From Roseivivax sp. GX 12232 (GTDB lineage Bacteria; Pseudomonadota; Alphaproteobacteria; Rhodobacterales; Rhodobacteraceae), in assembly GCF_021272185.1 (NCBI RefSeq), contig NZ_JAJSEC010000006.1, positions 186,001-250,000 of the forward strand: a DNA stretch of 64,000 nucleotides. The letters run 5' to 3'. This document shows, one piece after another, positions 1 through 64,000 of this stretch. How positions within the stretch are numbered: position 1 is the stretch's first letter; each line of letters begins with the position of its first letter. The notes under the pieces are model-generated. The model saw nothing but the letters and a program-made list of their open reading frames with translations, had not been told where the DNA came from and ran no database searches. The translations under genes were made by a program, and so were the position numbers.

Positions 1-625
1 TGAGCCCCTGGCGCGGCGAGAACATGATCTGCCAGATCAGCGTGACCACCGTCACCGAGAGCACCTGGCTCAGGAAGAACAGCGTGCGCAGCGCCGCCAT
101 GGCGCGGCTCTCGCGGTTGAGCGCCGCGGCCAGCACGAGCGCCGAAAGCGTCACCCCCGGCACCGCCAGCCCGACGAAGACCAGCGTGTTGCCGACGGTC
201 GGCCAGAAGCGGCGGTCGTACCAGCGGCCCTCCTCGCCCGGGTGCAGCCCGGCGATCAGCACCACCAGCGCCGCCACGACACCCAGCGCCAGGGCCGTGG
301 GCCGGCTCAGCCGCCCGGTCCAGCCGGTGAAGGCGGCACCGGCCAGCGCGGCCAGTCCGGCAAGCTGGATCAGCGGCGCGGCGAAGAGGCTCCACTCGAT
401 GTCCTTGCCCCACATGACCCGCTCGTAGTTGCGCAGGCCCACGTATTCCTTGGCCGCCGGGTTGAAGGCGACCTCGAGCAGGTTCCAGTCGTGCAGGCTG
501 ATCCAAACGCCGCGAAAGAAGGGATAGATCAGGAACAGCGCGTAGACCGCCAGGAAGGGCAGAAGCAGCGCATAGGCCGCCTGCGCCTGGCTCAGCGAAC
601 GTCCGATCTTGGGTCGCAGCGGCAT
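1..625 (-). CDS. Carbohydrate ABC transporter permease, MalF/UgpA-like (partial)
   Basis: The reading frame is open from an ATG preceded by GGGGAGGAG and runs off the left edge of the window, so only about the first 208 residues are present. The visible part has a hydrophobic first membrane segment near residues 16-38 (AAYALLLPFLAVYALFLIYP), the typical 'FxGLxNY' style region (YVGLRNYERVM), more hydrophobic stretches, and the NTLVFVGLAVPG and ALRTLFFL segments seen in inner-membrane subunits of sugar importers. The missing C-terminal part should hold the EAA loop that contacts the ATPase. It is divergent from a LacI-family regulator, which fits a sugar-uptake operon. The substrate is unknown. 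Confidence 0.85.
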   Translation of the reverse strand, partial: MPLRPKIGRSLSQAQAAYALLLPFLAVYALFLIYPFFRGVWISLHDWNLLEVAFNPAAKEYVGLRNYERVMWGKDIEWSLFAAPLIQLAGLAALAGAAFTGWTGRLSRPTALALGVVAALVVLIAGLHPGEEGRWYDRRFWPTVGNTLVFVGLAVPGVTLSALVLAAALNRESRAMAALRTLFFLSQVLSVTVVTLIWQIMFSPRQGL

Positions 626-767
626 CGGTCTCCTCCCCGTCCTTGGCCCGTGTCCTCTGCCTCGGGGCTTGCGCGGCCTCTCCTCTGGCGCGCCCGCCCC
701 GGACTCTTGCGGTGATCGCCGCGCCGGACCCGCCGCAAAGGGCGGTCCGCGGGCTGATTCCGCTTGT

Positions 768-795
768 GCTAATATTTTTAGCAATATTTATTAGC
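768..795. promoter_or_regulatory. Candidate LacI-family operator in the permease/LacI divergent region
   Basis: This is an AT-rich island in otherwise GC-rich DNA between the divergent permease and LacI genes. It holds nested inverted repeats: GCTAA-5 nt-TTAGC on the left, and outer arms GCTAATA and TATTAGC at the two ends. LacI-family regulators bind palindromes and commonly control a divergent transporter as well as their own gene. Binding is inferred from position and symmetry only. Confidence 0.5.
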
Positions 796-898
796 GGGAC
801 GCAAGACATTCCTGCGCCGGGGCTCCGGGGCCGGTGTTTCGCGCGCGGGGGCGCCGGTGTATGGCCGGTGACGGGAGCAACAGGCGGGGAGCCCAGGC

Positions 899-1930
899 AT
901 GGCCGCGGAGGAGACAGGCAAACCCCAGCGCGTCACCATGAAGGACGTCGCGCGCCAGGCCGGCGTGTCGCAGTCCACGGTCTCTTTCGTGCTGAACGGG
1001 CAAGAGGACATGCGCATCAGCGGCGAGACCCGGCGCCGGGTGCTCGAGGCGGTGAAAGCCCTTGGCTACCGCCCGCGCGGCGCGGGCCGACCGCCGCGCC
1101 AGCTGGGTCTGCGGGTGATCGGGGTGATGTTCGACCAGATCGCCACCAGCCCCTTCGCCGCCATCTCGGTCGACGGCATCCAGGAGGAGGCCTGGCAAAG
1201 CGGCGTGATGACCGAGGTCGTGATGACCGGCGGCGACCCCGATTACGAGGCCGCGGTGCTGCGCAAATGGCAGCAGGACGGGGTGCTCGGGGTGATCTAC
1301 GGCGCGATCCTGACCCGCGAGGCGCAGCCGCCGCCGGGGCTGGCCCAGCACCGCGCGGTGCTGCTGAACTGCCACGATCCCGAGGCGCGCTTTCCCTCGG
1401 TGGTGCCCGCTGAGCGGCGCGGCAGCGAGGCCGCGGTCCGCGCGCTGATCGCGGCGGGCCATGCGCGCATCGCCTATATCTCGGGCGAGCCCTGGATGGA
1501 GGCTTCCGAACAGCGGCTCGAGGGCTACGAGCGCGCCCTGCGCGCCGCGGGCCGCGCCGTTGATCCGGCGCTGGTGAAGGAGGGCAATTTCTTGCCCAGC
1601 GGCGGGCGCAGCGCCACGCTGGAGCTGATGCGCGGGCCGCTGCGGCCCGACGCGATCTACTGCGCCAACGACCTGACCGCGCTCGGCTGCTACGAGGCGC
1701 TGAAGGAGCTGGGCGAGACCATCGGAGAGACCATCGCGGTCATGGGCTACGACGACCAGGAGGTGGCGCAGCATCTCTCGCCGCAGCTCTCCACGGTGCT
1801 GCTGCCGCACCGCGAGATGGGCCAGCTCTGCGTGAAGCGGCTGCTGGCGGCGGAGCTGGACGGCGAGCAGGTGCGATTGGAATGCCCGCTGGTGCCGCGG
1901 GAGTCGCATGTGCTGCGGCCCGGGGGGTGA
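899..1930 (+). CDS. LacI-family transcriptional regulator
   Basis: The 343-residue product has the family's standard length and order. An N-terminal DNA-binding domain (VTMKDVARQAGVSQSTVS, about residues 13-31) is followed by a hinge, then a periplasmic-binding-protein-like ligand domain from about residue 70. The ligand domain includes the typical IAYISGEP and 'AIYCANDLTALG' segments and a late 'VMGYDD' motif. It probably represses the divergent sugar ABC operon until the imported sugar or a derivative binds. The start ATG is preceded by a weak GGGGAG. No paralogue of it occurs in the window. Confidence 0.92.
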   Translation: MAAEETGKPQRVTMKDVARQAGVSQSTVSFVLNGQEDMRISGETRRRVLEAVKALGYRPRGAGRPPRQLGLRVIGVMFDQIATSPFAAISVDGIQEEAWQSGVMTEVVMTGGDPDYEAAVLRKWQQDGVLGVIYGAILTREAQPPPGLAQHRAVLLNCHDPEARFPSVVPAERRGSEAAVRALIAAGHARIAYISGEPWMEASEQRLEGYERALRAAGRAVDPALVKEGNFLPSGGRSATLELMRGPLRPDAIYCANDLTALGCYEALKELGETIGETIAVMGYDDQEVAQHLSPQLSTVLLPHREMGQLCVKRLLAAELDGEQVRLECPLVPRESHVLRPGG

Positions 1931-1969
1931 GGGGTCGGGACGGCTTGGGGTCGAGCGGTTCGCGGGAGG

Positions 1970-2030
1970 GCGAGATTGGCGCCGGGCAGGCTTGAGGGAG
2001 CGCGAGGTTGGCACCGGCAAGCTCGCGGGA
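1970..2030. repeat. Imperfect tandem repeat downstream of the LacI gene
   Basis: Two copies of about 30 bases lie 32 bases apart; the first starts GCGAGATTGGCGCCGGG and the second GCGAGGTTGGCACCGGC. They sit in the gap between the convergent LacI and histidine kinase genes. No gene is apparent in the rest of the 1931-2177 gap. The function is unknown and the repeat may simply be a local duplication. Confidence 0.4.
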
Positions 2031-2177
2031 GTTCAGACCTGATCCAGACCAAGACAGCGCGGCTCGGCACGCTGGGCTTGCACCCGGCCTCGGGGCCAAC
2101 GCCTTCTTCCATCCGGCGAGCCCGCCGCCGACCTCACATCACGCATCCACCCGGCAGGCCCCCGCCCTGCCCCGGCC

Positions 2178-3827
2178 TCACTCCGCCGAGACACCCGGCA
2201 GGTCGATCACCTCGGCGCCGGGCGTGGCCTCGGCGGAGAGGTTGGGGAAGCGCACCACGAAGGTCGTGCCCGCGGATTTCGAGGTGTCGAAGGTGATCTC
2301 GCCCCGGTGCTGGTCGACGATGGCCTTCACCACGCTCATCCCCAGCCCGGTGCCGCCGCCGAAGCGGAAGCTTTCCTCGCCGCTGCGGGTGAAGCGGTCG
2401 TAGAGCACCGGCTGCAGCATTTCGGGGATGCCCGGGCCGTTGTCGCTGATCCAGAAGCCGGCGGGGTTGGTCACCAGCCCGACCTTGACCCGCCCGTGCT
2501 TGGGCGAGGCCTTGATTGCGTTCGACAAGAGGTTCGTCACCACCTGCTGCACCCGCGAGATGTTCACGAAGACCTCCGCCCCACCGCCCTCGGCGCCCAC
2601 GAAATCGAGGCTCACGTCGTTGGTATCGGCAAAAAGCTGGATGCCCTGGATCGCCTGCTTCAGCACCACGGCCAGGTCGGCCTCCTCGAAGGGGGACTGC
2701 CCGTCCTCGGCCTGCAGCCGGCCCGAGGTCAGGATGTCCTCGATCAGGCTTTCGGTCCGGGTCATGCCGTTCTCGGCCATGGTGATCAGGTGCTGACCCT
2801 CCTCGGGCAGCTTGTGGGCGTAGTTCCCCAGAAGCTGCAGCGCCCCCGAGACCACCGAGACCGGCGTCTTGATCTCGTGGCTGACCACCGAGATGGCGTG
2901 GTCGCGCTGCGCCTCGATGGCCTTGCGGCGCGTCAGGTCGCGGATCACCGCGAGATAGCCCAGACGTCGCCCGTCCTGGGTGGTCAGCGGCGCGGCATGG
3001 GTCTCGCCGGTGAAGGCCTCGCCGTCGCGGCGGCGGTAGGTCATCTCGTAGGGGTCGCCGACGCCGTTGGCGCCGGGGTTGAAGCGGCGCTGCCCGGTGG
3101 AATCATATTGGTCGAGGTCAGCGTAAAGCACCGATGTCTGCCGGCCCGCCAGCTCCTGCGTGCGGTAGCCGAAGGTCTTGCCGAAGGCCTCGTTCGTGAG
3201 CGTGATCCGGCGTTCGCGGTCGGCCACGATCAGCGCGTCGGGCATGGCCTGGATCACCGCCTTCAGAAGCGCCGATGTATCCAGCAGCTCCTGCTTTTCG
3301 ACCTCGAGCTGCCATTCCTTCGACAGCCATTTGCCGAAGAAGCGCACCAGCTCGACCTCCTTGATCGAGAAGGGGCGCTGGCGGGCGGCGGGGTCCGAGA
3401 AGTTCAGCGTGCCGATGGCCTGGCCATGCACGATCAGCGGTGCGCCGATATAGGCTTCGAGCCCGAAGTCGAGATAGCAGGGATGTTCCGCGATCTCGGA
3501 CTTGCCGGCGTGGTGGAAGCTGGTCACATCCTCGGCGGCCAGCGTGTGGCAGCAGTAGGTGCCCGAGACCTCGAAGATGGTGCCCGGCTCGGGGGGATCG
3601 AGCTCGAGGCCGGCGCTGTAGCGCACCTCGTAGCGGCCGTCCTGCACGCGGCTGACGATGCCGAGCGACAGGCCCAGCGTGCTGCACCCCAGCTCGAGCA
3701 GTTCCTGCGCCTTTTCGTCGATCGTGCGATCGGCGTCCGAGGCGAGGTAGTAGAGCCTGCGCAGGGAGGCGTCGATCGACGTGTCGGGCACGCCTTCGGT
3801 CAGGATCTCTGTCAGGATCTCGGTCAT
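2178..3827 (-). CDS. GAF-PAS sensor histidine kinase (orphan)
   Basis: The 549-residue kinase starts at an ATG giving MTEILTEIL. A longer upstream extension is open but basic, low-complexity and unlike any domain, so the internal start was chosen. Domains in order are: GAF at about residues 30-175, with a Cys/His-rich stretch (TYCCHTLAAED, then GLEAYIGAPL); PAS at about 190-305; dimerisation/phosphoacceptor helix with SHEIKTP (His317); and an HATPase domain with NLLSNAIKAS, SDNGPGIP and GGGTGLGMSVVK. No transmembrane segment is evident, so it is probably cytosolic and may sense a small molecule, redox or light. No response regulator lies in the window, so its partner is elsewhere. The upstream region has TTTGTATCGCGAGA, a weak match to the elements near the GntR genes. 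Confidence 0.9.
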   Translation of the reverse strand: MTEILTEILTEGVPDTSIDASLRRLYYLASDADRTIDEKAQELLELGCSTLGLSLGIVSRVQDGRYEVRYSAGLELDPPEPGTIFEVSGTYCCHTLAAEDVTSFHHAGKSEIAEHPCYLDFGLEAYIGAPLIVHGQAIGTLNFSDPAARQRPFSIKEVELVRFFGKWLSKEWQLEVEKQELLDTSALLKAVIQAMPDALIVADRERRITLTNEAFGKTFGYRTQELAGRQTSVLYADLDQYDSTGQRRFNPGANGVGDPYEMTYRRRDGEAFTGETHAAPLTTQDGRRLGYLAVIRDLTRRKAIEAQRDHAISVVSHEIKTPVSVVSGALQLLGNYAHKLPEEGQHLITMAENGMTRTESLIEDILTSGRLQAEDGQSPFEEADLAVVLKQAIQGIQLFADTNDVSLDFVGAEGGGAEVFVNISRVQQVVTNLLSNAIKASPKHGRVKVGLVTNPAGFWISDNGPGIPEMLQPVLYDRFTRSGEESFRFGGGTGLGMSVVKAIVDQHRGEITFDTSKSAGTTFVVRFPNLSAEATPGAEVIDLPGVSAE

Positions 3828-4172
3828 CTTGCACTGCCTCGGATTATTGTTCTGTTTCCACAATTCTGCCGGATTCTTTGTATCGCGAGAAGGTAAAACA
3901 ATGCTCACGTCCGCGGCTGGCGCGCGGGATTTTCGGCATTTTCCCCGCAGAGGGTCGTGCCGCCCCGGTTCGCGGGCAGATCGCGGGGCGGGTGGGGAAA
4001 GGCGTTGAAAACGCCGGGAATTCCCCGACACCCCGGCTGGATACCCGGGATTTCAGGGAAATTCGCAGAAAAATCACTGGGTTTCCTCGCGCGCGGAGGC
4101 GCGGGAAAGGCGGGCGTGACCGCCCATGTCCTCTGGACAAATGGCCACAATACTGCTCAAAGTTTATCTACC

Positions 4173-4180
4173 TGTATACC
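4173..4180. promoter_or_regulatory. GTATAC-type element upstream of GntR gene
   Basis: The sequence CCTGTATACCGG holds the self-complementary core GTATAC in an AT-rich setting. FCD-type GntR regulators such as UxuR/ExuR bind palindromes with this core. The element lies about 180 bases upstream of the GntR start and could be a distal operator. A single core by itself is weak evidence; the case rests on its recurrence through the window. Confidence 0.4.
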
Positions 4181-4304
4181 GGGATATAGCTCGGCACTTT
4201 CGGGCGACAATGTGGCTTTTTCGCGACTATGGCAAGCTTTATCGCCTTTTTCTCGCGGGTTGGCCTAAACTATTAACGTGTATTTAGCACGTTTCGACAC
4301 ACGC

Positions 4305-4331
4305 TTGACTTGCAGCGTCCAGCTGTATACA
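4305..4331 (+). promoter_or_regulatory. Promoter with overlapping TGTATACA operator for the GntR gene
   Basis: A TTGACT hexamer at 4305-4310 is followed after 15 bases by TATACA, which could serve as the -35 and -10 boxes although the spacing is short. The -10 hexamer lies inside the perfect 8-base palindrome TGTATACA at 4324-4331. A repressor bound there would block polymerase, so negative autoregulation by the adjacent GntR protein is plausible. This is inferred from sequence alone. Confidence 0.5.
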
Positions 4332-4359
4332 TGTTTTCGGCAGTTGATCTGGGAATCCC

Positions 4360-5043
4360 ATGGCCACCACAGAGCTACGCACCTACGACGATACGCTCGA
4401 TGTCGTGCTGACCAAGGTCCTGCTCGCACCCACCGACACGACAACCGTCCTGCATGAAACCGCCCTGGCCGAAGAGCTGGGCGTGTCGCGCACGCCAGTC
4501 CGTCAGGTGCTTCAGGAACTGGCCATCGCCGGGCTCGTGGAAACCCGGCCGGGCGTCGGCACGGTGATCTCTAGCCTTTATGACACCGACCGCGGCATGG
4601 CCTTCAAGGTCTACGCCGAGATCGCCACCGCCGCCGCCAATTGCTGCGTCGGCGCCAAGGTCGACGACGGCGCCAAGATCGAGATGGTCGGCCAGTCGCT
4701 GGTCGCCCAGAACACCACCGAACATTCGATGGACCTCTACGCCCGCTACGCGATCAGCATCTGCCGCTCCATGGCCTCGATCCTGCCCGACGACGTGCTG
4801 GCCCATGCGCTGACCGTGGCGCATTGGCGGGTGATCCGCTGGCGGGTGGCCGATTACGCCGCCGACCCCGACGGCTGCTGGCGCGCGCTGCAGGAGAACC
4901 TGCAGAAGGTCGTGGTGGCGATGATGCGCAACAACGCCTCCGAGACGATGCGCGTGGCCGCGGGCATCACCTCCCAGCTCGCCGAGGGCGCGCAGGAGGA
5001 CTACCCCCGCGCGGTTCCCAGCGACGCGCAGCGGATGGGCTGA
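4360..5043 (+). CDS. GntR-family transcriptional regulator
   Basis: The 227-residue protein has an N-terminal winged helix with the hallmark LAEELGVSRTPVRQVLQELA (about residues 46-65) and then GLVETRPGVGTVIS. An all-helical C-terminal domain of FCD-like length follows but is poorly conserved, with Cys pairs (ANCCVG) and AHALTVAHWRVIRWRVADY. It likely senses an organic acid or amino-acid-like ligand. It is convergent with the dipeptide-type ABC operon and divergent from the histidine kinase. A palindromic element overlaps its promoter, suggesting autoregulation. Its target operon is not certain; the adjacent ABC operon is one candidate. Confidence 0.85.
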   Translation: MATTELRTYDDTLDVVLTKVLLAPTDTTTVLHETALAEELGVSRTPVRQVLQELAIAGLVETRPGVGTVISSLYDTDRGMAFKVYAEIATAAANCCVGAKVDDGAKIEMVGQSLVAQNTTEHSMDLYARYAISICRSMASILPDDVLAHALTVAHWRVIRWRVADYAADPDGCWRALQENLQKVVVAMMRNNASETMRVAAGITSQLAEGAQEDYPRAVPSDAQRMG

Positions 5044-5050
5044 GGCCCCG

Positions 5051-5070
5051 GGCCGGGGTCTCCCCCGGCC
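5051..5070. terminator. GC hairpin between convergent GntR and ABC operons
   Basis: GGCCGGGG, a 4-base loop and CCCCGGCC form a perfect 8-bp stem just after the GntR stop and before the end of the ABC operon. There is no T run on either side, so it would be a weak intrinsic terminator at best. Confidence 0.35.
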
Positions 5071-5119
5071 TCAGTCCTACAACCTCTTCAAGGACACGCC
5101 CAAGACCGCCCGCCCGGCC

Positions 5120-6085
5120 CTATTCGGCCAGGTGGCAGGCGACCCGCGTTTCGCCCAGGCGGCGCAGCTCGGGACGCTCCTTGCGGCAGCGGTCCACCGC
5201 GATCGGGCAGCGCGGGTGATAGGGGCAGCCCGGCGGCGGGTTGATCGCATCCGGGATCTCGCCCTTCGGCGGTTCGACCTCGCGCCCGAAGGCATCCATG
5301 CGCGGCGCGGCGTCGAAGAGCATCTGCGTATAGGGATGCTTGGGATCATCGAAGAGCCGGTCGCGCGGCGCCTCCTCGACCAGCCCGCCGAGGTAGAGCA
5401 CGCCGATCTTGTCGGCCATATGGTGCACCACCGTCAGGTCGTGGCTGATGAAGAGATAGGTCAGCCCCAGCTCCTCGCGCAGGTCGGACATCAGGTTCAG
5501 CACCTGGCTCTGCACCGAGACGTCCAGCGCCGAGGTCGGCTCGTCGCAGACGATGATCCGCGGACCCGCCGCCAGCGCCCGCGCGATGCAGATCCGCTGC
5601 CGCTGGCCGCCCGAGAACTCGTGCGGATATTTGCCCGCATCCGCCCCCGAGAGGCCCACCTGTTCGAGCAGCCGTTCCGCCAGCCCGTCGGTCTTGCCGC
5701 CGCGCACGGCGACCGGCTCGGCGATGATGTCGCGCACCGTCCAGCGCGGGTTCAGCGAGGCATAGGGATCCTGGAAGATCATCTGGATCTCCGAGCGGAT
5801 CGACTCGATCTTCTCGGCATCGGTCTCGGTCGCGAGATCGACGCCGTCGACCTCGACGTGGCCCTCGGAGGGCGGCACCAGGCCCACGATGATCTTGCCG
5901 ATGGTCGACTTGCCCGAGCCGGATTCGCCCACCAGCGCGTAGACGGAGTTTTCCTCGATCTCGAAGCTGACCTCGGAGACGGCGGTCAGAAGCGCCCGGG
6001 GGCTGCGCTCGATCACCCGGTTCAGCCAGGGTTTCGAGACATCGAAGATACGGGTGAGGTCCGAGACTTTGACGATCGCGCTCAT
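5120..6085 (-). CDS. Dipeptide/oligopeptide-type ABC transporter ATP-binding protein (DppF/OppF-like)
   Basis: The 321-residue ATPase has Walker A GESGSGKST (about 53-61), signature SGGQRQRICIARAL, Walker B IIVCDEPTSALDVS and an H-loop SHDLTVV. The C-terminal oligopeptide-transporter extension contains GCPYHPRCPIAVDRCR, the Cys-rich motif this subfamily often uses for an Fe-S cluster. It pairs with the adjacent DppD-like ATPase to drive import. Its start overlaps the DppD stop (ATGA), so the two are translationally coupled. It is the last gene of the leftward operon. Confidence 0.93.
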   Translation of the reverse strand: MSAIVKVSDLTRIFDVSKPWLNRVIERSPRALLTAVSEVSFEIEENSVYALVGESGSGKSTIGKIIVGLVPPSEGHVEVDGVDLATETDAEKIESIRSEIQMIFQDPYASLNPRWTVRDIIAEPVAVRGGKTDGLAERLLEQVGLSGADAGKYPHEFSGGQRQRICIARALAAGPRIIVCDEPTSALDVSVQSQVLNLMSDLREELGLTYLFISHDLTVVHHMADKIGVLYLGGLVEEAPRDRLFDDPKHPYTQMLFDAAPRMDAFGREVEPPKGEIPDAINPPPGCPYHPRCPIAVDRCRKERPELRRLGETRVACHLAE

Positions 6086-7068
6086 GCAGTGGCCTTGGTC
6101 TTGTCGGTCAGGGGGAACCAGCAGGCCGCACGCCCGTCGCAGGCCGAGAGGCTCGGCGGCGGGTCCTGGCGGCAGGCGGCTTCGGCCCGGTCGCAGCGCG
6201 GATGGAAGGCGCAGCCCGCGGGCAGGTTGTCGAGGCGCGGCATGGCGCCGGGGATCTGGCGCAGCCGCTTCTGGCCGCGGCTGGCCAGCGGCGTCGAGGC
6301 CATGAGCCCCGCGGTATAGGGGTGCCGGGCGTTGGTGATCACCTCGCGCACCGGGCCGAGCTCGGCCAGGCGGCCGGCATACATCACCGCGACGCGGTCG
6401 GCGGCCTCGGCGATCACGCCCATGTCGTGGGTGACCAGCATGACCGCCACGCCCTTTTCGCGGCAGAGCCGCTTCAGGAGCGCCACGATCTGGGCCTGCA
6501 CCGAGACGTCGAGCGCGGTGGTCGGCTCGTCGGCGATCACCAGGTCGGGCTCGGCGCAGAGCGCCAGCGCGATCACCACGCGCTGCCGCATCCCGCCCGA
6601 GAACTCGTGCGGATAGGAGCCGATGCGCTGCGAGGCCGCCGGGATGCCGACCTCGTCGAGCGCCGCGATGGCGCGGCGGCGGGCCTCGGACTGGCCCACG
6701 TCAAGGTGCTCGGTGATGGTCTCGGTCAGCTGCTCGCCCACCGTCAGAAGCGGGTTCAGCGAGGTCAGCGGATCCTGGAAGATCATCCCCATCTTGCGCC
6801 CGCGCAGCTTGCGCAGCCGCTCGCCCTTGAGCTGGTGCACGGGCTCGCCGCCCAGGAGCACCTCGCCCGAGACGATGCGCGCGGGCCGGTCCAGAAGGCC
6901 GATCACCGCGTTGCCGGTCATCGACTTGCCGGCGCCGGATTCGCCCACCACGCCGAGGATCTCCCCGGCGTGGATGTCGTAGCTCACCTGGTTCACCGGC
7001 CGCAGGACTCCACGGCGCGTTGGAATTTCCACGACCAGGTCGCGGACGGACAGAACGGGTGTGCTCAT
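6082..7068 (-). CDS. Dipeptide/oligopeptide-type ABC transporter ATP-binding protein (DppD/OppD-like)
   Basis: The 328-residue ATPase has Walker A GESGAGKSM (about 42-50), signature SGGMRQRVVIALAL, Walker B DLVIADEPTTALDV and VTHDMGVIAEAADRV. The C-terminal oligopeptide domain carries GCAFHPRCDRAEAAC. The residue after the Walker A GKS is Met rather than Thr; this is common in DppD proteins and does not imply loss of activity. It lies 4 bases after the permease stop and overlaps the next ATPase by 4 bases. Confidence 0.93.
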   Translation of the reverse strand: MSTPVLSVRDLVVEIPTRRGVLRPVNQVSYDIHAGEILGVVGESGAGKSMTGNAVIGLLDRPARIVSGEVLLGGEPVHQLKGERLRKLRGRKMGMIFQDPLTSLNPLLTVGEQLTETITEHLDVGQSEARRRAIAALDEVGIPAASQRIGSYPHEFSGGMRQRVVIALALCAEPDLVIADEPTTALDVSVQAQIVALLKRLCREKGVAVMLVTHDMGVIAEAADRVAVMYAGRLAELGPVREVITNARHPYTAGLMASTPLASRGQKRLRQIPGAMPRLDNLPAGCAFHPRCDRAEAACRQDPPPSLSACDGRAACWFPLTDKTKATA

Positions 7069-7072
7069 CGCC

Positions 7073-8020
7073 TCACCTCAGTTTCGGATTGAGCGCATCG
7101 CGCAGCCAGTCGCCCAGAAGGTTGATCGACAGGGCCAGCGCCAGCAGGGTCACGGCGGGGAAGAACAGGATCCACCATTCGCCGGAGAACATGAACTCCT
7201 GGCCGATGCGGATCAGCGTGCCGAGCGAGGGTTTCGTCGGCGGCGCGCCCACGCCCAGAAAGGACAGCGTCGCCTCGGCGATGATCGCCAGCGCGAGGCT
7301 GATGGTCGCGATGACCAGCACCGGGTTCAGCACGTTGGGCAGGATGTGCCGCAGCATGATCGAGAAGGGCGAGCGCCCGATGAGCCGCGCCGCCTGGACG
7401 TATTCGCGGTTCTTCTCGACCAGCGTGGCGCCGCGCACCACGCGGGCGAACTGCACCCAGTCCGACAGGCCGATCGCCAGGATCAGCACCCAGATCGCCA
7501 TCTGGTCGCGGTATTCCGGCGGGGTGATGCCCTTGGCGATGCCGAAGATCAGCATGGCCACGAGGATCGCCGGGAAGGTCAGCTGGATGTCGGCGATGCG
7601 CATGATCACCGTCTCGGTCCAGCCGCCGAGGTAGCCCGCGAGCAGCCCCAGCAGCACCCCGATCACCATGGCCAGCATCACCGCGGCGAAACCCACGAAA
7701 AGCGAGATCCGCATCCCGTAGAGGATCGTCGAGAAGACGTCGCGGCCCTGGTCGTCGGTGCCGAGCAGGAAGTAGTCCTGGGTGAACTGGTTCGGCTGCC
7801 CCGGCGGGGTGAAACCGTTCATCAGGTTCAGCGTGGCGGGATCGAAGGGATTGTGCGGCGCCACCAGCGGCGCGAAGACGGCCGCGAGGATCAGGATCGA
7901 CACAACCACCGCCGAGACCACCGCGACGGGGGTATGGCGGAAGGAATAGGCCAGATCGCTGTCCCAGGCGCGGGCCAGCCGTCCCGGCCGCACCTTGGCT
8001 TCGGTCTGCACTTCGGACAT
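7073..8020 (-). CDS. Dipeptide/oligopeptide-type ABC transporter permease (DppC/OppC-like)
   Basis: The 315-residue membrane protein starts at MSEVQTEAK, where its ATG overlaps the upstream stop as TGATG; an open extension upstream is a shadow of the neighbouring gene. It has an N-terminal transmembrane helix (VAVVSAVVVSILILAAVF), the DppC hallmark LLGTDDQGRDVFSTILYGMR, and the EAA-type loop around EYVQAARLIGRSPFSIMLRH before PNVLNP. It forms the channel together with the DppB-like subunit. Confidence 0.92.
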   Translation of the reverse strand: MSEVQTEAKVRPGRLARAWDSDLAYSFRHTPVAVVSAVVVSILILAAVFAPLVAPHNPFDPATLNLMNGFTPPGQPNQFTQDYFLLGTDDQGRDVFSTILYGMRISLFVGFAAVMLAMVIGVLLGLLAGYLGGWTETVIMRIADIQLTFPAILVAMLIFGIAKGITPPEYRDQMAIWVLILAIGLSDWVQFARVVRGATLVEKNREYVQAARLIGRSPFSIMLRHILPNVLNPVLVIATISLALAIIAEATLSFLGVGAPPTKPSLGTLIRIGQEFMFSGEWWILFFPAVTLLALALSINLLGDWLRDALNPKLR

Positions 8021-9003
8021 CAGTGACCTCCTGCGGTCCGGTCGACCCTGAGACGCGGGTCGATGGCGAAATAGAGCATGTCGACGATCAGGTTGATGCC
8101 GACGAACATCACCGAGATCAGCATCAGGTAAGCGGCCATCACGGGGATATCGACGAACTGGATGGCGTTGATGAACAACAGCCCCACCCCCGGCCACTGG
8201 AAGACCGTCTCGGTGATGATCGCGAAGGCGATGATCGAGCCGAGCTGCAGGCCGGTGATGGTGATCACCGGCACCAGCGTGTTCTTCAGCGCGTGGCGGA
8301 AGTTGATCGCGCGTTCCTTGATGCCGCGAGCCCGTGCGAAGCGCACGTAGTCCATGCGCAGCACCTCGAGCATCTCGGTGCGCACCAGCCGCATGATCAG
8401 CGTCATCTGGTAGAGCCCCAGCGTGATCGCCGGCAGGATCAGCGCCTTCAGCCCGCTTTCGGTCAGAAAGCCGGTGGACCAGCCGCCGATCCAGGTCACC
8501 TCGCCGCGCCCGAAGGAGGGCAGCCAGCCAAGTTCCACCGAGAAGACGTAGATCAGCAGGATGCCGATCAGGAATGTCGGGAGTGACACCCCCACCAGTG
8601 ACAGTGTCATGATGACATTGGCCGCGGTGCCCCGCCTTCGGATCGCGGTGAAGATCCCGAGCCCGATGCCCCCGACAAGCGCGAGGATGCCCGAGACGGT
8701 GGCGAGTTCCAGGGTGGCGGGCAGCCGCTCCAGGAGGATCTCCGAGACCGGACGCCCCTGGCGGTAGCTCAGCCCGAAGTTGCCCTGCACCGCCTGTTCG
8801 AGGAAGCGGTAATATTGCACCGGGAAGGGCTGATCGAGCCCCAGCTCGGTGCGCAGGCGTTCAACGTCGGACTGGGTGCGTTCCTGCCCCAGCATGTTGT
8901 CGATCGGGTCGCCCACGAAGCGGAACATCGAGAAGGCCACCAGGCCCACGACGAACAGCACGAGGATCGATTGGGCGACCCGGCGGATGATATAGGCGAG
9001 CAT
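8020..9003 (-). CDS. Dipeptide/oligopeptide-type ABC transporter permease (DppB/OppB-like)
   Basis: The 327-residue permease begins MLAYIIRRVAQSILVLFVVG, the usual DppB start. It contains the DppB motif GLDQPFPVQYYRFLEQAVQGNFG, abbreviated here to its conserved LGLD...GNFG pattern, then RLPATLELA and the EAA-like stretch MDYVRFARARGIKERAINFR. Several hydrophobic helices follow. It lies 6 bases downstream of the binding protein gene and overlaps the next permease by one base. Confidence 0.92.
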   Translation of the reverse strand: MLAYIIRRVAQSILVLFVVGLVAFSMFRFVGDPIDNMLGQERTQSDVERLRTELGLDQPFPVQYYRFLEQAVQGNFGLSYRQGRPVSEILLERLPATLELATVSGILALVGGIGLGIFTAIRRRGTAANVIMTLSLVGVSLPTFLIGILLIYVFSVELGWLPSFGRGEVTWIGGWSTGFLTESGLKALILPAITLGLYQMTLIMRLVRTEMLEVLRMDYVRFARARGIKERAINFRHALKNTLVPVITITGLQLGSIIAFAIITETVFQWPGVGLLFINAIQFVDIPVMAAYLMLISVMFVGINLIVDMLYFAIDPRLRVDRTAGGH

Positions 9004-9009
9004 GAGCCC

Positions 9010-10557
9010 TCAGTTCACGGTGACCCAGCGCAGGATGAAGAAGTTGTCTTCGCGCTGGGTGAGTTCCACGTTCTCGGCCGCGCCCCAAAGGAGCGGCTGC
9101 ACATAAAGCGGCAGGTAGACCGCGTCTTCCTGCACGATGCCGGCGATTTCGTCGAGCATGCCCTGGCGGGCCTCCTCGTCGATCTCGGCCTGCACCATCG
9201 GGATCAGCTCGTCCACCCGCGGGTTGGAATAGCCGCCGAAGTTCCAGGTGCCGATGTTCTCCTGCGGGGTGTGCACCAGGAAGCGGAAGGGATGTTCCGC
9301 GTCGAAGGTGCCGGGCGACCAGCCGAGCAGATACATGTCGTAGTTGTCGGCGCGAAGCTCGGGCCAGTAGTTGCGCACCGGCATGGCCTCGAGCTGGGCG
9401 TCGAGCCCGACCTGGGCCAGCATGGCGACCGCCGCCTGGCAGACCGATTCATCGTTGATGTAGCGGTCGTTCGGGCACTTGAGCTGGAACGAGAAGCCTT
9501 CCTCGTAGCCCGCCTCGGCCAGGAGCGCGCGGGCGCGCTCGGGGTCGAAGGCCGGCCGCTCGGAGAGGCTGTCGGAATAGCCGCGCATCGCCGGGCTGAC
9601 GAGCTGCGCCGCCGGCTCGGCCGCCCCGCGCATGGTGGTCTGCAGGATCGCCGGCACGTTGATCGCATGGCCCACCGCCTGGCGGACGCGCGGATCCTGG
9701 AAGGGGTTCTCCTCATCGGAGGCCAGCAGCGTCTCCTTGTCCTGGCTGAAGCCGAACATCATCACCCGCGCCTCGATGCCGCGCAGGAGCTGCACGCCCT
9801 CGGCCTGGTCGATGCGCTGCGCGTCCTGGACGGGCACCGGGTTGATCATGTCGACCTCGCCCGAGAGCAGCGCCGCCACCGCGGTCGCGGAGTTCTCGAT
9901 CGGGGTGAAGATGCCCTGGGTGACGTTGTGGTCGGCCTCGCCCCACCAGCCCTCGTGCGGCTCGAGCACGGTGCGCAGGCCCGGCTCGCGCTCGGTCACC
10001 ATGAAGGCGCCGGTGCCATTGGTGTTGATCGTCGCGTAGTTGCCGCGCTCGATGTTGGGGCGGGTCACGTCGTTGGCCTCGGACCAGCCCTTGTCCATCA
10101 TCATCCAGTTGGCGATGCTGTCGGGGAAGATCGGGTTCGGCGCCTCGGTGCGCATCACCACGGTGTAATCGTCGGGCGCCGTGACCTCGGTCACCCCCGA
10201 GAACCAGCTCGCGGTATCGGCCTCGGCGGAGGAGGCGCGCTCATAGGAGAAGACCACGTCCTCGGCGGTGAACTCCGCGCCGTCGTGGAAGGTCACGCCT
10301 TCGCGCAGGGTGAACCGCCAGCCCGGCCCGTCCTCGAGCGGCTCCCAGGAGGTGGCGAGCGCGGGCTCGATCTCCATGTCCTGGTTCCGGCGCACGAGGC
10401 CTTCGTAGACATTGTTCAGAAAACCCAGGACCGGCGCGGAGTTGCCCGCATGCGGGTCCATGGTGTTGGGGTCGGTCTGTCCCGCCCAGCGGAAGGGTTC
10501 GGCGGCGGCAGGCGCGGTCAGCGCCGCAACCGCGACAAGAGCGAGGGGCAGTCTCAT
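9010..10557 (-). CDS. ABC transporter substrate-binding protein, family 5 (SBP 1)
   Basis: The lipid-free periplasmic binding protein of about 515 residues begins with a clear Sec signal (MRLPLALVAVAALTAPAAA, cleavage before EPFRW). An ATG three codons upstream is possible, but the GAAGG ribosome-binding site spaces better to the chosen start. Family 5 hallmarks are the YEGLVRR start region, LREGVTFHDGAEFTAEDVVF, NGTGAFMV and RQAVGHAINV. It delivers peptide-like or other polar ligands to the DppBC channel. It is clearly related to the adjacent upstream binding protein. Confidence 0.92.
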   Translation of the reverse strand: MRLPLALVAVAALTAPAAAEPFRWAGQTDPNTMDPHAGNSAPVLGFLNNVYEGLVRRNQDMEIEPALATSWEPLEDGPGWRFTLREGVTFHDGAEFTAEDVVFSYERASSAEADTASWFSGVTEVTAPDDYTVVMRTEAPNPIFPDSIANWMMMDKGWSEANDVTRPNIERGNYATINTNGTGAFMVTEREPGLRTVLEPHEGWWGEADHNVTQGIFTPIENSATAVAALLSGEVDMINPVPVQDAQRIDQAEGVQLLRGIEARVMMFGFSQDKETLLASDEENPFQDPRVRQAVGHAINVPAILQTTMRGAAEPAAQLVSPAMRGYSDSLSERPAFDPERARALLAEAGYEEGFSFQLKCPNDRYINDESVCQAAVAMLAQVGLDAQLEAMPVRNYWPELRADNYDMYLLGWSPGTFDAEHPFRFLVHTPQENIGTWNFGGYSNPRVDELIPMVQAEIDEEARQGMLDEIAGIVQEDAVYLPLYVQPLLWGAAENVELTQREDNFFILRWVTVN

Positions 10558-10652
10558 GGCAGTCATCCTTCAGCTAATGCGGTTGCCCGGACGCGGGCCA
10601 GCCGCGTCCGGGTCCGGGATCATGGGCGGCGCGCTCAGGCGCCGGCCAAACC

Positions 10653-12227
10653 TCAGTTCATCTCGAAGAACTTGAACTTCGGGTCGTCTTCCGGGCTGAC
10701 CTCGATGCCGACGCCCTCGGTCATGCCCCAGTTCAGCACCTGGTGGTGCACCGGGATGTAGAGCGTCTCGTCCTGGACGGTCTGCCAGATCTCGCCGATG
10801 GTCGCGTTCCGCGCCTCGAGGTCGGTCTCGGAGGCGAGGCTCACGATCTTCTCGTCGATCGCGCTGTCGGAGAAGCCGGTGCCGTTCCAGCTGCCGCGCT
10901 CGGGGCCGCGGGTGTGGACCAGGAAGTTGAAGATGTATTCCGAGTCATAGGTCGGAACGCCCCAGCCGAGCATGTAGAAGTCGGTCTCGCCGTTGGTGAT
11001 CAGCGGGAAGTGCTGGGCCTTGGGCTTGGCGTCCAGGTTCACGGTTACGCCGATCTGGGCGAGCATGCCCACGACGGCCTGGCAGATCGCCTCGTCGTTG
11101 ATGTAGCGATCGTTCGGGCAGTCGAGCTGGATCGAGAATCCGTCCCCGTAGCCCGCTTCCTCCATCAGGGCCTTGGCGGCCTCGACGTCGGTGGTGGACT
11201 GATCCATCTCTTCGGTCCAGCCGTTCACGAAGGGCGGGGCGATCATGCCGGCCGGCTGGCTCTGGCCGCGCATCACGACCTGCTGGATCGCGTCGCGGTT
11301 CACCGCCATCGACATGGCCTGGCGCACCTCTTTGCTGGCCAGCGGGTTCTCGCCCTCGACGTCGTCGTTGGCGATGTCATCGGCGCCCATGTTCAGGCCG
11401 AAGAAGATCACCCGGTTCTGCGGGGCGGTCTTGACCACGAGGCCCTCGGTGTCGCCGACGCGGCCGAGGTCCTGCACCGGCACGTCCTGGATGAAGTCCA
11501 CCTCGCCCGAGAGCAGCGCGGCGACGCGGGTCGCGGCGTTCTGGATCGGGGTGTAGATGATCTCGGTCACCTCCATCGGGAACTGGTCCATGCCCCAGTA
11601 ATCGGGGTTCTGTTCCAGAACCGTGCGCACGTCGGGCTCGCGGCTGACGAGCTTGTAGGCGCCGGTGCCGTTGGCGTTGGTCGCGGCAAAGGTGGTCTCG
11701 CCGCCTTCCATGTCCTGCACGTCGGTGGCGTCATTGGCCTCGGCCCAGCCCTTGTCCATCATGAACAGGTTGGTGAGGTTCGCCGGCAGGATCGGGTTCG
11801 GCCCGTCAGTGACGAACTCGACGGTCAGGTCGTCGACCGCGCGCACCTCGGTGATGGAGTTCAGCAGCTCCTTCATGTCCGAGTCCTCGGACTTCGCGCG
11901 GTTGATCGAGAAGACCACGTCCTCGGCGGTGAACTCGGCGCCGTCGTGATAGGTCACGCCTTCGCGGAGGTTGAAGACCCAGACGTTCGGATCGTCTTCC
12001 TTGGGCGCCCAGTCGGTCGCCAGGGCGGCCTGGAACTCACCCGTCATGTCGCGGATGATCAGCGGCTCGTAGATCTGGTGCGACAGCGTGTGCGTCGGAC
12101 CTTCGTTCTGCGCGTGCGGGTCGAGCGTCAGGCTGTCGCCCGCGCGCGCCCAGCGCAGCGTTTCGGCCTGCGCGCTCAATGCCGTGCTGGCAAGAAGCGC
12201 CGCGGCAAGAATGCCGGTGGATTTCAT
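10653..12227 (-). CDS. ABC transporter substrate-binding protein, family 5 (SBP 2)
   Basis: The 524-residue protein has a signal peptide (MKSTGILAAALLASTALSAQA, cleavage before ETLRW) and the family 5 core: YEPLIIRD, LREGVTYHDGAEFTAEDVVF, ANGTGAYKLV and RQAMSMAVNRDAI. It shares long stretches with the following binding protein, so the two are tandem paralogues that likely feed the same permease with different ligands. AGGGAG precedes the start. It is the first gene of the operon and probably the most highly expressed. Confidence 0.92.
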   Translation of the reverse strand: MKSTGILAAALLASTALSAQAETLRWARAGDSLTLDPHAQNEGPTHTLSHQIYEPLIIRDMTGEFQAALATDWAPKEDDPNVWVFNLREGVTYHDGAEFTAEDVVFSINRAKSEDSDMKELLNSITEVRAVDDLTVEFVTDGPNPILPANLTNLFMMDKGWAEANDATDVQDMEGGETTFAATNANGTGAYKLVSREPDVRTVLEQNPDYWGMDQFPMEVTEIIYTPIQNAATRVAALLSGEVDFIQDVPVQDLGRVGDTEGLVVKTAPQNRVIFFGLNMGADDIANDDVEGENPLASKEVRQAMSMAVNRDAIQQVVMRGQSQPAGMIAPPFVNGWTEEMDQSTTDVEAAKALMEEAGYGDGFSIQLDCPNDRYINDEAICQAVVGMLAQIGVTVNLDAKPKAQHFPLITNGETDFYMLGWGVPTYDSEYIFNFLVHTRGPERGSWNGTGFSDSAIDEKIVSLASETDLEARNATIGEIWQTVQDETLYIPVHHQVLNWGMTEGVGIEVSPEDDPKFKFFEMN

Positions 12228-12281
12228 AAGAATACTCCCTGTGACTGAACCGGAGCTCTTTGGCCCCGTTCGAGAATTGGG

Positions 12282-12309
12282 ATGATAGCGAAGTCAGAGC
12301 AGGCCGCAA
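12282..12309 (-). promoter_or_regulatory. Candidate promoter of the dipeptide-type ABC operon
   Basis: Read leftward, TTGCGG, a 16-base spacer and TATCAT resemble -35 and -10 boxes. They lie about 55-80 bases upstream of the first binding protein start. No GTATAC-type element is seen here. The region beyond, up to the hairpin near 12.5 kb, has one AT-rich patch (about 12431-12450) but no gene. Confidence 0.4.
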
Positions 12310-12512
12310 GGAAGCCGGCGCCTTTCCCTGGGTCACTTTCGCGGCGCGGAAAGCCTTTGGTGCCTTGGTCTTGCGCTCAAAGCCGCGCCGGGCGGCAGAT
12401 GCGGCCCCGGGGGCGCGGGAAAGATCCTTCATAAATCAATAATTTAAACATGAAGCATCTGACGCGCGGGCGCGGAAAGGCCTCCCACCCGGGCCCGGAC
12501 CCGGCGGGTGAG

Positions 12513-12550
12513 AAAAAACGCGCGGACGGCACAGGGAGCCCACCCGCGCG
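12513..12550 (-). terminator. Intrinsic terminator of the acyl-CoA dehydrogenase operon
   Basis: On the minus strand CCGCGCGG...CCGCGCG arms of at least 7 bp are followed immediately by six T residues, about 60 bases after the acyl-CoA dehydrogenase stop. The loop is about 18 bases. This separates the seven-gene operon from the next leftward operon. It lies within the 385-base gap 12228-12612, which otherwise holds only the promoter region. Confidence 0.55.
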
Positions 12551-12612
12551 GTCCGGCGGCGCGGGGCTTGCCCCCCGCCCGCCGGTGACGCCGCCCCGAA
12601 AGGGCCCGGCGC

Positions 12613-13803
12613 TCAGTAGCTTCGCGGCAGCCCCAGGACGTGCTGGCCGAGGTAGCCGAAGATCATGTTCTTCGAGATCGGCGCGGTCTGATAGAGCCGC
12701 GCCTCGCGCCACTTGCGCTCGATCCCGTATTCGCGGGCGAAGGCGAAACCGCCATAGACCTGCATGCAGGCCTCGGCGCAGGCCCAGGAGGCATCGGCGG
12801 CGAGCAGCTTCGCGAGGTTCGCCTCGGCGGCGGCCTTCTGGCCCGCGTCGAACATCGCCGCCGCCTTGGAGACCATCAGCTCGGCCGCCTGCGCCTTGGC
12901 ATAGGCGTCGGCGAGCGGGAACTGGATGCCCTGGTTGGCGCCGATCGGCCGGCCGAAGACGCTGCGGTCATTGGCGTATTCGCAGGCCTTCTCGATGAAG
13001 AACTTGGCGTCCCCGATGCATTCGCTGGCGATCAGGATGCGCTCGGCGTTCATGCTGTCGACGATATACTTGAAGCCCTTGCCCTCTTCGCCGACCAGCG
13101 TGTCGGCGGGGATCTCGACGTTGTCGAAGAAGACCTCGCAGGTGTTGTGGTTGATCATCGCGTCGATCTTGGTCAGCGAGAGCCCGTTCTGCCGCGCCTC
13201 GTTCATGTCGATGAGGAAGACCGACATCCCGTCCGAGCGTTTCTTGCACTGATCCGCCGGGGTGGTCCGCGCAAGGAGCAGCATCAGGTCCGACTCGAAG
13301 GCCCGGGAGGTCCAGACCTTCTGGCCGTTCACGATATAGGTGCCCTTGTCGGTCTTCTCGGCCCGGGTCTTGAGCTGGGTGGTGTCGCTGCCGGTGGTGG
13401 GTTCGGTCACCCCGAAGGCCTGCAGACGCAGCTCGCCGGTGGCGATCTTCGGCAGGTATTTCTGCTTCTGCGCCTCGGAGCCGTGCTTCAGCACGGTGCC
13501 CATGGTGTACATCTGCGCGTGGCAGGCGGCGGCGTTGCAGCCCTTGGCGTGGATCGTCTCGAGCACCGCGGCGGCGGCGGCGAGCGGCAGGCCCGAGCCG
13601 CCGTATTCCTCGGGGATCAGCGCGCCGAGAAAGCCGCTTTCGGTCAGCGCGGTGACGAAGTCGTGGGGATAGGCGTCCTCCTTGTCGAGCTTCAGCCAGT
13701 ATTCATTGGGGAAGTCGTCGCAGAGCCGCGCCACCGCGTCGCGGATATCCTCGAAGGCCGGGGCAACCGGCATCGTGATCATGTCGGGATCGTAGTGGTT
13801 CAT
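12613..13803 (-). CDS. Acyl-CoA dehydrogenase family protein (atypical active site)
   Basis: The 396-residue flavoprotein starts at MNHYDPD; an open upstream extension is a shadow of the CoA-transferase gene. The family core is evident: GALIPEEYGGSGLPLA, FGVTEPTTGSDTTQLKT, GQKVWTSRA, FGRPIGANQGIQFPLAD and YGGFAFAREYGIERKWREAR. At the C terminus the usual YEGTSEIQ, whose Glu is the catalytic base in most members, is replaced by YQTAPISKN. A Glu in MNAERILIA occupies the position used as base in isovaleryl-CoA and long-chain dehydrogenases, so activity is still plausible. It lies 11 bases after the CoA-transferase and likely oxidises the CoA ester that enzyme makes. Confidence 0.9.
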   Translation of the reverse strand: MNHYDPDMITMPVAPAFEDIRDAVARLCDDFPNEYWLKLDKEDAYPHDFVTALTESGFLGALIPEEYGGSGLPLAAAAAVLETIHAKGCNAAACHAQMYTMGTVLKHGSEAQKQKYLPKIATGELRLQAFGVTEPTTGSDTTQLKTRAEKTDKGTYIVNGQKVWTSRAFESDLMLLLARTTPADQCKKRSDGMSVFLIDMNEARQNGLSLTKIDAMINHNTCEVFFDNVEIPADTLVGEEGKGFKYIVDSMNAERILIASECIGDAKFFIEKACEYANDRSVFGRPIGANQGIQFPLADAYAKAQAAELMVSKAAAMFDAGQKAAAEANLAKLLAADASWACAEACMQVYGGFAFAREYGIERKWREARLYQTAPISKNMIFGYLGQHVLGLPRSY

Positions 13804-13814
13804 GGCTCTGTCCT

Positions 13815-15002
13815 TCAGATGACGTTGCGCGCCCTCAGCGCGGCGATCTCCTCGGGCGACAGGCCGGCCTCGGCCAGGATCGCCTCGGAATGGGCGCCCG
13901 CATCGGGCGCGGACACGTAGATCGAGGCCGGCGTCCGCGAGAGCGTCACCGGCTGGCCCACCAGCCGCGTCTCGCCGCGGGCGTGGTGGTGGACGGGGGC
14001 GGCGATGCCGAGGTGGGTGACCTGCGGATCGGCGAAGACCTCGTCCATCTTGTAGATCGGCCCGGCGGGCACGCCGACCGCCTCGAGGGCTTCGACCCAA
14101 TCGGCGGTGTCGCGCTCGGCGAAGATCGGGTTCAGCAGGTCCCAAAGCTCGGCCCGGCGCTCGAAGCGGGCGGCATTGGTCGCCCATTTCGCGTCCTCGC
14201 CCCAGTCGGGCTGGTCGATCAGGCCGCAGAAGGCCCGCCACTGGGCATCGCTGCCGATGCCGAGGTTGAGGTATCCGTCCCGTGTCGCAACCACGCCCAT
14301 GGGCGTGACATAGGGGTGGTCGTTGCCCGAGCTCTGCGGCACTTCGCCCTCGACGAGGTAGCGCGCGGCCTGGAAGTCCATCATCGCGATCTGTGCCTCG
14401 AGCAGCGAGCTTTGCACCCACTGCCCCTGCCCCGAGCGTTCGCGCTCCTGCAGCGCCACGAGGATGCCGATCGCCGCGTAGAGCCCCGAGGCGCTGTCGG
14501 CCACCGCGGCGCCCGCGCGCATCGGCCCGCCGCCGGCCTCTCCGGTGACGCCCATGAGCCCGCCCATGCCTTGGGCGATCTGGTCAAAGCCCGCCCGTCG
14601 GGCATAGGGCCCGTCCTGTCCGAAACCCGAGATCGAGGCCAGGATCACCCGCGGGTTCACCGCCTTCAGGTCGTCATAGGCGATGCCCAGCCGGTCCTTC
14701 ACGTCGGGGCGGAAGTTCTCGACCACCACGTCGGCGCTTTCGACCATGCGCAGGAAGAGCGCGCGGCCCTCGGGCGCCTTGAGGTTCAGCGTCAGCGACC
14801 GCTTGTTGCGGTGCAGGTTCAGCATGTCGTAGCCGTGCCGCGCCCCCGAAACCCCGGCCGAGGGGTCGGCGCCCACCGGCGCCTCGATCTTGATCACATC
14901 GGCGCCGAAATCGGCCAGCACGCGGCAGCAGGTCGGCCCGGCGCGCACCCGGGTGAGGTCCAGAACCTTGAGCCCGTCGAGGGCAAGCGAACGATCCGCC
15001 AT
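13815..15002 (-). CDS. CaiB/BaiF family CoA-transferase (class III)
   Basis: The product, about 395 residues, matches family III CoA-transferases: LDGLKVLDLTRVRAGPTCCR, LADFGADVIKIE, 'HGYDMLNLHRNKRSLTLNLK', VVENFRPDVKDRLG and ASISGFGQDGPY. The conserved Asp that forms the CoA anhydride should be in the AVADSASGLYAAIGI segment. It moves CoA between acids to activate a substrate without ATP. The ATG overlaps the upstream stop as TGATG; a GTG one codon earlier is possible. It is followed by an acyl-CoA dehydrogenase, which suggests activation and then dehydrogenation of an acid imported by the same operon's transporter. Confidence 0.92.
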   Translation of the reverse strand: MADRSLALDGLKVLDLTRVRAGPTCCRVLADFGADVIKIEAPVGADPSAGVSGARHGYDMLNLHRNKRSLTLNLKAPEGRALFLRMVESADVVVENFRPDVKDRLGIAYDDLKAVNPRVILASISGFGQDGPYARRAGFDQIAQGMGGLMGVTGEAGGGPMRAGAAVADSASGLYAAIGILVALQERERSGQGQWVQSSLLEAQIAMMDFQAARYLVEGEVPQSSGNDHPYVTPMGVVATRDGYLNLGIGSDAQWRAFCGLIDQPDWGEDAKWATNAARFERRAELWDLLNPIFAERDTADWVEALEAVGVPAGPIYKMDEVFADPQVTHLGIAAPVHHHARGETRLVGQPVTLSRTPASIYVSAPDAGAHSEAILAEAGLSPEEIAALRARNVI

Positions 15003-15913
15003 CACTGCGCCTCCATCAGCCGGGCGGCCCCGTCGGGGTCCTGCCCGAGATACCAGTCGCCGATGCCGCTCGAGGTCAGGAAGACGGTGTCCTCCCGCGC
15101 CATGAGCAGATCGAGCGCGGCCTCGAAGAAATGCGCGATATGCGGCACGCCGATGATATGCGGGTGCAGCGCCAGGGTCATGACCCGGGGCTGCGCGGCC
15201 AGCTCGCGCTCGAAGGTGGCCAGCGTCGCCTCGACGCGCTTGAGGTATTCGTCGCTCGATCCGTTCTGGATGGCGTAGACCGGCACGTCGTTCAGCTCGA
15301 AGGTATAGGGCAGCCCGAGAAGCGGCCCGTGCTTGGTCTTCATCCAGACCGGCAGGTCGTCGAGCGCCCAGTCGTGCAGGAACTCCACGCCCTCGGACTT
15401 GAGGATGTCGGGGGTGTCCTCGCTTTCGCCGAGGCCCGGACCCAGCCAGGCGCGGGGCCTGTGGCCCGCCACCCGCTCCAGCCGGTCGAGGCTGCGGCGG
15501 ATCACGTCGGCCTCGTCCTCGGCCTGCTTCAGCGACTGCTGGAACCAGCCGTGGCCCACCAGCTCCCAGCCGGCGTCCTTCACCGCGCCCATGAGCGTCG
15601 GGTAGACGTCCGCAACCTGGGCGTTGATGAAGGCCGAACAGGGCAGCCCCTTGCGGTCGAGCATGTCGAGGATGCGCGGCATGCCGCAGCGCATGCCGTA
15701 TTCCACCCAGGAGAAATTGGGCACATCCGGCGGCGCCGGGGTGGCGCCATGCGGCGCGGGGATGATGCCGCGCGGCATGGCCCGCTCGATCGGCCAGTAT
15801 TCGATGTTCATCACGATATGGACGATCAGCGGCTTGCCGTCCGGCCCGTCGAGCGGCGCGCGGTCCGAGGACAGCTGGAAGGGGATGCGCGGATTGGAGG
15901 GCATGGGGATCAC
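15002..15913 (-). CDS. PuuE-like polysaccharide deacetylase family protein
   Basis: The 303-residue NodB-fold protein resembles the PuuE/allantoinase branch rather than sugar deacetylases. Its features are LIVHIVMNIEYWP, an internal YGMRCGMPRILDML, ELVGHGWFQQ with the metal-ligand-like His, and HPHIIGVPHIAHFFEAALD near the end. Members act on C-N bonds of ureides and related compounds, or on N-acetyl groups. It is translationally coupled to the upstream ATPase (ATGA) and overlaps the CoA-transferase start. Its place between a polyamine-type transporter and CoA enzymes hints at removal of an N-acyl or ureide group from the imported compound. That is inference. Confidence 0.82.
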   Translation of the reverse strand: MIPMPSNPRIPFQLSSDRAPLDGPDGKPLIVHIVMNIEYWPIERAMPRGIIPAPHGATPAPPDVPNFSWVEYGMRCGMPRILDMLDRKGLPCSAFINAQVADVYPTLMGAVKDAGWELVGHGWFQQSLKQAEDEADVIRRSLDRLERVAGHRPRAWLGPGLGESEDTPDILKSEGVEFLHDWALDDLPVWMKTKHGPLLGLPYTFELNDVPVYAIQNGSSDEYLKRVEATLATFERELAAQPRVMTLALHPHIIGVPHIAHFFEAALDLLMAREDTVFLTSSGIGDWYLGQDPDGAARLMEAQ

Positions 15914-17010
15914 TCCACGTGCAGGCGGATGTCGGAGGGCTTCCAGGACAGCCGCACGCGGGATCCGGCCTCGGGCAGGCGCTCGTCGCTGTCGGCGATC
16001 TCGCGGCTGACCATCTCGGTGCCGTCGGGCAGATGCACCAGGTGCGAGGTGGTCAGGCCAAGGTAGACCGACTCGTCATAGGCCCCGGTGATCGAGAAGC
16101 CGTCCGCCGGCGTCTCGGCCCCGTTCACCCGGTCGAGCGCCACGCATTCCGAACGGATCGAGAGCGTCACCTCCTGCCCGTCGCTGACCGCGAGGCCGCG
16201 CTTGTCGACCTGCAGCCGCGAGCCCGCCACGTCGACGATGATCTCGCTGCCCGCGGCCTCGGCGACGCGGCCCTTCAGCACGTTGTTCTCGCCCACGAAG
16301 CTGGCGGTGAAGGTCTTCTCCGGCGCGCGGTAGATGTCGCGGGCGCGGCCGAACTCCACCAGCTCGCCATTGGCAATGAGCGCGATCCGGTCGGCCACGG
16401 TCATCGCCTCTTCCTGGTTGTGGGTGACATGGATGAAGGTGATGCCGACCTTCTCCTGCAGGTGCTTGAGCTCGAGGCACATGTCCTTGCGGAGCTGCGC
16501 ATCCAGCGCCGCCAGCGGCTCGTCGAGCAGCAGGATGTCGCGGTCGAGCACGATGGCCCGGGCGAGCTGCACGCGCTGCTGCTGGCCGCCCGACAACTCG
16601 TGCGGACGGCGCGCGGCAAAGGGCGTGAGCCCGACCTGCTCCAGCGCCGCGGCGACCTTTTCGGCGACCTGCGCGCGCGGCAGCCCCGCGACCTTGAGCC
16701 CGTAGCCCACGTTCTGCTCCACGCTCATGTGCGGGAACAGCGCATAGGCCTGGAAGACCATGCTGGTCGGGCGCTTGTCGGGCGGCAGGTGGCCGACGCT
16801 GCGGCCATGCAGCAGCACCTCGCCATGGGTCGGCTTCTGGAAGCCGCCGATGGTGCGCAGGAGCGTCGTCTTGCCCCCGCCCGAGGGCCCGAGCAGGACG
16901 AAATACTCGCCCGCCCCGATCGAGACATTGACGTTCTGGAGCGCCACGAAGTCACCGTAGTGCTTGGCGAGGTTGCGCACCTCGACGGCGGGAGCTTGGC
17001 TGTCGGTCAT
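15910..17010 (-). CDS. Spermidine/putrescine-type ABC transporter ATP-binding protein (PotA-like)
   Basis: The 366-residue ATPase starts at MTDSQAPAVE. Walker A is GPSGGGKTT (about 41-49), the signature is LSGGQQQRVQLARA, Walker B is ILLLDEPLAALDAQ, and the H-loop is HVTHNQEEAM. A C-terminal TOBE domain carries SFVGENNVLKG and LSIRSECVAL. The overall order is typical of PotA/CUT1-like importers. It energises the two permeases encoded just upstream. The substrate is not determined by sequence; members of this group carry polyamines, opines, amino acids or organic acids. Confidence 0.92.
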   Translation of the reverse strand: MTDSQAPAVEVRNLAKHYGDFVALQNVNVSIGAGEYFVLLGPSGGGKTTLLRTIGGFQKPTHGEVLLHGRSVGHLPPDKRPTSMVFQAYALFPHMSVEQNVGYGLKVAGLPRAQVAEKVAAALEQVGLTPFAARRPHELSGGQQQRVQLARAIVLDRDILLLDEPLAALDAQLRKDMCLELKHLQEKVGITFIHVTHNQEEAMTVADRIALIANGELVEFGRARDIYRAPEKTFTASFVGENNVLKGRVAEAAGSEIIVDVAGSRLQVDKRGLAVSDGQEVTLSIRSECVALDRVNGAETPADGFSITGAYDESVYLGLTTSHLVHLPDGTEMVSREIADSDERLPEAGSRVRLSWKPSDIRLHVE

Positions 17011-17039
17011 CTGCTGGGTCCCCTGGGTCTCGATCTGGG

Positions 17040-17924
17040 TCACGATCCCACCGGCGCCGCCTTGGCGCGGGCCACGCGCGAGAGGCTCTCGGCGCGGATC
17101 ATGGTGAAAAGGATGATGGAGCCGATCACGGCGATGGCGACGAAGCTGACCATGGCGGACATGGCATAGCTTTGCGGCGACATGCCGGTGTTGAGCATCT
17201 GGCTGATCAGCACCGTGGTGAAGGTGTCGAACCCGCCCTTCAGAAGGCTCGTGCGGGTGTATTCGTTGAAGACCAGGATCACCGTGAAGGCGCAGGCCGA
17301 GAAAACACCGGCGCGGATCTGCGGGAACTCGATGTCCCAGAAGGCGCGCCAGCCGTTGGCCCCGCAGGCCCGCGCGGCCTCGGTCTGTTCGGGGCGGTAA
17401 CGGCCCATGGTGATCAGGATCACCACGAAGGAATAGGGGATCGTGTAGATGATCAGCCCGATCGTCGCGGTCAGGAAGCTCAGCCGGAACCAGCCGTCGA
17501 ACATCGCGGTGCCGAGCTGGTCGCCCAGCCAGATGAAGGCGATGTTGAGGTTCTTGAAGGACACCAGGAGCGCCGAGCCCAGGATGTCCGGCGGCACGAA
17601 CAGCGGCGCCAGCAGCAGGAAGACCGGGAAGATCTTGTTGCCCGCCGACTTGTAGTGCTTGGCCGCCAAGAGCGCCATCGGCACGGTGATCACGGTCACC
17701 ACCACCGCCAGCATCAGCGTCCAGCGCAAGGCGCCGATCAACAGCTCGTCCGAGAAGATCAGCCCGTACCACTCGAGCGTGAAGACATATTCGTTCGCGC
17801 CGAAACCGTTGGCGTTGAACGAGACATACATGACGTAGAGGACCGGGGTCATCAGCGTCAGCACCACGAAGAGCAGGTAGGCCCACTTCAGGCGATGCAG
17901 CCAGGGATTGTCGTAGTCGTTCAT
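17040..17924 (-). CDS. Spermidine/putrescine-type ABC transporter permease (PotC-like)
   Basis: The 294-residue inner-membrane protein begins MNDYDNPWLHRLKWAYLLF and shows about six hydrophobic helices. The EAA loop is recognisable as EAARACGANGWRAFWDIEFP. The FNANGFGANEYVFTLEWY region after the first helix is typical of PotC. It lies 10 bases after the PotB-like gene and 29 bases before the ATPase. Confidence 0.92.
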   Translation of the reverse strand: MNDYDNPWLHRLKWAYLLFVVLTLMTPVLYVMYVSFNANGFGANEYVFTLEWYGLIFSDELLIGALRWTLMLAVVVTVITVPMALLAAKHYKSAGNKIFPVFLLLAPLFVPPDILGSALLVSFKNLNIAFIWLGDQLGTAMFDGWFRLSFLTATIGLIIYTIPYSFVVILITMGRYRPEQTEAARACGANGWRAFWDIEFPQIRAGVFSACAFTVILVFNEYTRTSLLKGGFDTFTTVLISQMLNTGMSPQSYAMSAMVSFVAIAVIGSIILFTMIRAESLSRVARAKAAPVGS

Positions 17925-17934
17925 GCGCGCGCCC

Positions 17935-18849
17935 TCAGCTCAGCGGGGTGAGGATCTTGGTGAGATCGAAAAGCCGGTGCCCGATCCACAGAAGCGTCAT
18001 CAGGGTGGCCATCATGATCGCGCTCACCGCCATGGCGAGCGGGAAGTCGAGCGCGGTGATCGCCTGCGTGGCGATCAGCCCGGCGTTCACGGCCCCCGCC
18101 CCGCCCAGGATGTTCGGCAGCAGCGCCACGCCCAGCCCGTTGACGAAGATGAAGACCGAGCCCGCGAAGATCCCCGGCGCCGCGAGCGGCAGGATCACGT
18201 CCTTGAAGCGCCGCCAGGGGCCGACGCCCAGGTCGTCGCAGACCTCGAAGATGTATTTCGGCACCGCCTCCATCGCGAGGAAGCCCGAGAAGACGATGAA
18301 GGGCAGGAAGGACAGCACCTCGCCGATCACCACCCCGGTATGGGTGTAAAGAAGCGCCGTGATCGGCTCGTCGATGATGCCCAGGTCCATCAGCGTGGTG
18401 TTCACCAGCCCGTTGCGCTGCAGGACCGGGCGCAGGGCGAAGACGCGGATGATCTCGGAGACCATGAAGGGCAGGATGAACAGCAGCACCACTCGGTGCT
18501 GCGCCACCTGCGGGATCGACTTGCGCACGAAGACCGCGATGGGGAAGCCGAAGACGAAGCAGATCGCCACCGAGATCAGCGAGTATTTCATCGAGTTGAG
18601 GAAGTTCGTCAGCCGTGCCGAGAAGAAGAAGTTCTCGTAGGAGAACAGGGTGAAGCCCGGCTCCATCCAGAACATCGTGCGCTCGAAGACCGAGAAGACC
18701 ACGGTCATCGCCATCGGCAGGGCGAAGAAGATCACCATGAAGATCAGCGGTGCGCGGAAGACCCAGGGCACCAGCCGCTCGCGCCAGGGGGGCGTGGTCC
18801 GGTCGACGGGACGTGCCCCGCCGACCGTTTCTGTGCTTTGCACCGCCAT
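17935..18849 (-). CDS. Spermidine/putrescine-type ABC transporter permease (PotB-like)
   Basis: The 304-residue permease has VFRAPLIFMVIFFALPMAMT as first helix, SARLTNFLNSMKYSLISVAI, and an EAA-type loop around EVCDDLGVGPWRRFKDVILP followed by LAAPGIFAG. The chosen ATG (MAVQSTE) leaves 5 bases after the binding protein stop. An in-frame start ten codons upstream would overlap that gene and lacks support. It forms the channel with the PotC-like subunit. Confidence 0.92.
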   Translation of the reverse strand: MAVQSTETVGGARPVDRTTPPWRERLVPWVFRAPLIFMVIFFALPMAMTVVFSVFERTMFWMEPGFTLFSYENFFFSARLTNFLNSMKYSLISVAICFVFGFPIAVFVRKSIPQVAQHRVVLLFILPFMVSEIIRVFALRPVLQRNGLVNTTLMDLGIIDEPITALLYTHTGVVIGEVLSFLPFIVFSGFLAMEAVPKYIFEVCDDLGVGPWRRFKDVILPLAAPGIFAGSVFIFVNGLGVALLPNILGGAGAVNAGLIATQAITALDFPLAMAVSAIMMATLMTLLWIGHRLFDLTKILTPLS

Positions 18850-18854
18850 GTGGA

Positions 18855-20018
18855 TCAGGCCGCCTGAACGCGCGACCACCAGTCCTGGTAGGCCCGGATG
18901 TTGGTCGGGAAGACGTTCTGCCAGGAGTTGCCGGCCACCGCGCGGCGCGCCTGCTTGCGCTCGAGCCGCTCGGCCATGATCGCCTTGGTGTCATCGTCGA
19001 ACATGTCGCCGTTGGCCTCGACGAATTCGGACACGCCGGTCATCTGCGGGGTGAAGCCCAGGCCCGCCAGGGTCTGCGCGCCGAACCAGGGGCTGAGGTA
19101 GACATTGGCGAGGCTGTAGAAGGCCTCTTCCATGCCGCGCTCCTGGCCGCCGCGGGTCAGCATGACGATGTTGTTCCAGCTCTGGTGGCCTTCCTTCATC
19201 GTGCCGTAGCGGATGTCCTGGCCGTTCTTGCGGGCCGCGAAGATCTGGATCACCTCCCAGCAGGAGGAGACCAGCACCTCTTCGGAGGACAGAAGGTCGG
19301 CGCCGTTCTGCACCCCGTCCCAGAAGGTGCGGAAGTGGCCCTTCTTCTTGAGGTCGATGAGGAACTCGCAGGTCTGGCGCACCTCGTCCTCGGTCATGTC
19401 CGAGGGGTTGTCGATGTCGCCCTTGCCGGACTGCTTGAGGTAGATCGCGGTATTGGTCAGCGTCGGGCCAAAGTCGTTCTGCATCGCCGCCCGGCCGCGG
19501 AACTGGCTGTCGAAAAGCGCCTCCCAGGAGGTCAGCTCCTCGCCGATGACCTCGTGGTTGAAGGCCAGGCTGTCGGCGTTGGAGATATAGGGCACGGCAT
19601 AGACCTTGCCGTCGTGGCGGATGGTGTCGGCGCTGTCGCCGCCCTCCTGGTAGCTCTCGAGGATATTGGCCCAGTTCGGGATCCGCGAGATGTCGAGCTC
19701 GGCGATCGCCCCCTGCGAGGCCAGCGCGTCCTCCATGCCGCCGCCGTTGTCGGTCATGGCGTCATAAAGCGCGTTGCCGTCGCCCACGACCATCTTCTGG
19801 ATCGATTCATCGGCGCGGGCCGACTTGGCGATGGCGTTGATGCTGATCCCGGCCTGGGACTCCATGTCGGACCAGTCCTGCGCGCCGACCTTGGCGATGC
19901 CCGGCGCCCAGAGCTTCAGCGCCTCCTGCGCGCGGGCCGCGGTGCCGAAGGCGCCCGAGGCGGCGGTGGCGCCCATCAGGGCCATGAATGTGCGGCGGTT
20001 AAACTCAGCTTGGTTCAT
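18855..20018 (-). CDS. Spermidine/putrescine-type ABC transporter substrate-binding protein (Tat signal)
   Basis: The 387-residue periplasmic protein starts MNQAEFNRRTFMALMG, a twin-arginine type signal with cleavage expected after AARAQ. The mature part has PotD-like segments such as VGDGNALYDAMTDNGGGMEDAL, given here as the VGDGNALYD and DNGGG parts, then VYAVPYISNADSLAFN and SCWEVIQIFAARKNG. AGGAGAG precedes the start. It is the first gene of a seven-gene operon that also encodes catabolic enzymes, so its ligand is probably the pathway substrate. A GTATGC element lies about 185 bases upstream. Confidence 0.9.
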   Translation of the reverse strand: MNQAEFNRRTFMALMGATAASGAFGTAARAQEALKLWAPGIAKVGAQDWSDMESQAGISINAIAKSARADESIQKMVVGDGNALYDAMTDNGGGMEDALASQGAIAELDISRIPNWANILESYQEGGDSADTIRHDGKVYAVPYISNADSLAFNHEVIGEELTSWEALFDSQFRGRAAMQNDFGPTLTNTAIYLKQSGKGDIDNPSDMTEDEVRQTCEFLIDLKKKGHFRTFWDGVQNGADLLSSEEVLVSSCWEVIQIFAARKNGQDIRYGTMKEGHQSWNNIVMLTRGGQERGMEEAFYSLANVYLSPWFGAQTLAGLGFTPQMTGVSEFVEANGDMFDDDTKAIMAERLERKQARRAVAGNSWQNVFPTNIRAYQDWWSRVQAA

Positions 20019-20365
20019 GCGAACTCTCCTGTTGGTTGGGCCCGCCGACCAGCCGGCAGGGTGGATCGTCTGTCCCGATCGTCTTGCCCCAATGGCATGG
20101 CGGCCGATCTTCGCGGCCGCCGGGCGGCCCGGTTCAGGCCGGACACGCCCTTGCTCTTGCCATCGAGTATGTCCCGAAACGGCGTGATTGCAAAATTTTT
20201 TTGTATGCAGAATGAAGATTCCTGCAAGCTGCTGAAAATCATTGCGAAATATGTGGGGCCCGCCCAAGAACATGCGATTCCAGCGTTATATGCAGGCTCA
20301 TGGCGCTTGATCTGCACGCAGAATCGGGGCAATCCTGAGGGTGTATAGCGGATTTTGTATGCGAA
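20019..20365. other. Divergent regulatory region between the PotD-like and PrpD-like operons
   Basis: This 347-base gap has no gene. The half near the PotD-like gene is GC-rich; the centre (about 20185-20300) is AT-rich with runs of T and A. It contains a GTATGC element toward each operon, listed separately, and several copies of a TGCA...GCAGAAT type sequence (for example near 20311-20325). The two operons are probably controlled together from here. Confidence 0.6.
20201..20213. promoter_or_regulatory. GTATGC-type element facing the PotD-like operon
   Basis: TTGTATGCAGAAT follows a run of T residues. It shares GTATRCAGAATG with a site at 51024-51035, next to a thiolase gene 30 kb away, and shares TTTTGTATGC with the sites at 20352 and 28069. 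A GntR-type operator is inferred. Confidence 0.5.
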
Positions 20366-20367
20366 AT
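20352..20367. promoter_or_regulatory. 16-base operator candidate at the PrpD-like gene start
   Basis: ATTTTGTATGCGAAAT is repeated exactly at 28069-28084, upstream of the GntR/FCD gene. Here its last two bases are the first two of the PrpD-like ATG, so a bound repressor would cover the start of the gene. No Shine-Dalgarno sequence is visible before that ATG. A shared 16-base sequence at an operon and at a nearby regulator gene is good evidence for control of both by one protein. Confidence 0.65.
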
Positions 20368-21736
20368 GACCCATGACCCCGCCTCCGCCGAATCGGCTCT
20401 GATCGCGCTTTCCAGCGCCGCGCCGGACGCTCCGGCCCGGGCCGCGGCGCGGCTCTGCCTGCTCGACTGGCTGGGCTGCATCCTGGCCGCGCGCGGCGCG
20501 CCGCAGGCCCGCGCGCTGGCGGCGGCGCTGGGGGTCGAGGGCGGCGATCTTCTGGGCATGGCCTTCGCGCCCCTGCGCTCGGACGCGCAGACCGCGGCGC
20601 TGGCGCTGGGGGCGCTCGGCAATGTGCTAGAGATGGACGATCTGCACCGCGCCTCGATCCTGCATCCCGGCGACACGATCTGCGCGGCCGCCCTGGCCCT
20701 GGGCCTGCGCCGCAAGACCCCGGGCGCAGGTCTTCTCGATGCGCTGGTCGCGGGCTACGAGATCGCCACGCGGATCGGTCGGGTCGCGGCCTCGGGCGGC
20801 TATACCCCCTTCTACAACTCGGGCACCTGCGGGGTCTTCGGCGCGACGCTCAGTGCTGCCCGGCTGCGCGGGCTCGACGCCGAGGCGACCGCCGATGCAC
20901 TGGGACAGGCGGGCATGCAGGCCGCCGGGATCTGGCAGTGCCGGCTGGAGCCCAGCTTTTCCAAGCAGCTCGCCACCGCCCATGCCGCCCGCGCCGGCGT
21001 CTTCTCGGCCGAACTGGGCGCGGCGGGCTTCCGCGGGCCGCGGGCGATCCTGACCGGGCGCATGGGCTTTTTCGCGAGCCACTACCCCGGCGCCGATCCC
21101 GCGCCGCTGACCGCGCCGGGCCCCTGGGCGATCACCGAGATGAGCTACAAGCCCTTCCCGGCCTGCCGCCACACCCATCCCGCGATCTCGGCGGCGCTGG
21201 CGCTGCGCGAGGACGGCGTGACCGAGGCCGCGGAGATCCGCGTCGCCACCTATGGTGCGGCGATCGACTTCTGCGACGCGCCCGAGCCCCGGAGCGGCGA
21301 TGCCGCGCGCTTCAGCCTGCAGCACGCGGTGGCGGTGACGCTCCTGCGCGGACGGCCGGGCGTGGCCGATTTCGAGGGCGCCGCGCTGACCGATCCCGGC
21401 ATCGCCGCGCTGCGCGCCCGCGTGCGGCTGGAACAGGACCCGGCCCATGACGCCGCCTTCCCGGAGGCCTATGGCGCCAGGGTCACCGTCGCGCGGTCCT
21501 CTGGGCCCGAGCGCAGCGCGGAATGCCCCGCGGCCTGGGGCGACCCGGAAAACCCGATGTCCGAGGCGGACCTACTGGAAAAGTTTCACCTCAACGCCGC
21601 GCATGGCCGGGTGCCGCCGCCCGCCGCCCGCGCCCTGGCCGAGGCGGTGACCGCCCTGCCCGAGGCGCCCGACCTTCTTGCCTTGCACCGCGCGCTGACC
21701 CGCGCCGTCACCCCCGAACCGGAGCCCGTGCCATGA
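20366..21736 (+). CDS. MmgE/PrpD family protein
   Basis: The 456-residue protein belongs to the 2-methylcitrate dehydratase/cis-aconitate decarboxylase/iminodisuccinate epimerase superfamily. It shows LGALGNVLEMDDLHRASILH (the conserved D-D-x-H area), HPGDTICAAALALG, 'RIGRVAASGGYTPFYNSGTCG' (split as IGRVAAS and NSGTCGVFG), and YKPFPACRHTHPAISAAL. Substrates in this family are small di- and tricarboxylates or their CoA-free relatives. It begins an operon of acid/CoA enzymes. The ATG lies inside an operator-like element and lacks a clear ribosome-binding site, so the mRNA may be leaderless. Confidence 0.88.
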   Translation: MTHDPASAESALIALSSAAPDAPARAAARLCLLDWLGCILAARGAPQARALAAALGVEGGDLLGMAFAPLRSDAQTAALALGALGNVLEMDDLHRASILHPGDTICAAALALGLRRKTPGAGLLDALVAGYEIATRIGRVAASGGYTPFYNSGTCGVFGATLSAARLRGLDAEATADALGQAGMQAAGIWQCRLEPSFSKQLATAHAARAGVFSAELGAAGFRGPRAILTGRMGFFASHYPGADPAPLTAPGPWAITEMSYKPFPACRHTHPAISAALALREDGVTEAAEIRVATYGAAIDFCDAPEPRSGDAARFSLQHAVAVTLLRGRPGVADFEGAALTDPGIAALRARVRLEQDPAHDAAFPEAYGARVTVARSSGPERSAECPAAWGDPENPMSEADLLEKFHLNAAHGRVPPPAARALAEAVTALPEAPDLLALHRALTRAVTPEPEPVP

Positions 21737-22116
21737 CCCTGAAACCCGCCGTGCCCTTCCATGCCCTGAACGAGGAGACCGGCTGGGAGCCGGTGCCCGG
21801 CGGCGCGCCGGGGGTCGAGATGAAGATGCTCTCGGGCGCGCTGGACGAAGAGGCCAAGACCGGCGTCCGCACCCGTCTGATCCGCTTCCAGCCCGGCGCC
21901 GTGGCGCCTGCGGTCTTCGTGCATGACTACTGGGAAGAGGTCTATCTGCTCTCGGGCGTGCTGGTCACCGGCTGCGACGCGGAAGGCAAAGGCGGCACGG
22001 CCTTCGAGGCGCCCGCCTATGCCTGCCGCCCGCCCGGCACCGAACACGGGCCCTTCACCTCTGAGGCAGGCTGCAGCTTCTTCGAGATCCAGTATTACAT
22101 CGACGGAGACGGCTGA
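21733..22116 (+). CDS. Small cupin-fold protein
   Basis: The 127-residue protein starts in an ATGA overlap with the PrpD-like stop. It has a single cupin core: RFQPGAVAPAVFVHDYWEEV, then YLLSGVLVTG and CRPPGTEHGPFTSEAGC. The usual metal ligands are only partly present: His in VFVHDYWEE, Glu in WEEVY and His in TEHGPF. It may be a metal-dependent isomerase, decarboxylase accessory or sensor-like enzyme. Its exact function cannot be told. Strong coupling to the PrpD-like and SDR genes suggests it acts on the same intermediate. Confidence 0.78.
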   Translation: MTLKPAVPFHALNEETGWEPVPGGAPGVEMKMLSGALDEEAKTGVRTRLIRFQPGAVAPAVFVHDYWEEVYLLSGVLVTGCDAEGKGGTAFEAPAYACRPPGTEHGPFTSEAGCSFFEIQYYIDGDG

Positions 22117-22898
22117 TGGACCTTGGGCTTTCTGGACGGCACGCGCTGATCACCGGCGGCTCCAAGGGCATCGGGCGGGCCATCGCCGCGGCGCTCCTGG
22201 CCGAGGGGGCGCGGGTCACGCTGGTCGCCCGCGACGCCGAGCGGCTCGCCGAGGCGCAGGCGGCGCTGGCCCCCGAGGACCCCGCGCGGGTCGCGGTGCT
22301 GCCCGCCGATCTCGGCAGCGACGCGGGCCGGGCGGCGCTGCTCGAGGCAGTCGACCTGCCGGACATCCTGATCAACAACGCGGGCGCCATCCGCGCCGGG
22401 CGGCTGGGCGATCTGTCGATCGAAGACTGGCGGCAGGACTGGGAGCTCAAGGTCTTCGGCTACATCCACCTGTGTCAGCAGCTCCTGCCCCAGATGGCGG
22501 CGCGGGGCTCGGGCGCGATGCTGAACATCATCGGCATGGCGGGACGGGCGAACCGGCCGGCCTATATCTCGGGCTCGGCGGCCAATGCGGCGCTCATCGC
22601 CTTCACCCAGGCGCTGGGGGCCGAGGCCCAGGGCGCGGGGCTGCGGGTCTTCGGCATCAACCCCTCGCCGACGCTGACCGACCGGATGACCGACTTCATG
22701 AAGCGCAAGGCCCAGGCCGAGCTCGGCGACGCGGCCCGCTGGCGCGAGATGGTCGACCCGGACCGCTTCCCCTATGGCCGCCCCGCCGACCCCGAGGAGG
22801 TCGCCGCCCTGGCGGTCATGCTTCTGTCGCCGCGCGCGGGCTATCTGAACGGCACCGTGGTGGACATCGACGGAGGCGGCCAATGGACGGGGACGTGA
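22116..22898 (+). CDS. Short-chain dehydrogenase/reductase with altered catalytic tetrad
   Basis: The 260-residue SDR has a normal cofactor motif TGGSKGIG (about residues 13-20) and NNAG (87-90). The catalytic region is unusual. The usual Ser position reads LNIIGMAG, and the YxxxK motif reads YISGSAANAAL, so Tyr150 is kept but Lys is replaced by Ser. The C-terminal half is conventional: 'INPSPTLTDRM' and YLNGTVVDIDGGG. It may reduce or oxidise by a variant mechanism or bind NAD(P) without classical catalysis. Start and previous stop overlap as TGATG. Confidence 0.88.
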   Translation: MDLGLSGRHALITGGSKGIGRAIAAALLAEGARVTLVARDAERLAEAQAALAPEDPARVAVLPADLGSDAGRAALLEAVDLPDILINNAGAIRAGRLGDLSIEDWRQDWELKVFGYIHLCQQLLPQMAARGSGAMLNIIGMAGRANRPAYISGSAANAALIAFTQALGAEAQGAGLRVFGINPSPTLTDRMTDFMKRKAQAELGDAARWREMVDPDRFPYGRPADPEEVAALAVMLLSPRAGYLNGTVVDIDGGGQWTGT

Positions 22899-23701
22899 CG
22901 CGCGAGACGCCCTTTGCCGAGGGCCGCATCCTGCTGCGCCGCGCGGGCGGCGTGGCCCGGATCGTCTTCAACGCGCCCGAGAAGATGAACGCCATGCGGC
23001 TCGCCATGTGGGAGGCGCTGGCCGAGATCTGCGACGAGCTTGCCACGGACCCGGACCTGCGGGTGCTGGTGCTGGAGGGCGCGGGCGACCGGGCCTTTGT
23101 CGCGGGCGCCGACATCTCGGAGTTCGGCGAGACCCGCAGCGATGCCACGGGGGCGGCGCGCTACAACGCCGCCGTCGCCCGGGCCGAGCGCGCGGTCGAG
23201 GTCATGCCGGTGCCGGTCCTCGCGCTGATCCGGGGCTACTGCATCGGCGGCGGGCTCGGCATCGCCATGCGCTGCGACCTGCGGCTCGCCGCCGCGGATG
23301 CGCGTTTCGCCATCACGCCCGCCAAGCTGGGGCTGGGTTACGGCTACGAGGGCGTCGCCTCGCTCCTGTCGCGGCTGGGCCACGCGCGGACCGCCGATCT
23401 GCTCTTCACCGGCCGCCGGCTCAACGCCGAGGAGGCCCGCGCGGCGGGCATCGCGGATTTCCTTTACCCGGTCGACCAGTTCGAGGCCGAATGCGCCGCC
23501 TATATCGACCGGCTCGCCGCCAATGCGCCGCTGACCATCCGGGCGGTCAAGGCGGCGCTCCTGGAACTGGCGCGCCCCGAGGGCGCCCGCGACCCCGAAC
23601 GGGTCGAGGCGCTGGTGCGCGCCTGTTTCGACAGCGCCGACTACCAGGAGGGGCAGCGCGCCTTCGCCGAGAAGCGCAAACCCCGGTTCGAGGGCCGATG
23701 A
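22883..23701 (+). CDS. Crotonase-fold (enoyl-CoA hydratase/isomerase family) protein without the two catalytic Glu
   Basis: The 272-residue protein starts MDGDVTRETP, overlapping the SDR end by 16 bases, with GGAGG upstream. The fold is clear from RIVFNAPEKMNAM, the oxyanion loop DRAFVAGADISEF, and IGGGLGIAMRCDLRLAAADA. In true hydratases the two glutamates lie in GGGCELA and in QPEI. Here these read GGGLGIA and ITPAKLGLGYG, so both are missing. It is more likely an isomerase, thioester hydrolase, decarboxylase or lyase of the crotonase superfamily than a hydratase. Confidence 0.88.
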   Translation: MDGDVTRETPFAEGRILLRRAGGVARIVFNAPEKMNAMRLAMWEALAEICDELATDPDLRVLVLEGAGDRAFVAGADISEFGETRSDATGAARYNAAVARAERAVEVMPVPVLALIRGYCIGGGLGIAMRCDLRLAAADARFAITPAKLGLGYGYEGVASLLSRLGHARTADLLFTGRRLNAEEARAAGIADFLYPVDQFEAECAAYIDRLAANAPLTIRAVKAALLELARPEGARDPERVEALVRACFDSADYQEGQRAFAEKRKPRFEGR

Positions 23702-23702
23702 C

Positions 23703-24557
23703 ATGAGCACCGAAACCCGGGACAAGGCCCTGCAGGAGGCCGTCGGCCGCAGCGAGCGGGCCGAGGACAGCCTCGATTTGCGCCAGGCGCGGCTCATGCA
23801 GCTGACGCTCGACCAGGAGGCCACGCTGGAGGAGGGCGATCCGCTGCCGCCCTTCTGGCACTACCTCTATTTCAATCCCCAGATCCGCGCCTCGGAACTG
23901 GGCGCCGACGGCCATGAGAAGCTCGGGCGCTTCATCCCCGACTTCGGGCTGCCGCGGCGGATGTGGGCCGGCGGGCGGGTCGAGATCGACAAACCCCTGC
24001 GCCTGGGCGAACACGTGCAGAAGCTCTCGACCATCCGCAGCGTCGAAGAGAAGACCGGCCGCTCGGGGCGGCTCTGCTTCGTCACCGTCGACCACGACTT
24101 CAGCGTCGCGGGCGAACACCGGCTGCGCGAGACCCAGAACATCGTCTACCGCGCCGCGCCGGACCCGGACGCGCCCCCGCCCCCGGGCAAACCCGTGCCC
24201 GAGGACGCCGATTTCACCCGCGAGATCCACCCCGACCCGGTGCTGCTCTTTCGCTACTCGGCCTTGATCTTCTACGGCCACCGCATCCATTACGACGCCG
24301 ATTACACCCGCGGCACCGAGGGCTACCCGGGGCTGGTGGTGCATGGCCCGCTGACCGCGACGCTGCTCATCGGGCTGGGCCTCGAACGGCTGGAGGGCCG
24401 GGCGCTCTCGGCGATCAAGATCCGCGCCATGGCCCCGCTTTTCGTCACCGCGCCTTTCACGCTCGAGGGGCGCGACAGCACCGAGGGGGCCGAGCTCTGG
24501 GCGCGGCGCCCCGATGGCACCACGGCGATGACGGTCAGGCTTCACGCGGCGGCGTGA
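23703..24557 (+). CDS. FAS1-like/HTD2-type acyl-CoA hydratase (mesaconyl-C4-CoA hydratase family)
   Basis: The 284-residue protein has an N-terminal degenerate hot-dog half and a C-terminal catalytic half. The FWHYLYFNP stretch and FGLPRRMWAGGRVE are typical of the HTD2/Meh group. The C-terminal motif RYSALIFYGHRIHYDADY, followed by YPGLVVHGPLTA, carries the hydratase Asp/His region. Meh family enzymes hydrate 3-methylfumaryl-CoA-like esters, and mammalian HTD2 hydrates 3-hydroxyacyl thioesters. Neighbouring PrpD-like and malonyl-CoA synthetase genes fit short dicarboxylic-acid chemistry. The actual substrate is unproven. Confidence 0.85.
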   Translation: MSTETRDKALQEAVGRSERAEDSLDLRQARLMQLTLDQEATLEEGDPLPPFWHYLYFNPQIRASELGADGHEKLGRFIPDFGLPRRMWAGGRVEIDKPLRLGEHVQKLSTIRSVEEKTGRSGRLCFVTVDHDFSVAGEHRLRETQNIVYRAAPDPDAPPPPGKPVPEDADFTREIHPDPVLLFRYSALIFYGHRIHYDADYTRGTEGYPGLVVHGPLTATLLIGLGLERLEGRALSAIKIRAMAPLFVTAPFTLEGRDSTEGAELWARRPDGTTAMTVRLHAAA

Positions 24558-24576
24558 CATTGCAGGAGACGACGAG

Positions 24577-26109
24577 ATGACAAATCCGCTCTACGACATG
24601 CTGATCGGAGGCCGCGCCGACAGCCCGGCGCCGCTTTTGCATCTGCCGGGCGGGCAGGTGCTGTCTTACGCAGATATGGCCGCACGCGCCGCCCGCATCG
24701 CCGGGATGCTCAGTGCCGAGGGGCTGGAGAAGGGCGACCGTCTGGCGATGCAATGCCCGAAGTCCCCCGAGGCGCTGGCGCTCTACCTCGCCTGCCTGCA
24801 GTCGGGCGTGATCTTCCTGCCGCTGAACACCGCCTATACGCCCGACGAGATCGGCTATTTCGTCGGCGACGCGGCGCCCAAGATCGTCGTCACCGACCCC
24901 TCCGCCGAGGATGCGCTGCGCCCGATCACCGAGGCCGCGGGCGCGCTTCTCCTGACGCTCGACGCCGAGGAACAGGGCAGCTTCGCCGCGCGGGTCGCCG
25001 AGGCGGCCCCGGTCACCGAGGTGACCCCCTGCACGCAAGAGGACCTGGCCTGCTTCCTCTATACCTCGGGCACCACCGGGCGTTCAAAAGGCGCCATGCT
25101 GACCCATGGCAACCTCGCCTCCAACGCCGAGACGCTGACCCGCACCTGGCGCTTCACCGACGCGGACGTGCTGCTGCACGCCCTGCCGATCTTCCACGCG
25201 CACGGGCTCTTCGTGGCTTGCAACGTGCTGATGAACGCCGGCGGGTCGATGATCTGGCTGCCGGGCTTCTCGACCGAGGCCGTGCTCGAGGCACTGCCGC
25301 GCGCCACCTCGATGATGGGCGTGCCGACCTTCTACACCCGGCTTCTCGACGCCCCCGCGTTCGACCGCGACCGCGCCGGGCATATGCGGCTCTTCACCTC
25401 GGGCAGCGCGCCGCTTCTGGCCGAGACCCACGACCGCTTCCGCGAACGCACCGGCCACGCCATCCTCGAACGCTACGGCATGACCGAGACCGGCATGAAC
25501 ACCTCGAACCCCTATGACGGCGACCGCCGCGCGGGCACCGTGGGCTTCCCGCTCGAGGGCGTGGAGATTCGCATCATGGGCGAGGAGGGCACCCCGCTCC
25601 CCGCCGGCGAGACCGGCATGATCGAGGTGCGCGGGCCCAATGTCTTCAAGGGCTACTGGCAGATGCCGGAAAAGACCGCCGAGGAGCTGCGCGAGAACGG
25701 CTTCTTCATCACCGGCGACCTCGGGCGGATCGACGCCGAGGGCTATGTGACCATCGTCGGCCGCGAGAAGGACCTGATCATCTCAGGCGGCTACAACGTC
25801 TACCCGAAGGAGGTCGAACAGCTGCTCGACGATCTGCCGGGCGTGCGCGAAAGCGCGGTGATCGGCGTGCCGCACGCGGATTTCGGCGAAGGCGTCGTGG
25901 CGGTGCTGGTGGCCGAGGGCGCGGGCCCCGACCTCGACGGGATCGCCGAGGAGGTCTCGGGACGGCTGGCCAACTACAAGCGCCCGAAGCGCTACGTTTT
26001 GCGCGAGGCCCTGCCCCGCAACACCATGGGCAAGGTGCAGAAGAACGTGCTGCGCGAGGAATGCGCCGAGCTTTTCGCCCCCGGCGCGGCCCGGCAGGCG
26101 GGCGGCTGA
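24577..26109 (+). CDS. matB: Malonyl-CoA synthetase (MatB-like AMP-forming ligase)
   Basis: The 510-residue acyl-CoA synthetase has the P-loop YTSGTTGRSKGAMLTH (about 162-177) and the MatB-type segments HALPIFHAHGLFVACN, GVPTFYTRLL and FTSGSAPLLAETHDRF. Further motifs are ERYGMTETGMN, TGDLGRID, the hinge GREKDLIISGGYNVYPKE, and the catalytic Lys in NTMGKVQKN (about Lys486). These middle segments distinguish malonyl-CoA synthetases from general fatty-acyl ligases. It would convert malonate, or methylmalonate, with ATP and CoA. It closes the PrpD-like operon, 20 bases after the hydratase gene, and faces an amidase gene tail-to-tail with a 7-base gap. Confidence 0.88.
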   Translation: MTNPLYDMLIGGRADSPAPLLHLPGGQVLSYADMAARAARIAGMLSAEGLEKGDRLAMQCPKSPEALALYLACLQSGVIFLPLNTAYTPDEIGYFVGDAAPKIVVTDPSAEDALRPITEAAGALLLTLDAEEQGSFAARVAEAAPVTEVTPCTQEDLACFLYTSGTTGRSKGAMLTHGNLASNAETLTRTWRFTDADVLLHALPIFHAHGLFVACNVLMNAGGSMIWLPGFSTEAVLEALPRATSMMGVPTFYTRLLDAPAFDRDRAGHMRLFTSGSAPLLAETHDRFRERTGHAILERYGMTETGMNTSNPYDGDRRAGTVGFPLEGVEIRIMGEEGTPLPAGETGMIEVRGPNVFKGYWQMPEKTAEELRENGFFITGDLGRIDAEGYVTIVGREKDLIISGGYNVYPKEVEQLLDDLPGVRESAVIGVPHADFGEGVVAVLVAEGAGPDLDGIAEEVSGRLANYKRPKRYVLREALPRNTMGKVQKNVLREECAELFAPGAARQAGG

Positions 26110-26116
26110 GCGCGGC

Positions 26117-27286
26117 TCAGAGCCGCGCGAGGATCTCTTCGGCAAGCGCCACCAGACGGCGCTCACTGCCTTTCGGCCCGACCAGCTGCGCCGAGACCGG
26201 CGGCTGCGCCCCGGGGGCGGGCAGCGCCAGCGCCGGGCAGCCCGCGACATTGGCCATGACGGTGAAATCCGCCTGCCCCCGCGGCGGGCGGCCCCCGAGC
26301 GGGAAGGCCGGCTCCGCCACCGTGGGCAGAAGCGCCACGCGCGGGCCCTCGAGGGCGGACTGCACGGCGGATGCGGTCTCCGCGAGCGACGCGCGGATCG
26401 CGCGGGCCTTCTCCTCCGGGATCGCCGCGCCGTAGTCGATGAGCTTGCGCAGCCCCGGGCTGAGGCCGGGCACGCCGCCGAGGCTCTGGGCCGCCTCGAT
26501 CTCGGTCAGCAGGAAGGCGGTGCCGCGCAGCTCTTCGAAGTCCATGGGCGGCAGCGGGTCGGACGGGCCGAGGGAGGCGCCGAGCGCATCGCGGCAGGCG
26601 TCATAGAACGCTTGGACCTCGGGCGTGCAGCCCGCCAGCTGCGCCGCGTCCGGCGCGTACCAGCCGAGGGGCGTCGCCGCGCGGGTCTCGGGCAAAAGCA
26701 CATCCAGCAGCGCCGTCAGCCCATCCGCATCCCGCGCGAAGATCCCCGGCGCATCGAGGCTCGGCGCCAGCGGGAAGAGCCCCGCATCGGACACCGCCCC
26801 CGCGCCGAACTTCAGCCCGAAGACCCCGCAATAGGCCGCCGGGATGCGCACCGAACCCATGGTGTCGCTGCCAAGTGCGAGGTCCACCGCCCCCGCCGCC
26901 AGCGCTGCCGCCGAGCCGCCCGAGGAGCCACCCGGCGAATGCCCGGGCCAGGCCGGGTTCTCGCAGCGGGTGAAATGCGGGTTGTCGCAGGCCGCCCCCA
27001 GCGCGCCCTCGTCCATGGAAAGCCGCGACAGGATGCGCGCCCCCGCGCCGCGCAGCCGCGCCACCAGCGGCGCATCGGCCTCGGCCAGCTCGCCCGCGCG
27101 CGCGCCGATGCCAGCGGTCCAGGCCTGGCCCGCGACCCGGAAGTTGGACTTCGCCCCGAGGGTCAGGCCCGCCAAGGGCCCCGCTCCCGGCGCCTTGGCC
27201 GCATCCAGCGGCAGCGAGACCTCGGGCGCCTCGCAAAAGCCCCAGCGGGTCGCGCGCGCGGCGATCTCCTCGAAGGGCAGGCTCAC
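26117..27286 (-). CDS. Amidase signature family amidase
   Basis: The 389-residue enzyme begins at a GTG that overlaps the regulator's stop as GTGA; an upstream open extension lies inside the regulator gene. The Lys-cisSer-Ser triad is present: Lys in GAKSNF (about 46), cis-Ser in PGGSSGGSAAALAAG (about 121-122) and nucleophile Ser in SDTMGSVRIPA (about 145). DTMGS replaces the usual DTGGS. It is a short member without N- or C-terminal extensions. Next to MatB it resembles the malonamidase-plus-malonyl-CoA-synthetase pairing known in rhizobia, so malonamate or a related amide is a reasonable but unproven substrate. Confidence 0.88.
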   Translation of the reverse strand: MSLPFEEIAARATRWGFCEAPEVSLPLDAAKAPGAGPLAGLTLGAKSNFRVAGQAWTAGIGARAGELAEADAPLVARLRGAGARILSRLSMDEGALGAACDNPHFTRCENPAWPGHSPGGSSGGSAAALAAGAVDLALGSDTMGSVRIPAAYCGVFGLKFGAGAVSDAGLFPLAPSLDAPGIFARDADGLTALLDVLLPETRAATPLGWYAPDAAQLAGCTPEVQAFYDACRDALGASLGPSDPLPPMDFEELRGTAFLLTEIEAAQSLGGVPGLSPGLRKLIDYGAAIPEEKARAIRASLAETASAVQSALEGPRVALLPTVAEPAFPLGGRPPRGQADFTVMANVAGCPALALPAPGAQPPVSAQLVGPKGSERRLVALAEEILARL

Positions 27287-27972
27287 GCCCCGTCCTTCGC
27301 CTGTTGCGAGCTTTGAATATGCGTCGCCACCCGCGAGGCCCCGGCCAGGAGATGCGCCGACATGACGCTGGAGGCCCATTCCGGCGAGCGCGCCTCGATG
27401 GCGTCGATGATCTCGGCGTGGTGGTGCAGGCTGCGCCGCAGGTCGTGTTCGGAGAACATCGAATAGGTGCGCACCACCATGCTGACATCCAGCACAGTGG
27501 TCATCAGCGCCGTCAGCCGCGGCGAGCGTGCGGCATTCACGATGGTGCGGTGAAATTCCTCGTTGGCGGTGACCAGCACCTGGTAGGCACTGTCGTCACG
27601 CGGCGGGGTGTTGGCCTGCATGACCGCGTGGATGCGGCGCAGCTCGGCCAGGTCCTCCTCGGTCGCGAGCCGCGCGGCGCGCTGGACCGAGTAGCATTCG
27701 ACCAGGCGGCGGATCTCGTAGACCTGTTCGGCCTCGTCCTCGGGGAAATAGGCGACCCTGGTGGTATAGCCGCTTTGCCGGTCGATGAAGCCCTCGAGAA
27801 TGAGCCGCCCGATGGCCTCGCGGATCGGTGTCCGGCTGAGGCCCAGGTCCTCGGAGAGCCGCGTCTCGGTCAGCCGCTCGCCCTCTTCGAGCTTGCCGGT
27901 CAGGATGTCGCGGCGGATGATCTGGTAGGCCTGCTCGGTGGCGTTCATCTTCGGCTGGGCAGCGGCTGTCAT
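27283..27972 (-). CDS. GntR/FCD-family transcriptional regulator
   Basis: The product, about 229 residues, starts at MTAAAQPKMN; longer and shorter starts are possible and no strong ribosome-binding site decides. The winged helix has LSEDLGLSRTPIREAIGRLI (about residues 36-55) and GFIDRQSGYTTRVAYF. The FCD ligand domain shows VYEIRRLVECYSVQRAA, ANEEFHRTIVNAA and HHHAEIIDAIEAR, with Asp/His residues that usually bind a metal and a carboxylate ligand. Its promoter region has ATTTTGTATGCGAAAT, the same 16 bases as at the PrpD-like operon, so it probably represses that operon and itself. It is coupled to the amidase. Confidence 0.92.
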   Translation of the reverse strand: MTAAAQPKMNATEQAYQIIRRDILTGKLEEGERLTETRLSEDLGLSRTPIREAIGRLILEGFIDRQSGYTTRVAYFPEDEAEQVYEIRRLVECYSVQRAARLATEEDLAELRRIHAVMQANTPPRDDSAYQVLVTANEEFHRTIVNAARSPRLTALMTTVLDVSMVVRTYSMFSEHDLRRSLHHHAEIIDAIEARSPEWASSVMSAHLLAGASRVATHIQSSQQAKDGA

Positions 27973-28068
27973 GGGGCGCGGATCCGTGCTGAAAGCGCGC
28001 CCGGGACGGCGCAAGAAAGCGTGCCGCCGCGCCGCCGGATGGACGGCCCGAGGCGGAGCGCGGGTAGT

Positions 28069-28084
28069 ATTTTGTATGCGAAAT
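28069..28084. promoter_or_regulatory. 16-base operator candidate upstream of the GntR/FCD gene
   Basis: ATTTTGTATGCGAAAT lies about 97 bases before the regulator ATG and is identical to 20352-20367 at the PrpD-like gene. The flanks differ, so the match is a discrete site and not a duplication. It supports autoregulation and co-control of the divergent hydratase/ligase operon. Confidence 0.65.
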
Positions 28085-28225
28085 CCGGGATGTGGTCAAA
28101 GGGCTTTGTCGGGGTTGGGTGGCGTGGCATGAGCGGCCGGGAGGGAGATACCCAAGCAGTGCTGGCGATTGCCCTGCCGCCCGCCGTTTGCGCCGCAACG
28201 CGGCAAGGTTTGGGCGCGACACTCC

Positions 28226-28239
28226 TGTGTATCCAGAAC
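28226..28239. promoter_or_regulatory. GTATCC-type element
   Basis: TGTGTATCCAGAAC shares the 11 bases TGTATCCAGAA exactly with the site at 42197-42209 upstream of the ferredoxin gene. It probably belongs to the same operator family as the GTATAC and GTATGC elements. Confidence 0.4.
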
Positions 28240-28430
28240 GGCTCATTTTGATCCAGCGGCGTCCGCGAGAGCGGGTCGGATACCAGCCGCATCATCCCCG
28301 CAGGCGGCGCGCAGAGCCCACCCGTTGGACCGCCGCTGTTCCAAAAGCCCCCGATGCCACGCTATGTGCGTGCATTTGTTCCTGCCACGGGCGGCCGAAA
28401 GGCCCCGCAAGCGCACACAGGCTTACCCTA

Positions 28431-28442
28431 TTTGCATACACA
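28431..28442. promoter_or_regulatory. GTATGC-type element (reverse orientation) before the split-hydratase operon
   Basis: TTTGCATACACA reads TGTGTATGCAAA on the other strand. It lies about 190 bases before the first hydratase subunit start. It could mediate repression of the rightward hydratase/ligase operon by the adjacent GntR/FCD regulator. Confidence 0.4.
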
Positions 28443-28632
28443 TGCGCCTCATCTGCATATTGACAGATACCTCTATTCACACAATGATCGCCCCACCCAT
28501 CACCTCTCACCCGCGCGTCACACCCCTACCGCGCGGCTTCTAGACCGCGCGCCACGCGCCACGGAAGGTCTCGCCTCATGCCCCTACGCCCCTGCTCTGC
28601 CAGCACGGCCCTCGGACCCGGCGCCTGACCTC

Positions 28633-29058
28633 ATGCCTGCCCCCGCCGCGCATCCGCCCATCCCTCAGAGCCGTTACCGCCTCACCCGGCAGGCGGACGA
28701 CGCGGTGCGGCGGATGTCGGGCGCGCTGGCCCGGCAAGGCGCAGGGGCGCATCCGATCTTCGCCTTCCTCGGCGCGCTCGGCGGGCTGCCGCAGCCGATC
28801 AAGGAGCTGAGCGAGAGCCTCGGGCTGGACTTCGCCGCGGGCCCGGTGCTGGCGGGCTGCCGGATCACGCTGCATGCGCCGCTCCAGATCGACCGCGACT
28901 ACACCGTCGAGGCCAAAGTGGCCGGCCTCGAGCGGCGGCCCAGCCGGGCCTATGGCGCCGCCGATCACCTGCATCTCGCCGTGGCGCTGACCGAGGGCGG
29001 CACCCCCGCGTCCGAGATCGCGCTGCACATCGTCTTTCCCGCACCGGAGGCCCAATGA
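28633..29058 (+). CDS. MaoC-like hot-dog subunit, probably non-catalytic half
   Basis: The 141-residue protein begins MPAPAAHPPIPQ. It has the central helix PIFAFLGALGGLPQPIKEL, then the strand pattern LAGCRITLHAPLQIDRDYTV and LHLAVALTEGG of a hot-dog fold. It lacks the Asp-x5-His hydratase dyad. The next gene encodes a second single hot-dog protein that has the dyad. Paired genes of this type (as in steroid side-chain hydratases) form heteromeric (R)-enoyl-CoA hydratases. The two genes overlap by ATGA, which supports a complex. Confidence 0.75.
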   Translation: MPAPAAHPPIPQSRYRLTRQADDAVRRMSGALARQGAGAHPIFAFLGALGGLPQPIKELSESLGLDFAAGPVLAGCRITLHAPLQIDRDYTVEAKVAGLERRPSRAYGAADHLHLAVALTEGGTPASEIALHIVFPAPEAQ

Positions 29059-29411
29059 CCGACGCCCCGACCTTCCGCTTCGGCCCGGTCTCGGGCGCGG
29101 ACATGGCGCGATGGTGCGCGCTTCTGAACGACGACAACGAGATCCACCTGTCGCGCGACGCCGCCGAGGCGGCGGGGCTTGGGCCTCTGCGCATCAACCC
29201 GGGCCCGGCGAACCTTGCCGTGCTGATGAACGCGCTTCTCGACGGCGAGAACGAAGGCGCGCTGCGCGAGGTCGAGGCGCGGTTTCTCGGCAATGTCCGC
29301 GAGGGCGATCACCTCTGCGCGCGCCGCGACGGCGGCAGCGCCGCGCTCTATCGCGCGGATGAGGAGGCGCCGCTTCTCACCGCCACCTTCCGCTTCGGAG
29401 ACCAGGAATGA
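29055..29411 (+). CDS. MaoC-like enoyl-CoA hydratase catalytic subunit
   Basis: The 118-residue hot-dog protein has the hydratase-2 motif in WCALLNDDNEIHLSRDAAEA (Asp-x-Asn-x2-His, about residues 24-32), then GPLRINPGPANLAVLMNALL where the typical substrate loop lies. The later strands read LREVEARFLGNVREGDHLCA. It should hydrate a trans-2-enoyl-CoA, probably with the preceding subunit. ATGA overlaps on both sides tie it to the upstream subunit and the downstream ligase. Confidence 0.8.
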   Translation: MTDAPTFRFGPVSGADMARWCALLNDDNEIHLSRDAAEAAGLGPLRINPGPANLAVLMNALLDGENEGALREVEARFLGNVREGDHLCARRDGGSAALYRADEEAPLLTATFRFGDQE

Positions 29412-30889
29412 CCGACACCGCCCGGGCCGCCCAGATGACCGTCTATCCGCTGGTGGCGATGCGCGCCCACGAACGGCCCGGGGCGCTTGCACTGACCGAC
29501 GGGACGACCGACCTGAGCTATGCCCAGCTGATCGACCGGGTGGACCGCTGCGCCGCGGCCCTCGCCCAGCGCGGGCTCCGGCGCGGCGACCGGGTCGCGG
29601 TCCTGTCGGAGAACTCGATCGACTACACCGTGCTGGAGCTCGCGGGCGCCAAGCTGGGGCTGATCAACGCCTGCCAGAACACCCGCCTGACCGAGCCCGA
29701 GCTGCGCTACTGCATGGAGCTTGTCGGCCCCGGCCTGATCGTCGCCTCGCCGCGCCACGCCGAGATGGCCGCGGCGGTGGCCGGACCCTGCCCCGTCGCG
29801 GGGTTCGCCGAGCTCTCCGCCCCCGGCGAGACCGAGGTCGCCGCCGAGGCCGAGGACGGGCTCTTCATCATCTACACCTCGGGCACCACCGGGCGGCCCA
29901 AGGCGGCGGTGATCAGCCATCGCGCGCAGATCGCGCGGATGAGCACGCTGCGGCTCGACCTCGGCATCCTGCCCGGCGACGGCTATGTCGCCTGGGCCCC
30001 GATGTTCCACATCGGCGGCACCGAGCACCTGGTCTCGACCCTGATGTCCGGCGCACCGGGCTACGTGGTGGACGGCTTCGACGCGGGCGCGATCCTCGAC
30101 GCGCTCGAACGCTTCCCGGTGGGCTGGCTGCTGCTGGTGCCCGCGACCATCGAGCCGCTGATCGCCGAGTTGAAGGCGCGGAAACCCGCGATCCAGGGCG
30201 TGCGCGCGGTGGGCTGCATGGCCGACCTCGTGCCCTCGGAGGTCATCGCCGAGATCACCACCCTGGTCGGCGCCCCCTATCTCGACAGTTTCGGCGCCAC
30301 CGAGACCGGCATGGGCCCCCTGTCGGGCGCGGTGATCCCGCCCGGCACACGCGCGACGCGCTTTCCCAAACGGCTCTCGAGCCTGGTGGAGCTGCGGCTC
30401 TGCGACGGCGAGGGCCGCGAGGTGCCCGAGGGCGACCCGGGCGAGGCCTGGGTGCGCGGGCCCGCGCTCTTTTCGGGCTATTGGAACAACCCCGAGGTCA
30501 CCGCAAAGGACTTTGCCGGGGGCTGGTTCCGCATGGGCGACATGTTCCGCAAGACCGAAGACGGCTACCTCTTCGCCGGGCGGTCGAAATATCTGATCAA
30601 GTCCGGCGGAGAGAACATCTACCCCGCCGAGATCGAGCGGGTGCTGCTCTCCGATCCGCGCGTCGCCGATGCCATCGTGGTGCGCCGGGCGGATGCGCGC
30701 TGGGGCGAGGTGCCGGTCGCCGTGGTCGCCCGCGCCGCACCGCTCGAGGCCGAGGAGGTGCTGGCGCTCTGCCGCGCCGAGCTCGCGGGTTACAAGCGCC
30801 CGAAGGACGTGCATTTCGTCGAGATGGACGCGCTGCCCCGGTCGGTCAGCGGCAAGATCCTGCGCGAAGAGGTGGAGAAGCTGGTCTGA
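29408..30889 (+). CDS. AMP-forming acyl-CoA ligase
   Basis: The 493-residue ligase has P-loop YTSGTTGRPKAAVISH (about 156-171), WAPMFHIGGTEHLVST, the mid-motif SFGATETGMGPL, RMGDMFRKTEDG in place of the TGD loop, the hinge GRSKYLIKSGGENIYPAE and the C-terminal Lys in RSVSGKILREE (about Lys483). It activates a carboxylic acid of unknown type for the hydratase and FadN-type enzymes encoded alongside. In the TGD loop the Thr is Met (MGD) but the ribose-binding Asp is kept. It is convergent with the FadN-type gene. Confidence 0.9.
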   Translation: MTDTARAAQMTVYPLVAMRAHERPGALALTDGTTDLSYAQLIDRVDRCAAALAQRGLRRGDRVAVLSENSIDYTVLELAGAKLGLINACQNTRLTEPELRYCMELVGPGLIVASPRHAEMAAAVAGPCPVAGFAELSAPGETEVAAEAEDGLFIIYTSGTTGRPKAAVISHRAQIARMSTLRLDLGILPGDGYVAWAPMFHIGGTEHLVSTLMSGAPGYVVDGFDAGAILDALERFPVGWLLLVPATIEPLIAELKARKPAIQGVRAVGCMADLVPSEVIAEITTLVGAPYLDSFGATETGMGPLSGAVIPPGTRATRFPKRLSSLVELRLCDGEGREVPEGDPGEAWVRGPALFSGYWNNPEVTAKDFAGGWFRMGDMFRKTEDGYLFAGRSKYLIKSGGENIYPAEIERVLLSDPRVADAIVVRRADARWGEVPVAVVARAAPLEAEEVLALCRAELAGYKRPKDVHFVEMDALPRSVSGKILREEVEKLV

Positions 30890-31008
30890 GGACGGGCTTG
30901 CGGGGGCCGGGGTGACGGCGGACCGCTCCCGGCAAAGCCTCGGACCCCAACCAAGTCTCGCGACAGCCGCAGCAAGACCCCCGTCTCCGACGATCTCCAA
31001 GGCTTGAA

Positions 31009-31037
31009 CACCGGCCCCGCCCTCCGCGAGGCCGGTG
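31009..31037. terminator. Hairpin between convergent ligase and FadN-type genes
   Basis: CACCGGCC and GGCCGGTG form a perfect 8-bp stem with a 13-base loop, 7 bases beyond the FadN-type stop. No T run follows, so terminator activity would be weak. The gap 30890-31043 otherwise holds nothing recognisable. Confidence 0.35.
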
Positions 31038-31043
31038 CACTTC

Positions 31044-33335
31044 CTACCGTTTCAACGTGGCCTGCATCGCCGCGCGGGTCTCGGGCCGGGCGGCCATGCG
31101 CAGCACCGCCGCGCGTTCGAGCGCGTGCATCTCCGCCTCGGAGAGCGGCCGCGACGGGTCGCCCTCGGGACCGCCGGTCACGACCTCGGCCAGGTCCTCG
31201 GCCACGCGCAGCGCCGCCGGCTCGATCCGGCCCGCCTGCCGCGCGGCCCGCGCGCCGGCCAGGGCCCCGGCAAGGCCCGACGGCCCGGCGAGGGTGAAAA
31301 GCTCCTCCTCCGGCGCGCTGTAGTCCCGCGCCAGGGCCCGCGCGATGGCGCAGGCGGCGGGTTCGACGTCATCGGCGTGCATGACGATCTCGTCCGCCTC
31401 GCGCAGGAGCCCGAGGCCCCGCGCCTCGACCGCCGATCGGGCGACGGGCCCGGGCAGCAGCGTCTCGACCAGCCGGGCGGCCAGCGCGCCGGGGCCCTGC
31501 GGGCCGCTGCCGGGCGTGGCGAGCCGTGCCAAGAGCCGCGTGCAGCCGCCCCAGCCCGGCAGGATGCCGAGCTGCGTCTCGGGCAGGCCGATCCGGGCCT
31601 CGGCATGGGCGACCACGCGGTCGGCATGCAGCGTCACCTCGCAGCCGCCGCCCAGCGCCAAGCCGCGCACCGCGGCGACCACCGGGAAGGGCGCCCGGCG
31701 CAGCGCGGAAAAGACCGACTGGCCGCGCGCCAGGAAGGCCTCGAGCCGCTCCGGCGTCTCGGCCAGTTCCAGGAAGCGCGACAGATCCGCGCCCGCCGAC
31801 AGCGCCCGGGGCGAGCCCGGCGCGATGACCAGCGCCTTGAGATCGCCGCGCGCCAGCACCGCCTCGAAGAGGTCGAAGACCTCGGGCGCGAAGGTCCCCA
31901 TCTTGGTGGTGATGCGCAGGATGCCGAGCCCCTCGCCGCCATCCTCGAGCCGCCCGCCCGGGGTCTCGGCCAGGATGCGCGGCGCGGCCTCGGCGGCAGC
32001 GCCCGGGGCGTCATCCGCCGCCAGCGGCGCACCCGACAGGTCGATGCGCGGCGCGGTGCCGTCGTAGAAACCGCCGGCTTGGGCCGCGCCCTCCAGCAGC
32101 TTCGGCACCTCGCGGCCTTCGGACCGGAGCCGCGCGACCACTTCACCGGCGCCAACCCGGTCGATCTGCCGGAACGGGCCCTCGCGCCAGCCGTAGCCCA
32201 GCGCCACGGCGGTATCCACGGCGGGCAGGTCATGGGCGATCTCACCCGCGACCAAGGCGGTGTAGAGGGCGAGGTTGCGCAGCACCGACCAGGCATAGTC
32301 GCCCAGCGGCCCGCCCGCGGCGATCAGCGCGGCGAGGTCGCGGCCGCCGCCCGGCAGATCCGCCACCTCGCGGCGCGGGCGATACTCGAAACTTGCGAGG
32401 TCCAGCGCCTCGCGGCTGCCGTCCTCGGCCTTGCGGTAGAACCCCGCGCCGGACTTGCGCCCGAAGCGCCCCGCCGCCTGCATTTTCGCCGAAAGCTCGG
32501 AGCCCGCCAGGTCATAGGCATGCGCCCCGTCGCCCGCGGGCAAGGAGCGGATCAGGCTGCCCCAGACCAGCGGGATGAGGTCGATGCCGATCAGGTCCAG
32601 AAGCCCGAAGACGCCGGTGCGCGGCACGCCGAAGGCGGCGATCACCGCGTCGGCCTCTTCGACGCTCAGGCCCTGCTCCGCCGCCTCGAGCACCGCCATG
32701 GCGATCCAGTAGCAGCCGATGCGGTTGGCGATGAAACCCGGCGTGTCGCGGCATTCCACCACCGTCTTGCCCAAGAGCCCGCGCCCCGCGCGCCAGGCGC
32801 GGGTCGCGCTCTCCTTGGCCGTATCCGCGCCCGCGACCACCTCGAGAAGCTGCATCTGCCGGGGCGGGTTGAAGAAATGGCTGATCACGTAGTCCCGGGC
32901 GAAGCTCTCGGGCAGACCCGCCACGAGGTCCCGGCGCAGCAGCGTCGAGGTGTTGGACGAGACCGTGCTGCCCGGCTTCCGATGGGCCTCGATCTGGCGG
33001 TAGAGATCGCGCTTCAGATCGAAATCCTCGATGATCGCCTCGACGATCCAATCGGCCTCGGCGAGCCGCGGCAGGTCGTCCTCGACGTTGCCGGGGCGCA
33101 CCAGCGCCGCCGCCTCGGGGGCCATGAAGCCGCCGCTCTTGAGCTGGCGCGCGATGCCGGCCTCGGCGGGGCCGTTGCGGCTGTCGGAGCCGGGAATGTC
33201 GAGAAGGTCGACCGGGATCCCGGCATTGGCAAATTGCGCCGCGATGCCGCCGCCCATGGAGCCCGCGCCGATCACCGCCGCCCGCCGGACGCCGGTGTCC
33301 TGGCTGCCGAATGCCGCTTTCATGTCCGTCCTCAT
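31044..33335 (-). CDS. FadN-type 3-hydroxyacyl-CoA dehydrogenase/enoyl-CoA hydratase fusion
   Basis: The 763-residue bifunctional enzyme has the dehydrogenase first and the hydratase last, the reverse of E. coli FadB/FadJ and the same order as Bacillus FadN. The NAD motif is VIGAGSMGGGIAAQ (about 21-34). The dehydrogenase catalytic His is in YVISHFFNPPRQMQLLEVV, and the C-domain has GFIANRI and GFYRKAEDG. The hydratase domain has both glutamates: GGGCEV and GLPETQLGILPGWGG. Its start overlaps the thiolase stop (ATGA), giving a thiolase-FadN pair for beta-oxidation of the acyl-CoA made by local ligases. A much longer upstream extension is an artefact. Confidence 0.93.
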   Translation of the reverse strand: MRTDMKAAFGSQDTGVRRAAVIGAGSMGGGIAAQFANAGIPVDLLDIPGSDSRNGPAEAGIARQLKSGGFMAPEAAALVRPGNVEDDLPRLAEADWIVEAIIEDFDLKRDLYRQIEAHRKPGSTVSSNTSTLLRRDLVAGLPESFARDYVISHFFNPPRQMQLLEVVAGADTAKESATRAWRAGRGLLGKTVVECRDTPGFIANRIGCYWIAMAVLEAAEQGLSVEEADAVIAAFGVPRTGVFGLLDLIGIDLIPLVWGSLIRSLPAGDGAHAYDLAGSELSAKMQAAGRFGRKSGAGFYRKAEDGSREALDLASFEYRPRREVADLPGGGRDLAALIAAGGPLGDYAWSVLRNLALYTALVAGEIAHDLPAVDTAVALGYGWREGPFRQIDRVGAGEVVARLRSEGREVPKLLEGAAQAGGFYDGTAPRIDLSGAPLAADDAPGAAAEAAPRILAETPGGRLEDGGEGLGILRITTKMGTFAPEVFDLFEAVLARGDLKALVIAPGSPRALSAGADLSRFLELAETPERLEAFLARGQSVFSALRRAPFPVVAAVRGLALGGGCEVTLHADRVVAHAEARIGLPETQLGILPGWGGCTRLLARLATPGSGPQGPGALAARLVETLLPGPVARSAVEARGLGLLREADEIVMHADDVEPAACAIARALARDYSAPEEELFTLAGPSGLAGALAGARAARQAGRIEPAALRVAEDLAEVVTGGPEGDPSRPLSEAEMHALERAAVLRMAARPETRAAMQATLKR

Positions 33336-34468
33336 GCTGCCTCCAGAACCATGGCGATGCCCATGCCGCCGCCGATGCATTGCGTGGCCAGCGCGTGCCG
33401 CCCGCCCTCGCGCTTGAGAAGCTGCGCGGCCTTGCCGACCAGCCGTCCGCCGGTGGCGCCCAGCGGGTGGCCGAGCGCAATCGCGCCGCCGTCGATGTTG
33501 AGTTTCTCCTCGGGGATCTCGAGCGCCCGGCGGCAGGCCTCGGCCTGGGCGGCGAAAGCCTCGTTCATCTCCACGATGTCGATGTCCGCGATACCCAGCC
33601 CGGCGCGGGACAGCGCCTTCTTCGAGCTTTCCACCGGGCCCATGCCCATGATGCCCGGCGCGCAGCCGGAGACGCCGAAGCCCGCGATCCGCGCCAGGGG
33701 CGTGAGCCCGTGGCGTTCGAGGACCTCCTCGGTGCAGACGATCAGCGCCGTCGCCCCGTCGGTCATCGGCGAGGAGGAACCCGCCGTCACGCTGCCGCCC
33801 TCGAGGAAGGCGGGCGCCAGGTCGGCCAGCTTCTCGGGCGTGGTCTGGCGCGGGCAGCCGTCCCGGTCGAGCGGCCCTGCCGCGGTCTCGACGGGCGTGA
33901 TCTCGGCGGCGAGCCGGCCATCGGCCTGGGCGGCCAGCGCCTTCTGCTGCGAGGCATAGGCAAAGGCGTCCTGCGCGGCGCGGTCGACGCCGTAGTCCCG
34001 CGCCACCCGTTCGGCGGTCAGCCCGACGTTGACGAAATCCGACACCGCCTCGGCCTCCCATTCCGGCGGAGGCAGGACGTTGAAGCCCATCATCGGCACC
34101 CGCGACATGCTTTCCGCGCCGCCGGCGATGAAACAGTCGCCGGCGTTCATCATCAGCATGCCCGCCGCCATCTGCACCGCCTGGATTGAGGAGCCGCACC
34201 AGCGGTTCACCGTGGCCCCGGCGACAGTCTCGGGCAGCCCGGCCAGCAGGCCGGTCACGCGGCCGATGTTCAGCCCCTGCTCGCCCTCGGGGAAGGCGCA
34301 GCCCCAGACCACGTCTTCAACCGCGTCGGGGGCGAGGCCGGTCTGGGCCAGCAGGCCCCGGATCGCCGCGGCGCCCAGGTGATCGGGCCGCGTGCCCGCC
34401 AGCGCGCCCTTGCGGGCAAAGGTGAAGGGCGTGCGGGTATAGCCGGCGATATAGGCTGTTCGGGTCAT
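33332..34468 (-). CDS. Acetyl-CoA acyltransferase (thiolase)
   Basis: The 378-residue thiolase begins MTRTAYIAGYTRTPF. The nucleophilic Cys is in VNRWCGSSIQAV (about Cys91). NEAFAAQAE, GHPLGATGGRLVG with the catalytic His, and TQCIGGGMGIAM with the second Cys are all intact. It cleaves 3-ketoacyl-CoA to acetyl-CoA and a shortened acyl-CoA. It is translationally coupled to the FadN-type enzyme and lies 46 bases downstream of the TIM-barrel gene. Confidence 0.95.
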   Translation of the reverse strand: MTRTAYIAGYTRTPFTFARKGALAGTRPDHLGAAAIRGLLAQTGLAPDAVEDVVWGCAFPEGEQGLNIGRVTGLLAGLPETVAGATVNRWCGSSIQAVQMAAGMLMMNAGDCFIAGGAESMSRVPMMGFNVLPPPEWEAEAVSDFVNVGLTAERVARDYGVDRAAQDAFAYASQQKALAAQADGRLAAEITPVETAAGPLDRDGCPRQTTPEKLADLAPAFLEGGSVTAGSSSPMTDGATALIVCTEEVLERHGLTPLARIAGFGVSGCAPGIMGMGPVESSKKALSRAGLGIADIDIVEMNEAFAAQAEACRRALEIPEEKLNIDGGAIALGHPLGATGGRLVGKAAQLLKREGGRHALATQCIGGGMGIAMVLEAA

Positions 34469-34514
34469 GGCTGGTCCATTCGCAAAGGATGTGACGGGTA
34501 AGGGCGCGCGGGGC

Positions 34515-35327
34515 TCAGGCCCCGGCGGGGGCGGCGGCCTCGAGCACGGCCCGGGAGGCCGCGACCAGGCGCTCGGCCCGCTCTCCGGGCGAGAGCCCGG
34601 CGCGGGCGAGCCGCTGCATCGGCACCTCGAGATCGAGCGGCACCTTCGGCGGCAGCGCCGCGAGGAAGGCGGCGAGCGGGAAGGCCCCCTCGCCCGGCAA
34701 TCCGCGGTCCTCGACCGCCTCGGCAAAGGGGCTCTCGGGCGCGGTCAGCGGCCCGTCGCAGAGCTGCGCGGCCCCGATCAGCGCGGGGTCGGTCGCGGCC
34801 AAGTCGGCCACCGTGCCGCCGGTGCGAAACAGGTGCAGCGGATCGACCAGCAGGCTGAGATTCTCGTGTCCGATGGCGCGCAAAAGCTCTTCGCCCGCGC
34901 CGATCGAGCGGCACTGCGAGAACTTCATGAACTCCAGGCTCACCGCCATGCCGCGCGCGGCGGCGGCATCGGCCAGTTCGGCCAGCCGGGCGCCCGCGCG
35001 ACCGGCCTCGGGGTCCTGCACCAGGGCCGTCAGCCGCTGCGCGCCGATCTCGGCCCCGAGGTCGAGCGCCGGGGTGAACTCCGCGACCTCGGTTTCGGGC
35101 GTGATCGAGAAGACCTCGATGTTGTGCACCGTCACCGCATGGGCGGCGCAGGTGGTGCGGAAGGCCGCCAGGTCCTGCGCGGTCAGCCGCGGGAAGATGT
35201 CCAGGTTCGGCGCCGGCGGGATGACGAAGACCGACACCCGGTCGAGCCCCGCCCCCCGCGCGATGCCCGGCAGATCGAGCGGCCCGGTGTCGCGCAGGCA
35301 GAGCTGGTGGAGCGCAAGCGGAAACAT
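34515..35327 (-). CDS. Sugar phosphate isomerase/epimerase-like TIM-barrel protein
   Basis: The 270-residue protein matches the xylose-isomerase-like/AP-endonuclease-2 superfamily. It has the starting LALHQLCLRD, 'VHNIEVFSITPE', the metal-region VSLEFMKFSQCR, LSLLVDPLHLFRTGG, AQLCDGPLTAP and LPGEGAFPLAAFL, plus DLEVP near the end. These provide the Glu, Asp and His positions typical of the metal site. Its reaction is unknown: isomerase, epimerase, dehydratase or C-C lyase are all possible. It lies 3 bases after the LivF stop and precedes the thiolase, so it is probably part of the same catabolic operon. Confidence 0.82.
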   Translation of the reverse strand: MFPLALHQLCLRDTGPLDLPGIARGAGLDRVSVFVIPPAPNLDIFPRLTAQDLAAFRTTCAAHAVTVHNIEVFSITPETEVAEFTPALDLGAEIGAQRLTALVQDPEAGRAGARLAELADAAAARGMAVSLEFMKFSQCRSIGAGEELLRAIGHENLSLLVDPLHLFRTGGTVADLAATDPALIGAAQLCDGPLTAPESPFAEAVEDRGLPGEGAFPLAAFLAALPPKVPLDLEVPMQRLARAGLSPGERAERLVAASRAVLEAAAPAGA

Positions 35328-35330
35328 CGC

Positions 35331-36038
35331 TCAGGCGCCGAGGTAGCTGTCGATCACGGCCTTGTTGCCCGCAAGTTCGGCGCTGGCCCCTTCAAAGGAG
35401 ATCTGCCCCCGGTCGAGCACATAGGCCCGGCTGGTCGCCTCGAGCGCGCGGTGGGCGTTCTGCTCCACCAGCAACACGGTGAGCCCCTCGGCGTTGAGCT
35501 GCTTGAGCGCGGCGAAGACCTGGTCGGTGATCAGGGGCGAGAGCCCGAGCGAGGGCTCGTCGAGCAGCAGAAGGTGCGGCCCGCCCATCAATGCCCGGCC
35601 GATGGCCAGCATCTGCTGCTGCCCGCCCGACAGCGTGCCGGCAATCTGGTCGCGCCGCTCCTGCAGGACCGGGAACAGCTCGTAGACATGGTCGAGGGTG
35701 TAGAGCGTCTCGCGCTTGCCGCGGGCGATGAGCCCGACCTGGAGGTTCTCGTAGACGCTCATGTCGGCCAGCACCTGCCGGCCCTCGGGCACATGCAGGA
35801 GCCCCGCCCGCGACACCGCGTAGGGCGACATGCCCCGGGTCTCGCGGCCCTCGAAGACGATCTCGCCGCCCTGGCGTTTGACGACGTTCGACAGGGCGTT
35901 CAGCAGCGTCGATTTTCCGGCCCCGTTGGAGCCGATCAGCGCCACCATCTCGCCTTCGTCGATGTGCAGCGAGACCCCGCGCAGCGCCTTCACGCCGCCG
36001 TAGGACACATGCAGGTCGTTGATCTTCAATGTGGTCAT
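35331..36038 (-). CDS. livF: Branched-chain amino acid-type ABC transporter ATP-binding protein LivF
   Basis: The 235-residue ATPase has Walker A GSNGAGKST (about 36-44), RETRGMSPYAVSRAGLLHVP, signature LSGGQQQMLAIGRAL, and Walker B LLLLDEPSLGLSP followed by VEQNAHRAL. The length and the VPEGR segment are typical of LivF. It works with LivG. The family also imports many acids and amides, so the substrate need not be an amino acid. Confidence 0.94.
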   Translation of the reverse strand: MTTLKINDLHVSYGGVKALRGVSLHIDEGEMVALIGSNGAGKSTLLNALSNVVKRQGGEIVFEGRETRGMSPYAVSRAGLLHVPEGRQVLADMSVYENLQVGLIARGKRETLYTLDHVYELFPVLQERRDQIAGTLSGGQQQMLAIGRALMGGPHLLLLDEPSLGLSPLITDQVFAALKQLNAEGLTVLLVEQNAHRALEATSRAYVLDRGQISFEGASAELAGNKAVIDSYLGA

Positions 36039-36039
36039 G

Positions 36040-36804
36040 TCAGTGCCCCGAAGTCCCGATATAGGCCGCGACCACCTCGGGATCGCGGGTCACGCTGTCC
36101 GGATCGCCCGCGGCGATCATGCGCCCGCTGTCGAGCACGTAGACCTGCCGGCAGAGCCGGGTCACGAAGCCGACGTTGTGCTCGATCAGCAGGAGCGCCA
36201 TGCCGCTCTCGGCCAGTTCGCGGAAGATCGTGGCCAGCTCGTCGCTCTCCACGTCGTTCATGCCCGCGACCGGCTCGTCGAGCAGCACGATGTCCGGCTC
36301 GGCGGCGATGGCGCGCATCATCTCGACCCGGCGCTGATGGCCGTAGGCGAGATTGCCCGCCTCGTAGTCGGCGAACTCCTCCATGCGGAAGCGGTGCAAG
36401 AGGTCCCAGGCCTTGGCCTCGAAGCGGCGGGTGTCACGCCGCGCCTGCGGCAGGCCCAGGAGCTGGCTCAGAAGCGAGGCTTCCTCACGCCGGTGAAAGC
36501 CGATCAGCACGTTTTCCAGCACCGTCGCCTCGGGCAGGAGGCGGATGTTCTGGAAGGTCCGGGCGACACCCTTGCGGGCGACGACATCGGCGCGGTCGGT
36601 GGCCAGGCTGACCCCGTCCACGGTGATGTCGCCCTTGGTCAGCGCCAGCACCCCCGAGATCATGTTCACCACGGTCGACTTGCCGGCGCCGTTGGGACCG
36701 ATCAGCCCGGTGATCTCGCCGGGCTTGACCTCCATGGTGATCCCGTCGACGGCCTTCAGCCCGCCGAAGTACTTGGCGACATTGTCAAGACGAAGTGACG
36801 GCAT
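36040..36804 (-). CDS. livG: Branched-chain amino acid-type ABC transporter ATP-binding protein LivG
   Basis: The 254-residue ATPase has Walker A GPNGAGKST (about 36-44), GVARTFQNIRLLPEATVLEN, the LivG-type signature LAYGHQRRVEMMRAIA and Walker B IVLLDEPVAGMND with LIEHNVGFV. The YGHQRR form of the signature replaces the more common YGQQRR. It overlaps the LivM gene by 20 bases and lies one base before LivF. Confidence 0.94.
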   Translation of the reverse strand: MPSLRLDNVAKYFGGLKAVDGITMEVKPGEITGLIGPNGAGKSTVVNMISGVLALTKGDITVDGVSLATDRADVVARKGVARTFQNIRLLPEATVLENVLIGFHRREEASLLSQLLGLPQARRDTRRFEAKAWDLLHRFRMEEFADYEAGNLAYGHQRRVEMMRAIAAEPDIVLLDEPVAGMNDVESDELATIFRELAESGMALLLIEHNVGFVTRLCRQVYVLDSGRMIAAGDPDSVTRDPEVVAAYIGTSGH

Positions 36805-37687
36805 CGCGGGCCTCCCTTGCGGCTGCGGTCTTGCGCTGTAGGCGCGCCTGGCGACGGCGGCGGAACCAGAAGACGATCTCGTCGCCGACGCCGTTGGGCA
36901 GGAAGGTGATGACGAGGATCAGGATCACGCCGTTCACCGCCTGGCGGTGCTCTGCGAGCGGGCGGGCGATCTCGGGCAGAAGCGCCATGATCAGCGCGCC
37001 CATGATCGGGCCGAGCAGCGTCGTCCGGCCGCCGAGGATCACCACCGTCAGCGTATTCACGATGAAGGCGAAGCCGTAGTTATGTGGCTCGATCTGGAAG
37101 GTATAGAGGCTCTGCAGCCCGCCGAAGAGCCCGCCGATCGCGCCCGAGAGGATGAAGGCAAGGATGTGATACTTGCCGATGTTCACTCCGAGGGACGCAG
37201 CGACGCTTTCCTCCTGGCGCAGGGCGTTGAAGACCCGCCCCATGCCGGACCGGCCGATGTTCCAGATCACATACATGGTCGCGCCGGTGACCAGGAGCAG
37301 GATCCAGGTGTTCACCTCGCGGGGGATGTTGACGATCCCGAGCGCGCCGCCGGTGAAGCCCTCGCCATAGAGCAGGAGCGACAGGACGATCTGCACGAAA
37401 GCGAGCGTCGCGATGGCCTGGAAGGCGCCGCGCAGCCGGGCCAGCGGCAGGGCGAGGAGCCCGCCCATCACCGCGGCCAGCGCGGTCCCGAGGATCACCG
37501 TCAGGAAGATCGGCACGCCGGTGGTCGTCGCGAGGATCGCCACGCAGTAGGAGCCGAGCGCCGCGAAGCCGGCCGTCGCGATCGAGAAGACCCCGGCGCG
37601 CAGCGCGATCTGCTGGCTGTAGCCGAAGCCCACCGACAGCAGGAAGAAGTCGATGATCGGCTGATAGGCGTAGTAGAGCTGGATCAT
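36785..37687 (-). CDS. livM: Branched-chain amino acid-type ABC transporter permease LivM
   Basis: The 300-residue permease has multiple hydrophobic helices, the LivM hallmark GAFQAIATLAFVQIVLSLLL and the loop GRVFNALRQEESVAASLGVN (EAA-like). TLLGPIMGALIMALLPE comes near the end, followed by a basic C-terminal tail (RRRRQARLQRKTAAAREAR). ATGA overlap couples it to LivH. Confidence 0.93.
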   Translation of the reverse strand: MIQLYYAYQPIIDFFLLSVGFGYSQQIALRAGVFSIATAGFAALGSYCVAILATTTGVPIFLTVILGTALAAVMGGLLALPLARLRGAFQAIATLAFVQIVLSLLLYGEGFTGGALGIVNIPREVNTWILLLVTGATMYVIWNIGRSGMGRVFNALRQEESVAASLGVNIGKYHILAFILSGAIGGLFGGLQSLYTFQIEPHNYGFAFIVNTLTVVILGGRTTLLGPIMGALIMALLPEIARPLAEHRQAVNGVILILVITFLPNGVGDEIVFWFRRRRQARLQRKTAAAREARDAVTSS

Positions 37688-38574
37688 TGGCGCGTCCCCC
37701 CGGCCACGGCATTGATGTCACCGAAGAGCCCGTTCGGCCGCACGAGCAGCACCAGGAACAGAAGCCCGAAGATGATCGCGTCGGTCAGGCCCGACGGCAA
37801 GTAGGCGACCGTCAGCGACTGTGCGACGCCCAGCATCAGCGAGGCGACGATGGCGCCCTGCACGCTGCCGAGCCCGCCGATCACCACGACCACGAAGGCG
37901 CGCAGCATGTAGGGCTCGCCCATCAGGAACTGGATGGAGTTGAAGAGCAGCCCGATCAGCACGCCTGCGAGCCCCGCCAGGGCCCCCGCGATGAAGAAGG
38001 TCTGGATGTAGACGCTTTGCGCATTGACCCCGAGCAGCGCCGCGGCGCGCTCGTTGGTGGCCACCGCCCGGACCTGGCGTCCGAAGGTGGTCTTCTTGAG
38101 GTAGAAGATCAGCGCCGTGACCAGCACCGCGACGACGCCCAGGATGACGATCTGCAAGAGCGAGATGCGCAGCCCGAAGAGGTCGTAGAACTGGATCGGG
38201 AAGGTGCCGAAGGGAAAGTTCAGCACCTGCGTGTTCGAAACCTGTTGCGCGATCGAGACCAGGATCAGGTCGACCCCGATCGAGGAGACCAGCGCCGGGA
38301 ACTCGGCGTTGCCGCGCTTGCGCAGCGTGCGGAAGGCGATGAGGTCGACCAGAATCGAGATGATCCCCGTCGCCAGCATCGAGAAACCGATCGCCATGAC
38401 GAAGGGCAGCCCACTGATCGTGCAGTAGTAGGCGATGAAGGCGCCCGCCATGAAGGTCGCGCCATGGGCGAAGTTGAGAAGCTTCTGGACTCCGAAGATC
38501 AGCGTGAAGCCCAGCGAGAAGAGCGCGTAGACCGACCCCGAGACCAGACCGTTCAGGATTTGCTGTGCAAGCAT
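37684..38574 (-). CDS. livH: Branched-chain amino acid-type ABC transporter permease LivH
   Basis: The permease, about 296 residues, begins MLAQQILNGLVSGSVYALFS, the classic LivH start. A GTG four codons earlier is possible. It has FGVQKLLNFAHGATFMAGAF, the loop TTFGRQVRAVATNERAAALL and VVVIGGLGSVQGAIVASLML. All are characteristic of LivH. Two hairpins lie in the gap between it and the binding protein gene. Confidence 0.93.
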   Translation of the reverse strand: MLAQQILNGLVSGSVYALFSLGFTLIFGVQKLLNFAHGATFMAGAFIAYYCTISGLPFVMAIGFSMLATGIISILVDLIAFRTLRKRGNAEFPALVSSIGVDLILVSIAQQVSNTQVLNFPFGTFPIQFYDLFGLRISLLQIVILGVVAVLVTALIFYLKKTTFGRQVRAVATNERAAALLGVNAQSVYIQTFFIAGALAGLAGVLIGLLFNSIQFLMGEPYMLRAFVVVVIGGLGSVQGAIVASLMLGVAQSLTVAYLPSGLTDAIIFGLLFLVLLVRPNGLFGDINAVAGGTRQ

Positions 38575-38591
38575 GTCATCCACCAATTGAG

Positions 38592-38642
38592 CAGGGTTCT
38601 ACCCTGTCTTTCCGGTGAGGCGCGGCACCGGGGCGCCGCGCC
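38592..38642 (-). other. Paired hairpins between LivJ-like and LivH genes
   Basis: Two inverted repeats lie in the 81-base gap after the binding protein gene: CAGGGT/ACCCTG with a 3-base loop (38592-38606) and GGCGCGGC/GCCGCGCC with an 8-base loop (38619-38642). No T run follows either. Such hairpins commonly protect the binding-protein mRNA or partly attenuate transcription so that it exceeds permease mRNA. Confidence 0.5.
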
Positions 38643-38655
38643 GTCTTTCCAAGGA

Positions 38656-39798
38656 TTACTGCGGCGCGACGGTGAACTCACCGTCTTTCACCTGCAGAAC
38701 CTTCATCCCGAAGTAGGGGACGCGCTCTTCATTGAGGCTGTAGGTGTGCGTGCCGACCACGACCGGCACGTCCTTCTGCTCGCCCAGCGCGTCACGCACG
38801 CCCTCGCGGGTGGCATTGCCGGCCTCGGCGGCGTCGCGGATCGCATGGGCGACCACCTGCATGCCGGAGTAGCCCATGGCGTTCCACTCGTCGGCGGGGA
38901 AGCCCATCTTCTCTTCGAAGTTGGTCGCGAAGGCCGAGGAGAACTCGGTGTCGCCGCCCGGCACCCAGGCGCCGATCAGGTAGACGCCCTCGACCGCGGC
39001 GCCGCCCTTTTCGATGAAGGTCGGCGAGGCGAAGGCGTTGTGCCCGAGGATCGCGGTGTCGGGGTCGAGACCCGCCTGCTTGAGCTGCAGGATGATATTC
39101 GCGCCCTGCGCCGCCGGGGTGCCGACGAAGACGCAGTCCTGGTCGGAGGTGGCAATCTTGGTCGCCACCGCCGAGAAGTCGCTGTCGGCCAGCGCCACGC
39201 CATCGTTCGAGACGATCTCGACACCGGCCTCGGTGATCAGATCTTCATACATGCGCTGGAGGGCGACATAGGCCTCGTTGTCCTTCACGCCGATCACCGC
39301 GCAGGTCTCCACGCCCAGCGTCTCGGCGGTGTAGTCGGCGATGAAGGGCATGGTGATGCTGGCCGGCTGGGTCATGATGAAGGACCAAGGGCCGTTCTCG
39401 AGCACCTCCATGGAGTTGGTGGTGGTCATCACCGGAAACTCGCGCTCGTTGGCGACATTGGCACCGGCCATGGCGACCGAGCCGGAGGTCGGGCCGACCA
39501 CCATGAGCACCTCGGGATCGGCGGCGAGCCGGGTGATCAGCGACAGCGTCTGGGTGCGATCGGTGGCATCGTCCTCGACCTCGAAGACCAGCGAGTTGCC
39601 CTCGCCGAAGAAGCCCTGTTCGTTCAGCTCTTCCGCAGCCAGCACCGCACCGTCGGCGACGTTCTTCCCGATGAAGGCTGCGCCGCCCGTCAGGGACTGC
39701 AGAATCACGGCCTTGTACTCTTCCGCATGCGCAGAGGCCCCTGCGAGCGTCATTGCCAATGTACTGGCGGCTGTCAGCGTAAGTGTCCGAATTTTCAT
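38656..39798 (-). CDS. Branched-chain amino acid-type ABC transporter substrate-binding protein (LivJ/K-like)
   Basis: The 380-residue protein has a Sec signal (MKIRTLTLTAASTLAMTLAG, cleavage near AHAEE) and a Leu/Ile/Val-binding fold: VILQSLTGGAAFIGKNVADG, MVVGPTSGSVAMAGANVANE and TNFEEKMGFPADEWNAMGYS. AGGGAGGAAG gives a strong ribosome-binding site. An upstream open extension lacks a signal and was rejected. It leads a leftward operon (SBP, LivHMGF, TIM barrel, thiolase, FadN), meaning import and beta-oxidation are co-transcribed. Confidence 0.92.
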   Translation of the reverse strand: MKIRTLTLTAASTLAMTLAGASAHAEEYKAVILQSLTGGAAFIGKNVADGAVLAAEELNEQGFFGEGNSLVFEVEDDATDRTQTLSLITRLAADPEVLMVVGPTSGSVAMAGANVANEREFPVMTTTNSMEVLENGPWSFIMTQPASITMPFIADYTAETLGVETCAVIGVKDNEAYVALQRMYEDLITEAGVEIVSNDGVALADSDFSAVATKIATSDQDCVFVGTPAAQGANIILQLKQAGLDPDTAILGHNAFASPTFIEKGGAAVEGVYLIGAWVPGGDTEFSSAFATNFEEKMGFPADEWNAMGYSGMQVVAHAIRDAAEAGNATREGVRDALGEQKDVPVVVGTHTYSLNEERVPYFGMKVLQVKDGEFTVAPQ

Positions 39799-40088
39799 GT
39801 CTTCCTCCCTATAAACAGCCGTGCACTCTGTCCGCTTTTCGCTAGGATCGGGCTGACGGCCATGCCATTCCCACATCTTTGTATTAGCGAGTTGGTCATA
39901 AATATACACACTGATCAATGAATTTCTGTCGCGCCGCGGCGCAGCAATGTGGCGTTCACGGCACGCCGCACCCCTCCCGACCCCCTGTAAACACGCGCCA
40001 AACCCAAGCCAGGCTGAGGCTTTTGGAGAATTGCTCTTGTATACGGAGCGAGTGTTTTTCATACTCAAAAAGCCAGGGAGGGCTGATC
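39799..40088. promoter_or_regulatory. Divergent promoter region with several GTATAC-like elements
   Basis: The AT-rich 290-base gap between the leftward transport/beta-oxidation operon and a rightward ligase gene contains four candidates: CTTTGTATTAGCGA (39877-39890), ATAAATATACACAC (39898-39911), TTGTATACGGAGCG (40037-40050) and the symmetric TTTTTCATACTCAAAAA (about 40055-40071). TGTATACGGA recurs at 51185-51194. No gene lies here. Confidence 0.5.
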
Positions 40089-41738
40089 ATGGCGACCACG
40101 GGAGGAACAACCATGCTGGATTTCAAGGCGTATACGGCCATCACCACGGTCGGTGACCTGCTGCTCAGGGTGGCCTCGGTCTTCCCCGAGAAAGACGCCA
40201 TCGTCTTCCCCGACCGGCGCCTGAGCTTCCGCGAGCTCGAGGCCCGGGCGATCCAGCGCGCGCGCGGCCTGCGGGCCCTGGGCGTGGGGCCGGGCGATCA
40301 CGTCGGCATGCTGCTGCCCTCCTGCATCGAGGCGGTCGAGAGCTTTTTCGCCATCGCGCTCCTTGGCGCCGTCTCGGTGCCGATCAACGCGCGCTACCGC
40401 AGCTCGGAGCTGTCCTTCGTGGTCGAGAACGCTGATCTCACCGCGCTGATCACCCAGGGCAAGGTCGCCGAGACGGTGGATTTCGTCGCGCGGCTGACCG
40501 AGGCCTTCCCGGCGCTCGCCGAGGCGCCCGCCGATCAGCCCCTGGAACTGGCCGAGGCCCCGCGCCTGAAGCGCATCCTCCTGACCGGCGACGAGAGCGC
40601 GCCCGGCTTCACCTCCGAGGCCGCGCTGCGCCGCGCCGCCGCCGAGGTGCCGCAGGAGGAGATCCACGCCATCCGCAACCGCGTGCGCGTGCGCGACACG
40701 GCGCTGATGCTCTACACCTCGGGCACGACCTCCCAGCCCAAGGGCTGCATGATCGCGCATGAAAGCCTGATCCGCACCGGGCAGGCCATGGCCAAGCGCT
40801 ACGACATGACCGACGAGGACGTCTTCTGGTCGCCGCTGCCGATGTATCACATCGGGGCGATGTTCCCGCTCTGCGCCGCCTATTCGGTCGGCGCCACCTA
40901 TCTCTCGATGCAGTATTTCGACGCCGGCGTGGCGCTGGAGATGATCGAGGCCGAACGCGCGACGGTGACCTATCCGAGCTTCGGCACCTTCATCGGCGAC
41001 ATGATCTACCATGCGGATTTCGACGACCGCGACCTGTCCTCGATCCGCATCATGAACTCCAACATGGCGATGCAGCCGCCGAGCTTTGCTAAGGCGCTGC
41101 AGGAGAAGATCCCCAATGCCATCCAGGTCGGCACCTTCGGGATGACCGAGACCTCGGGCACGGTGACCACCAGCTTCCCGACCGACAGCTACGAGGAACG
41201 CACCCGCCGCCTCGGCAAGCCCTTCGACGGGCTCGAGGTGAAGATCCTGCACCCCGAGACCGGCCCCTGCGGCCCCGACGAGATCGGCGAGATCTGCGTG
41301 CGCGGCTTCTCGGTCTTCACCGAATACTACAAGGATCCCGAGAAGACCGCCGAGGCCAAACGCGACGGCTGGTTCCACACCGGCGACCTGGGCGCCTTCG
41401 ACGCCAATGGCTCGCTGATGTTCCACGGGCGGCTGAAGGACATGCTGAAGGTCGGCGGCGAGAATGTCGCCGCGCAGGAGATCGAGGCCATGGTCGCGGG
41501 CCACGCGGCGGTGAAGCTCTGCCAGGTGGTCGGCAAGCCCGATCCGCGCCTGCAGGAGGTGCCGGTGGCCTTCGTGGAACTGGTGCCGGGCAACGAGATC
41601 GCGCCCGAGGAGATCATCGCCTACTGCAAGGGCAAGATCTCCAGCTTCAAGGTCCCGCGCGAGGTTCATTTCGTGACCGAGTGGCCGATGTCATCCTCGA
41701 AGATCCAGAAGTTCAAGCTGAAGGACATGCTGGCCTGA
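40089..41738 (+). CDS. AMP-forming acyl-CoA ligase
   Basis: The ligase, about 549 residues, has two possible starts with good ribosome-binding sites: MATTGG (GGGAGGG) and MLDFKAY eight codons later (GGGAGGAAC). P-loop YTSGTTSQPKGCMIAH replaces the usual TGxPK with TSQPK. SPLPMYHIGAMFPLCA, GTFGMTETSGTV, HTGDLGAFD, the hinge GRLKDMLKVGGENVAAQE and the catalytic Lys in SSSKIQKFKL (about Lys538) are present. It is paralogous to the ligase at 52855, sharing the hinge and KIQKFKL. The strong terminator downstream marks a single-gene unit. Confidence 0.92.
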   Translation: MATTGGTTMLDFKAYTAITTVGDLLLRVASVFPEKDAIVFPDRRLSFRELEARAIQRARGLRALGVGPGDHVGMLLPSCIEAVESFFAIALLGAVSVPINARYRSSELSFVVENADLTALITQGKVAETVDFVARLTEAFPALAEAPADQPLELAEAPRLKRILLTGDESAPGFTSEAALRRAAAEVPQEEIHAIRNRVRVRDTALMLYTSGTTSQPKGCMIAHESLIRTGQAMAKRYDMTDEDVFWSPLPMYHIGAMFPLCAAYSVGATYLSMQYFDAGVALEMIEAERATVTYPSFGTFIGDMIYHADFDDRDLSSIRIMNSNMAMQPPSFAKALQEKIPNAIQVGTFGMTETSGTVTTSFPTDSYEERTRRLGKPFDGLEVKILHPETGPCGPDEIGEICVRGFSVFTEYYKDPEKTAEAKRDGWFHTGDLGAFDANGSLMFHGRLKDMLKVGGENVAAQEIEAMVAGHAAVKLCQVVGKPDPRLQEVPVAFVELVPGNEIAPEEIIAYCKGKISSFKVPREVHFVTEWPMSSSKIQKFKLKDMLA

Positions 41739-41785
41739 GGCGGTGCGCGGCCTCGGGGCCGCGCGGGCACCGGCCTTGAGACGAG

Positions 41786-41810
41786 AAAAGCCCCCGGCCG
41801 GGGGCTTTTT
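41786..41810. terminator. Bidirectional intrinsic terminator
   Basis: AAAAGCCCCCGG and CCGGGGGCTTTT make a perfect 12-bp palindrome with A and T tracts on the two sides. It lies between the rightward ligase and the leftward ferredoxin gene and can stop both transcripts. Confidence 0.85.
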
Positions 41811-41847
41811 GCGTTCAGGGTGGGCGGGCCCTCAGGGCCGCGCCGGA

Positions 41848-42165
41848 TCACTCCTCGGGGGCGAGGGTGACCTTGATGCCGTCCAGCTCGCCGGACATCT
41901 CGATCTGGCAGGAGAGGCGCGAGTTTTCCTGGTAGTGGTCGGAGAACTCGACCAGCTCGAACTCGTCGGGCGACTGCTCGCCGGTCTTGGGCAGCCAGTC
42001 GGGATCGACATAGACGTGGCAGGTGGCGCAGGAGCACATGCCGCCGCAGATCGACGCGATGTCGAGCCCGCCCTTGTCGCGCAGGTTCAGCATCAGCGAG
42101 AGCCCGTTTTCGGCCTCGATGACCTTTTGTGTTCCGTCGCGGTCGGTGGCGTGAATCGTCGGCAT
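41848..42165 (-). CDS. Adrenodoxin-type [2Fe-2S] ferredoxin
   Basis: The 105-residue ferredoxin has ligands Cys40, Cys46, Cys49 and Cys86, arranged C-x5-C-x2-C-x36-C, with an extra Cys44 in ICGGMCSCATC. The VYVDPDWLPK and LSCQIEM parts fit the putidaredoxin/adrenodoxin group. It transfers single electrons, most likely to the Rieske oxygenase encoded 0.7 kb away, since no P450 is in view. No ferredoxin reductase gene is in the window. A good GGAGGA site precedes the ATG. Two GTATCC/GTATGC elements lie just upstream, so it has its own regulated promoter. Confidence 0.93.
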   Translation of the reverse strand: MPTIHATDRDGTQKVIEAENGLSLMLNLRDKGGLDIASICGGMCSCATCHVYVDPDWLPKTGEQSPDEFELVEFSDHYQENSRLSCQIEMSGELDGIKVTLAPEE

Positions 42166-42194
42166 GGCGTCCTCCTCTGCTGGCTTTCAGGATT

Positions 42195-42229
42195 AATGTA
42201 TCCAGAAAACACCGTCAACGCATACAATC
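42195..42229. promoter_or_regulatory. Paired operator-like elements upstream of the ferredoxin gene
   Basis: TGTATCCAGAAAA at 42197-42209 and GCATACAATC at 42220-42229 (reverse of GATTGTATGC) flank TTGACG on the minus strand, which could be a -35 box with TAATCC 17 bases downstream as -10. The second element overlaps the VOC gene stop codon. They share sequence with sites at 28226 and 20201. Confidence 0.5.
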
Positions 42230-42752
42230 ACAGCTCGATGCGGGCGGTCTCGCCGTCCCAAGCCGCCGCGGTCTCCTCGATCTTGTCGAAAAACCGCAGG
42301 AGGCCCTGGCTGGGCTGCACCAGCTCCAGGATCCGGCCCTGGTGCTGGTCGTCGGTCTCCAGGTAGGCAAAGGGGATTTTTGCCTTGGTGACACCATGTT
42401 GCACCGGCTCCACCCCCTTGGCGCGCCAGTCGGCCAGCGCGGCCTCGAGGTCCTCGGTCAGCGCGCAGACATGGTGCAGCCCGCCGCCGGTGGCCGCAAG
42501 GAACTCGGTGAAGGTCGAGGCCCCGCCCCCGGTCTGTTCGATGATCTCGATCTGCAGGCCCTCGTGGCTGGAAATCGCCACGCGGGTCTCGGCGTCGCAG
42601 GGCGCGCCGCGAAAGGTGACCTCGGCGTAGGGCACTGTTCCCGTGACGAAAAACGGCCCCACGCCCAGCACGTTGACCCAGTGGTCCACGGCCGCGTCGA
42701 GGTCGGGCACGACATAGCCCATCTGCATGATCCTGCCGAAACGCTGCCCCAT
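42228..42752 (-). CDS. VOC superfamily (glyoxalase/epimerase-like) protein 1
   Basis: The 174-residue protein starts MGQRFGRIMQMGYVV with AGGGCAGG upstream. It has two beta-alpha-beta-beta-beta modules. The VVPDLDAAVDHWVNVLGVGP opening, LQIEIIEQ, GLHHVCALTEDLEAAL with paired His, and GRILELVQPSQG supply the likely metal residues (Glu, His, Glu). Its C-terminal AAAWDG tail is shared with the second VOC protein at 55343. It is too short for an extradiol dioxygenase; an epimerase, isomerase or lyase of CoA- or ring-derived intermediates is more likely. It is divergent from the Rieske oxygenase. Confidence 0.85.
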   Translation of the reverse strand: MGQRFGRIMQMGYVVPDLDAAVDHWVNVLGVGPFFVTGTVPYAEVTFRGAPCDAETRVAISSHEGLQIEIIEQTGGGASTFTEFLAATGGGLHHVCALTEDLEAALADWRAKGVEPVQHGVTKAKIPFAYLETDDQHQGRILELVQPSQGLLRFFDKIEETAAAWDGETARIEL

Positions 42753-42784
42753 CTGACCTGCCCTCAAAAATACGGTAATTGAGG

Positions 42785-42800
42785 TTTGCATATACGAGAG
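42785..42800. promoter_or_regulatory. TATAC-type element in the VOC/Rieske divergent promoter
   Basis: TTTGCATATACGAGAG lies between the VOC gene and the oxygenase gene, with AAAATACGG to its left and AAATACAAGAAAT to its right. The cluster of TATAC/ATACAA sequences resembles the other divergent promoters of the window. An alternative oxygenase start (MSKIQE) would begin only 3 bases after it. Confidence 0.45.
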
Positions 42801-42859
42801 GCATGAGTAAAATACAAGAAATCCGGCCGGGTGCGCCCGCAAGGCAGGGAGGAGAGCCT

Positions 42860-44116
42860 ATGGATCCCCGTGAAGTCCAGTCCATCAAGGACCAGCAAGC
42901 CTACGAATCCAAGCGCGGCGGACCGCCAGAGGGCTTCCCGCAGCTGCCCGACATCCCCGGCGGCCGCTACGTCGACCCCGAGTTCAACCGCCTCGAGATC
43001 GCGCGCATGTGGCACAAGACCTGGGTCTACGCGATCCATGCCGACGAGGTGCCCGAAGTAGGCTCCTACGTGCAGTGGACGCGCCTCGGCGAGCCGCTGT
43101 TCTTCATCCGCGGCGAGGACCAGGAGGTCCGCTGCTTCTACAACACCTGCCGCCATCGCGGCGCGCCGGTGGTCACCGAGGAAAACGGCAAGTCGCGCGG
43201 CGTCACCTGCAAGTACCACGGCTGGACCTACAACACGCGCGGCGAGCTCATCAATCTGCGCGACCGGCGCGATTTCGTCGATCTCGACATGTCCTGCCGC
43301 GGCCTGATCCAGGTGCGCTGCGAGAACATCGGCAACCTCTATTTCGTCAACCTCGACCCCGAGGCCGAGCCGCTGCGCGACTACCTCGGCCCCGCGGCGC
43401 GCGACCTCGACGAAGTAAAGCCCGAGACGCTGATCCTGGTCGACAAGCAGGCGATCCAGGTGAACTGCAACGTGAAGATCCTTCTGGATGCCTTCATGGA
43501 GACCTATCACCTGAAGTCCATCCACCAGAACACGGTGGATCGCTTCCTCGACCATCGCGGCACGGCGATCACGCTCTGGGACAAGGGCCACAGCCGCATG
43601 GTCACCCCCTACAAGCGCGAAGGCTGGAAAGACCCCGGCGTCAAGGGCCTGCCCGAGGTCGAGGGCGCCGACCCCTTCTTCGAAAGCACCAACTACTCGA
43701 TGTTCGCCTTTCCGAACTTCGTCTCGCCGATCGCGCCCGCCGGCATCCCGGTGCTGTGCTTCTGGCCCGATTCGATCGACACGATGACCATCGAGGTGCA
43801 TTGGTTCGCCCCCTCCTGGGGCGAGGGCCCGCGCCCCGAGGTCTGGGACATGCGGCTGAAGAACTTCCTGCACATCCTCGACGAAGACCTGCAGTTCGCC
43901 GACAAGATCCAGAAGTCGGTGGAAAGCGCCGGTCTGCGGGGCTTCCCGCTGAACTACCAGGAGCGCCGGATCTACCACTGGCACGCCGAACTCGACAAAT
44001 GCATCGGCGCCGCGGATGTGCCCGAGACGCTGCGGGTGCCGGACAGGCTGGGCGACTGGGTGAGCCCCTTCACCCCCGCCGAGGCCGCCAAGACCACCGA
44101 GCCGGCCGAGGGCTGA
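42860..44116 (+). CDS. Rieske non-heme iron oxygenase, alpha subunit
   Basis: The 418-residue oxygenase starts at MDPREVQ, preceded by GGGAGGAGAG; an earlier ATG has no such site. The Rieske centre is Cys97, His99, Cys117 and His120 (NTCRHRGAP and CKYHGWTY). The mononuclear iron site is in ILLDAFMETYHLKSIH, with Asp210 and Glu214 near His217 and His222, and a later Asp in HILDEDLQFADK. No beta subunit gene is near, so an alpha-only trimer is likely. It would hydroxylate or demethylate the pathway substrate with electrons from one of the two local ferredoxins. The substrate is unknown. Confidence 0.93.
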   Translation: MDPREVQSIKDQQAYESKRGGPPEGFPQLPDIPGGRYVDPEFNRLEIARMWHKTWVYAIHADEVPEVGSYVQWTRLGEPLFFIRGEDQEVRCFYNTCRHRGAPVVTEENGKSRGVTCKYHGWTYNTRGELINLRDRRDFVDLDMSCRGLIQVRCENIGNLYFVNLDPEAEPLRDYLGPAARDLDEVKPETLILVDKQAIQVNCNVKILLDAFMETYHLKSIHQNTVDRFLDHRGTAITLWDKGHSRMVTPYKREGWKDPGVKGLPEVEGADPFFESTNYSMFAFPNFVSPIAPAGIPVLCFWPDSIDTMTIEVHWFAPSWGEGPRPEVWDMRLKNFLHILDEDLQFADKIQKSVESAGLRGFPLNYQERRIYHWHAELDKCIGAADVPETLRVPDRLGDWVSPFTPAEAAKTTEPAEG

Positions 44117-44121
44117 CCCCC

Positions 44122-44913
44122 ATGGCCGCGCCCGGCGCAGAGCCCCCGGTCCGCGTCGAGCGGCGGGGGGCCATCTGCCTCATCACGCTCAACCGGCCGC
44201 GGGCCTCGAACGCGATGGACGCCGAGGGCTCCTATCTCGTCGACCGCCACCTGCGCGCCGCCGAGGCCGACCCTGAGGTCGGCGCCATCGTTCTGACCGG
44301 CGCAGGCGACAAGGCGTTCTGCGCCGGCATGGACCTGAAGGAGGCCGCGGCCCGAGGGGCCGGGCACGGCCTCGTGCCGGGCGCGGGCTTCTGCGGTGTG
44401 ACCGAACGGGTGATCGCCAAGCCGGTCATCGGCGCCATCAACGGCGCGGCGGTGGCCGGCGGCTTCGAGATCGCCCTGGCCTGCGACTGCCTGATCGCCC
44501 GCGAAGGCGCGCTTTTCGGCCTGCCCGAGGTCGCCCGCGGCATGGTCGCCTTCACCGGCGGCGTGCAGCGGCTGGCGCAGCAGCTTCCCCGGCAGATCGC
44601 CATGGAGCTGGTGACCTGCGGCACGCTTTTGCCCGCCGAACGGCTGGCACAGTTGGGCGTGGTGAACCGGGTGGTGCCCGCCGAGCGGGTTCTCGACGAG
44701 GCGCTTTCCTTCGCCGAGGCCATGCTGGGCAACTCATGGCAGGCCATCCAATTCGCCAAGGCGCTTTTCAACGAGGCGCAGAACGAACCGCTTCCCGCGG
44801 CGATCAACCGCGGACATGCCAATGCAGACCGGCTCATGCGCTCGGAGGACAGCCGCGAGGGAATCGCCGCCTACGCCGAGAAGCGCGCCGCCGACTTCGG
44901 GAGGACCCCATGA
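44122..44913 (+). CDS. Enoyl-CoA hydratase
   Basis: The 263-residue crotonase has both catalytic glutamates: AGGFEIALACDCL and FGLPEVARGM. The oxyanion loop is DKAFCAGMDLKEAA and the C-terminal stretch NRGHANADRLMRSEDSREGI is typical. This is the most conventional hydratase of the three single-domain crotonases in the window. It starts 5 bases after the oxygenase stop and overlaps the following reductase by ATGA, so the three genes form one unit. Confidence 0.93.
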   Translation: MAAPGAEPPVRVERRGAICLITLNRPRASNAMDAEGSYLVDRHLRAAEADPEVGAIVLTGAGDKAFCAGMDLKEAAARGAGHGLVPGAGFCGVTERVIAKPVIGAINGAAVAGGFEIALACDCLIAREGALFGLPEVARGMVAFTGGVQRLAQQLPRQIAMELVTCGTLLPAERLAQLGVVNRVVPAERVLDEALSFAEAMLGNSWQAIQFAKALFNEAQNEPLPAAINRGHANADRLMRSEDSREGIAAYAEKRAADFGRTP

Positions 44914-45782
44914 CCGACCCCACCCCGCAGAAGCCCGATTGGGGGCTTTCGCCGCAGGAGCTTGCCACCCAGAAGACGATCTTCGCCCCCGACCTGCTGG
45001 AAGGGCAGCGCTTCCTGATCACCGGCGGCTCCATGGGCATGGGCAAGGCCATGGCCTTTCTCTGCGCCCGCCTCGGCGCGAAGGTGATGATCTGCGGCCG
45101 CCGCGAGGAGCTTCTGCAGGAGACCCGCGACCAGGCGAAGGAGCTGATCGGCGCAGAGATCCACTACCGCCCCATGTCGATCCGCGACGAGGACCAGGTG
45201 GACGCCCTGCTCGACGAGACCTTCGAGGAGTTCGGCGGGCTCGACACCCTGGTGAACAACGCCGGCGGGCAGTATCCGCAGGGCGCCATCGACTTCACCC
45301 GCAAGGGCTGGAAATCGGTGATCGACCTGAACCTCAACGGCACATGGTGGATGATGCAGGGCGCGGCCCAGCGCTGGCGCGACCGCGGCGAGCCGGGGCA
45401 TGTGGTCTCCAACGTCGCGCATGTGGAACGCGGCATGCCGCAGGCGGCCCATACCTGCGCGGCGCGCGCCGGGGTGATCTACCTCAGCCGCACCGTGGCG
45501 ACCGAATGGGGCCCGCTGGGCATCCGGGTGAACTGCGTGGCCCCGGGCGCCATCGCGACCGAGGGGCTCTCGGCCTATCCGCCGGAGGCCACGCAGCGCT
45601 TCAACAACGTGAACCCGATGTTCCGCATGGGCGACAGCTGGGACGTGGCCGAGGGCGTGGTCTACCTTTCCGCGCCGAGCGGCGATTTCATCACCGGCGA
45701 GGTGCTGACCATCGACGGCGGCATGCGGATGTGGGGCACGGTCTGGCCCGCGGGCGTGCCCGAGGCCTTCCAGAAGTTCTAG
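44910..45782 (+). CDS. PECR/DECR-type SDR (2-enoyl- or 2,4-dienoyl-CoA reductase-like)
   Basis: The 290-residue SDR starts MTDPTPQKPDW with GGGAGGACC upstream. It has the NADP motif TGGSMGMGKAM and NNAGGQYPQGAID. In place of a YxxxK box it has MPQAAHTCAARAGVIYL followed by TEWGPLGIRVNCVAPGAI. This AHxxAARAGV pattern is the signature of peroxisomal trans-2-enoyl-CoA reductase and dienoyl-CoA reductases. It would saturate or rearrange a double bond in an acyl-CoA. Its stop and that of the opposite SDR share the palindrome CTAG. Confidence 0.88.
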   Translation: MTDPTPQKPDWGLSPQELATQKTIFAPDLLEGQRFLITGGSMGMGKAMAFLCARLGAKVMICGRREELLQETRDQAKELIGAEIHYRPMSIRDEDQVDALLDETFEEFGGLDTLVNNAGGQYPQGAIDFTRKGWKSVIDLNLNGTWWMMQGAAQRWRDRGEPGHVVSNVAHVERGMPQAAHTCAARAGVIYLSRTVATEWGPLGIRVNCVAPGAIATEGLSAYPPEATQRFNNVNPMFRMGDSWDVAEGVVYLSAPSGDFITGEVLTIDGGMRMWGTVWPAGVPEAFQKF

Positions 45783-46507
45783 TCGCGCGGGATCATCGAC
45801 ATGGTGGCCTTGGTCAGCCCGCCGTCGACAACCAGCTCATGGCCGTTGACGTAGCTGGCCTCGGCGCTGTCGAGCCACATCACCGCGTGGGCGACGTCCT
45901 CTTCGCGCCCCAGCCGGCGCGAAGGCACGGCCCCGGCGCGGCGGGCGCGGGCCGCTTCGTTCATGTAGATCCCCGAGGACATGCCGCCGTCGATCATCCC
46001 CGGCGCGACCGCGTTGATCCGCAGGCCCATGGGCCCCCATTCCTGCGCCATGAGCTCGGTCATGGCCGCCAGCCCGCGCTTGGCCCCGGCATAGGCATTG
46101 GTGCCCGGCGAGGTGGCGATGCCGCCGGTCGAGGTGATGTTGACGATATGGCCCGAGCCGCGCTCGAGCATCCCCGGCGCGGCCAGGCGGGCGACCGTGT
46201 AGGCGCCGCTGAGATTGATCGCGATGGTCCGGGCGAAGTCCTCGGGCGAGGTCTCCAGAAGCGTGGCGAAGCGCACGATGCCGGCGTTGTTCACCACCAG
46301 GTCCGGCGCCGCGCCCAGCGCCTCGAGCGCGCGGGTCACGCTCTCGGGATCGGTCACATCGCCGGTCAGGCAGCGCCAGGACGGATCGACGGGCGCCTCG
46401 GGGGCGGCCATGTCGAAGATCGCGACCTCGTAGCCGCGCGCCGCGGCCTCCTGTGCGATGCGAAGGCCCAGACCCCGCGCGCCGCCCGTGATGAAAGCCA
46501 ATGGCAT
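45779..46507 (-). CDS. Short-chain dehydrogenase/reductase
   Basis: The 242-residue classical SDR has TGGARGLG (about 7-14), NNAG, catalytic Ser in VNITSTGG, and Tyr/Lys in AYAGAKRGL. The C-terminal HELVVDGGLTKATMS is standard. It probably oxidises a hydroxy or reduces a keto group. It runs against the rightward oxygenase operon. Its ribosome-binding site CAGGAG lies directly beside the GTATAC element of its promoter. Confidence 0.92.
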   Translation of the reverse strand: MPLAFITGGARGLGLRIAQEAAARGYEVAIFDMAAPEAPVDPSWRCLTGDVTDPESVTRALEALGAAPDLVVNNAGIVRFATLLETSPEDFARTIAINLSGAYTVARLAAPGMLERGSGHIVNITSTGGIATSPGTNAYAGAKRGLAAMTELMAQEWGPMGLRINAVAPGMIDGGMSSGIYMNEAARARRAGAVPSRRLGREEDVAHAVMWLDSAEASYVNGHELVVDGGLTKATMSMIPRD

Positions 46508-46520
46508 GGACCGAAACTCC

Positions 46521-46533
46521 TGTATACGCTAAT
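46521..46533. promoter_or_regulatory. GTATAC-type element in an SDR/pseudo-ligase divergent promoter
   Basis: TGTATACGCTAAT starts 13 bases before the SDR start codon (leftward) and about 40 bases before the rightward gene. On the minus strand it reads ATTAGCGTATACA and runs into the GGAG ribosome-binding site, so repressor binding could also hinder initiation. TTAGCG recurs in the element at 39877. Confidence 0.55.
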
Positions 46534-46573
46534 AGGTAATTAGAAACACAATTCATCAGGTGAGGGAAGCGCC

Positions 46574-47542
46574 ATGGCGGCGGATGCGCAGGACAGGCCC
46601 AGAGTATCGGAACGGCAGGGCCTCGCGGGTCTGCTGGGCTCGATTGCGGGAGACCACCCCGATCGCCCGGGGCTGACCGACGGCGAGACCAGCCTGACCT
46701 GGGGCGCGGTCGCCGAAGCCGTGCGCGCCGGCAGGGGGCCAGCCACGGGGGCTTTGGGCCGGGTGCTTGAGGTGCTCGGCGAGCTGGGCTCGGGCAGCGT
46801 CGTCCGTTTCGGCGATGCCACGGATCCGCTGTCCGGCCAAAGCGACATGGGCTTCGCGATCGAGCGGGACGGCGCGCACGAGGTGCTCTGCCATGCCTCC
46901 GCTGACGCCGCGCATCTCGGTGCCGCGCTGGCCCGGCGCGAGGCGCTCACGGCGGACGACCGCGTCGCGCTGGCCGCCCGGCCCGAGGACCCGGGGTTCT
47001 GGCCGGTCCTGGCCGCCTGCCTGGCCTCGGGCGCGCAGCTCGACCTGTCGGCTGAGCTCAAGGCGGCGACGACCGCTTGGCTGCTCGAGCCCGGGGCCGT
47101 CGCGGACTACCGCCCCGCCCCCGGGCTTGCGCGGCTGCATCTGCGCACCGGGCGCGCGCACCTCACCGAGGTCGCCGAAGCCCTGCCCGGCACGCGGCTC
47201 GTCAACGGGCTGACCCTGCCCGAGACCTTCGGCCTGGCGCTGACCAGCGACCCGCGCGACCCCGCGGCGACCGTCGTGGCCACCTGTGGACGCCCGCTCG
47301 GCGGGATCGAGGTCATGGTGGTCGATCCCCGCACCGGCATGGACGTGCTGCTCTATCAGACCGGCGAGGTCTGGCTGCGCGGCGCGGGCGTGTTCCAGGG
47401 ATACGCCGGACGCCCCGGCGCGGGCTTCACCGATCGGTTCTTCCGCACCGGCGTTCTGGGCCATCTCGACAGCGAGGGCCGGCTGGTGCTGCCCGAGGTC
47501 GAGGAAGTGGCGCTGGTCCGCAGCTGGTCGCTGCCGGACTGA
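46574..47542 (+). CDS. Truncated, catalytically degenerate acyl-CoA ligase-like protein
   Basis: The intact 322-codon frame resembles AMP-forming ligases (usually 490-550 residues) but lacks key parts. An N-terminal DHPDRPGLTDGETSLTWGAV (about 27-46) and later NGLTLPETFG (211-220), GRPLGGIEVMVVD (239-251), GEVWLRGAGVFQGY (264-277) and FFRTGVLGHLD (289-299) align with ligase motifs. The ATP-binding SGTTGxPK loop is absent, the ribose-binding Asp of the TGD motif is Val, and the protein ends before the hinge and C-terminal Lys domain. AGGGAAG precedes the start and an operator-like element lies upstream. It may be a regulatory or CoA-ester-binding pseudoenzyme, or a decaying gene with an intact frame. 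Confidence 0.75.
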   Translation: MAADAQDRPRVSERQGLAGLLGSIAGDHPDRPGLTDGETSLTWGAVAEAVRAGRGPATGALGRVLEVLGELGSGSVVRFGDATDPLSGQSDMGFAIERDGAHEVLCHASADAAHLGAALARREALTADDRVALAARPEDPGFWPVLAACLASGAQLDLSAELKAATTAWLLEPGAVADYRPAPGLARLHLRTGRAHLTEVAEALPGTRLVNGLTLPETFGLALTSDPRDPAATVVATCGRPLGGIEVMVVDPRTGMDVLLYQTGEVWLRGAGVFQGYAGRPGAGFTDRFFRTGVLGHLDSEGRLVLPEVEEVALVRSWSLPD

Positions 47543-47544
47543 GC

Positions 47545-47593
47545 CCCGCGCCCGCGGGCACCCCACGCCCGGACCCCAAGGCCCGGGCGCGGG
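47545..47593. terminator. Inverted repeat between convergent genes
   Basis: CCCGCGCCCG and CGGGCGCGGG form a perfect 10-bp stem across a 29-base loop, filling the short gap between the ligase-like gene and the lipoamide dehydrogenase gene. It has no T run; the role as terminator is tentative. Confidence 0.35.
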
Positions 47594-47599
47594 AGGGTC

Positions 47600-49027
47600 T
47601 CAGATGTTCACCGCCCGGCCGAAGGCGGCCATGACGGCCTCTTTCATCACCTCCGAGATCGTCGGATGCGGGAAGACCGTGTCGATGATCTCGGCCTCGG
47701 TGGCCTCGAGCTCCATCGCCATGGCGAAACCCTGGATCAGCTCGGTCACCTCGGGCCCGGCGAGATGCGCGCCCAGAAGCTCGCCGCTGTCAGCGTCGAA
47801 GATCACCTTCGCCATGCCCTGATCCTCGCCCATGGCGATGGCCTTGCCGTTGGCCAGGAAGGGGAAGCGCCCGACGCGCAGCGCGTGCCCGGCGGCCTCG
47901 GCCTGGGCCTCGGTCAGCCCAATCGAGGCGACCTGCGGGTCGCAATAGGTGCAGGCCGGGATGCGGCTCCGGTTCAGCTCGGGCCCCGGCTCGCCGGCGA
48001 TGGCCTCGATGCAGAGCGCCGCCTCGTGTTCGGCCTTATGCGCCAGCATCGGCGCCCCGGTGATGTCGCCGATCGCGTAAAGCCCCGGCACCAAGGTCCG
48101 CCCCGCGCCGCTGGTCGGGACCACGCCGCCCGTCAGCGTGAGCCCCAGCGCCTCGAGCCCGAGACCTTCGGTGTTCGCCACCACGCCGGCGGCCGAAATC
48201 ACCCGATCGACCTTCAGCGTCTCACCCTCTCCGAGGGTCAGCGTGACCCCGGACTTGGTGACCTTGGAGCCGGTGATCGCGGCGCCGGTGCGGAAGATGA
48301 TGCCGCGCTTTTCCAGGGCCTTGCGCATGAAATCCGAGACCTCGGCATCCTCGGCGGGCAGGATGCGGTCGACCATCTCGACGACGGTGACCTCGCTGCC
48401 CATGGCGGCGTAGAAGCTGGCAAATTCCACCCCGATGGCGCCGGAGCCGACGATGGCGAGCCGCTTGGGCACCGCCTCGGGTTTCAGCGCCTCGAAATAG
48501 GTCCAGATGCGGTCTCCGTCGGGCTCGAGCCCGGGGATCACGCGCGGGCGGGCGCCGGTGGCCAGCACGATGTGCCGGGCGGTGTAGTCACCCTCGGGTT
48601 TGACGCCGCGCGGCTTCGGCGCCTGCGGCGCGCAGGGCGCCTTGCCGGGGGCGCCGACGCTAACCTGGCCGGGGCCGGTCAGCCGTGCCTCGCCCCAGAT
48701 CACGTCGACTTTGTTCTTGCGCAACAGCATCCCCACCCCGCCATTCATCCGCTCGGCGATGCCCCGCGCACGGGAGGCGATGGCGGCGATGTCCGGGCTC
48801 ACATCGCCCGAGAGGCTCAGCCCGAAGTCGGCGGCATGGCGCATCTGGCCCAGCACCTCGGCCGAGCGCAGCATCGCCTTGGTCGGGATGCAGCCCCAGT
48901 TCGAGCAGATGCCGCCCAGGTGCTCGCGTTCGACCACGGCGGCCTTGAAGCCCAGCTGCGCGGCGCGGATCGCGGCTGTATAGCCCCCCGGCCCGCCGCC
49001 GATGACGAGGATGTCGTAGTCAGCCAT
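47600..49027 (-). CDS. lpdA: Dihydrolipoyl dehydrogenase (E3)
   Basis: The 475-residue flavoenzyme begins MADYDILVIGGGPGGYTAAI. Redox-active cysteines are Cys41 and Cys46 in GGICSNWGCIPTK. It has the NAD-binding GSGAIGVEFASFYAAMGSEV, LYAIGDITG and the C-terminal FPHPTISEVMKEA with the catalytic His. An insertion around residues 125-150 (rich in Pro, Ala and Lys) is present. It reoxidises the lipoyl groups of 2-oxoacid dehydrogenases. The nearby E1/E2 operon at 56.9-60.3 kb has no E3 gene of its own, so this is the probable partner. Its ATG overlaps the crotonase stop (TGATG). Confidence 0.94.
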   Translation of the reverse strand: MADYDILVIGGGPGGYTAAIRAAQLGFKAAVVEREHLGGICSNWGCIPTKAMLRSAEVLGQMRHAADFGLSLSGDVSPDIAAIASRARGIAERMNGGVGMLLRKNKVDVIWGEARLTGPGQVSVGAPGKAPCAPQAPKPRGVKPEGDYTARHIVLATGARPRVIPGLEPDGDRIWTYFEALKPEAVPKRLAIVGSGAIGVEFASFYAAMGSEVTVVEMVDRILPAEDAEVSDFMRKALEKRGIIFRTGAAITGSKVTKSGVTLTLGEGETLKVDRVISAAGVVANTEGLGLEALGLTLTGGVVPTSGAGRTLVPGLYAIGDITGAPMLAHKAEHEAALCIEAIAGEPGPELNRSRIPACTYCDPQVASIGLTEAQAEAAGHALRVGRFPFLANGKAIAMGEDQGMAKVIFDADSGELLGAHLAGPEVTELIQGFAMAMELEATEAEIIDTVFPHPTISEVMKEAVMAAFGRAVNI

Positions 49028-49812
49028 CACTGCCCCCTGAACTCGGGTTTGCGCCGCTCGGTGAAGGCGCTGACCCCCTCGCGGAAGTCGGCGCTATGGG
49101 CGGCGGCGACGATCTCGCTGCGCTCCGCCGCGAGCTGTTCAACCAGCGTGTGGTGCGGCGCGGCGTCAATGAGCCGGCGGAACCGCCCGTAACTCTGCGT
49201 CGGCCCGCGCGCGACGCGGCTGGCGAGCTTCCGGGCCTCGCCCTCGACCTGATCCTCGGGACAGAGCCGGGTGACCAGCCCCGCGGCCTGCGCCTCCGCG
49301 CCCGTCATCGGCGCGCCGGTCAGCATCATCTCGAGCACCTTCGCCCGGCCAATCCGATGGGTCAGGAACCAGGTGCCGCCGCAATCGGGCACCCCGGCGA
49401 CCTGGTCGTAGGCCATGACAAAGCGCGCCTCGGCATCGGCGACGACCAGGTCGGCATTGGCCACGAGCGACAGCCCCGCGCCCGCCGCGACCCCGCGCAC
49501 CGCGGCGATCACCGGGGCGTCGCCCGCGCGCAGCGCCAGCACGGCGGGGTTCAGTACCTCGAGCAGCGCGTCGACGACCTCGTGGCCGCGGTCGGGATCG
49601 GCGGCCATGGCCGCGACATCGCCGCCCGCGACGAAGGCCCGGCCGGCGCCGCACAGCAGGATCGCCCGCACCGCGGGGTCCGCGGTGACCCGGTCCACCG
49701 CCTCGGCGAAGGCCCGGGCCAGGGGCAGGTCCAGCGCGTTCAGCGCCTCGGGGCGGTTGAAGCGCAGCTCGGCCACCGCCCCCTCGATCGTCACCGTCAC
49801 AAGCTCGCTCAT
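49027..49812 (-). CDS. Enoyl-CoA hydratase/isomerase family protein (PaaG-like)
   Basis: The 261-residue crotonase has GRAFVAGGDVAAMAADP as oxyanion loop and the following helix GVAAGAGLSLVANADLVVA. The two hydratase glutamate positions read GAGLSL and VMAYDQVAG, so the first is lost and the second is Asp. That pattern is typical of PaaG/ECI-type isomerases, which keep one acidic residue. Isomerase activity on an enoyl-CoA is therefore more likely than hydration. It lies 10 bases after the thiolase gene. Confidence 0.9.
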   Translation of the reverse strand: MSELVTVTIEGAVAELRFNRPEALNALDLPLARAFAEAVDRVTADPAVRAILLCGAGRAFVAGGDVAAMAADPDRGHEVVDALLEVLNPAVLALRAGDAPVIAAVRGVAAGAGLSLVANADLVVADAEARFVMAYDQVAGVPDCGGTWFLTHRIGRAKVLEMMLTGAPMTGAEAQAAGLVTRLCPEDQVEGEARKLASRVARGPTQSYGRFRRLIDAAPHHTLVEQLAAERSEIVAAAHSADFREGVSAFTERRKPEFRGQ

Positions 49813-49822
49813 GCAGCTCTCC

Positions 49823-50968
49823 TCATATGCGTTCGATCAGCATGGCCATGCCCTGGCCGCCGCCGAGGCACATGGTCAGCATCGCCAGGCGCCCGTCGGT
49901 CTCGTGCAGGTGCTGCGCGGCGGTCATCGCCATGCGCAGCCCGGTCACCGCGGGCGGATGGCCCAGGGAAATCCCGCCGCCGTAGAGGTTGTGCCTCTCG
50001 CGCGGGATGCCGAGTTCGGCCTCGGCGTGCAGATTCACCACGGCGAAGGCTTCGTTAACCTCGAAGTAGTCCACGTCCGCAATGCCGAGACCCGTCGCCT
50101 CGAGCACCGCGCGCACCGCCGGGACCGGGCCGATGCCCATGATCTCGGGCGGGACGCCGACCGCGCGCCAGGCGCGGATGCGGAAGGGATTCTCGGGCAG
50201 GGCCTCGCCCGGCGCGCAGGCGACCATCGCCGCGCCGCCATCGGTCACGCCCGAGGCATTGCCCGCGGTGACGCGCCCGCCCTCGCGGAAGGCGGGGCGC
50301 AGGCGGGCAAGCTTGTCGGCATCGGCATCGGCGCGCGGGCTTTCGTCTTCGGCCAGCATCTCCATCGGGGCGATCTGGCGGGCGAGAAAGTCCCGGGCGC
50401 CCAGCGCGCGGGACTGGCTCATCTCGGCCCAGGCGTCCATCGCCTCGCGGGCGTGGCCGAAGCGTTCGGCCAGCGTTTCGGCGGTGTCGCCCATGTAGTC
50501 CTGGCTGAAGGGGCAGCGGTAGGCCCAGTCGAGCATGTCCTCGAAGGGGCGGCTGCCGCGCGCGCCGTCCCAGCGCAGGCCCGAGACGGCGTGCGGCACG
50601 CGGGAAAAAGCCTCCGCGCCCGCGACGACGGTCAGGCGGCTCTGGCCCTCGGCGATCTGCTGGGCGCCGGAGATCATCGCCTGCAGCCCCGAGGCGCAGG
50701 CGCGCGTCACGCAGAGCGCCGGAGCACCCTCGGGCAGGCCCGCGCGCATGCCGACGACGCGGGCGGCGAAAAGGCTGTCGCGGTCGGTGGGCACGGTGGT
50801 GGAGAAAACGCAGTGGTCGACCTCTTCGGGCGCGCGCCCGGCAGCGGCAAGGCTGTGCCGGATGGCATGGGCGGCCTGGTCGGCCAGGGACACGCCGCGC
50901 AGCGCGCCGCCGAAGTTGCCCAGCGGCGTCCGCCGCCCGGCGCCGAAGATCACCTCATCGAGCCGCAC
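49823..50968 (-). CDS. Thiolase (acetyl-CoA acyltransferase family)
   Basis: The 381-residue thiolase has the nucleophile in VTRACASGLQAMI (about Cys91), the NEAFAVVNL motif, a His in SLGHPPAVTGLRMAM and the second Cys in MCLGGGQGMAM. The usual GHPxGxxG is GHPPAVTG, with Ala in place of the second Gly. All four catalytic positions are still present. It heads a leftward operon with an isomerase and E3, an unusual mix that suggests coordinated supply of CoA-ester cleavage and 2-oxoacid oxidation. Confidence 0.93.
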   Translation of the reverse strand: MRLDEVIFGAGRRTPLGNFGGALRGVSLADQAAHAIRHSLAAAGRAPEEVDHCVFSTTVPTDRDSLFAARVVGMRAGLPEGAPALCVTRACASGLQAMISGAQQIAEGQSRLTVVAGAEAFSRVPHAVSGLRWDGARGSRPFEDMLDWAYRCPFSQDYMGDTAETLAERFGHAREAMDAWAEMSQSRALGARDFLARQIAPMEMLAEDESPRADADADKLARLRPAFREGGRVTAGNASGVTDGGAAMVACAPGEALPENPFRIRAWRAVGVPPEIMGIGPVPAVRAVLEATGLGIADVDYFEVNEAFAVVNLHAEAELGIPRERHNLYGGGISLGHPPAVTGLRMAMTAAQHLHETDGRLAMLTMCLGGGQGMAMLIERI

Positions 50969-51238
50969 AGCCGGATCTCCTGCCCCGTTCCGCCGTCATA
51001 TCGGTCGCTCCTCCTGCCGACCCGTATACAGAATGCGCGCATTGTGTGTAAAGAAGGCAATTTCCGTATTCAGAGATATGCTCGATATTTGTGAGCCTTT
51101 ACAGGCAAATAGAGACGCGTCACGCGCCACGCCACGCAATCCCACCTGGTTTTGGCTTGCCAATGGACAGAAAGACCGTTTCTGTGTATACGGAAAGACA
51201 GCGGCCGGTACGGGCCAACTGACATGGGAGGAAAAGGC
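50969..51238. promoter_or_regulatory. Divergent promoter with three operator-like elements
   Basis: Between the thiolase and SDR operons lie GTATACAGAATG (51024-51035), CGTATTCAGAG (51065-51075) and TGTGTATACGGAAAG (51183-51197). The first matches 20204-20215 in 11 of 12 bases, the second shares CGTATTCAGA with 56035-56044, and the third shares TGTATACGGA with 40038-40047. The gap is AT-rich and contains no gene. Confidence 0.6.
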
Positions 51239-52000
51239 ATGGATCTTGGCCTGAAAGGCAAGAAGGCAATCGTCACCGGCGGCACCAAGGGCATCTGCCG
51301 GTCGCTGCTCACGATCCTCGCCGAAGAGGGCTGCGACATCGCCTTCTGCGCGCGCAGCGAAGACGAGGTCGCCAAGACCGCCGAGGAGCTGAAAGCCTTT
51401 GGCGTCAAGGTGATCGGCGGCAGCGCCAACGTCAAAGAGGTCGAGGGCTACCAGCAGTGGCTGAAGGACGCCGCCGAGGAACTGGGCGGCTGCGACATCT
51501 TCGTGCCCGGCGTCAGCGCCGGCGGCGGCATGGAGGGCGAGAAGAGCTGGTACAAGGCCTTCGAGATCGACCTCATGGGCTGCGTCCGCGGCTTCGACGC
51601 GCTGTTTCCCTACATGAAGGCCTCGGGCAACGCCTCGGTGGTCTTCATCTCCACCACCGCCGCGGTCGAGACCTTCATCGCGCCGATGCCCTACAACTCG
51701 ATCAAGGCCTCGCTCATCACCTATGCCAAGCAGATGAGCCAGTTCCACGCCAAGCGCGGCATCCGCTTCAACGTGGTCTCGCCGGGCCCGATCCTGATCG
51801 AGGGTGGCAACTGGGACCAGATCCGCCAGTCCGACGAGGCCTTCTTCAACTCGATCCTCGCGCAGCAGCCCGACGGGCGCATGGGCGAGGCCGACGAGGT
51901 GGCCAAATGCATCGCCTTCCTGGCCTCGGATGCGGCCAGCTGGGTGACCGGCACCAACCTGATCGTGGACGGCGGCTTCACCAAGCGCGTGCAGTTCTGA
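51239..52000 (+). CDS. Short-chain dehydrogenase/reductase
   Basis: The 253-residue SDR starts MDLGLKGKKAIVTGG with GGGAGG upstream; an earlier in-frame ATG lies in promoter DNA. The glycine motif is TGGTKGIC, with Cys for the third Gly, and the NNAG box is replaced by VPGVSAGGG. Catalytic Ser (VVFISTTAA), Tyr and Lys (PYNSIKASL) are kept. The C-terminal GTNLIVDGGFTKRVQF is standard. It is likely NAD(P)-dependent and acts on an alcohol or ketone of the pathway. Confidence 0.92.
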   Translation: MDLGLKGKKAIVTGGTKGICRSLLTILAEEGCDIAFCARSEDEVAKTAEELKAFGVKVIGGSANVKEVEGYQQWLKDAAEELGGCDIFVPGVSAGGGMEGEKSWYKAFEIDLMGCVRGFDALFPYMKASGNASVVFISTTAAVETFIAPMPYNSIKASLITYAKQMSQFHAKRGIRFNVVSPGPILIEGGNWDQIRQSDEAFFNSILAQQPDGRMGEADEVAKCIAFLASDAASWVTGTNLIVDGGFTKRVQF

Positions 52001-52006
52001 CGCCCC

Positions 52007-52822
52007 ATGGTCATCCGCTACGACGCGCCATTGAACCTGTTGGTGTCCACCAAGGGGCACCCGTTCGACAAGCCGGCCTTCTTCGGCATGTTCGACGCGA
52101 TGCGCGGCATGACCTGGACCCATGTGGAGCAGCCCGCCACCGCGGCGCTGCTGACCCCCGAGAGCGCGTCGGACTTCGACGCGCTCTTGTTCTACGACGT
52201 GCCCGGGCTGCAGTTCCGCACGCCTCAGCCGCCCGCCCTGCAGGAGCCGCCCGAGCGCATGAAACAGGGCTTCCGGGCGCTGCTGGCGGCGGGCAAGCCG
52301 ATGATCTTCCTGCACCACGCGGTGGCGGGTTGGCCGCTCTGGGACGACTACGCCGAGGCCATCGGCGCGCGGTTCTTCTACCAGCCGGGGCGCTACAAGG
52401 GGCGGGACTATCCCGACAGCGGCTACCTTTTCCCGGTGGACTACCGCCTGCGCCCCGAGGGCAAGCACCCGGTCACCGAGGGTCTGGACGAGGGCTTCAC
52501 CCTTACCGACGAGCTCTACCTGATGCCGCTGCTCGAGCCGGATGTCGTGCCGCTTCTGCGGGCGGAGTTCGACTTCACGCAGGAGAACTTCTATTCCGCC
52601 GCCAATGCGCTGGAAGCGCGGATGTGGACCCGCGACGGCTGGTCCCACGGGCCGGGCACCGACCTCGTGGCCTGGGCCCGCAAGGCCGGACAGGCGCCGA
52701 CGGTGACCATTCTCTGCGGCAATGACGCCGACACCTATGGCAACGCGAATTTCCGCAAGCTCCTGCGGAACGCCATCGACTGGGTGACAAGCGAGGAGGC
52801 CGCGGCCTGGGCCGCCGCCTGA
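52007..52822 (+). CDS. ThuA-domain protein 1
   Basis: The 271-residue protein has the class I glutamine amidotransferase-like ThuA fold: LLVSTKGHPFDKPAFFGMFD, DALLFYDVPGL, the helix-strand GKPMIFLHHAVAGWPLWDDY, and VTILCGNDADTYGNANFRKL near the end. The catalytic triad of true amidotransferases is not evident. ThuA-like proteins are linked to trehalose and other sugar metabolism but most have no proven reaction. It lies between an SDR and an acyl-CoA ligase. A second ThuA protein occurs at 62766, so this fold probably has a specific job in the pathway. Confidence 0.85.
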   Translation: MVIRYDAPLNLLVSTKGHPFDKPAFFGMFDAMRGMTWTHVEQPATAALLTPESASDFDALLFYDVPGLQFRTPQPPALQEPPERMKQGFRALLAAGKPMIFLHHAVAGWPLWDDYAEAIGARFFYQPGRYKGRDYPDSGYLFPVDYRLRPEGKHPVTEGLDEGFTLTDELYLMPLLEPDVVPLLRAEFDFTQENFYSAANALEARMWTRDGWSHGPGTDLVAWARKAGQAPTVTILCGNDADTYGNANFRKLLRNAIDWVTSEEAAAWAAA

Positions 52823-52854
52823 GGCGCGCCCGGGAGCCACGAGCGGGAGGACCG

Positions 52855-54528
52855 ATGGACGATCTGAGCGACAGCCTCCGCGCCGCGGGACAGGAAACCG
52901 CCGCCACCATGCTGGCGCGCGCCGCCGAAAGCTGGCCCGAGGCCACCGCGATCATCCTCGACGACGACCGCCTGACCTGGAGTGAGCTTTACCGCGACGC
53001 CCATCTCTGGGCGCGGGCGCTTCGGGGTGCGGGCGTCGCGCCGGGCGCGCATATCGGCGTGCTGATGCCCAATTGCCTGGATTACGTGCGGCTGTTCTAC
53101 GCCGCGGGCATGATCGGGGCGGTGACGCTGACGCTGAACGCCCGCTTCCGCGACGACGATCTGTCTTACGCGGTGCGCCATTCCGACATGGACCTGCTGT
53201 TCATCGGCGGGCAGGCGCTGCCGCATATGGACTTCCGCAGCATGCTGACGCGAATCTTTCCCGACCTCGGGATCTGGAACGGCGGGCCGCTGGACCTGGA
53301 GGAGGCGCCCCGGCTGCGGGCCGTCTACAACCTCGACGATCCGCGCGAGGACCGCTGGCCGGACCGCGACGCCCTTCTGGCCGGGGCCGAGACGGTGCCG
53401 CCCGCGCGGATCGACGCGCTGCGCGAGGCGGTCCACCCCGAGGATCCGGCGCTGATGATCTATTCCTCGGGCACCACCGCGCAGCCCAAGGCCTGCATGA
53501 TCAACCACCGCACCCTGTCGATGATCGGCACCAGCTTCGCCGAGCGCTTCGGACTGACCGAGGCCGACCGGGTTATGAACCCCCTGCCTTTCTTCCACAT
53601 GTCCACCATGCTGCCCATGGCCGCCTGCCGGGCCTCGGGCGCGGCGCAGATCTGCACCGGGCATTTCGATCCCACGCGCACGCTTGCGCAGATGGAACGC
53701 GAGCGGGTGAGCTTCGGCTATCTCTCCTTCCCGACGCTGGTGAACCAGATCGTGCAGCACCCCGAGTTCGCCCGGCGCGACCTCTCGGCGCTGCGGCACC
53801 TGCATGTGGTCGGCCCCTCGGAGCTGATGGGGAAATACACCCGCGCCTTCCCAGGCGTGGCCTATATCAACGCCTACGGGCTGACCGAGGCGACCGGCGT
53901 CTGTTGCTTCACCGACCCCGAGGACCCGCCCGAGGACGCGCCGCGTGTCTCGGGCCGGGTCTTCGACGGGGTGCGGGCCAAGGCCGTCGACCCCGAGACC
54001 CTCGCGGACCTGCCTCCGGGAACCCGTGGCGAAATCTGGATCGGCGGCTTCTGCCTCTTCCAGGGCTACTACAAGGACCCCGAGCAGACCGCCCGCACGC
54101 TGGTCGAGGGCGGCCGCTGGCTGCGCACCGGCGACATGGGCTACGTCTCGGCGGACGGGCATATCACCTACGACGGGCGGCTGAAGGACATGCTCAAGAT
54201 CGGCGGCGAGAATGTCGCTGCGCTGGAGATCGAGACCTTCCTCTGCGCCCATCCCGAGATCCAGATCGCCCAGGTCATCGGCGTGCCGGACGACCATCTT
54301 TTTGAGGTCGCCGCCGCCTTCGTCGAACTGGTGCCCGGCGCGCGGCTCTCCCCCGAGGAGGTCGTCGACCACTGCATCGGCCAGATCGCCAGCTACAAGA
54401 TCCCGCGCTACGTGCGGATCGTCGAGGACTGGCCGATGTCGACCACCAAGATCCAGAAGTTCAAGCTGCCCCGCGACTTCGCGCCTTCCGAGAAGATCGA
54501 CCCCAAGGCCCGGGCGCGTCAGCCCTGA
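52855..54528 (+). CDS. AMP-forming acyl-CoA ligase
   Basis: The 557-residue ligase has YSSGTTAQPKACMINH as P-loop (TAQPK instead of TGxPK), NPLPFFHMSTMLPMAACR, INAYGLTEATGVCCF, RTGDMGYVS, the hinge GRLKDMLKIGGENVAALE, and catalytic Lys in STTKIQKFKL (about Lys532). It is a close relative of the ligase at 40089. GGGAGG precedes the start. Convergent overlap with the following SDR is 10 bases, tail to tail. It probably activates an aryl or alicyclic acid; the specificity is unknown. Confidence 0.92.
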   Translation: MDDLSDSLRAAGQETAATMLARAAESWPEATAIILDDDRLTWSELYRDAHLWARALRGAGVAPGAHIGVLMPNCLDYVRLFYAAGMIGAVTLTLNARFRDDDLSYAVRHSDMDLLFIGGQALPHMDFRSMLTRIFPDLGIWNGGPLDLEEAPRLRAVYNLDDPREDRWPDRDALLAGAETVPPARIDALREAVHPEDPALMIYSSGTTAQPKACMINHRTLSMIGTSFAERFGLTEADRVMNPLPFFHMSTMLPMAACRASGAAQICTGHFDPTRTLAQMERERVSFGYLSFPTLVNQIVQHPEFARRDLSALRHLHVVGPSELMGKYTRAFPGVAYINAYGLTEATGVCCFTDPEDPPEDAPRVSGRVFDGVRAKAVDPETLADLPPGTRGEIWIGGFCLFQGYYKDPEQTARTLVEGGRWLRTGDMGYVSADGHITYDGRLKDMLKIGGENVAALEIETFLCAHPEIQIAQVIGVPDDHLFEVAAAFVELVPGARLSPEEVVDHCIGQIASYKIPRYVRIVEDWPMSTTKIQKFKLPRDFAPSEKIDPKARARQP

Positions 54529-55325
54529 GCTTCGCGCTCGGCGCGGGCCTTGCGGGCGGCGCCGACGATCTCGTCGTTGGTGGGGTTGCGGCGCAGGGTG
54601 ACGCCGCCGTTCACCTGAAGGACCTCTCCGGTCATGAAACAGGCGTCGCTGCAAAGCCAGGTGATGGCCTCGGCGGTGTCCTCCAGCGTGCCGACCCGGC
54701 CCAGCGGGTATTCCTTGGCGAAGGCGCCGACCACGGCGGGATTGCGCGCCGCCCGTTCGGTCATCGGCGAGGCGGTGAAGCCCGGCGCCACGCTGTTGGC
54801 GCGGATGCCGCGGGCGCCGAACTCGTTGGCGATGCAGCGGATCACGTGATCCATGCCCGCCTTGGTACCCATATAGGCGGCGTGGTCCTCCATCATGATC
54901 TTCGCGGTGGCCGAGGAGACCTGCACCAGCGCGCCGCCGTCGCTCATCTCGCGCAGGACCGCCTGGAAGAACTGGAAGGGCCCGACGAACTGCAGCGCCG
55001 CCATGGCTTCGAGCTCCTCGCGGGTGTTGTCGAGGAAGGGCGTCAGAAGCCCCCAGCCGGTGCAGTTCACCGCGAGGTCGAGCCCGCCGAAGGCATCGAG
55101 GCAGCGTTGCACCAGGGCTTCGAGCTGCGCCTCTTCGGTGATGTCGCAGAGCACCCAGGCGCCGCCGATCTCCTCGGTCAGGGCCCGGAGCGGCGCCTCA
55201 TGGCGCCCGGCCACCAACACGCGCGCGCCCTCGGCGGCGAAGCGGCGGGCGGTCACCTGGCCCAGGTTGCCGGCCTGCGCCGCGCCCAGCACGATCGCCC
55301 GTTTGCCTTGCAGTCGTCCGGTCAT
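54519..55325 (-). CDS. Short-chain dehydrogenase/reductase
   Basis: The 268-residue SDR starts MTGRLQGKRAIVLGAAQAGN; a longer frame is a shadow of the VOC gene. The cofactor motif is the unusual GAAQAGNLG. NCTGWG replaces NNAG. The catalytic Ser (VQVSSATAK), Tyr and Lys (AYMGTKAGM) are present, and the C terminus has TGEVLQVNGGVTLRRN. It follows the VOC gene by 17 bases and is probably co-transcribed with it. Confidence 0.9.
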   Translation of the reverse strand: MTGRLQGKRAIVLGAAQAGNLGQVTARRFAAEGARVLVAGRHEAPLRALTEEIGGAWVLCDITEEAQLEALVQRCLDAFGGLDLAVNCTGWGLLTPFLDNTREELEAMAALQFVGPFQFFQAVLREMSDGGALVQVSSATAKIMMEDHAAYMGTKAGMDHVIRCIANEFGARGIRANSVAPGFTASPMTERAARNPAVVGAFAKEYPLGRVGTLEDTAEAITWLCSDACFMTGEVLQVNGGVTLRRNPTNDEIVGAARKARAEREAQG

Positions 55326-55342
55326 CCTGTTGGTCCTTCTGG

Positions 55343-55879
55343 TTATGGTGCGGGCCAGGCGTCGCGGATCGGGTCCGACCCGTCCCAAGCCTCTGCCGCC
55401 GCGCGGATCTGCGCGAAGATCGAGCGGCGCTCGGGCGTGTATTCGGCCAGCTCGTAGGCGAAATGCGGCTGCGCGGGGTGTTCGAGATAGGCGATCCGCC
55501 CAAGCCCGGGCCGCGCCTCGAGCACCGGGCGGAAGCCGCGCGCCTTGGCCGCCCTCAGCACCGCGTCGAAATCCTCGGGCCAGGCGCACCAGCTGTGCGG
55601 CAGATGGGTGGCGCCGAATTGCGCCAAAAACTCGGAATAAAGCGTTGGCGCGGGGCTTTTCTGCACGATGATCTCGAGCTGCAGCGTCCCGGCACTTGCC
55701 AGCGCCGCGTCGACGACCACCTCCGTCTCAAGGCCGCGGACGCGGCAGTCGGGGATGCGGAAGTCGGATTTGACGAACCAGGGCCCGATGCCGAGCGTCC
55801 CGGTGAAATAGGCCAGGCTGCGCGCGAGGTCGTCGCTCACATAGGCGATCTGGCGGATGTCTCCGAAAACGCTGTTCAT
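55343..55879 (-). CDS. VOC superfamily protein 2
   Basis: The 178-residue protein has the same plan as the VOC protein at 42228: an opening IRQIAYVSDDLARSLAYFTG, LQLEIIVQKSPAP, THLPHSWCAWPEDFDAVL and a C-terminal AAEAWDGSDPIRDAW. Metal-type residues include His and Glu at the usual strand positions, but the His pair is spaced differently from protein 1. A second family member in one pathway suggests two similar ring- or CoA-intermediate isomerisation or epimerisation steps. A GTATAC element lies 14 bases before its start. Confidence 0.82.
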   Translation of the reverse strand: MNSVFGDIRQIAYVSDDLARSLAYFTGTLGIGPWFVKSDFRIPDCRVRGLETEVVVDAALASAGTLQLEIIVQKSPAPTLYSEFLAQFGATHLPHSWCAWPEDFDAVLRAAKARGFRPVLEARPGLGRIAYLEHPAQPHFAYELAEYTPERRSIFAQIRAAAEAWDGSDPIRDAWPAP

Positions 55880-55894
55880 CGCCCCTCCTGCTGG

Positions 55895-55908
55895 GTATAC
55901 TTATACAA
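55895..55908. promoter_or_regulatory. GTATAC/TATACAA element upstream of VOC gene 2
   Basis: GTATAC at 55895-55900 is followed 2 bases later by TATACAA, giving a close tandem of the motif in both reading directions. It lies between the leftward VOC/SDR operon and the rightward GntR/FCD gene, together with the element at 56035. Confidence 0.55.
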
Positions 55909-56034
55909 CTTCAATGGAATACAATGCAAAGCAATTCACGGTGCCGCAGGCGCCTGCCTGGCTGAAAACCGTGCCGGAGATGTTGCAACCCTAGGGGCGA
56001 TCGTGCAGGGGCGGCGCAATTTTCTGGAAATGCA

Positions 56035-56044
56035 CGTATTCAGA
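56035..56044. promoter_or_regulatory. GTATTC-type element upstream of the second GntR/FCD gene
   Basis: CGTATTCAGA is identical to a 10-base stretch at 51065-51074 and is followed by CTGGTATGAC. It lies about 65 bases before the GntR/FCD ATG. Self-regulation by this protein is plausible. Confidence 0.45.
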
Positions 56045-56103
56045 CTGGTATGACTAAAAACACGGAAGCTGATCCACTGGACTTCGGAAAGGGCTGGTAG
56101 CCG

Positions 56104-56790
56104 ATGGCGAAAACTTCGGGCATGACACACGCGCAAACCGTGCGGCTGGCACTGGAAGACGACATCTTCGCCGGCCGGCTGGCCCCCGGGGCCTCGCTGG
56201 ACGAAGAGGCGCTGGCGCGGCGCTTCTCGGTCTCGCGGACGCCGGTGCGCGAGGCGATGCTGCAGCTCATCCAGTCCGGGCTGGTCGAGAAACGCCCGCG
56301 CCAGGGCGCGATCGTGGCGCAGATCGACCTGTCGGACATGATCCGGCTCTTCGAGGTGATGTCCGAGCTCGAGGGCATCTGCGCCAAGTTCGCCGCCCGC
56401 CGCATGACCCCGCAGGAGCGCACCGACCTGCGCAAGCTGCACGAGGCCTCCGAGGCGGCTTTCAAGGCCGGGCGCGAGGACGAATATTACCACCTCAGCC
56501 GCAAGTTCCACCTCATGGTGATCGAGGGCACGCACAACCACGAGCTGATCGAGACCACCAATCGGCTGGGCATCAAGCTGGTGCCCTACCGGCGCTTCCA
56601 GCTCTCCTACCCGGGCCGCTCCGAGAACAACCTGCGCGACCACGAGAAGATCATGGAAGCGATCTGCGGCGGCGAATACGAGCTCGCGGCCGAGCTCTTC
56701 CGCAAGCACACCAACGTGCAGGGAGATGTGCTGGCGGAGTATATCGCGCTTGGCGACCGCGAGGCGCTGCGGGCCAACGCCGCCGGTTAA
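56104..56790 (+). CDS. GntR/FCD-family transcriptional regulator
   Basis: The 228-residue regulator has a winged helix with LARRFSVSRTPVREAMLQLI (about residues 37-56) and then GLVEKRPRQGAIVAQID. The FCD domain has FEVMSELEGICAKFAARRM, YYHLSRKFHLMVIEGTHN and RDHEKIMEAICGGE with the usual metal-binding Asp/His positions. It is embedded in the Rieske-oxygenase region and is the best candidate for controlling the GTATAC/GTATTC promoters from 40 to 60 kb. GGAAAGG precedes the start. Confidence 0.93.
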   Translation: MAKTSGMTHAQTVRLALEDDIFAGRLAPGASLDEEALARRFSVSRTPVREAMLQLIQSGLVEKRPRQGAIVAQIDLSDMIRLFEVMSELEGICAKFAARRMTPQERTDLRKLHEASEAAFKAGREDEYYHLSRKFHLMVIEGTHNHELIETTNRLGIKLVPYRRFQLSYPGRSENNLRDHEKIMEAICGGEYELAAELFRKHTNVQGDVLAEYIALGDREALRANAAG

Positions 56791-56808
56791 GACCCATCAC
56801 CGCGCATA

Positions 56809-56847
56809 GGAAAAGCCGCCGGGGGAGGAGGTCCCGGCGGCTTTTCC
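56809..56847. terminator. Bidirectional intrinsic terminator
   Basis: GGAAAAGCCGCCGGG and CCCGGCGGCTTTTCC form a perfect 15-bp stem with a 9-base loop, with A/T tracts in the stem base. It lies between the convergent GntR/FCD and E2 genes and can end both transcripts. Confidence 0.8.
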
Positions 56848-56861
56848 AGCTTGGGCTCCCG

Positions 56862-58283
56862 TCAGGACAGGAGCCGCGCCGGTGCCTCGATCAGACCCTT
56901 GAGCGTGGCCAGGAACTGGGCCGCCAGCGCCCCGTCGACGGCGCGGTGATCGGCCGACAGCGTGACCGAGATCACCGAGGTGAAGGCGATGCCCTCGGGT
57001 GTCTCGCGCGGCTCGCGCCGGGGCCCGCCCACCGCCAGGATCGCGGCCTGCGGCGGATTGATGATCGCGTCGAACTCGCGCACGCCGAACATCCCGAGGT
57101 TGGAAAGCGTGAAGGTCCCGCCCGCGAGGTCGGCGCTGGTCAGGCTGCGGTCGCGGGCGCGGGCCGCCTGGTCGCGCGCCTCGGCGGCCAGCGCACGCAC
57201 CCCCCGACCCGCCACGTCGCGCAGAACAGGGGTCACAAGCCCGCCCTCGACGGCCACGGCCATGGCGATGTCGACCTGCTCGAAGGCGGTCACGCCGGTC
57301 TCCGAGACATGCACGTTGACCTCAGGGTGACGCGCCAGCGCCAGCCCGCAGGCCCGCAGCAGGAAGTCGTTGACCGAGAGCTTCGGCGCGCCCTCTTCGG
57401 CGGCGGTGTTCATCGCGGTGCGCAGGTCGAGAAGCGCGGAGACCTCGATGTCCACGGTGGTGTAGAAATGCGGGATGCTCTGCTTGGAGCGGGTCAGCGC
57501 CGCGGCGATGGACTTGCGCATGCCGGTGAAAGGCTGCTCCTGTCCGGCGGCCGCTTCGGGCGCGACCTGACCGGCCGGGGCGGCTTTGGGCGCCGGCGGC
57601 GACCAGAGCCCGGCGGCCCGGGCGGCCTCCTGCGCATCCTCGAGCGAAACCCGGCCCTTGCGGCCGGTGCCCGCGATGCCCGCGAGCGACAGCCCGAGCC
57701 CATTGGCGAACTTGCGCGCGATGACGCTGGCCGGGATGGCGGCATTCTCGGCCCTGACCGCCTCGGGGTCGCGCGGGGTGGCGGCACCGGAGACGTCCTT
57801 CTGCAGGACCTTGCCGCCGCGCCCGCTGCCGGGCACCGCGGCGAGGTCGACCCCGGCGCGATCCGCCGCGCGGCGGGCCAGCGGGGTGGCGCGCGTCTCG
57901 GTCGCGGGCGGGGCCTCGGCGGCGGGCGCCTCTGCGGGAGCCTCGGCCTTGGGTTCACCCGCCCCTTCGTCGGGATCGAAGGAGGCATCCACCGGGCTGT
58001 AGTCGCGAATGAAGCCCTCGACCGCGGCATCCTCGACCGCCGGGTCGGCCATGACCGCGATCAGCGTGCCCACCGGCACCGTATCGCCCGGCTGCACCAG
58101 GATCCGGCGCAGCGTGCCGGGGCGGTCGAGCTCGACCACGTTGACGATCTTGTCGGTTTCCACGTCCACCAGCTCGGCGCCCTTCTCGGCGCTGTCGCCT
58201 TCGGACAGATGCCAGCCGGTCACCGTGCCCTCGGACATCTCGAGCCCCCATTTGGGAAGCGTGATCGGTGTAATCTCTGTCAT
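56862..58283 (-). CDS. 2-oxoacid dehydrogenase E2 (acetoin/pyruvate type) with two peripheral-subunit-binding domains
   Basis: The 473-residue acyltransferase starts MTEITPITLPKWGLEMSEGT. A single lipoyl domain (Lys45 in VETDKIVNV) is followed by an Ala/Pro/Glu-rich linker. Two peripheral-subunit-binding domains follow, at about 132-165 (TPLARRAADRAGVDLAAVPG) and 183-217 (IPASVIARKFANGLGLSLAG), and then the catalytic domain with PFTGMRKSIAAALTRSKQSI and SADHRAVDG (about His446). Most E2s have one binding domain. The lipoyl start PKWGL resembles acetoin dehydrogenase E2. It transfers an acyl group from a 2-oxoacid or acetoin to CoA. It lies one base after the E1-beta gene. Confidence 0.92.
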   Translation of the reverse strand: MTEITPITLPKWGLEMSEGTVTGWHLSEGDSAEKGAELVDVETDKIVNVVELDRPGTLRRILVQPGDTVPVGTLIAVMADPAVEDAAVEGFIRDYSPVDASFDPDEGAGEPKAEAPAEAPAAEAPPATETRATPLARRAADRAGVDLAAVPGSGRGGKVLQKDVSGAATPRDPEAVRAENAAIPASVIARKFANGLGLSLAGIAGTGRKGRVSLEDAQEAARAAGLWSPPAPKAAPAGQVAPEAAAGQEQPFTGMRKSIAAALTRSKQSIPHFYTTVDIEVSALLDLRTAMNTAAEEGAPKLSVNDFLLRACGLALARHPEVNVHVSETGVTAFEQVDIAMAVAVEGGLVTPVLRDVAGRGVRALAAEARDQAARARDRSLTSADLAGGTFTLSNLGMFGVREFDAIINPPQAAILAVGGPRREPRETPEGIAFTSVISVTLSADHRAVDGALAAQFLATLKGLIEAPARLLS

Positions 58284-58284
58284 C

Positions 58285-59298
58285 TCACACTCCATCCATG
58301 GCGCGGCGGATCGCGGCTTCGATATCGGCGGGGCTGGGCACATACATGCGCTCCAGCTCTCGGGCGAAGGGCACGGGTGTATGCGGCGCAGTCACCTTCT
58401 GAACCGGCGCGCGCAGGCTCTTGAACCCGCGCGAGGCGGCGAGCCCGGCGATCTCCGAGGCGATGGAGCAGACGGGATTGGACTCGTCGACCACCACCAG
58501 CCGCCCTGTGAGCGAGAGGCTTTCCAGCACCGCCTCCTCGTCGAGCGGCGAGGTCGTGCGCAGGTCGATCAGGTCGCAGCTGATGCCCTCGGCGGCGAGC
58601 TTGTCGACCGCCTTCATGGCGAAGGGCACCATGCGCGCCAGCGCCACGACGGTCACATCCGAGCCCTCGCGCAGAAGCGCGGCCTCGCCGAAGGGGGTCA
58701 GCAGCTCGCCCTCGGGCACCTCGCCCTTCTTGGAATAAAGCGCCTTGTGCTCGAAGAAGACCACCGGGTCGTCGTCGCGGATGGCCTGTTTCATCAGGCC
58801 CTTGGCGTCGGCGGGGTTGGAGGGCACGACCACCTTGAGGCCCGGCACCATGGTCAGCATCGGATAGATCGTCTGGCTGTGCTGGGCGGCGGCGTTCATG
58901 CCCGCGCCCATGGACATGCGCAGCACGACCGGGGTCTTGGCCTTGCCGCCGAACATGTAGCGGAACTTGGCCATCTGGTTGAAGATCTGGTCGAGCGAGA
59001 CCCCGACGAAATCCGCGAACATCAGCTCGGCCACCGGCCGCATGCCGGCCAACGCCGAGCCGTTGGCCAGGCCCACGATCGCGCTTTCCGAGATCGGCGT
59101 GTCGATCACCCGGTCGCCGCCGAACTTGGTCTTGAGCCCCTTGGTCACGCCGAAGATGCCGCCCGCGGCCTCGGGGTTGCCCGAGCTGCCGCCCGAGCCG
59201 CCGGCCACGTCCTCACCCATGACGATGACGCTCTGGTCGCGCTCCATCTCTTCGTGCAGCGCCTGGTTCAGCGCGTCGCGCATTGTCATTTCAGCCAT
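58285..59298 (-). CDS. 2-oxoacid dehydrogenase E1 beta subunit (acetoin/pyruvate type)
   Basis: The 337-residue transketolase-fold subunit has DQSVIVMGEDVAGGSGG, GGIFGVTKGLKTKFGGDRVI, DTPISESAIVGLANGSALAG and GAGMNAAAQHSQTIY, which contribute to the active site with E1 alpha. The C-terminal domain has VVVDESNPVCS and TAPHTPVPFA. It pairs with the upstream alpha subunit. FGVTKGL and DTPISE are the usual acetoin/pyruvate-type signatures but do not decide between substrates. Confidence 0.93.
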   Translation of the reverse strand: MAEMTMRDALNQALHEEMERDQSVIVMGEDVAGGSGGSSGNPEAAGGIFGVTKGLKTKFGGDRVIDTPISESAIVGLANGSALAGMRPVAELMFADFVGVSLDQIFNQMAKFRYMFGGKAKTPVVLRMSMGAGMNAAAQHSQTIYPMLTMVPGLKVVVPSNPADAKGLMKQAIRDDDPVVFFEHKALYSKKGEVPEGELLTPFGEAALLREGSDVTVVALARMVPFAMKAVDKLAAEGISCDLIDLRTTSPLDEEAVLESLSLTGRLVVVDESNPVCSIASEIAGLAASRGFKSLRAPVQKVTAPHTPVPFARELERMYVPSPADIEAAIRRAMDGV

Positions 59299-59309
59299 AA
59301 CGCGCCCTC

Positions 59310-60275
59310 TCAGTAGTCGATGTAGACGTCGGACATCAGGATCTCGGCGTCCGGCGTGGGCCCGCTGCGGGCGCTTTCGACGCTGGCCTCGATCTGGGCG
59401 AGGACCTCTTCGTCGATCTTGTCGAGTTCCTCGGCGGTGAAGATGCCCGCCCCAGTGACCTTCTCGCGGATGCGCATCAGCGCGTCCTTGGTCTCGCGGA
59501 AGGTCTTCACCTCGTCCTTGGCGCGATAGGCCTGCGGGTCGCCCTCGAAATGGCCGAAATACCGCGTCGCGGTGGCCAGGATGGCGCTTGGACCTTTGCC
59601 GGACCGGGCGTGTTCCACGGCTTGGCTGGCGGCTTCGTATACAGAGAAGTAGTCAAAGCCGTCCGCCTCCCAGACCGGGATGCCGAAACCCTCGGTGCGG
59701 GTCTTCAGCTCGCCGCCGATGCCGTAGCTCGCGCCGGTGTGTTCGGAATAGCCGTTGTTCTCGAGCACGAAGACCTTGGGCAGCTTCAGCACCACCGCCA
59801 TGTTCATCGCCTCGAAGACGGTGCCCTGGTTCGAAGCGCCGTCGCCGGTGAAGCTGACCGAGACCGAGCCGTCGCCGCGCGCCTTGCAGGCCACCGCGGC
59901 GCCCACCGCGATCGGCTGGCCGCCGCCCACGATGCCATTGGCGCCCAGCATGCCACGGTCCAGATCGGCAATATGCATTGAGCCGCCGCGGCCTTTGCAG
60001 AGCCCGTCGGCGCGGCCGTAGATCTCGTGCATCATGCCCTTGGGGTCGCAGCCGCGCGCCAGGCAGTGGCCGTGTCCGCGGTGGGTGGAGATGATGTAGT
60101 CGCTGTCGCGCAGGGTCTCGCAGACGCCGACGGCGATGGCCTCCTGGCCGGCGTAGAGATGGGTGAAGCCCGCGATCTCTCCCTTGGGGTTCTCGACGTG
60201 CAGGCGTTCCTCGAACTCGCGGATCAACCGCATCTGCCGATAGGCCTGCCGGATCTGGTCCGGGTTTTGCTGCAT
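59310..60275 (-). CDS. 2-oxoacid dehydrogenase E1 alpha subunit (acetoin/pyruvate type)
   Basis: The 321-residue thiamine-diphosphate subunit starts MQQNPDQIRQAYRQM after GGGAGGAG. It has the ThDP motif GDGASNQGTVFEAMNMA at about 154-170 ending in LENNGYS, HRGHGHCLARG and the GGSMHIADLDRGMLGANGIV region. It is short and lacks the long N-terminal extension of mitochondrial-type enzymes, like AcoA-type subunits. The three genes E1 alpha, E1 beta and E2 are tightly spaced; E3 is encoded at 47.6 kb. A GTATACAGAGAAG sequence lies inside this gene at 59637-59649. Confidence 0.93.
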   Translation of the reverse strand: MQQNPDQIRQAYRQMRLIREFEERLHVENPKGEIAGFTHLYAGQEAIAVGVCETLRDSDYIISTHRGHGHCLARGCDPKGMMHEIYGRADGLCKGRGGSMHIADLDRGMLGANGIVGGGQPIAVGAAVACKARGDGSVSVSFTGDGASNQGTVFEAMNMAVVLKLPKVFVLENNGYSEHTGASYGIGGELKTRTEGFGIPVWEADGFDYFSVYEAASQAVEHARSGKGPSAILATATRYFGHFEGDPQAYRAKDEVKTFRETKDALMRIREKVTGAGIFTAEELDKIDEEVLAQIEASVESARSGPTPDAEILMSDVYIDY

Positions 60276-60326
60276 TGTCTCCTCCCTAGCCGCCCAACAA
60301 CGTCAGACTTTCCGCATTTTCAGCGA

Positions 60327-60385
60327 TTGCATATACCCATCTCAGATTTTTGTGTATATGAAAAGGTATAGTTTTGTATTCACAG
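60327..60385. promoter_or_regulatory. Divergent promoter with three TATAC-like elements
   Basis: Between the E1-alpha and acyl-CoA dehydrogenase genes lie TTGCATATACC (60327-60337), TTTTTGTGTATATGAAAA (60347-60364) and TTTTGTATTCACAG (60372-60385). TATAGT at 60367-60372 could be the rightward -10 box. The 126-base gap is the most AT-rich in this region. Confidence 0.55.
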
Positions 60386-60401
60386 CGGAGGAGGAGGTCA
60401 G

Positions 60402-61565
60402 ATGGACTTCAAACTGACCGATGATCAGCGAAGCCTGCAAGAGGCCGCCAGGCGGTTCGCGCAGGAGCAACTGCCGGAGCTGGCCAAGACGCTCGAGGCG
60501 ACCTGCGAGCCCGTGCCGGCCGACTGGCTCTCCCGCTATGCCGAGATGGGCTTTCTCGGGATCAACGTGGCCGAGAAATACGGCGGCCTGGGTCTCGGCA
60601 ACCTCGAGGCGCTGCTGGTGGTCGAGGAGTTCGCCAAGATCAGCTCGGCCGTGGCCTTCCCGGTCTTCGAAAGCTGCGTCGGCCCGGTCCGGGCGATCGA
60701 GCATTTCGCTCAGGACAGCCTGAAGGAACGGGTGATCCCGCGGGTCTGCGCCGGCGAGGCGGTGGTCGCGGTCTCGATGTCCGAACCCGACGCGGGCTCG
60801 GCGCTCACGGACCTCAAGACCCGGGCGGTGATCTCGGGCGACAAGGTGATTCTGAACGGCACCAAGCGCTGGTGTTCGGGCGGCGGCCATGCCGACGGCT
60901 ATGTCGTCTACTGCCGCATGTCCGACGATCCCGGCGCCAAGGGCATCGGCGCGGTCTACGTGGAAAAGGGCACCCCGGGGCTGTCCTTCGGCCCGCAGGA
61001 AGAGCTCATGGGCTTCCGCGGCGTGCCCTCCTCGGATCTGAACTTCGACAACGTCGAGCTGCCGCTCGACAGCGTGATCGTGCCCGCCGGGGGCTTCAAG
61101 AAGCTGATGGAGGCCTTCGACCTCGAACGCTGCGGCAATGCGACCATGTCGCTGGGCCAGGCCTCGGGCGCGCTCGAGGACGTCCAGGACTACGTGCAGG
61201 AGCGCAAGCAGTTCGGCCGCCCGATCGTCGATTTCCAGGGCGTGCAGATCAAGCTGGCGGAGATGAAGATCCGCGTCGAAGGCGCCCGCCTGCTGATCCA
61301 TCGCGCCGCCAGCAACGCCCAGGACGGGATGCCCTCGATCCTCGAGAGCTCGGTGGCCAAATGCTACGCCAACGAGATCAGCCGCGAGGTGACCGGCACG
61401 GCGGTGCAGCTCATGGGCGGCTACGGCTATTCCAAGGAATACCCGATGGAGCGGCGCCTGCGCGACAGCTGGGGCTGGGGCATTGCCGGCGGCGCCATCG
61501 ACATTCAGAAGGTGAACATCGCCTCGGCCATGATCGGCCGACGGTTCAACCAGCGTGTCGGCTGA
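60402..61565 (+). CDS. Acyl-CoA dehydrogenase family protein (atypical active site)
   Basis: The 387-residue flavoprotein begins MDFKLTDDQRSLQEAARRFA with GGAGGAGG upstream. The core has GFLGINVAEKYGGLGLGN, VAVSMSEPDAGSALTDLKTR, GTKRWCSGGG, FGRPIVDFQGVQIKLAEM and MGGYGYSKEYPMERRLRD. The usual YEGTSEIQ is GIAGGAIDIQ, so the standard Glu base is missing. FDLERCGNA keeps a Glu where isovaleryl-CoA dehydrogenase has its base. Activity as a dehydrogenase is thus possible, probably on a branched or ring-bearing acyl-CoA. Its electrons would pass to an electron-transfer flavoprotein encoded elsewhere. Confidence 0.92.
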   Translation: MDFKLTDDQRSLQEAARRFAQEQLPELAKTLEATCEPVPADWLSRYAEMGFLGINVAEKYGGLGLGNLEALLVVEEFAKISSAVAFPVFESCVGPVRAIEHFAQDSLKERVIPRVCAGEAVVAVSMSEPDAGSALTDLKTRAVISGDKVILNGTKRWCSGGGHADGYVVYCRMSDDPGAKGIGAVYVEKGTPGLSFGPQEELMGFRGVPSSDLNFDNVELPLDSVIVPAGGFKKLMEAFDLERCGNATMSLGQASGALEDVQDYVQERKQFGRPIVDFQGVQIKLAEMKIRVEGARLLIHRAASNAQDGMPSILESSVAKCYANEISREVTGTAVQLMGGYGYSKEYPMERRLRDSWGWGIAGGAIDIQKVNIASAMIGRRFNQRVG

Positions 61566-61574
61566 GGAGGGATC

Positions 61575-61901
61575 ATGCTGCCGAGCGGTCAGACCGACTA
61601 CCAGGACGCCTGTTCGACCATGCAGGTGCCGAAGAGCGGCGTCTTCTTCACCACGATCGGCAGCCAGGAGGTCATGCTTGCCCGCGATGCTGCGGGCGAG
61701 ATCGTGGCCTTCTCGGGCTTCTGCACCCATTCGCTGGGCAAGCTCGAAGGCGGCGCGGTCGAGGACGGAGAGATCACCTGCCCCCACCACGGGGCGCGTT
61801 TCGACATTCGGACGGGCCGGGCGAAAACGCCCTGCCCGAACCTGCCGCGCTTCGACGTGAAGATCGAGGGACGCCGGGTGCTGGTGCGGCCTAGCCGCTG
61901 A
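61575..61901 (+). CDS. Rieske-type [2Fe-2S] ferredoxin
   Basis: The 108-residue protein has the Rieske ligands Cys50/His52 and Cys69/His72 in GFCTHSLGKL and TCPHHGARF. The following RFDVKIEGRRVLVRP matches ferredoxin subunits of oxygenase systems. It starts 9 bases after the acyl-CoA dehydrogenase stop. Either this or the adrenodoxin-type ferredoxin could supply the oxygenase at 42860; having both is unusual. It overlaps the opposing hydrolase gene by 11 bases tail to tail. Confidence 0.93.
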   Translation: MLPSGQTDYQDACSTMQVPKSGVFFTTIGSQEVMLARDAAGEIVAFSGFCTHSLGKLEGGAVEDGEITCPHHGARFDIRTGRAKTPCPNLPRFDVKIEGRRVLVRPSR

Positions 61902-62769
61902 GCCCCCCGAGGAAGTCTTCGAGCGTCCGGGCAAAGACGTCGTTGCGGTCGCCGACGATCATATGCCCGGCGCCGGTCACGTCACGGAACTCCGCGTGCG
62001 GGGCGATGCGCAGGAACTCGGCGACGCTCTCGTCATTGACCAGCTCGCTGTTCGATCCCCGGATCAGCATGATCGGCACCGAGATCGCGCCAAGCGCGGC
62101 GTTCAGCTTCTCCAGCGTGCCCGAGGTCAGCCGCGAGGAGCGGCGGCCCTTGATGAAGGCCGGGTCCCAGTGCCAGCGCAGCCGCCCGTCCTCGCGTTCG
62201 CGCAGGTAGCGCGCCAGCGAGGTGACGTTCGAGCGCCGCCCGCGCCGTTCCGGCAGGTAGTCCGAGATCGCCTGCGCCGCCTCCTCGTAGCTGCCGAAGC
62301 CGCGGTCGAGGTGCTTGCCCATGAAGTCGATGATCTTGTCGACACCCTTGGCGTCGATCTTCGGGGTGATGTCGACCAGCACCAGCGCGCGGAAGGCCTC
62401 CTGCCCGAAGCTGCCCGCGGCCAGGAGCCCCGAGTTGCCGCCAAGCGAGGCCCCGACCAGCACCGGCGGCGCGGCGAACTCCCGCGCCACGGCAACAAGG
62501 TCGGCGCCGTAGCGGTCGAGCGTGTAGTTCTCACCCGCGTCCCAGTCGCTTTCGCCGTGCCCGCGCAGATCGAGCGCCAGGGCGTGCCAGCCCGCCGCGC
62601 CGAGCCGCCGGGCGACGCGGCTCCAGGCATAGCGCGTCTGCCCGCCGCCATGGGCCAGCAGCACGCCCGGCGCAGCGGGGTCGCCATAGGCTTCGCCGCG
62701 CAGGCGCAGCCCGTCGTCGGTGTGAAACTCGACGATCCGGGCGTCGTCCTCGGCCAGGGCCTGGGTCAT
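61891..62769 (-). CDS. Alpha/beta-fold hydrolase
   Basis: The 292-residue hydrolase has the oxyanion strand VLLAHGGGQTRYAW, DLRGHGES, the nucleophile elbow VGASLGGNSG (Ser108), an acid region MLIRGSNSELVND and the catalytic His in VTGAGHMIVGDRND. The HGGGQTRYAW start resembles ring-fission-product and lactone hydrolases as well as esterases. It is the last gene of a leftward operon with ThuA and MaoC genes. It may open a ring or hydrolyse a thioester. The acid is not certain (Asp or Glu after strand 6). Confidence 0.9.
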   Translation of the reverse strand: MTQALAEDDARIVEFHTDDGLRLRGEAYGDPAAPGVLLAHGGGQTRYAWSRVARRLGAAGWHALALDLRGHGESDWDAGENYTLDRYGADLVAVAREFAAPPVLVGASLGGNSGLLAAGSFGQEAFRALVLVDITPKIDAKGVDKIIDFMGKHLDRGFGSYEEAAQAISDYLPERRGRRSNVTSLARYLREREDGRLRWHWDPAFIKGRRSSRLTSGTLEKLNAALGAISVPIMLIRGSNSELVNDESVAEFLRIAPHAEFRDVTGAGHMIVGDRNDVFARTLEDFLGGLSG

Positions 62770-63515
62770 GCGAAGGGCTCCTCTTTCATGGCCCAGCGAA
62801 TGCCACGGCGGACCAGTCTCTGAAAGACCGGATGCGGCCAGGATCCGCGTTCGACAAAGGGGTAATGCTCGGTCAGCGGGCGCATGTCGTAACGCCCCCG
62901 GCTGTGGCCAAGCGTGAGATAAAGCAGCGCGCCGGGCCCGTGACTTCGGCGATAGAGCACCGCGTGCTCCCGCAGCGGCCAGTCGCGGGTCTCGAATAGC
63001 GGCGTGGCGCCTTCGAACTTGGTGGAGAGCAGCACCTCGTTGCCGGGGTCCTCGTGCTGCAGGTATTGCTCGTCCTCGACGTGGAAGTCGCCGAGCCCCT
63101 CGGTCAGCGGATCGTCAGAGGCGACCCGGACCTTGTAGCGCCCGGGCGCTGGATGGGCGGCGAACTGGCTGCCGAGAAGCGCGCGGAACCGCTCGGGCAG
63201 CGGCGGGCAGCGAACCGGGGCGTCGCCGTCGAGCACCATGCGCGAATTGGTGCCATGCAGGGCGAACCAGCGGCCGCCCCGGGCAAGGAAGGCCTCGAGC
63301 GCGTCGAGCGCCGCCGCATCGGGCACCATGTCGCAGGTGTAGGTCACGATGACCTCGGCCGCCGCGATGGCCGCGGCGTCGTAGCTGTCGCGACAGGTGA
63401 CCCGCAGGCGCTCCTCCTCGGCCATGAAGCCCAGAAGCGCGAGCCGCGCGTGGTCCATGTCGTGATAGGGGCCGCCGGTGATCAGCAGGGCCTCGCAGCG
63501 CGGCGGCAGGCTCAT
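62766..63515 (-). CDS. ThuA-domain protein 2
   Basis: The 249-residue protein starts MSLPPRCEALLITGGPYHDM at an ATGA overlap with the MaoC gene; a longer upstream frame is a shadow. ThuA features are LLITGGPYHDMDHARLALLG, AAEVIVTYTCDMVPDAAALD, GRWFALHGTNSRMV and LYRRSHGPGALLYLTLGHSR. The GRWFALHG elbow and late His correspond to the conserved ThuA core. It is only distantly similar to the ThuA protein at 52007. Its substrate is unknown. It overlaps the hydrolase gene by ATGA, giving a MaoC-ThuA-hydrolase unit. Confidence 0.85.
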   Translation of the reverse strand: MSLPPRCEALLITGGPYHDMDHARLALLGFMAEEERLRVTCRDSYDAAAIAAAEVIVTYTCDMVPDAAALDALEAFLARGGRWFALHGTNSRMVLDGDAPVRCPPLPERFRALLGSQFAAHPAPGRYKVRVASDDPLTEGLGDFHVEDEQYLQHEDPGNEVLLSTKFEGATPLFETRDWPLREHAVLYRRSHGPGALLYLTLGHSRGRYDMRPLTEHYPFVERGSWPHPVFQRLVRRGIRWAMKEEPFA

Positions 63516-63982
63516 GACGTGTCGCGGCGGTAGACCAGGTCGGTCGAGGTGAAGCTGAAGACCACCGCGCCGTCCTGGTTCTCGACGTGATGGGCGAGGA
63601 CCACCAGCCCGACCCCGGGGCGGCTTTTCGAGGGCCGCTTCGAGATGACCTCGGAGCAGGCGGTCAGCACGTCGCCGGCGCGCACGGCCTTGCGCCAGCG
63701 CACCTCGTCCCACTGCACGCCGCAGACCCAGTCCACGTCGCCGTTGACCGAATGATCGAGGATCCGCCAGAGCGCCGCGGTATAGATGCCCGAGGCGATC
63801 AGCTCGCCGAAGAGGCTGTCCTTCGCGGCCTCGGGATCGGAGTGGAAATACTGCGGGTCGTAGCGGGTCGCGAAGGCCAGCATGTCTTCCTCGGTGACCG
63901 TCACCGGGTCCGAGCGGGTGGTCTCGCCAAGCTCCAGGTCTTCCCACTTGCGGGCGGGGTGAGGATCAGTCTTCGCCGACAT
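63512..63982 (-). CDS. MaoC-like acyl-CoA hydratase/dehydratase
   Basis: The 156-residue single hot-dog protein has the hydratase segment YDPQYFHSDPEAAKDSLFGE (about residues 41-60), where Asp-x-x-x-x-His are catalytic, followed by LIASGIYTAALWRILDHSV. The C-terminal strands VRWRKAVRAGDVLTACSEV and VFSFTSTDLVYRR fit the family. It would hydrate an enoyl-CoA to an (R)-3-hydroxyacyl-CoA. Its start overlaps the upstream partial gene, and the following ThuA gene overlaps its stop. Confidence 0.9.
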   Translation of the reverse strand: MSAKTDPHPARKWEDLELGETTRSDPVTVTEEDMLAFATRYDPQYFHSDPEAAKDSLFGELIASGIYTAALWRILDHSVNGDVDWVCGVQWDEVRWRKAVRAGDVLTACSEVISKRPSKSRPGVGLVVLAHHVENQDGAVVFSFTSTDLVYRRDTS

Positions 63983-64000
63983 AATCCATCAGCACCTTGT
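63966..64000 (-). CDS. C-terminal end of an upstream gene (partial)
   Basis: An open frame runs leftward from the right edge and ends ...KVLMDYVGED before a TGA that overlaps the MaoC start by 17 bases. Eleven codons are too few to name the family. The coupled spacing matches neighbouring genes, so it is probably the preceding gene of the same operon. It could be a chance frame. Confidence 0.3.
   Translation of the reverse strand, partial: KVLMDYVGED

Follow-up and report, generated by a model that had tools for sequence, protein, structure and literature searches.

The GTATAC-type palindrome that recurs along the window (the whole 64,000-nucleotide stretch of Roseivivax sp. GX 12232 DNA that was analysed) is a real element, and sequence comparison suggests that two related FCD repressors, each controlling one of two adjacent catabolic gene sets, bind there. 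The whole explanation, in which two FCD regulators are matched by two operator dialects, the palindromes of the second gene set (module B) are paired and repression is cooperative, is given a probability of roughly 0.7. The motif, its clustering, its conservation, its spacing and the split into two modules and two dialects belong to what was observed.

The element and its enrichment

Palindromic motif discovery in 22 noncoding regions of the window, with the number of sites fixed beforehand at 20, returned TTnTGTATACAnAA with a score of 202 vs 133-139 in five shuffles; these regions were hand-picked with the list of the first-pass annotation known, and some stretched into predicted ORFs with apparently too-early starts. 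A mixture-model search without a site-number limit gave low-information AT-rich patterns, and the fixed-number search was used instead. Of the core GTATAC the window has 9 copies, where 100 dinucleotide shuffles average 0.59 and never exceed 3; GTATNC is present 58 times, against a shuffle mean of 28.5. Many GTATTC copies sit within coding DNA and are uninformative by themselves. Outside gene calls, which were our own, GC-frame based and with the first 60 bases of every gene treated as outside, 6 GTATAC copies were counted in 9.3 kb of the window vs 2 in 49.2 kb of 17 background stretches chosen by the analyst at regular coordinates. The 4.12-Mb genome holds 58 copies altogether, and the 9 in the window correspond to a post hoc binomial p of 2.8e-7; two further copies lie immediately beyond the right end of the window. 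With 2 mismatches allowed, TCTGTATACAGA is less frequent genome-wide than its reversed control (24 vs 35), so the consensus is not enriched across the genome and local clustering alone is left. A modest association with FCD genes is seen: 6 of the 50 listed GTATAC sites (58 in all) lie within 2 kb of one (expected 1.06), or 5/39 listed sites when contig C35 is excluded (expected 0.79).

The claim that the element marks nearly every divergent promoter held well: between 4 and 60.4 kb, none of the 9 divergent regions lacks a site, and in 8 the score is at least 11 bits, vs 1/31 in background divergent regions (before scoring, the divergent regions of window and background alike were extended by 90 bp per side). 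The weakest of the nine is the Gly/FCD56104 region, with a best site of 10.1 bits. Five non-divergent window regions gave no score above 6.0 bits, and a non-divergent region with a site lies upstream of the ferredoxin gene (42194). Recognisable copies were found at every position that the first-pass annotation had listed, some of them weak by the matrix (0.4 bits at 42216, 6.0 at 39898, 6.8 at 55891, below 5 at 56032), and the longer strings reported as shared are exact: TGTATCCAGAA at 28228 and 42197, TGTATACGGA at 40038 and 51185, CGTATTCAGA at 51065 and 56035, and a 16-mer at 20352 and 28069. The 22-bp tandem regularity, the site within the E1-alpha gene (59633-59646) and the continuation beyond the window had been overlooked. 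A reading by eye of AT-rich intergenic DNA could turn up such an element by chance, the more so as coding DNA often contains looser forms like GTATTC; for the palindrome, this explanation is contradicted by the shuffle, background and cross-species tests, and its probability is practically negligible. The comparison with background, which had been proposed as a check, showed the core enriched over background noncoding DNA and the sites enriched over background divergent regions.

Candidate regulators

Three GntR-family genes had been named in the window. All three are GntR-type, and only two of them (P0002 and P0003) are FCD regulators by Pfam. The remaining one and the sites beside it are as follows.

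4170..4183, GTATAC site 1 of the HK2178/GntR4360 divergent region, 9.4 bits
4276..4289, weaker site of 9.7 bits at a distance of 45 bp from 4321..4334
4321..4334, GTATAC site 2 of the HK2178/GntR4360 region, 12.2 bits
4360..5043, plus strand, GntR-type regulator (GntR4360, P0001), GntR domain by Pfam

In P0001 Pfam matched the GntR domain alone at E<=1e-5 and no FCD domain; of the 147 genomes searched, the other 146 gave no homologue at E<=1e-25. The scan that scored the three sites counts overlapping matches as separate hits. The sites at 4170 and 4321 match neither module A nor module B.

With Pfam cut-offs of 24.3 for FCD and 27 for GntR, P0002 scores 102.2 and 54.6 bits and P0003 scores 89.4 and 62.1 bits, respectively. 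The Roseivivax genome carries 20 FCD genes. Arg45, Thr46 and Arg49 of P0003 (numbered as in the Atu1419 alignment) are invariant across 28 aligned sequences, and its predicted operator is palindromic with a TGTATACA core. The metal-site pattern of one Asn and three His was located by pattern matching only: H136, H180 and H202 are invariant, and residue 132 is Ser vs the consensus Asn. In the monomer model 8 residues precede the first helix of the protein, and helices are placed at 76-100, 103-121, 125-141, 146-167, 172-188 and 192-203, plus a partly low-confidence one at 207-227. FCD domains have six helices in the VanR type vs seven in the FadR type. For AlkR, six were described (PMC12042122).

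The proposal of a GTATAC-type FCD/GntR operator is probably right as to the family, and its UxuR/ExuR model is borne out only in part. According to PMC4494728, the GT-AC gap is 2 nt in UxuR sites and 3 nt in ExuR sites; the 2-nt gap of GTATAC matches UxuR and not ExuR, and several other groups likewise have 2 nt. A search of P0002 and P0003 against NCBIfam at E<=1e-10 returned no UxuR or ExuR model and none above cut-off, in a library which may hold none.

Two modules and two dialects

The sites of module A and its predicted regulator are listed below. The module contains an ABC transporter, PrpD-like, SDR, MaoC, CoA ligase and CoA transferase genes.

20199..20212, predicted module A operator, SBP side, TTTTGTATGCAGAA, by motif and dialect
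20353..20366, predicted module A operator, PrpD side, TTTTGTATGCGAAA, its last base being the first of the predicted ATG
27283..28014, minus strand, predicted FCD/GntR regulator of module A (P0002), FCD 3.4e-29
28070..28083, predicted module A operator in front of the P0002 gene, by motif and dialect
28225..28238, site CTGTGTATCCAGAA, 155 bp from 28070
28430..28443, site ATTTGCATACACAT, upstream of, or within the start of, orf28354

Module B comprises CoA ligases, Rieske oxygenases, ferredoxin, thiolase, enoyl-CoA hydratase, E1/E2/E3 2-oxoacid dehydrogenase and acyl-CoA dehydrogenase.

39877..39912, SBP side of the SBP/CoA-ligase region, two copies in tandem at 22 bp, the second weak
40035..40070, CoA-ligase side of that region, two copies in tandem at 22 bp
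42194..42229, upstream of the ferredoxin gene, two copies in tandem at 22 bp, the second very weak at 0.4 bits
42764..42799, glyoxalase/Rieske region, two copies in tandem at 22 bp, the first weak at 2.7 bits, alternative partner at +20 bp 5.2 bits
46518..46553, site and weak partner, SDR/truncated AMP-binding region, 3.2 bits at 22 bp and 5.1 at 20 bp
51020..51075, predicted triple tandem operator, thiolase/SDR region, spacings 22 and 20 bp
51182..51195, predicted distal operator, 120 bp from the third copy of 51020..51075
55891..55926, glyoxalase/FCD56104 region, two copies of 6.8 and 5.2 bits in tandem at 22 bp
56032..56045, distal site below 5 bits, its distance to the second copy of 55891..55926 being 119 bp
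56104..56790, plus strand, predicted FCD/GntR regulator of module B (P0003), FCD 3.1e-25, orthologues found
59633..59646, operator-like site within the E1-alpha coding sequence, codons TCT GTA TAC GAA
60327..60385, predicted triple tandem operator, E1-alpha/acyl-CoA dehydrogenase region, spacings 23 and 22 bp

The two modules are found separately in relatives, and P0002 orthologues co-occur with module A. No match to P0002 at E<=1e-20 was obtained in 7 module-B genomes, and none to P0003 at E<=1e-40 in the module-A genomes G005, G043 and G032. Gene content of relatives was compared by tblastn with 51 query proteins; one of these, the SBP at 38659, had been taken in a wrong reading frame, so that its results are unreliable here and in the comparisons with the six other genomes and with L189. 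The loci L060-L068 entered this tblastn only, and L149-L151 entered none of the comparisons. The operators also differ, TTYTGYATRCARAA in module A vs TTnTGTATACAnAA in module B; with site numbers fixed beforehand at 20 and 60, inner C/G occupies 20/40 half-positions in A vs 4/120 in B, a contrast whose p-value, like the pair counts given below, overstates independence because orthologous regions share ancestry. It was suggested earlier that the genes form one regulon or two overlapping ones. Separate occurrence and dialects favour two regulons, adjacent, with distinguishable operators and separate regulators; all the sites are probably not one regulon.

A single regulator (that at 56104) governing every site, with A and B as one regulon, would account for the similar core and for the 28225 site, which lies in the module A region and has a B-like core (GTATCC). 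Such an arrangement is nevertheless quite improbable, since module A sites persist in genomes without P0003 orthologues, B sites persist in genomes without P0002, and the dialects differ. With two regulators, P0002 would control module A through TTYTGYATRCARAA sites and P0003 would control module B through TTnTGTATACAnAA sites.

Tandem spacing across genomes

Module B sites stand in tandem at about 22 bp, that is two DNA turns, and do so likewise in six other genomes. In 26 orthologous regions scored with the window-trained matrix, 37 pairs fall at 19-25 bp, 4 at 26-32, 3 at 33-39 and 15 at 40-46, and shuffles of these regions (n=100) gave a mean of 0.87 and a maximum of 4 pairs at 19-25 bp. 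Two divergent regions have an additional distal site about 120 bp off. The spacings of 51020..51075 are identical in L069, L071, L087 and L189 and come in the order 20 then 22 in Palleronia (L070), and in the held-out genome L189 the spacings 22-20-121, 23-22 and 141 recur. The weak distal site at 56032 has stronger counterparts in L069 and L071. In Sinisalibacter the aligned distal copy of the glyoxalase/FCD56104 region is lost, in Roseibacterium (L073) the array is only partly present, and in G028 the promoter of the P0003 counterpart reaches only 6.4 bits. Alignments of five or six species show conserved operator blocks separated by less conserved spacers. The copy inside E1-alpha, 633 bp into the coding sequence, is retained via two rare codons in 5/6 close species and is missing in Palleronia, Roseibacterium, Alsobacter (L074) and G028.

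The regularity extends to some of the distant FCD homologues (38-59% identical), for which 50 non-redundant promoters were assembled from 53 loci minus 3 near-identical ones; the locus of the window itself and its close orthologues at L026, L173 and L174 were excluded from the set. A site of at least 11 bits is present in 35/50 and absent from 15/50, a count made without shuffle control. At 6 bits 21 pairs lie at 19-25 bp, 15 of them at exactly 21, and the next three 7-bp bins hold 6, 3 and 9; 60 shuffles gave a mean of 0.97 and a maximum of 5 pairs at 19-25 bp. Such a pair is present in 16/50 promoters and absent from 34/50. In a separate sample of 69 homologue promoter regions (51 of 80 P0003-homologue loci and 18 of 20 further loci) a site of at least 11 bits occurs in 24, where 2.25 were expected. 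When own promoters were considered (all 80 P0003-homologue loci minus 2 with short upstream DNA), an 11-bit site and a 20-23 bp pair were found in 5/8 and 3/8 at 60% identity or more, and each in 2/10 at 38-59%. Among homologues 30-37% identical to P0003 the site (at least 11 bits) occurs in 9/60 and the pair in 0/60, so the tandem rule is not general to FCD regulators.

It is conceivable that the copies are sigma-70 hexamers, because a 17-bp spacer puts -35 and -10 starts 23 bp apart and would mimic the 22-bp tandem, and TTTACA-like strings occur in some copies. The motif, however, is palindromic over 14 bp, its core is found only twice in the 49.2 kb of background noncoding DNA, distant homologues peak at exactly 21 bp, one copy lies deep inside E1-alpha, and 0 consensus promoters were found in three scanned regions (a small number, and by a scan that suits E. 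coli-like promoters only), all of which makes promoter hexamers a very improbable source of the pattern.

Proposed mechanism and known systems

Which protein binds, that it represses and does not activate, its cooperativity, the looping and the inducer are inferred by us from sequence. In module B each palindrome appears to have one or two partners 20-23 bp away, a distance that would place two or three dimers on the same DNA face; these, or a dimer of dimers, would bind cooperatively, with the promoters covered. Repression may also involve a DNA loop closed by the distal copies (~120 bp) and the copy within E1-alpha, on the model put forward for the Atu1419 tetramer. Release of the repressor would come from an intermediate of catabolism, perhaps an acyl-CoA. 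By analogy with Atu1419, cooperative repression by FCD dimers or tetramers is likely. Several findings count against the overall explanation: a number of tandem partners score low (those at 42216, 42764 and 46540), the promoter of the P0003 gene itself is the weakest of the nine divergent regions, most promoters of distant homologues lack a pair, and the sites at 4170 and 4321 fall outside both modules.

Each copy might instead be occupied by an independent dimer, the repeats merely increasing local occupancy with no cooperativity or looping. Atu1419 on its single palindrome, and earlier GntR regulators described as dimers (PMC7797058), speak for this; against it, the copies keep to a tight distance (20-23 bp in B, with a mode of 21 bp among distant homologues) while spacers diverge, which suggests that the distance itself is selected, and strong-plus-weak pairing would fit recruitment. 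Independent binding is considered rather unlikely.

The systems below are compared through the accessible parts of the cited papers. Atu1419 of Agrobacterium fabrum (PMC7797058), a VanR-type FCD regulator which contacts DNA through Arg45, Thr46 and Arg49 and has the site ATGTATACAT, is a better parallel than UxuR/ExuR. It shares with the system described here the TGTATACA core, the FCD domain, these three residues, catabolic targets, the pairing of distant sites in a divergent promoter and the presence of a weaker site within a target gene; in Atu1419, however, the sites are 190 and 109 bp apart and no 21-22 bp tandem is described in the parts consulted. The match of its PDB chain to P0003 is limited to residues 4-103 (E 5.2e-12). 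AlkR of Pseudomonas aeruginosa (PMC12042122) likewise belongs to the VanR-type FCD repressors; it acts on a catabolic gene until long-chain acyl-CoA releases it, has two weaker extra sites beside the main palindrome and is a tetramer on one fragment by ITC, but its core is ATTGTCAGACAAT, it has a single strong site and it is a dimer in solution. In the GntR-type NanR of E. coli (PMC8012715) multiple dimers assemble cooperatively on repeated sites; these are GGTATA repeats with adjacent dimers about half a turn round, and cooperativity depends on a 32-residue N-terminal extension, in contrast to the 8 residues of P0003 and to complete palindromes separated by two turns. BusR of Streptococcus agalactiae (PMC8517857) also combines a GntR-type winged helix with two fixed-distance sites on one DNA face and a spacing ruler, but it has an RCK_C effector domain with a coiled coil, not FCD, and its 22 bp are the gap between short motifs, three turns altogether. 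The nearest precedent is that of Suvorova et al. (PMC4494728), who described additional half-sites, 7-12 nt away from the centre, as well as divergons with double sites; no statement of the tandem rule, whole or in part, turned up in the passages of open-licence PMC papers that were consulted.

Significance

The targets of the two regulators are predicted over ~50 kb of acyl-CoA and oxygenase catabolism. With 20 FCD genes in one genome and similar FCD operator cores, the avoidance of cross-talk is not obvious, and conserved two-turn pairing vs single sites with another inner base in the neighbouring module would let specificity by spacing be tested concretely and at low cost. It is tentatively proposed, at somewhat less than even odds, that a subclade of FCD/GntR regulators reads a spacing code, in which two or three TGTATACA palindromes 21-22 bp apart would be bound by a linear dimer-of-dimers and distal or intragenic copies would loop. 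If this is true, spacing would be a general specificity layer separating co-resident FCD regulators with nearly the same core.

The recurring element

On re-checking against the sequence, the positions and repeated strings listed by the first-pass annotation proved correct, and the recurring element is real and better ordered than was described there. The window spans positions 186001-250000 of contig C35 (255,605 bases). In the genome (4.12 Mb, 38 contigs) GTATAC is scarce, with 58 copies versus 264 for the reversed control; nine of the 58 fall inside the window, and two further copies are located at C35:251146 and 252134. Noncoding DNA holds six copies in 9.3 kb of the window versus two in 49.2 kb of background. 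When a 14-bp palindrome was sought in 22 hand-chosen noncoding window regions, tTnTGTATACAnAa was found with 20 sites and a score of 202.4, versus 133-139 for five dinucleotide shuffles of the same regions. At ≥11 bits the matrix gives 21 matches in the window; 17 background stretches average 1.7 per 64 kb, and the 40 kb left flank has none (overlapping matches are included). Training on the window makes the window count partly circular, which does not apply to the counts from background and from other species. The association with divergent promoters, claimed earlier by eye, also holds, since sites occur in all nine divergent window regions (eight at ≥11 bits); in the background, one of 31 divergent regions has a site. 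Five non-divergent window regions reach at best ≤6.0 bits, the exception among non-divergent regions being the site at 42194, before a ferredoxin gene. On contig C7 of G000, four more GTATAC copies cluster around a different FCD gene (C7:24415; copies at 17298-25106, in locus L060) and may mark a further regulon of this type.

Two modules and their predicted regulators

Comparison of 51 window proteins (one cut out of frame) with relatives' loci by tblastn divides the window into modules A and B. Module A comprises:

13815, CoA transferase
15002, deacetylase-like
15910-20273, ABC transporter
20366, PrpD
SDR, MaoC and CoA ligase
27283, FCD regulator (P0002)

Within the stretches compared, module A and its operators are present in genomes G005 and G007 and partly in G043 and G032. 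Module B extends from about 28.4 kb to past the window end; parts of it around the FCD gene at 56104 (P0003) were found in a Maritimibacter MAG, Palleronia abyssalis, Anianabacter salinae, Sinisalibacter aestuarii, G028 and G624, and a less complete set in Roseibacterium and Alsobacter. Among the named relatives the closest module B regulators are those of Maritimibacter, Palleronia, Anianabacter and Sinisalibacter, all Rhodobacteraceae. In seven module B genomes no match to P0002 was obtained at E≤1e-20; as a positive case, the same query matches five genomes besides its own. P0003 has none at E≤1e-40 in G005, G043 and G032, and its one match in G007 (39% identity) we take for a paralogue. 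Because the modules and their regulators occur separately in relatives, A and B seem to have separate regulation and to be neighbours in this genome.

The predicted operators also differ. Separate searches gave tTcTGcATgCAgAa for module A (10 regions, 20 sites) and TTttGTATACaaAA for module B (33 regions, 60 sites). Beside the outer G, 20 of 40 half-positions have C (mirror G) in module A, versus 4 of 120 in B (Fisher p 5.6e-11, too small a value, as orthologous sites are not independent). The last base of one module A operator (20353-20366) is also the A of the predicted ATG of PrpD, and in G005 the operator likewise adjoins the PrpD match (L053 11851); the leader may be very short, or translation may begin later.

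Three GntR-family genes had been annotated in the window. By Pfam, P0002 and P0003 have GntR and FCD domains; P0001 (4360-5043), whose gene adjoins two GTATAC sites, matches GntR alone. Of 147 genomes searched, the other 146 gave no P0001 homologue at E≤1e-25. No NCBIfam model scored above cut-off for any of the three.

Two further features concern module B. At 31044-40068, genes for 3-hydroxyacyl-CoA dehydrogenase and a branched-chain-type ABC transporter break the order known from G028, where a TIM-barrel gene stands directly between two CoA ligases; the matrix scan found no operator in the HCDH upstream region. An AMP-binding ORF of 322 aa (46574-47542), adjoining a predicted operator, matches the Pfam model solely at its end (302-383) and seems to be a short or degenerate CoA-ligase-like gene; 244 residues of matching sequence occur in G028 (L052 2576-3280).

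Spacing of paired putative operators

Copies in module B are spaced 20-23 bp apart, several partner copies being weak:

39877/39899, tandem
40035/40057, tandem
42194/42216, tandem
42764/42786, tandem
46518/46540, tandem
51020/51042/51062, triple
55891/55913, tandem
60327/60350/60372, triple
L006 2107/2130, tandem, past the window end

With the window-trained matrix at ≥5 bits, 26 orthologous noncoding regions contain 37 pairs at 19-25 bp, followed by 4 (26-32), 3 (33-39) and 15 (40-46); 100 shuffles of these regions give a mean of 0.87 pairs at 19-25 bp (maximum 4). Aligned copies form conserved blocks, CTTTACATGTATAT and TATTGTATACC being identical in all five species of one alignment; in a second (the 55891-56045 region) blocks are less well kept and Sinisalibacter is without the distal one. 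In G624 (L189), held out until last, spacings of 22-20-121 and 23-22 recur. A distal copy at 119-124 bp occurs in two divergent regions, in the window from 51062 to 51182 and from 55913 to 56032, the 56032 copy scoring <5 bits.

Beyond the module, 50 non-redundant regions were sampled upstream of genes for FCD homologues that share 38-59% identity with P0003. A site of ≥11 bits was present in 35 and a pair at 19-25 bp in 16; at 6 bits there were 21 pairs at 19-25 bp, 15 of them at exactly 21 bp; the three 7-bp bins that follow had 6, 3 and 9, and 60 shuffles gave a mean of 0.97 at 19-25 bp (maximum 5). A second, less favourable sample of P0003-homologue loci gave, at 38-59% identity, a site in 2/10 and a 20-23 bp pair in 2/10; at ≥60%, 5/8 and 3/8; at 30-37%, 9/60 and 0/60. 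From both samples, two-turn pairing seems to characterize part of one group and not FCD regulators at large. That an FCD subclade reads a spacing code (palindromes two turns apart, a dimer of dimers, distal or intragenic loops) is given a probability of about 0.40, lowered from 0.45 because of the second sample.

Intragenic sites

59633-59646, operator-like site CTTCGTATACAGAG inside the E1-alpha gene, codons TCT GTA TAC GAA

Among the genes called in the window, TCT and GTA are used for 2.4% of Ser and 1.9% of Val residues, respectively, and this pair supplies two of the four rare-set codons of the gene. All four site codons are identical in five of six close species (the window, L069, L071, L087 and L189); Palleronia, the sixth, has different ones, as do Roseibacterium, Alsobacter and G028, which are more distant. 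Where any two of the six species share residues, 61-73% of the codons are identical, depending on the pair. As another rare codon of the gene, TCA at residue 99, is also kept (3/4), such conservation is suggestive and falls short of proof. A further GTATAC at 40130-40135, 91 bp from the 40039 copy, is a possible second intragenic operator: with 40089 taken as the start of the CoA-ligase gene (our choice), it would lie about 41 bp into the coding sequence.

Comparison with Atu1419 and proposed mechanism

The AlphaFold2 model of P0003 (mean pLDDT 87) has a wHTH followed by an all-helical domain, and an alignment of 28 sequences shows no variation at R45, T46 or R49. In the excerpted account of Atu1419 (PMC7797058), Arg45, Thr46 and Arg49 contact DNA, Arg45 reading the guanine of ATGTATACAT; the protein is a tetramer, and looping is proposed between sites 190 bp apart, and also between a site and a weaker one within the target gene at a distance of 109 bp. 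In module B, the copy inside E1-alpha and the distal copy at about 120 bp resemble that arrangement; tandem 21-22 bp pairs are not described in those excerpts.

Most likely, FCD dimers would occupy the strong copy, and a bound dimer would help another to bind the weaker copy, which faces the same side of the DNA two turns further along; the resulting array would most likely block the promoters between divergent operons, and distal copies may add a loop. Release of the repressor by a pathway acyl-CoA is a guess by analogy with AlkR, as excerpted from PMC12042122.

The spacing rule was not found in the excerpts of open-licence PMC literature searched. Judged from sequence, the element is predicted to represent the operators of a pair of FCD regulons, in itself ordinary in kind; the apparently new part is the spacing rule of the paired operators.
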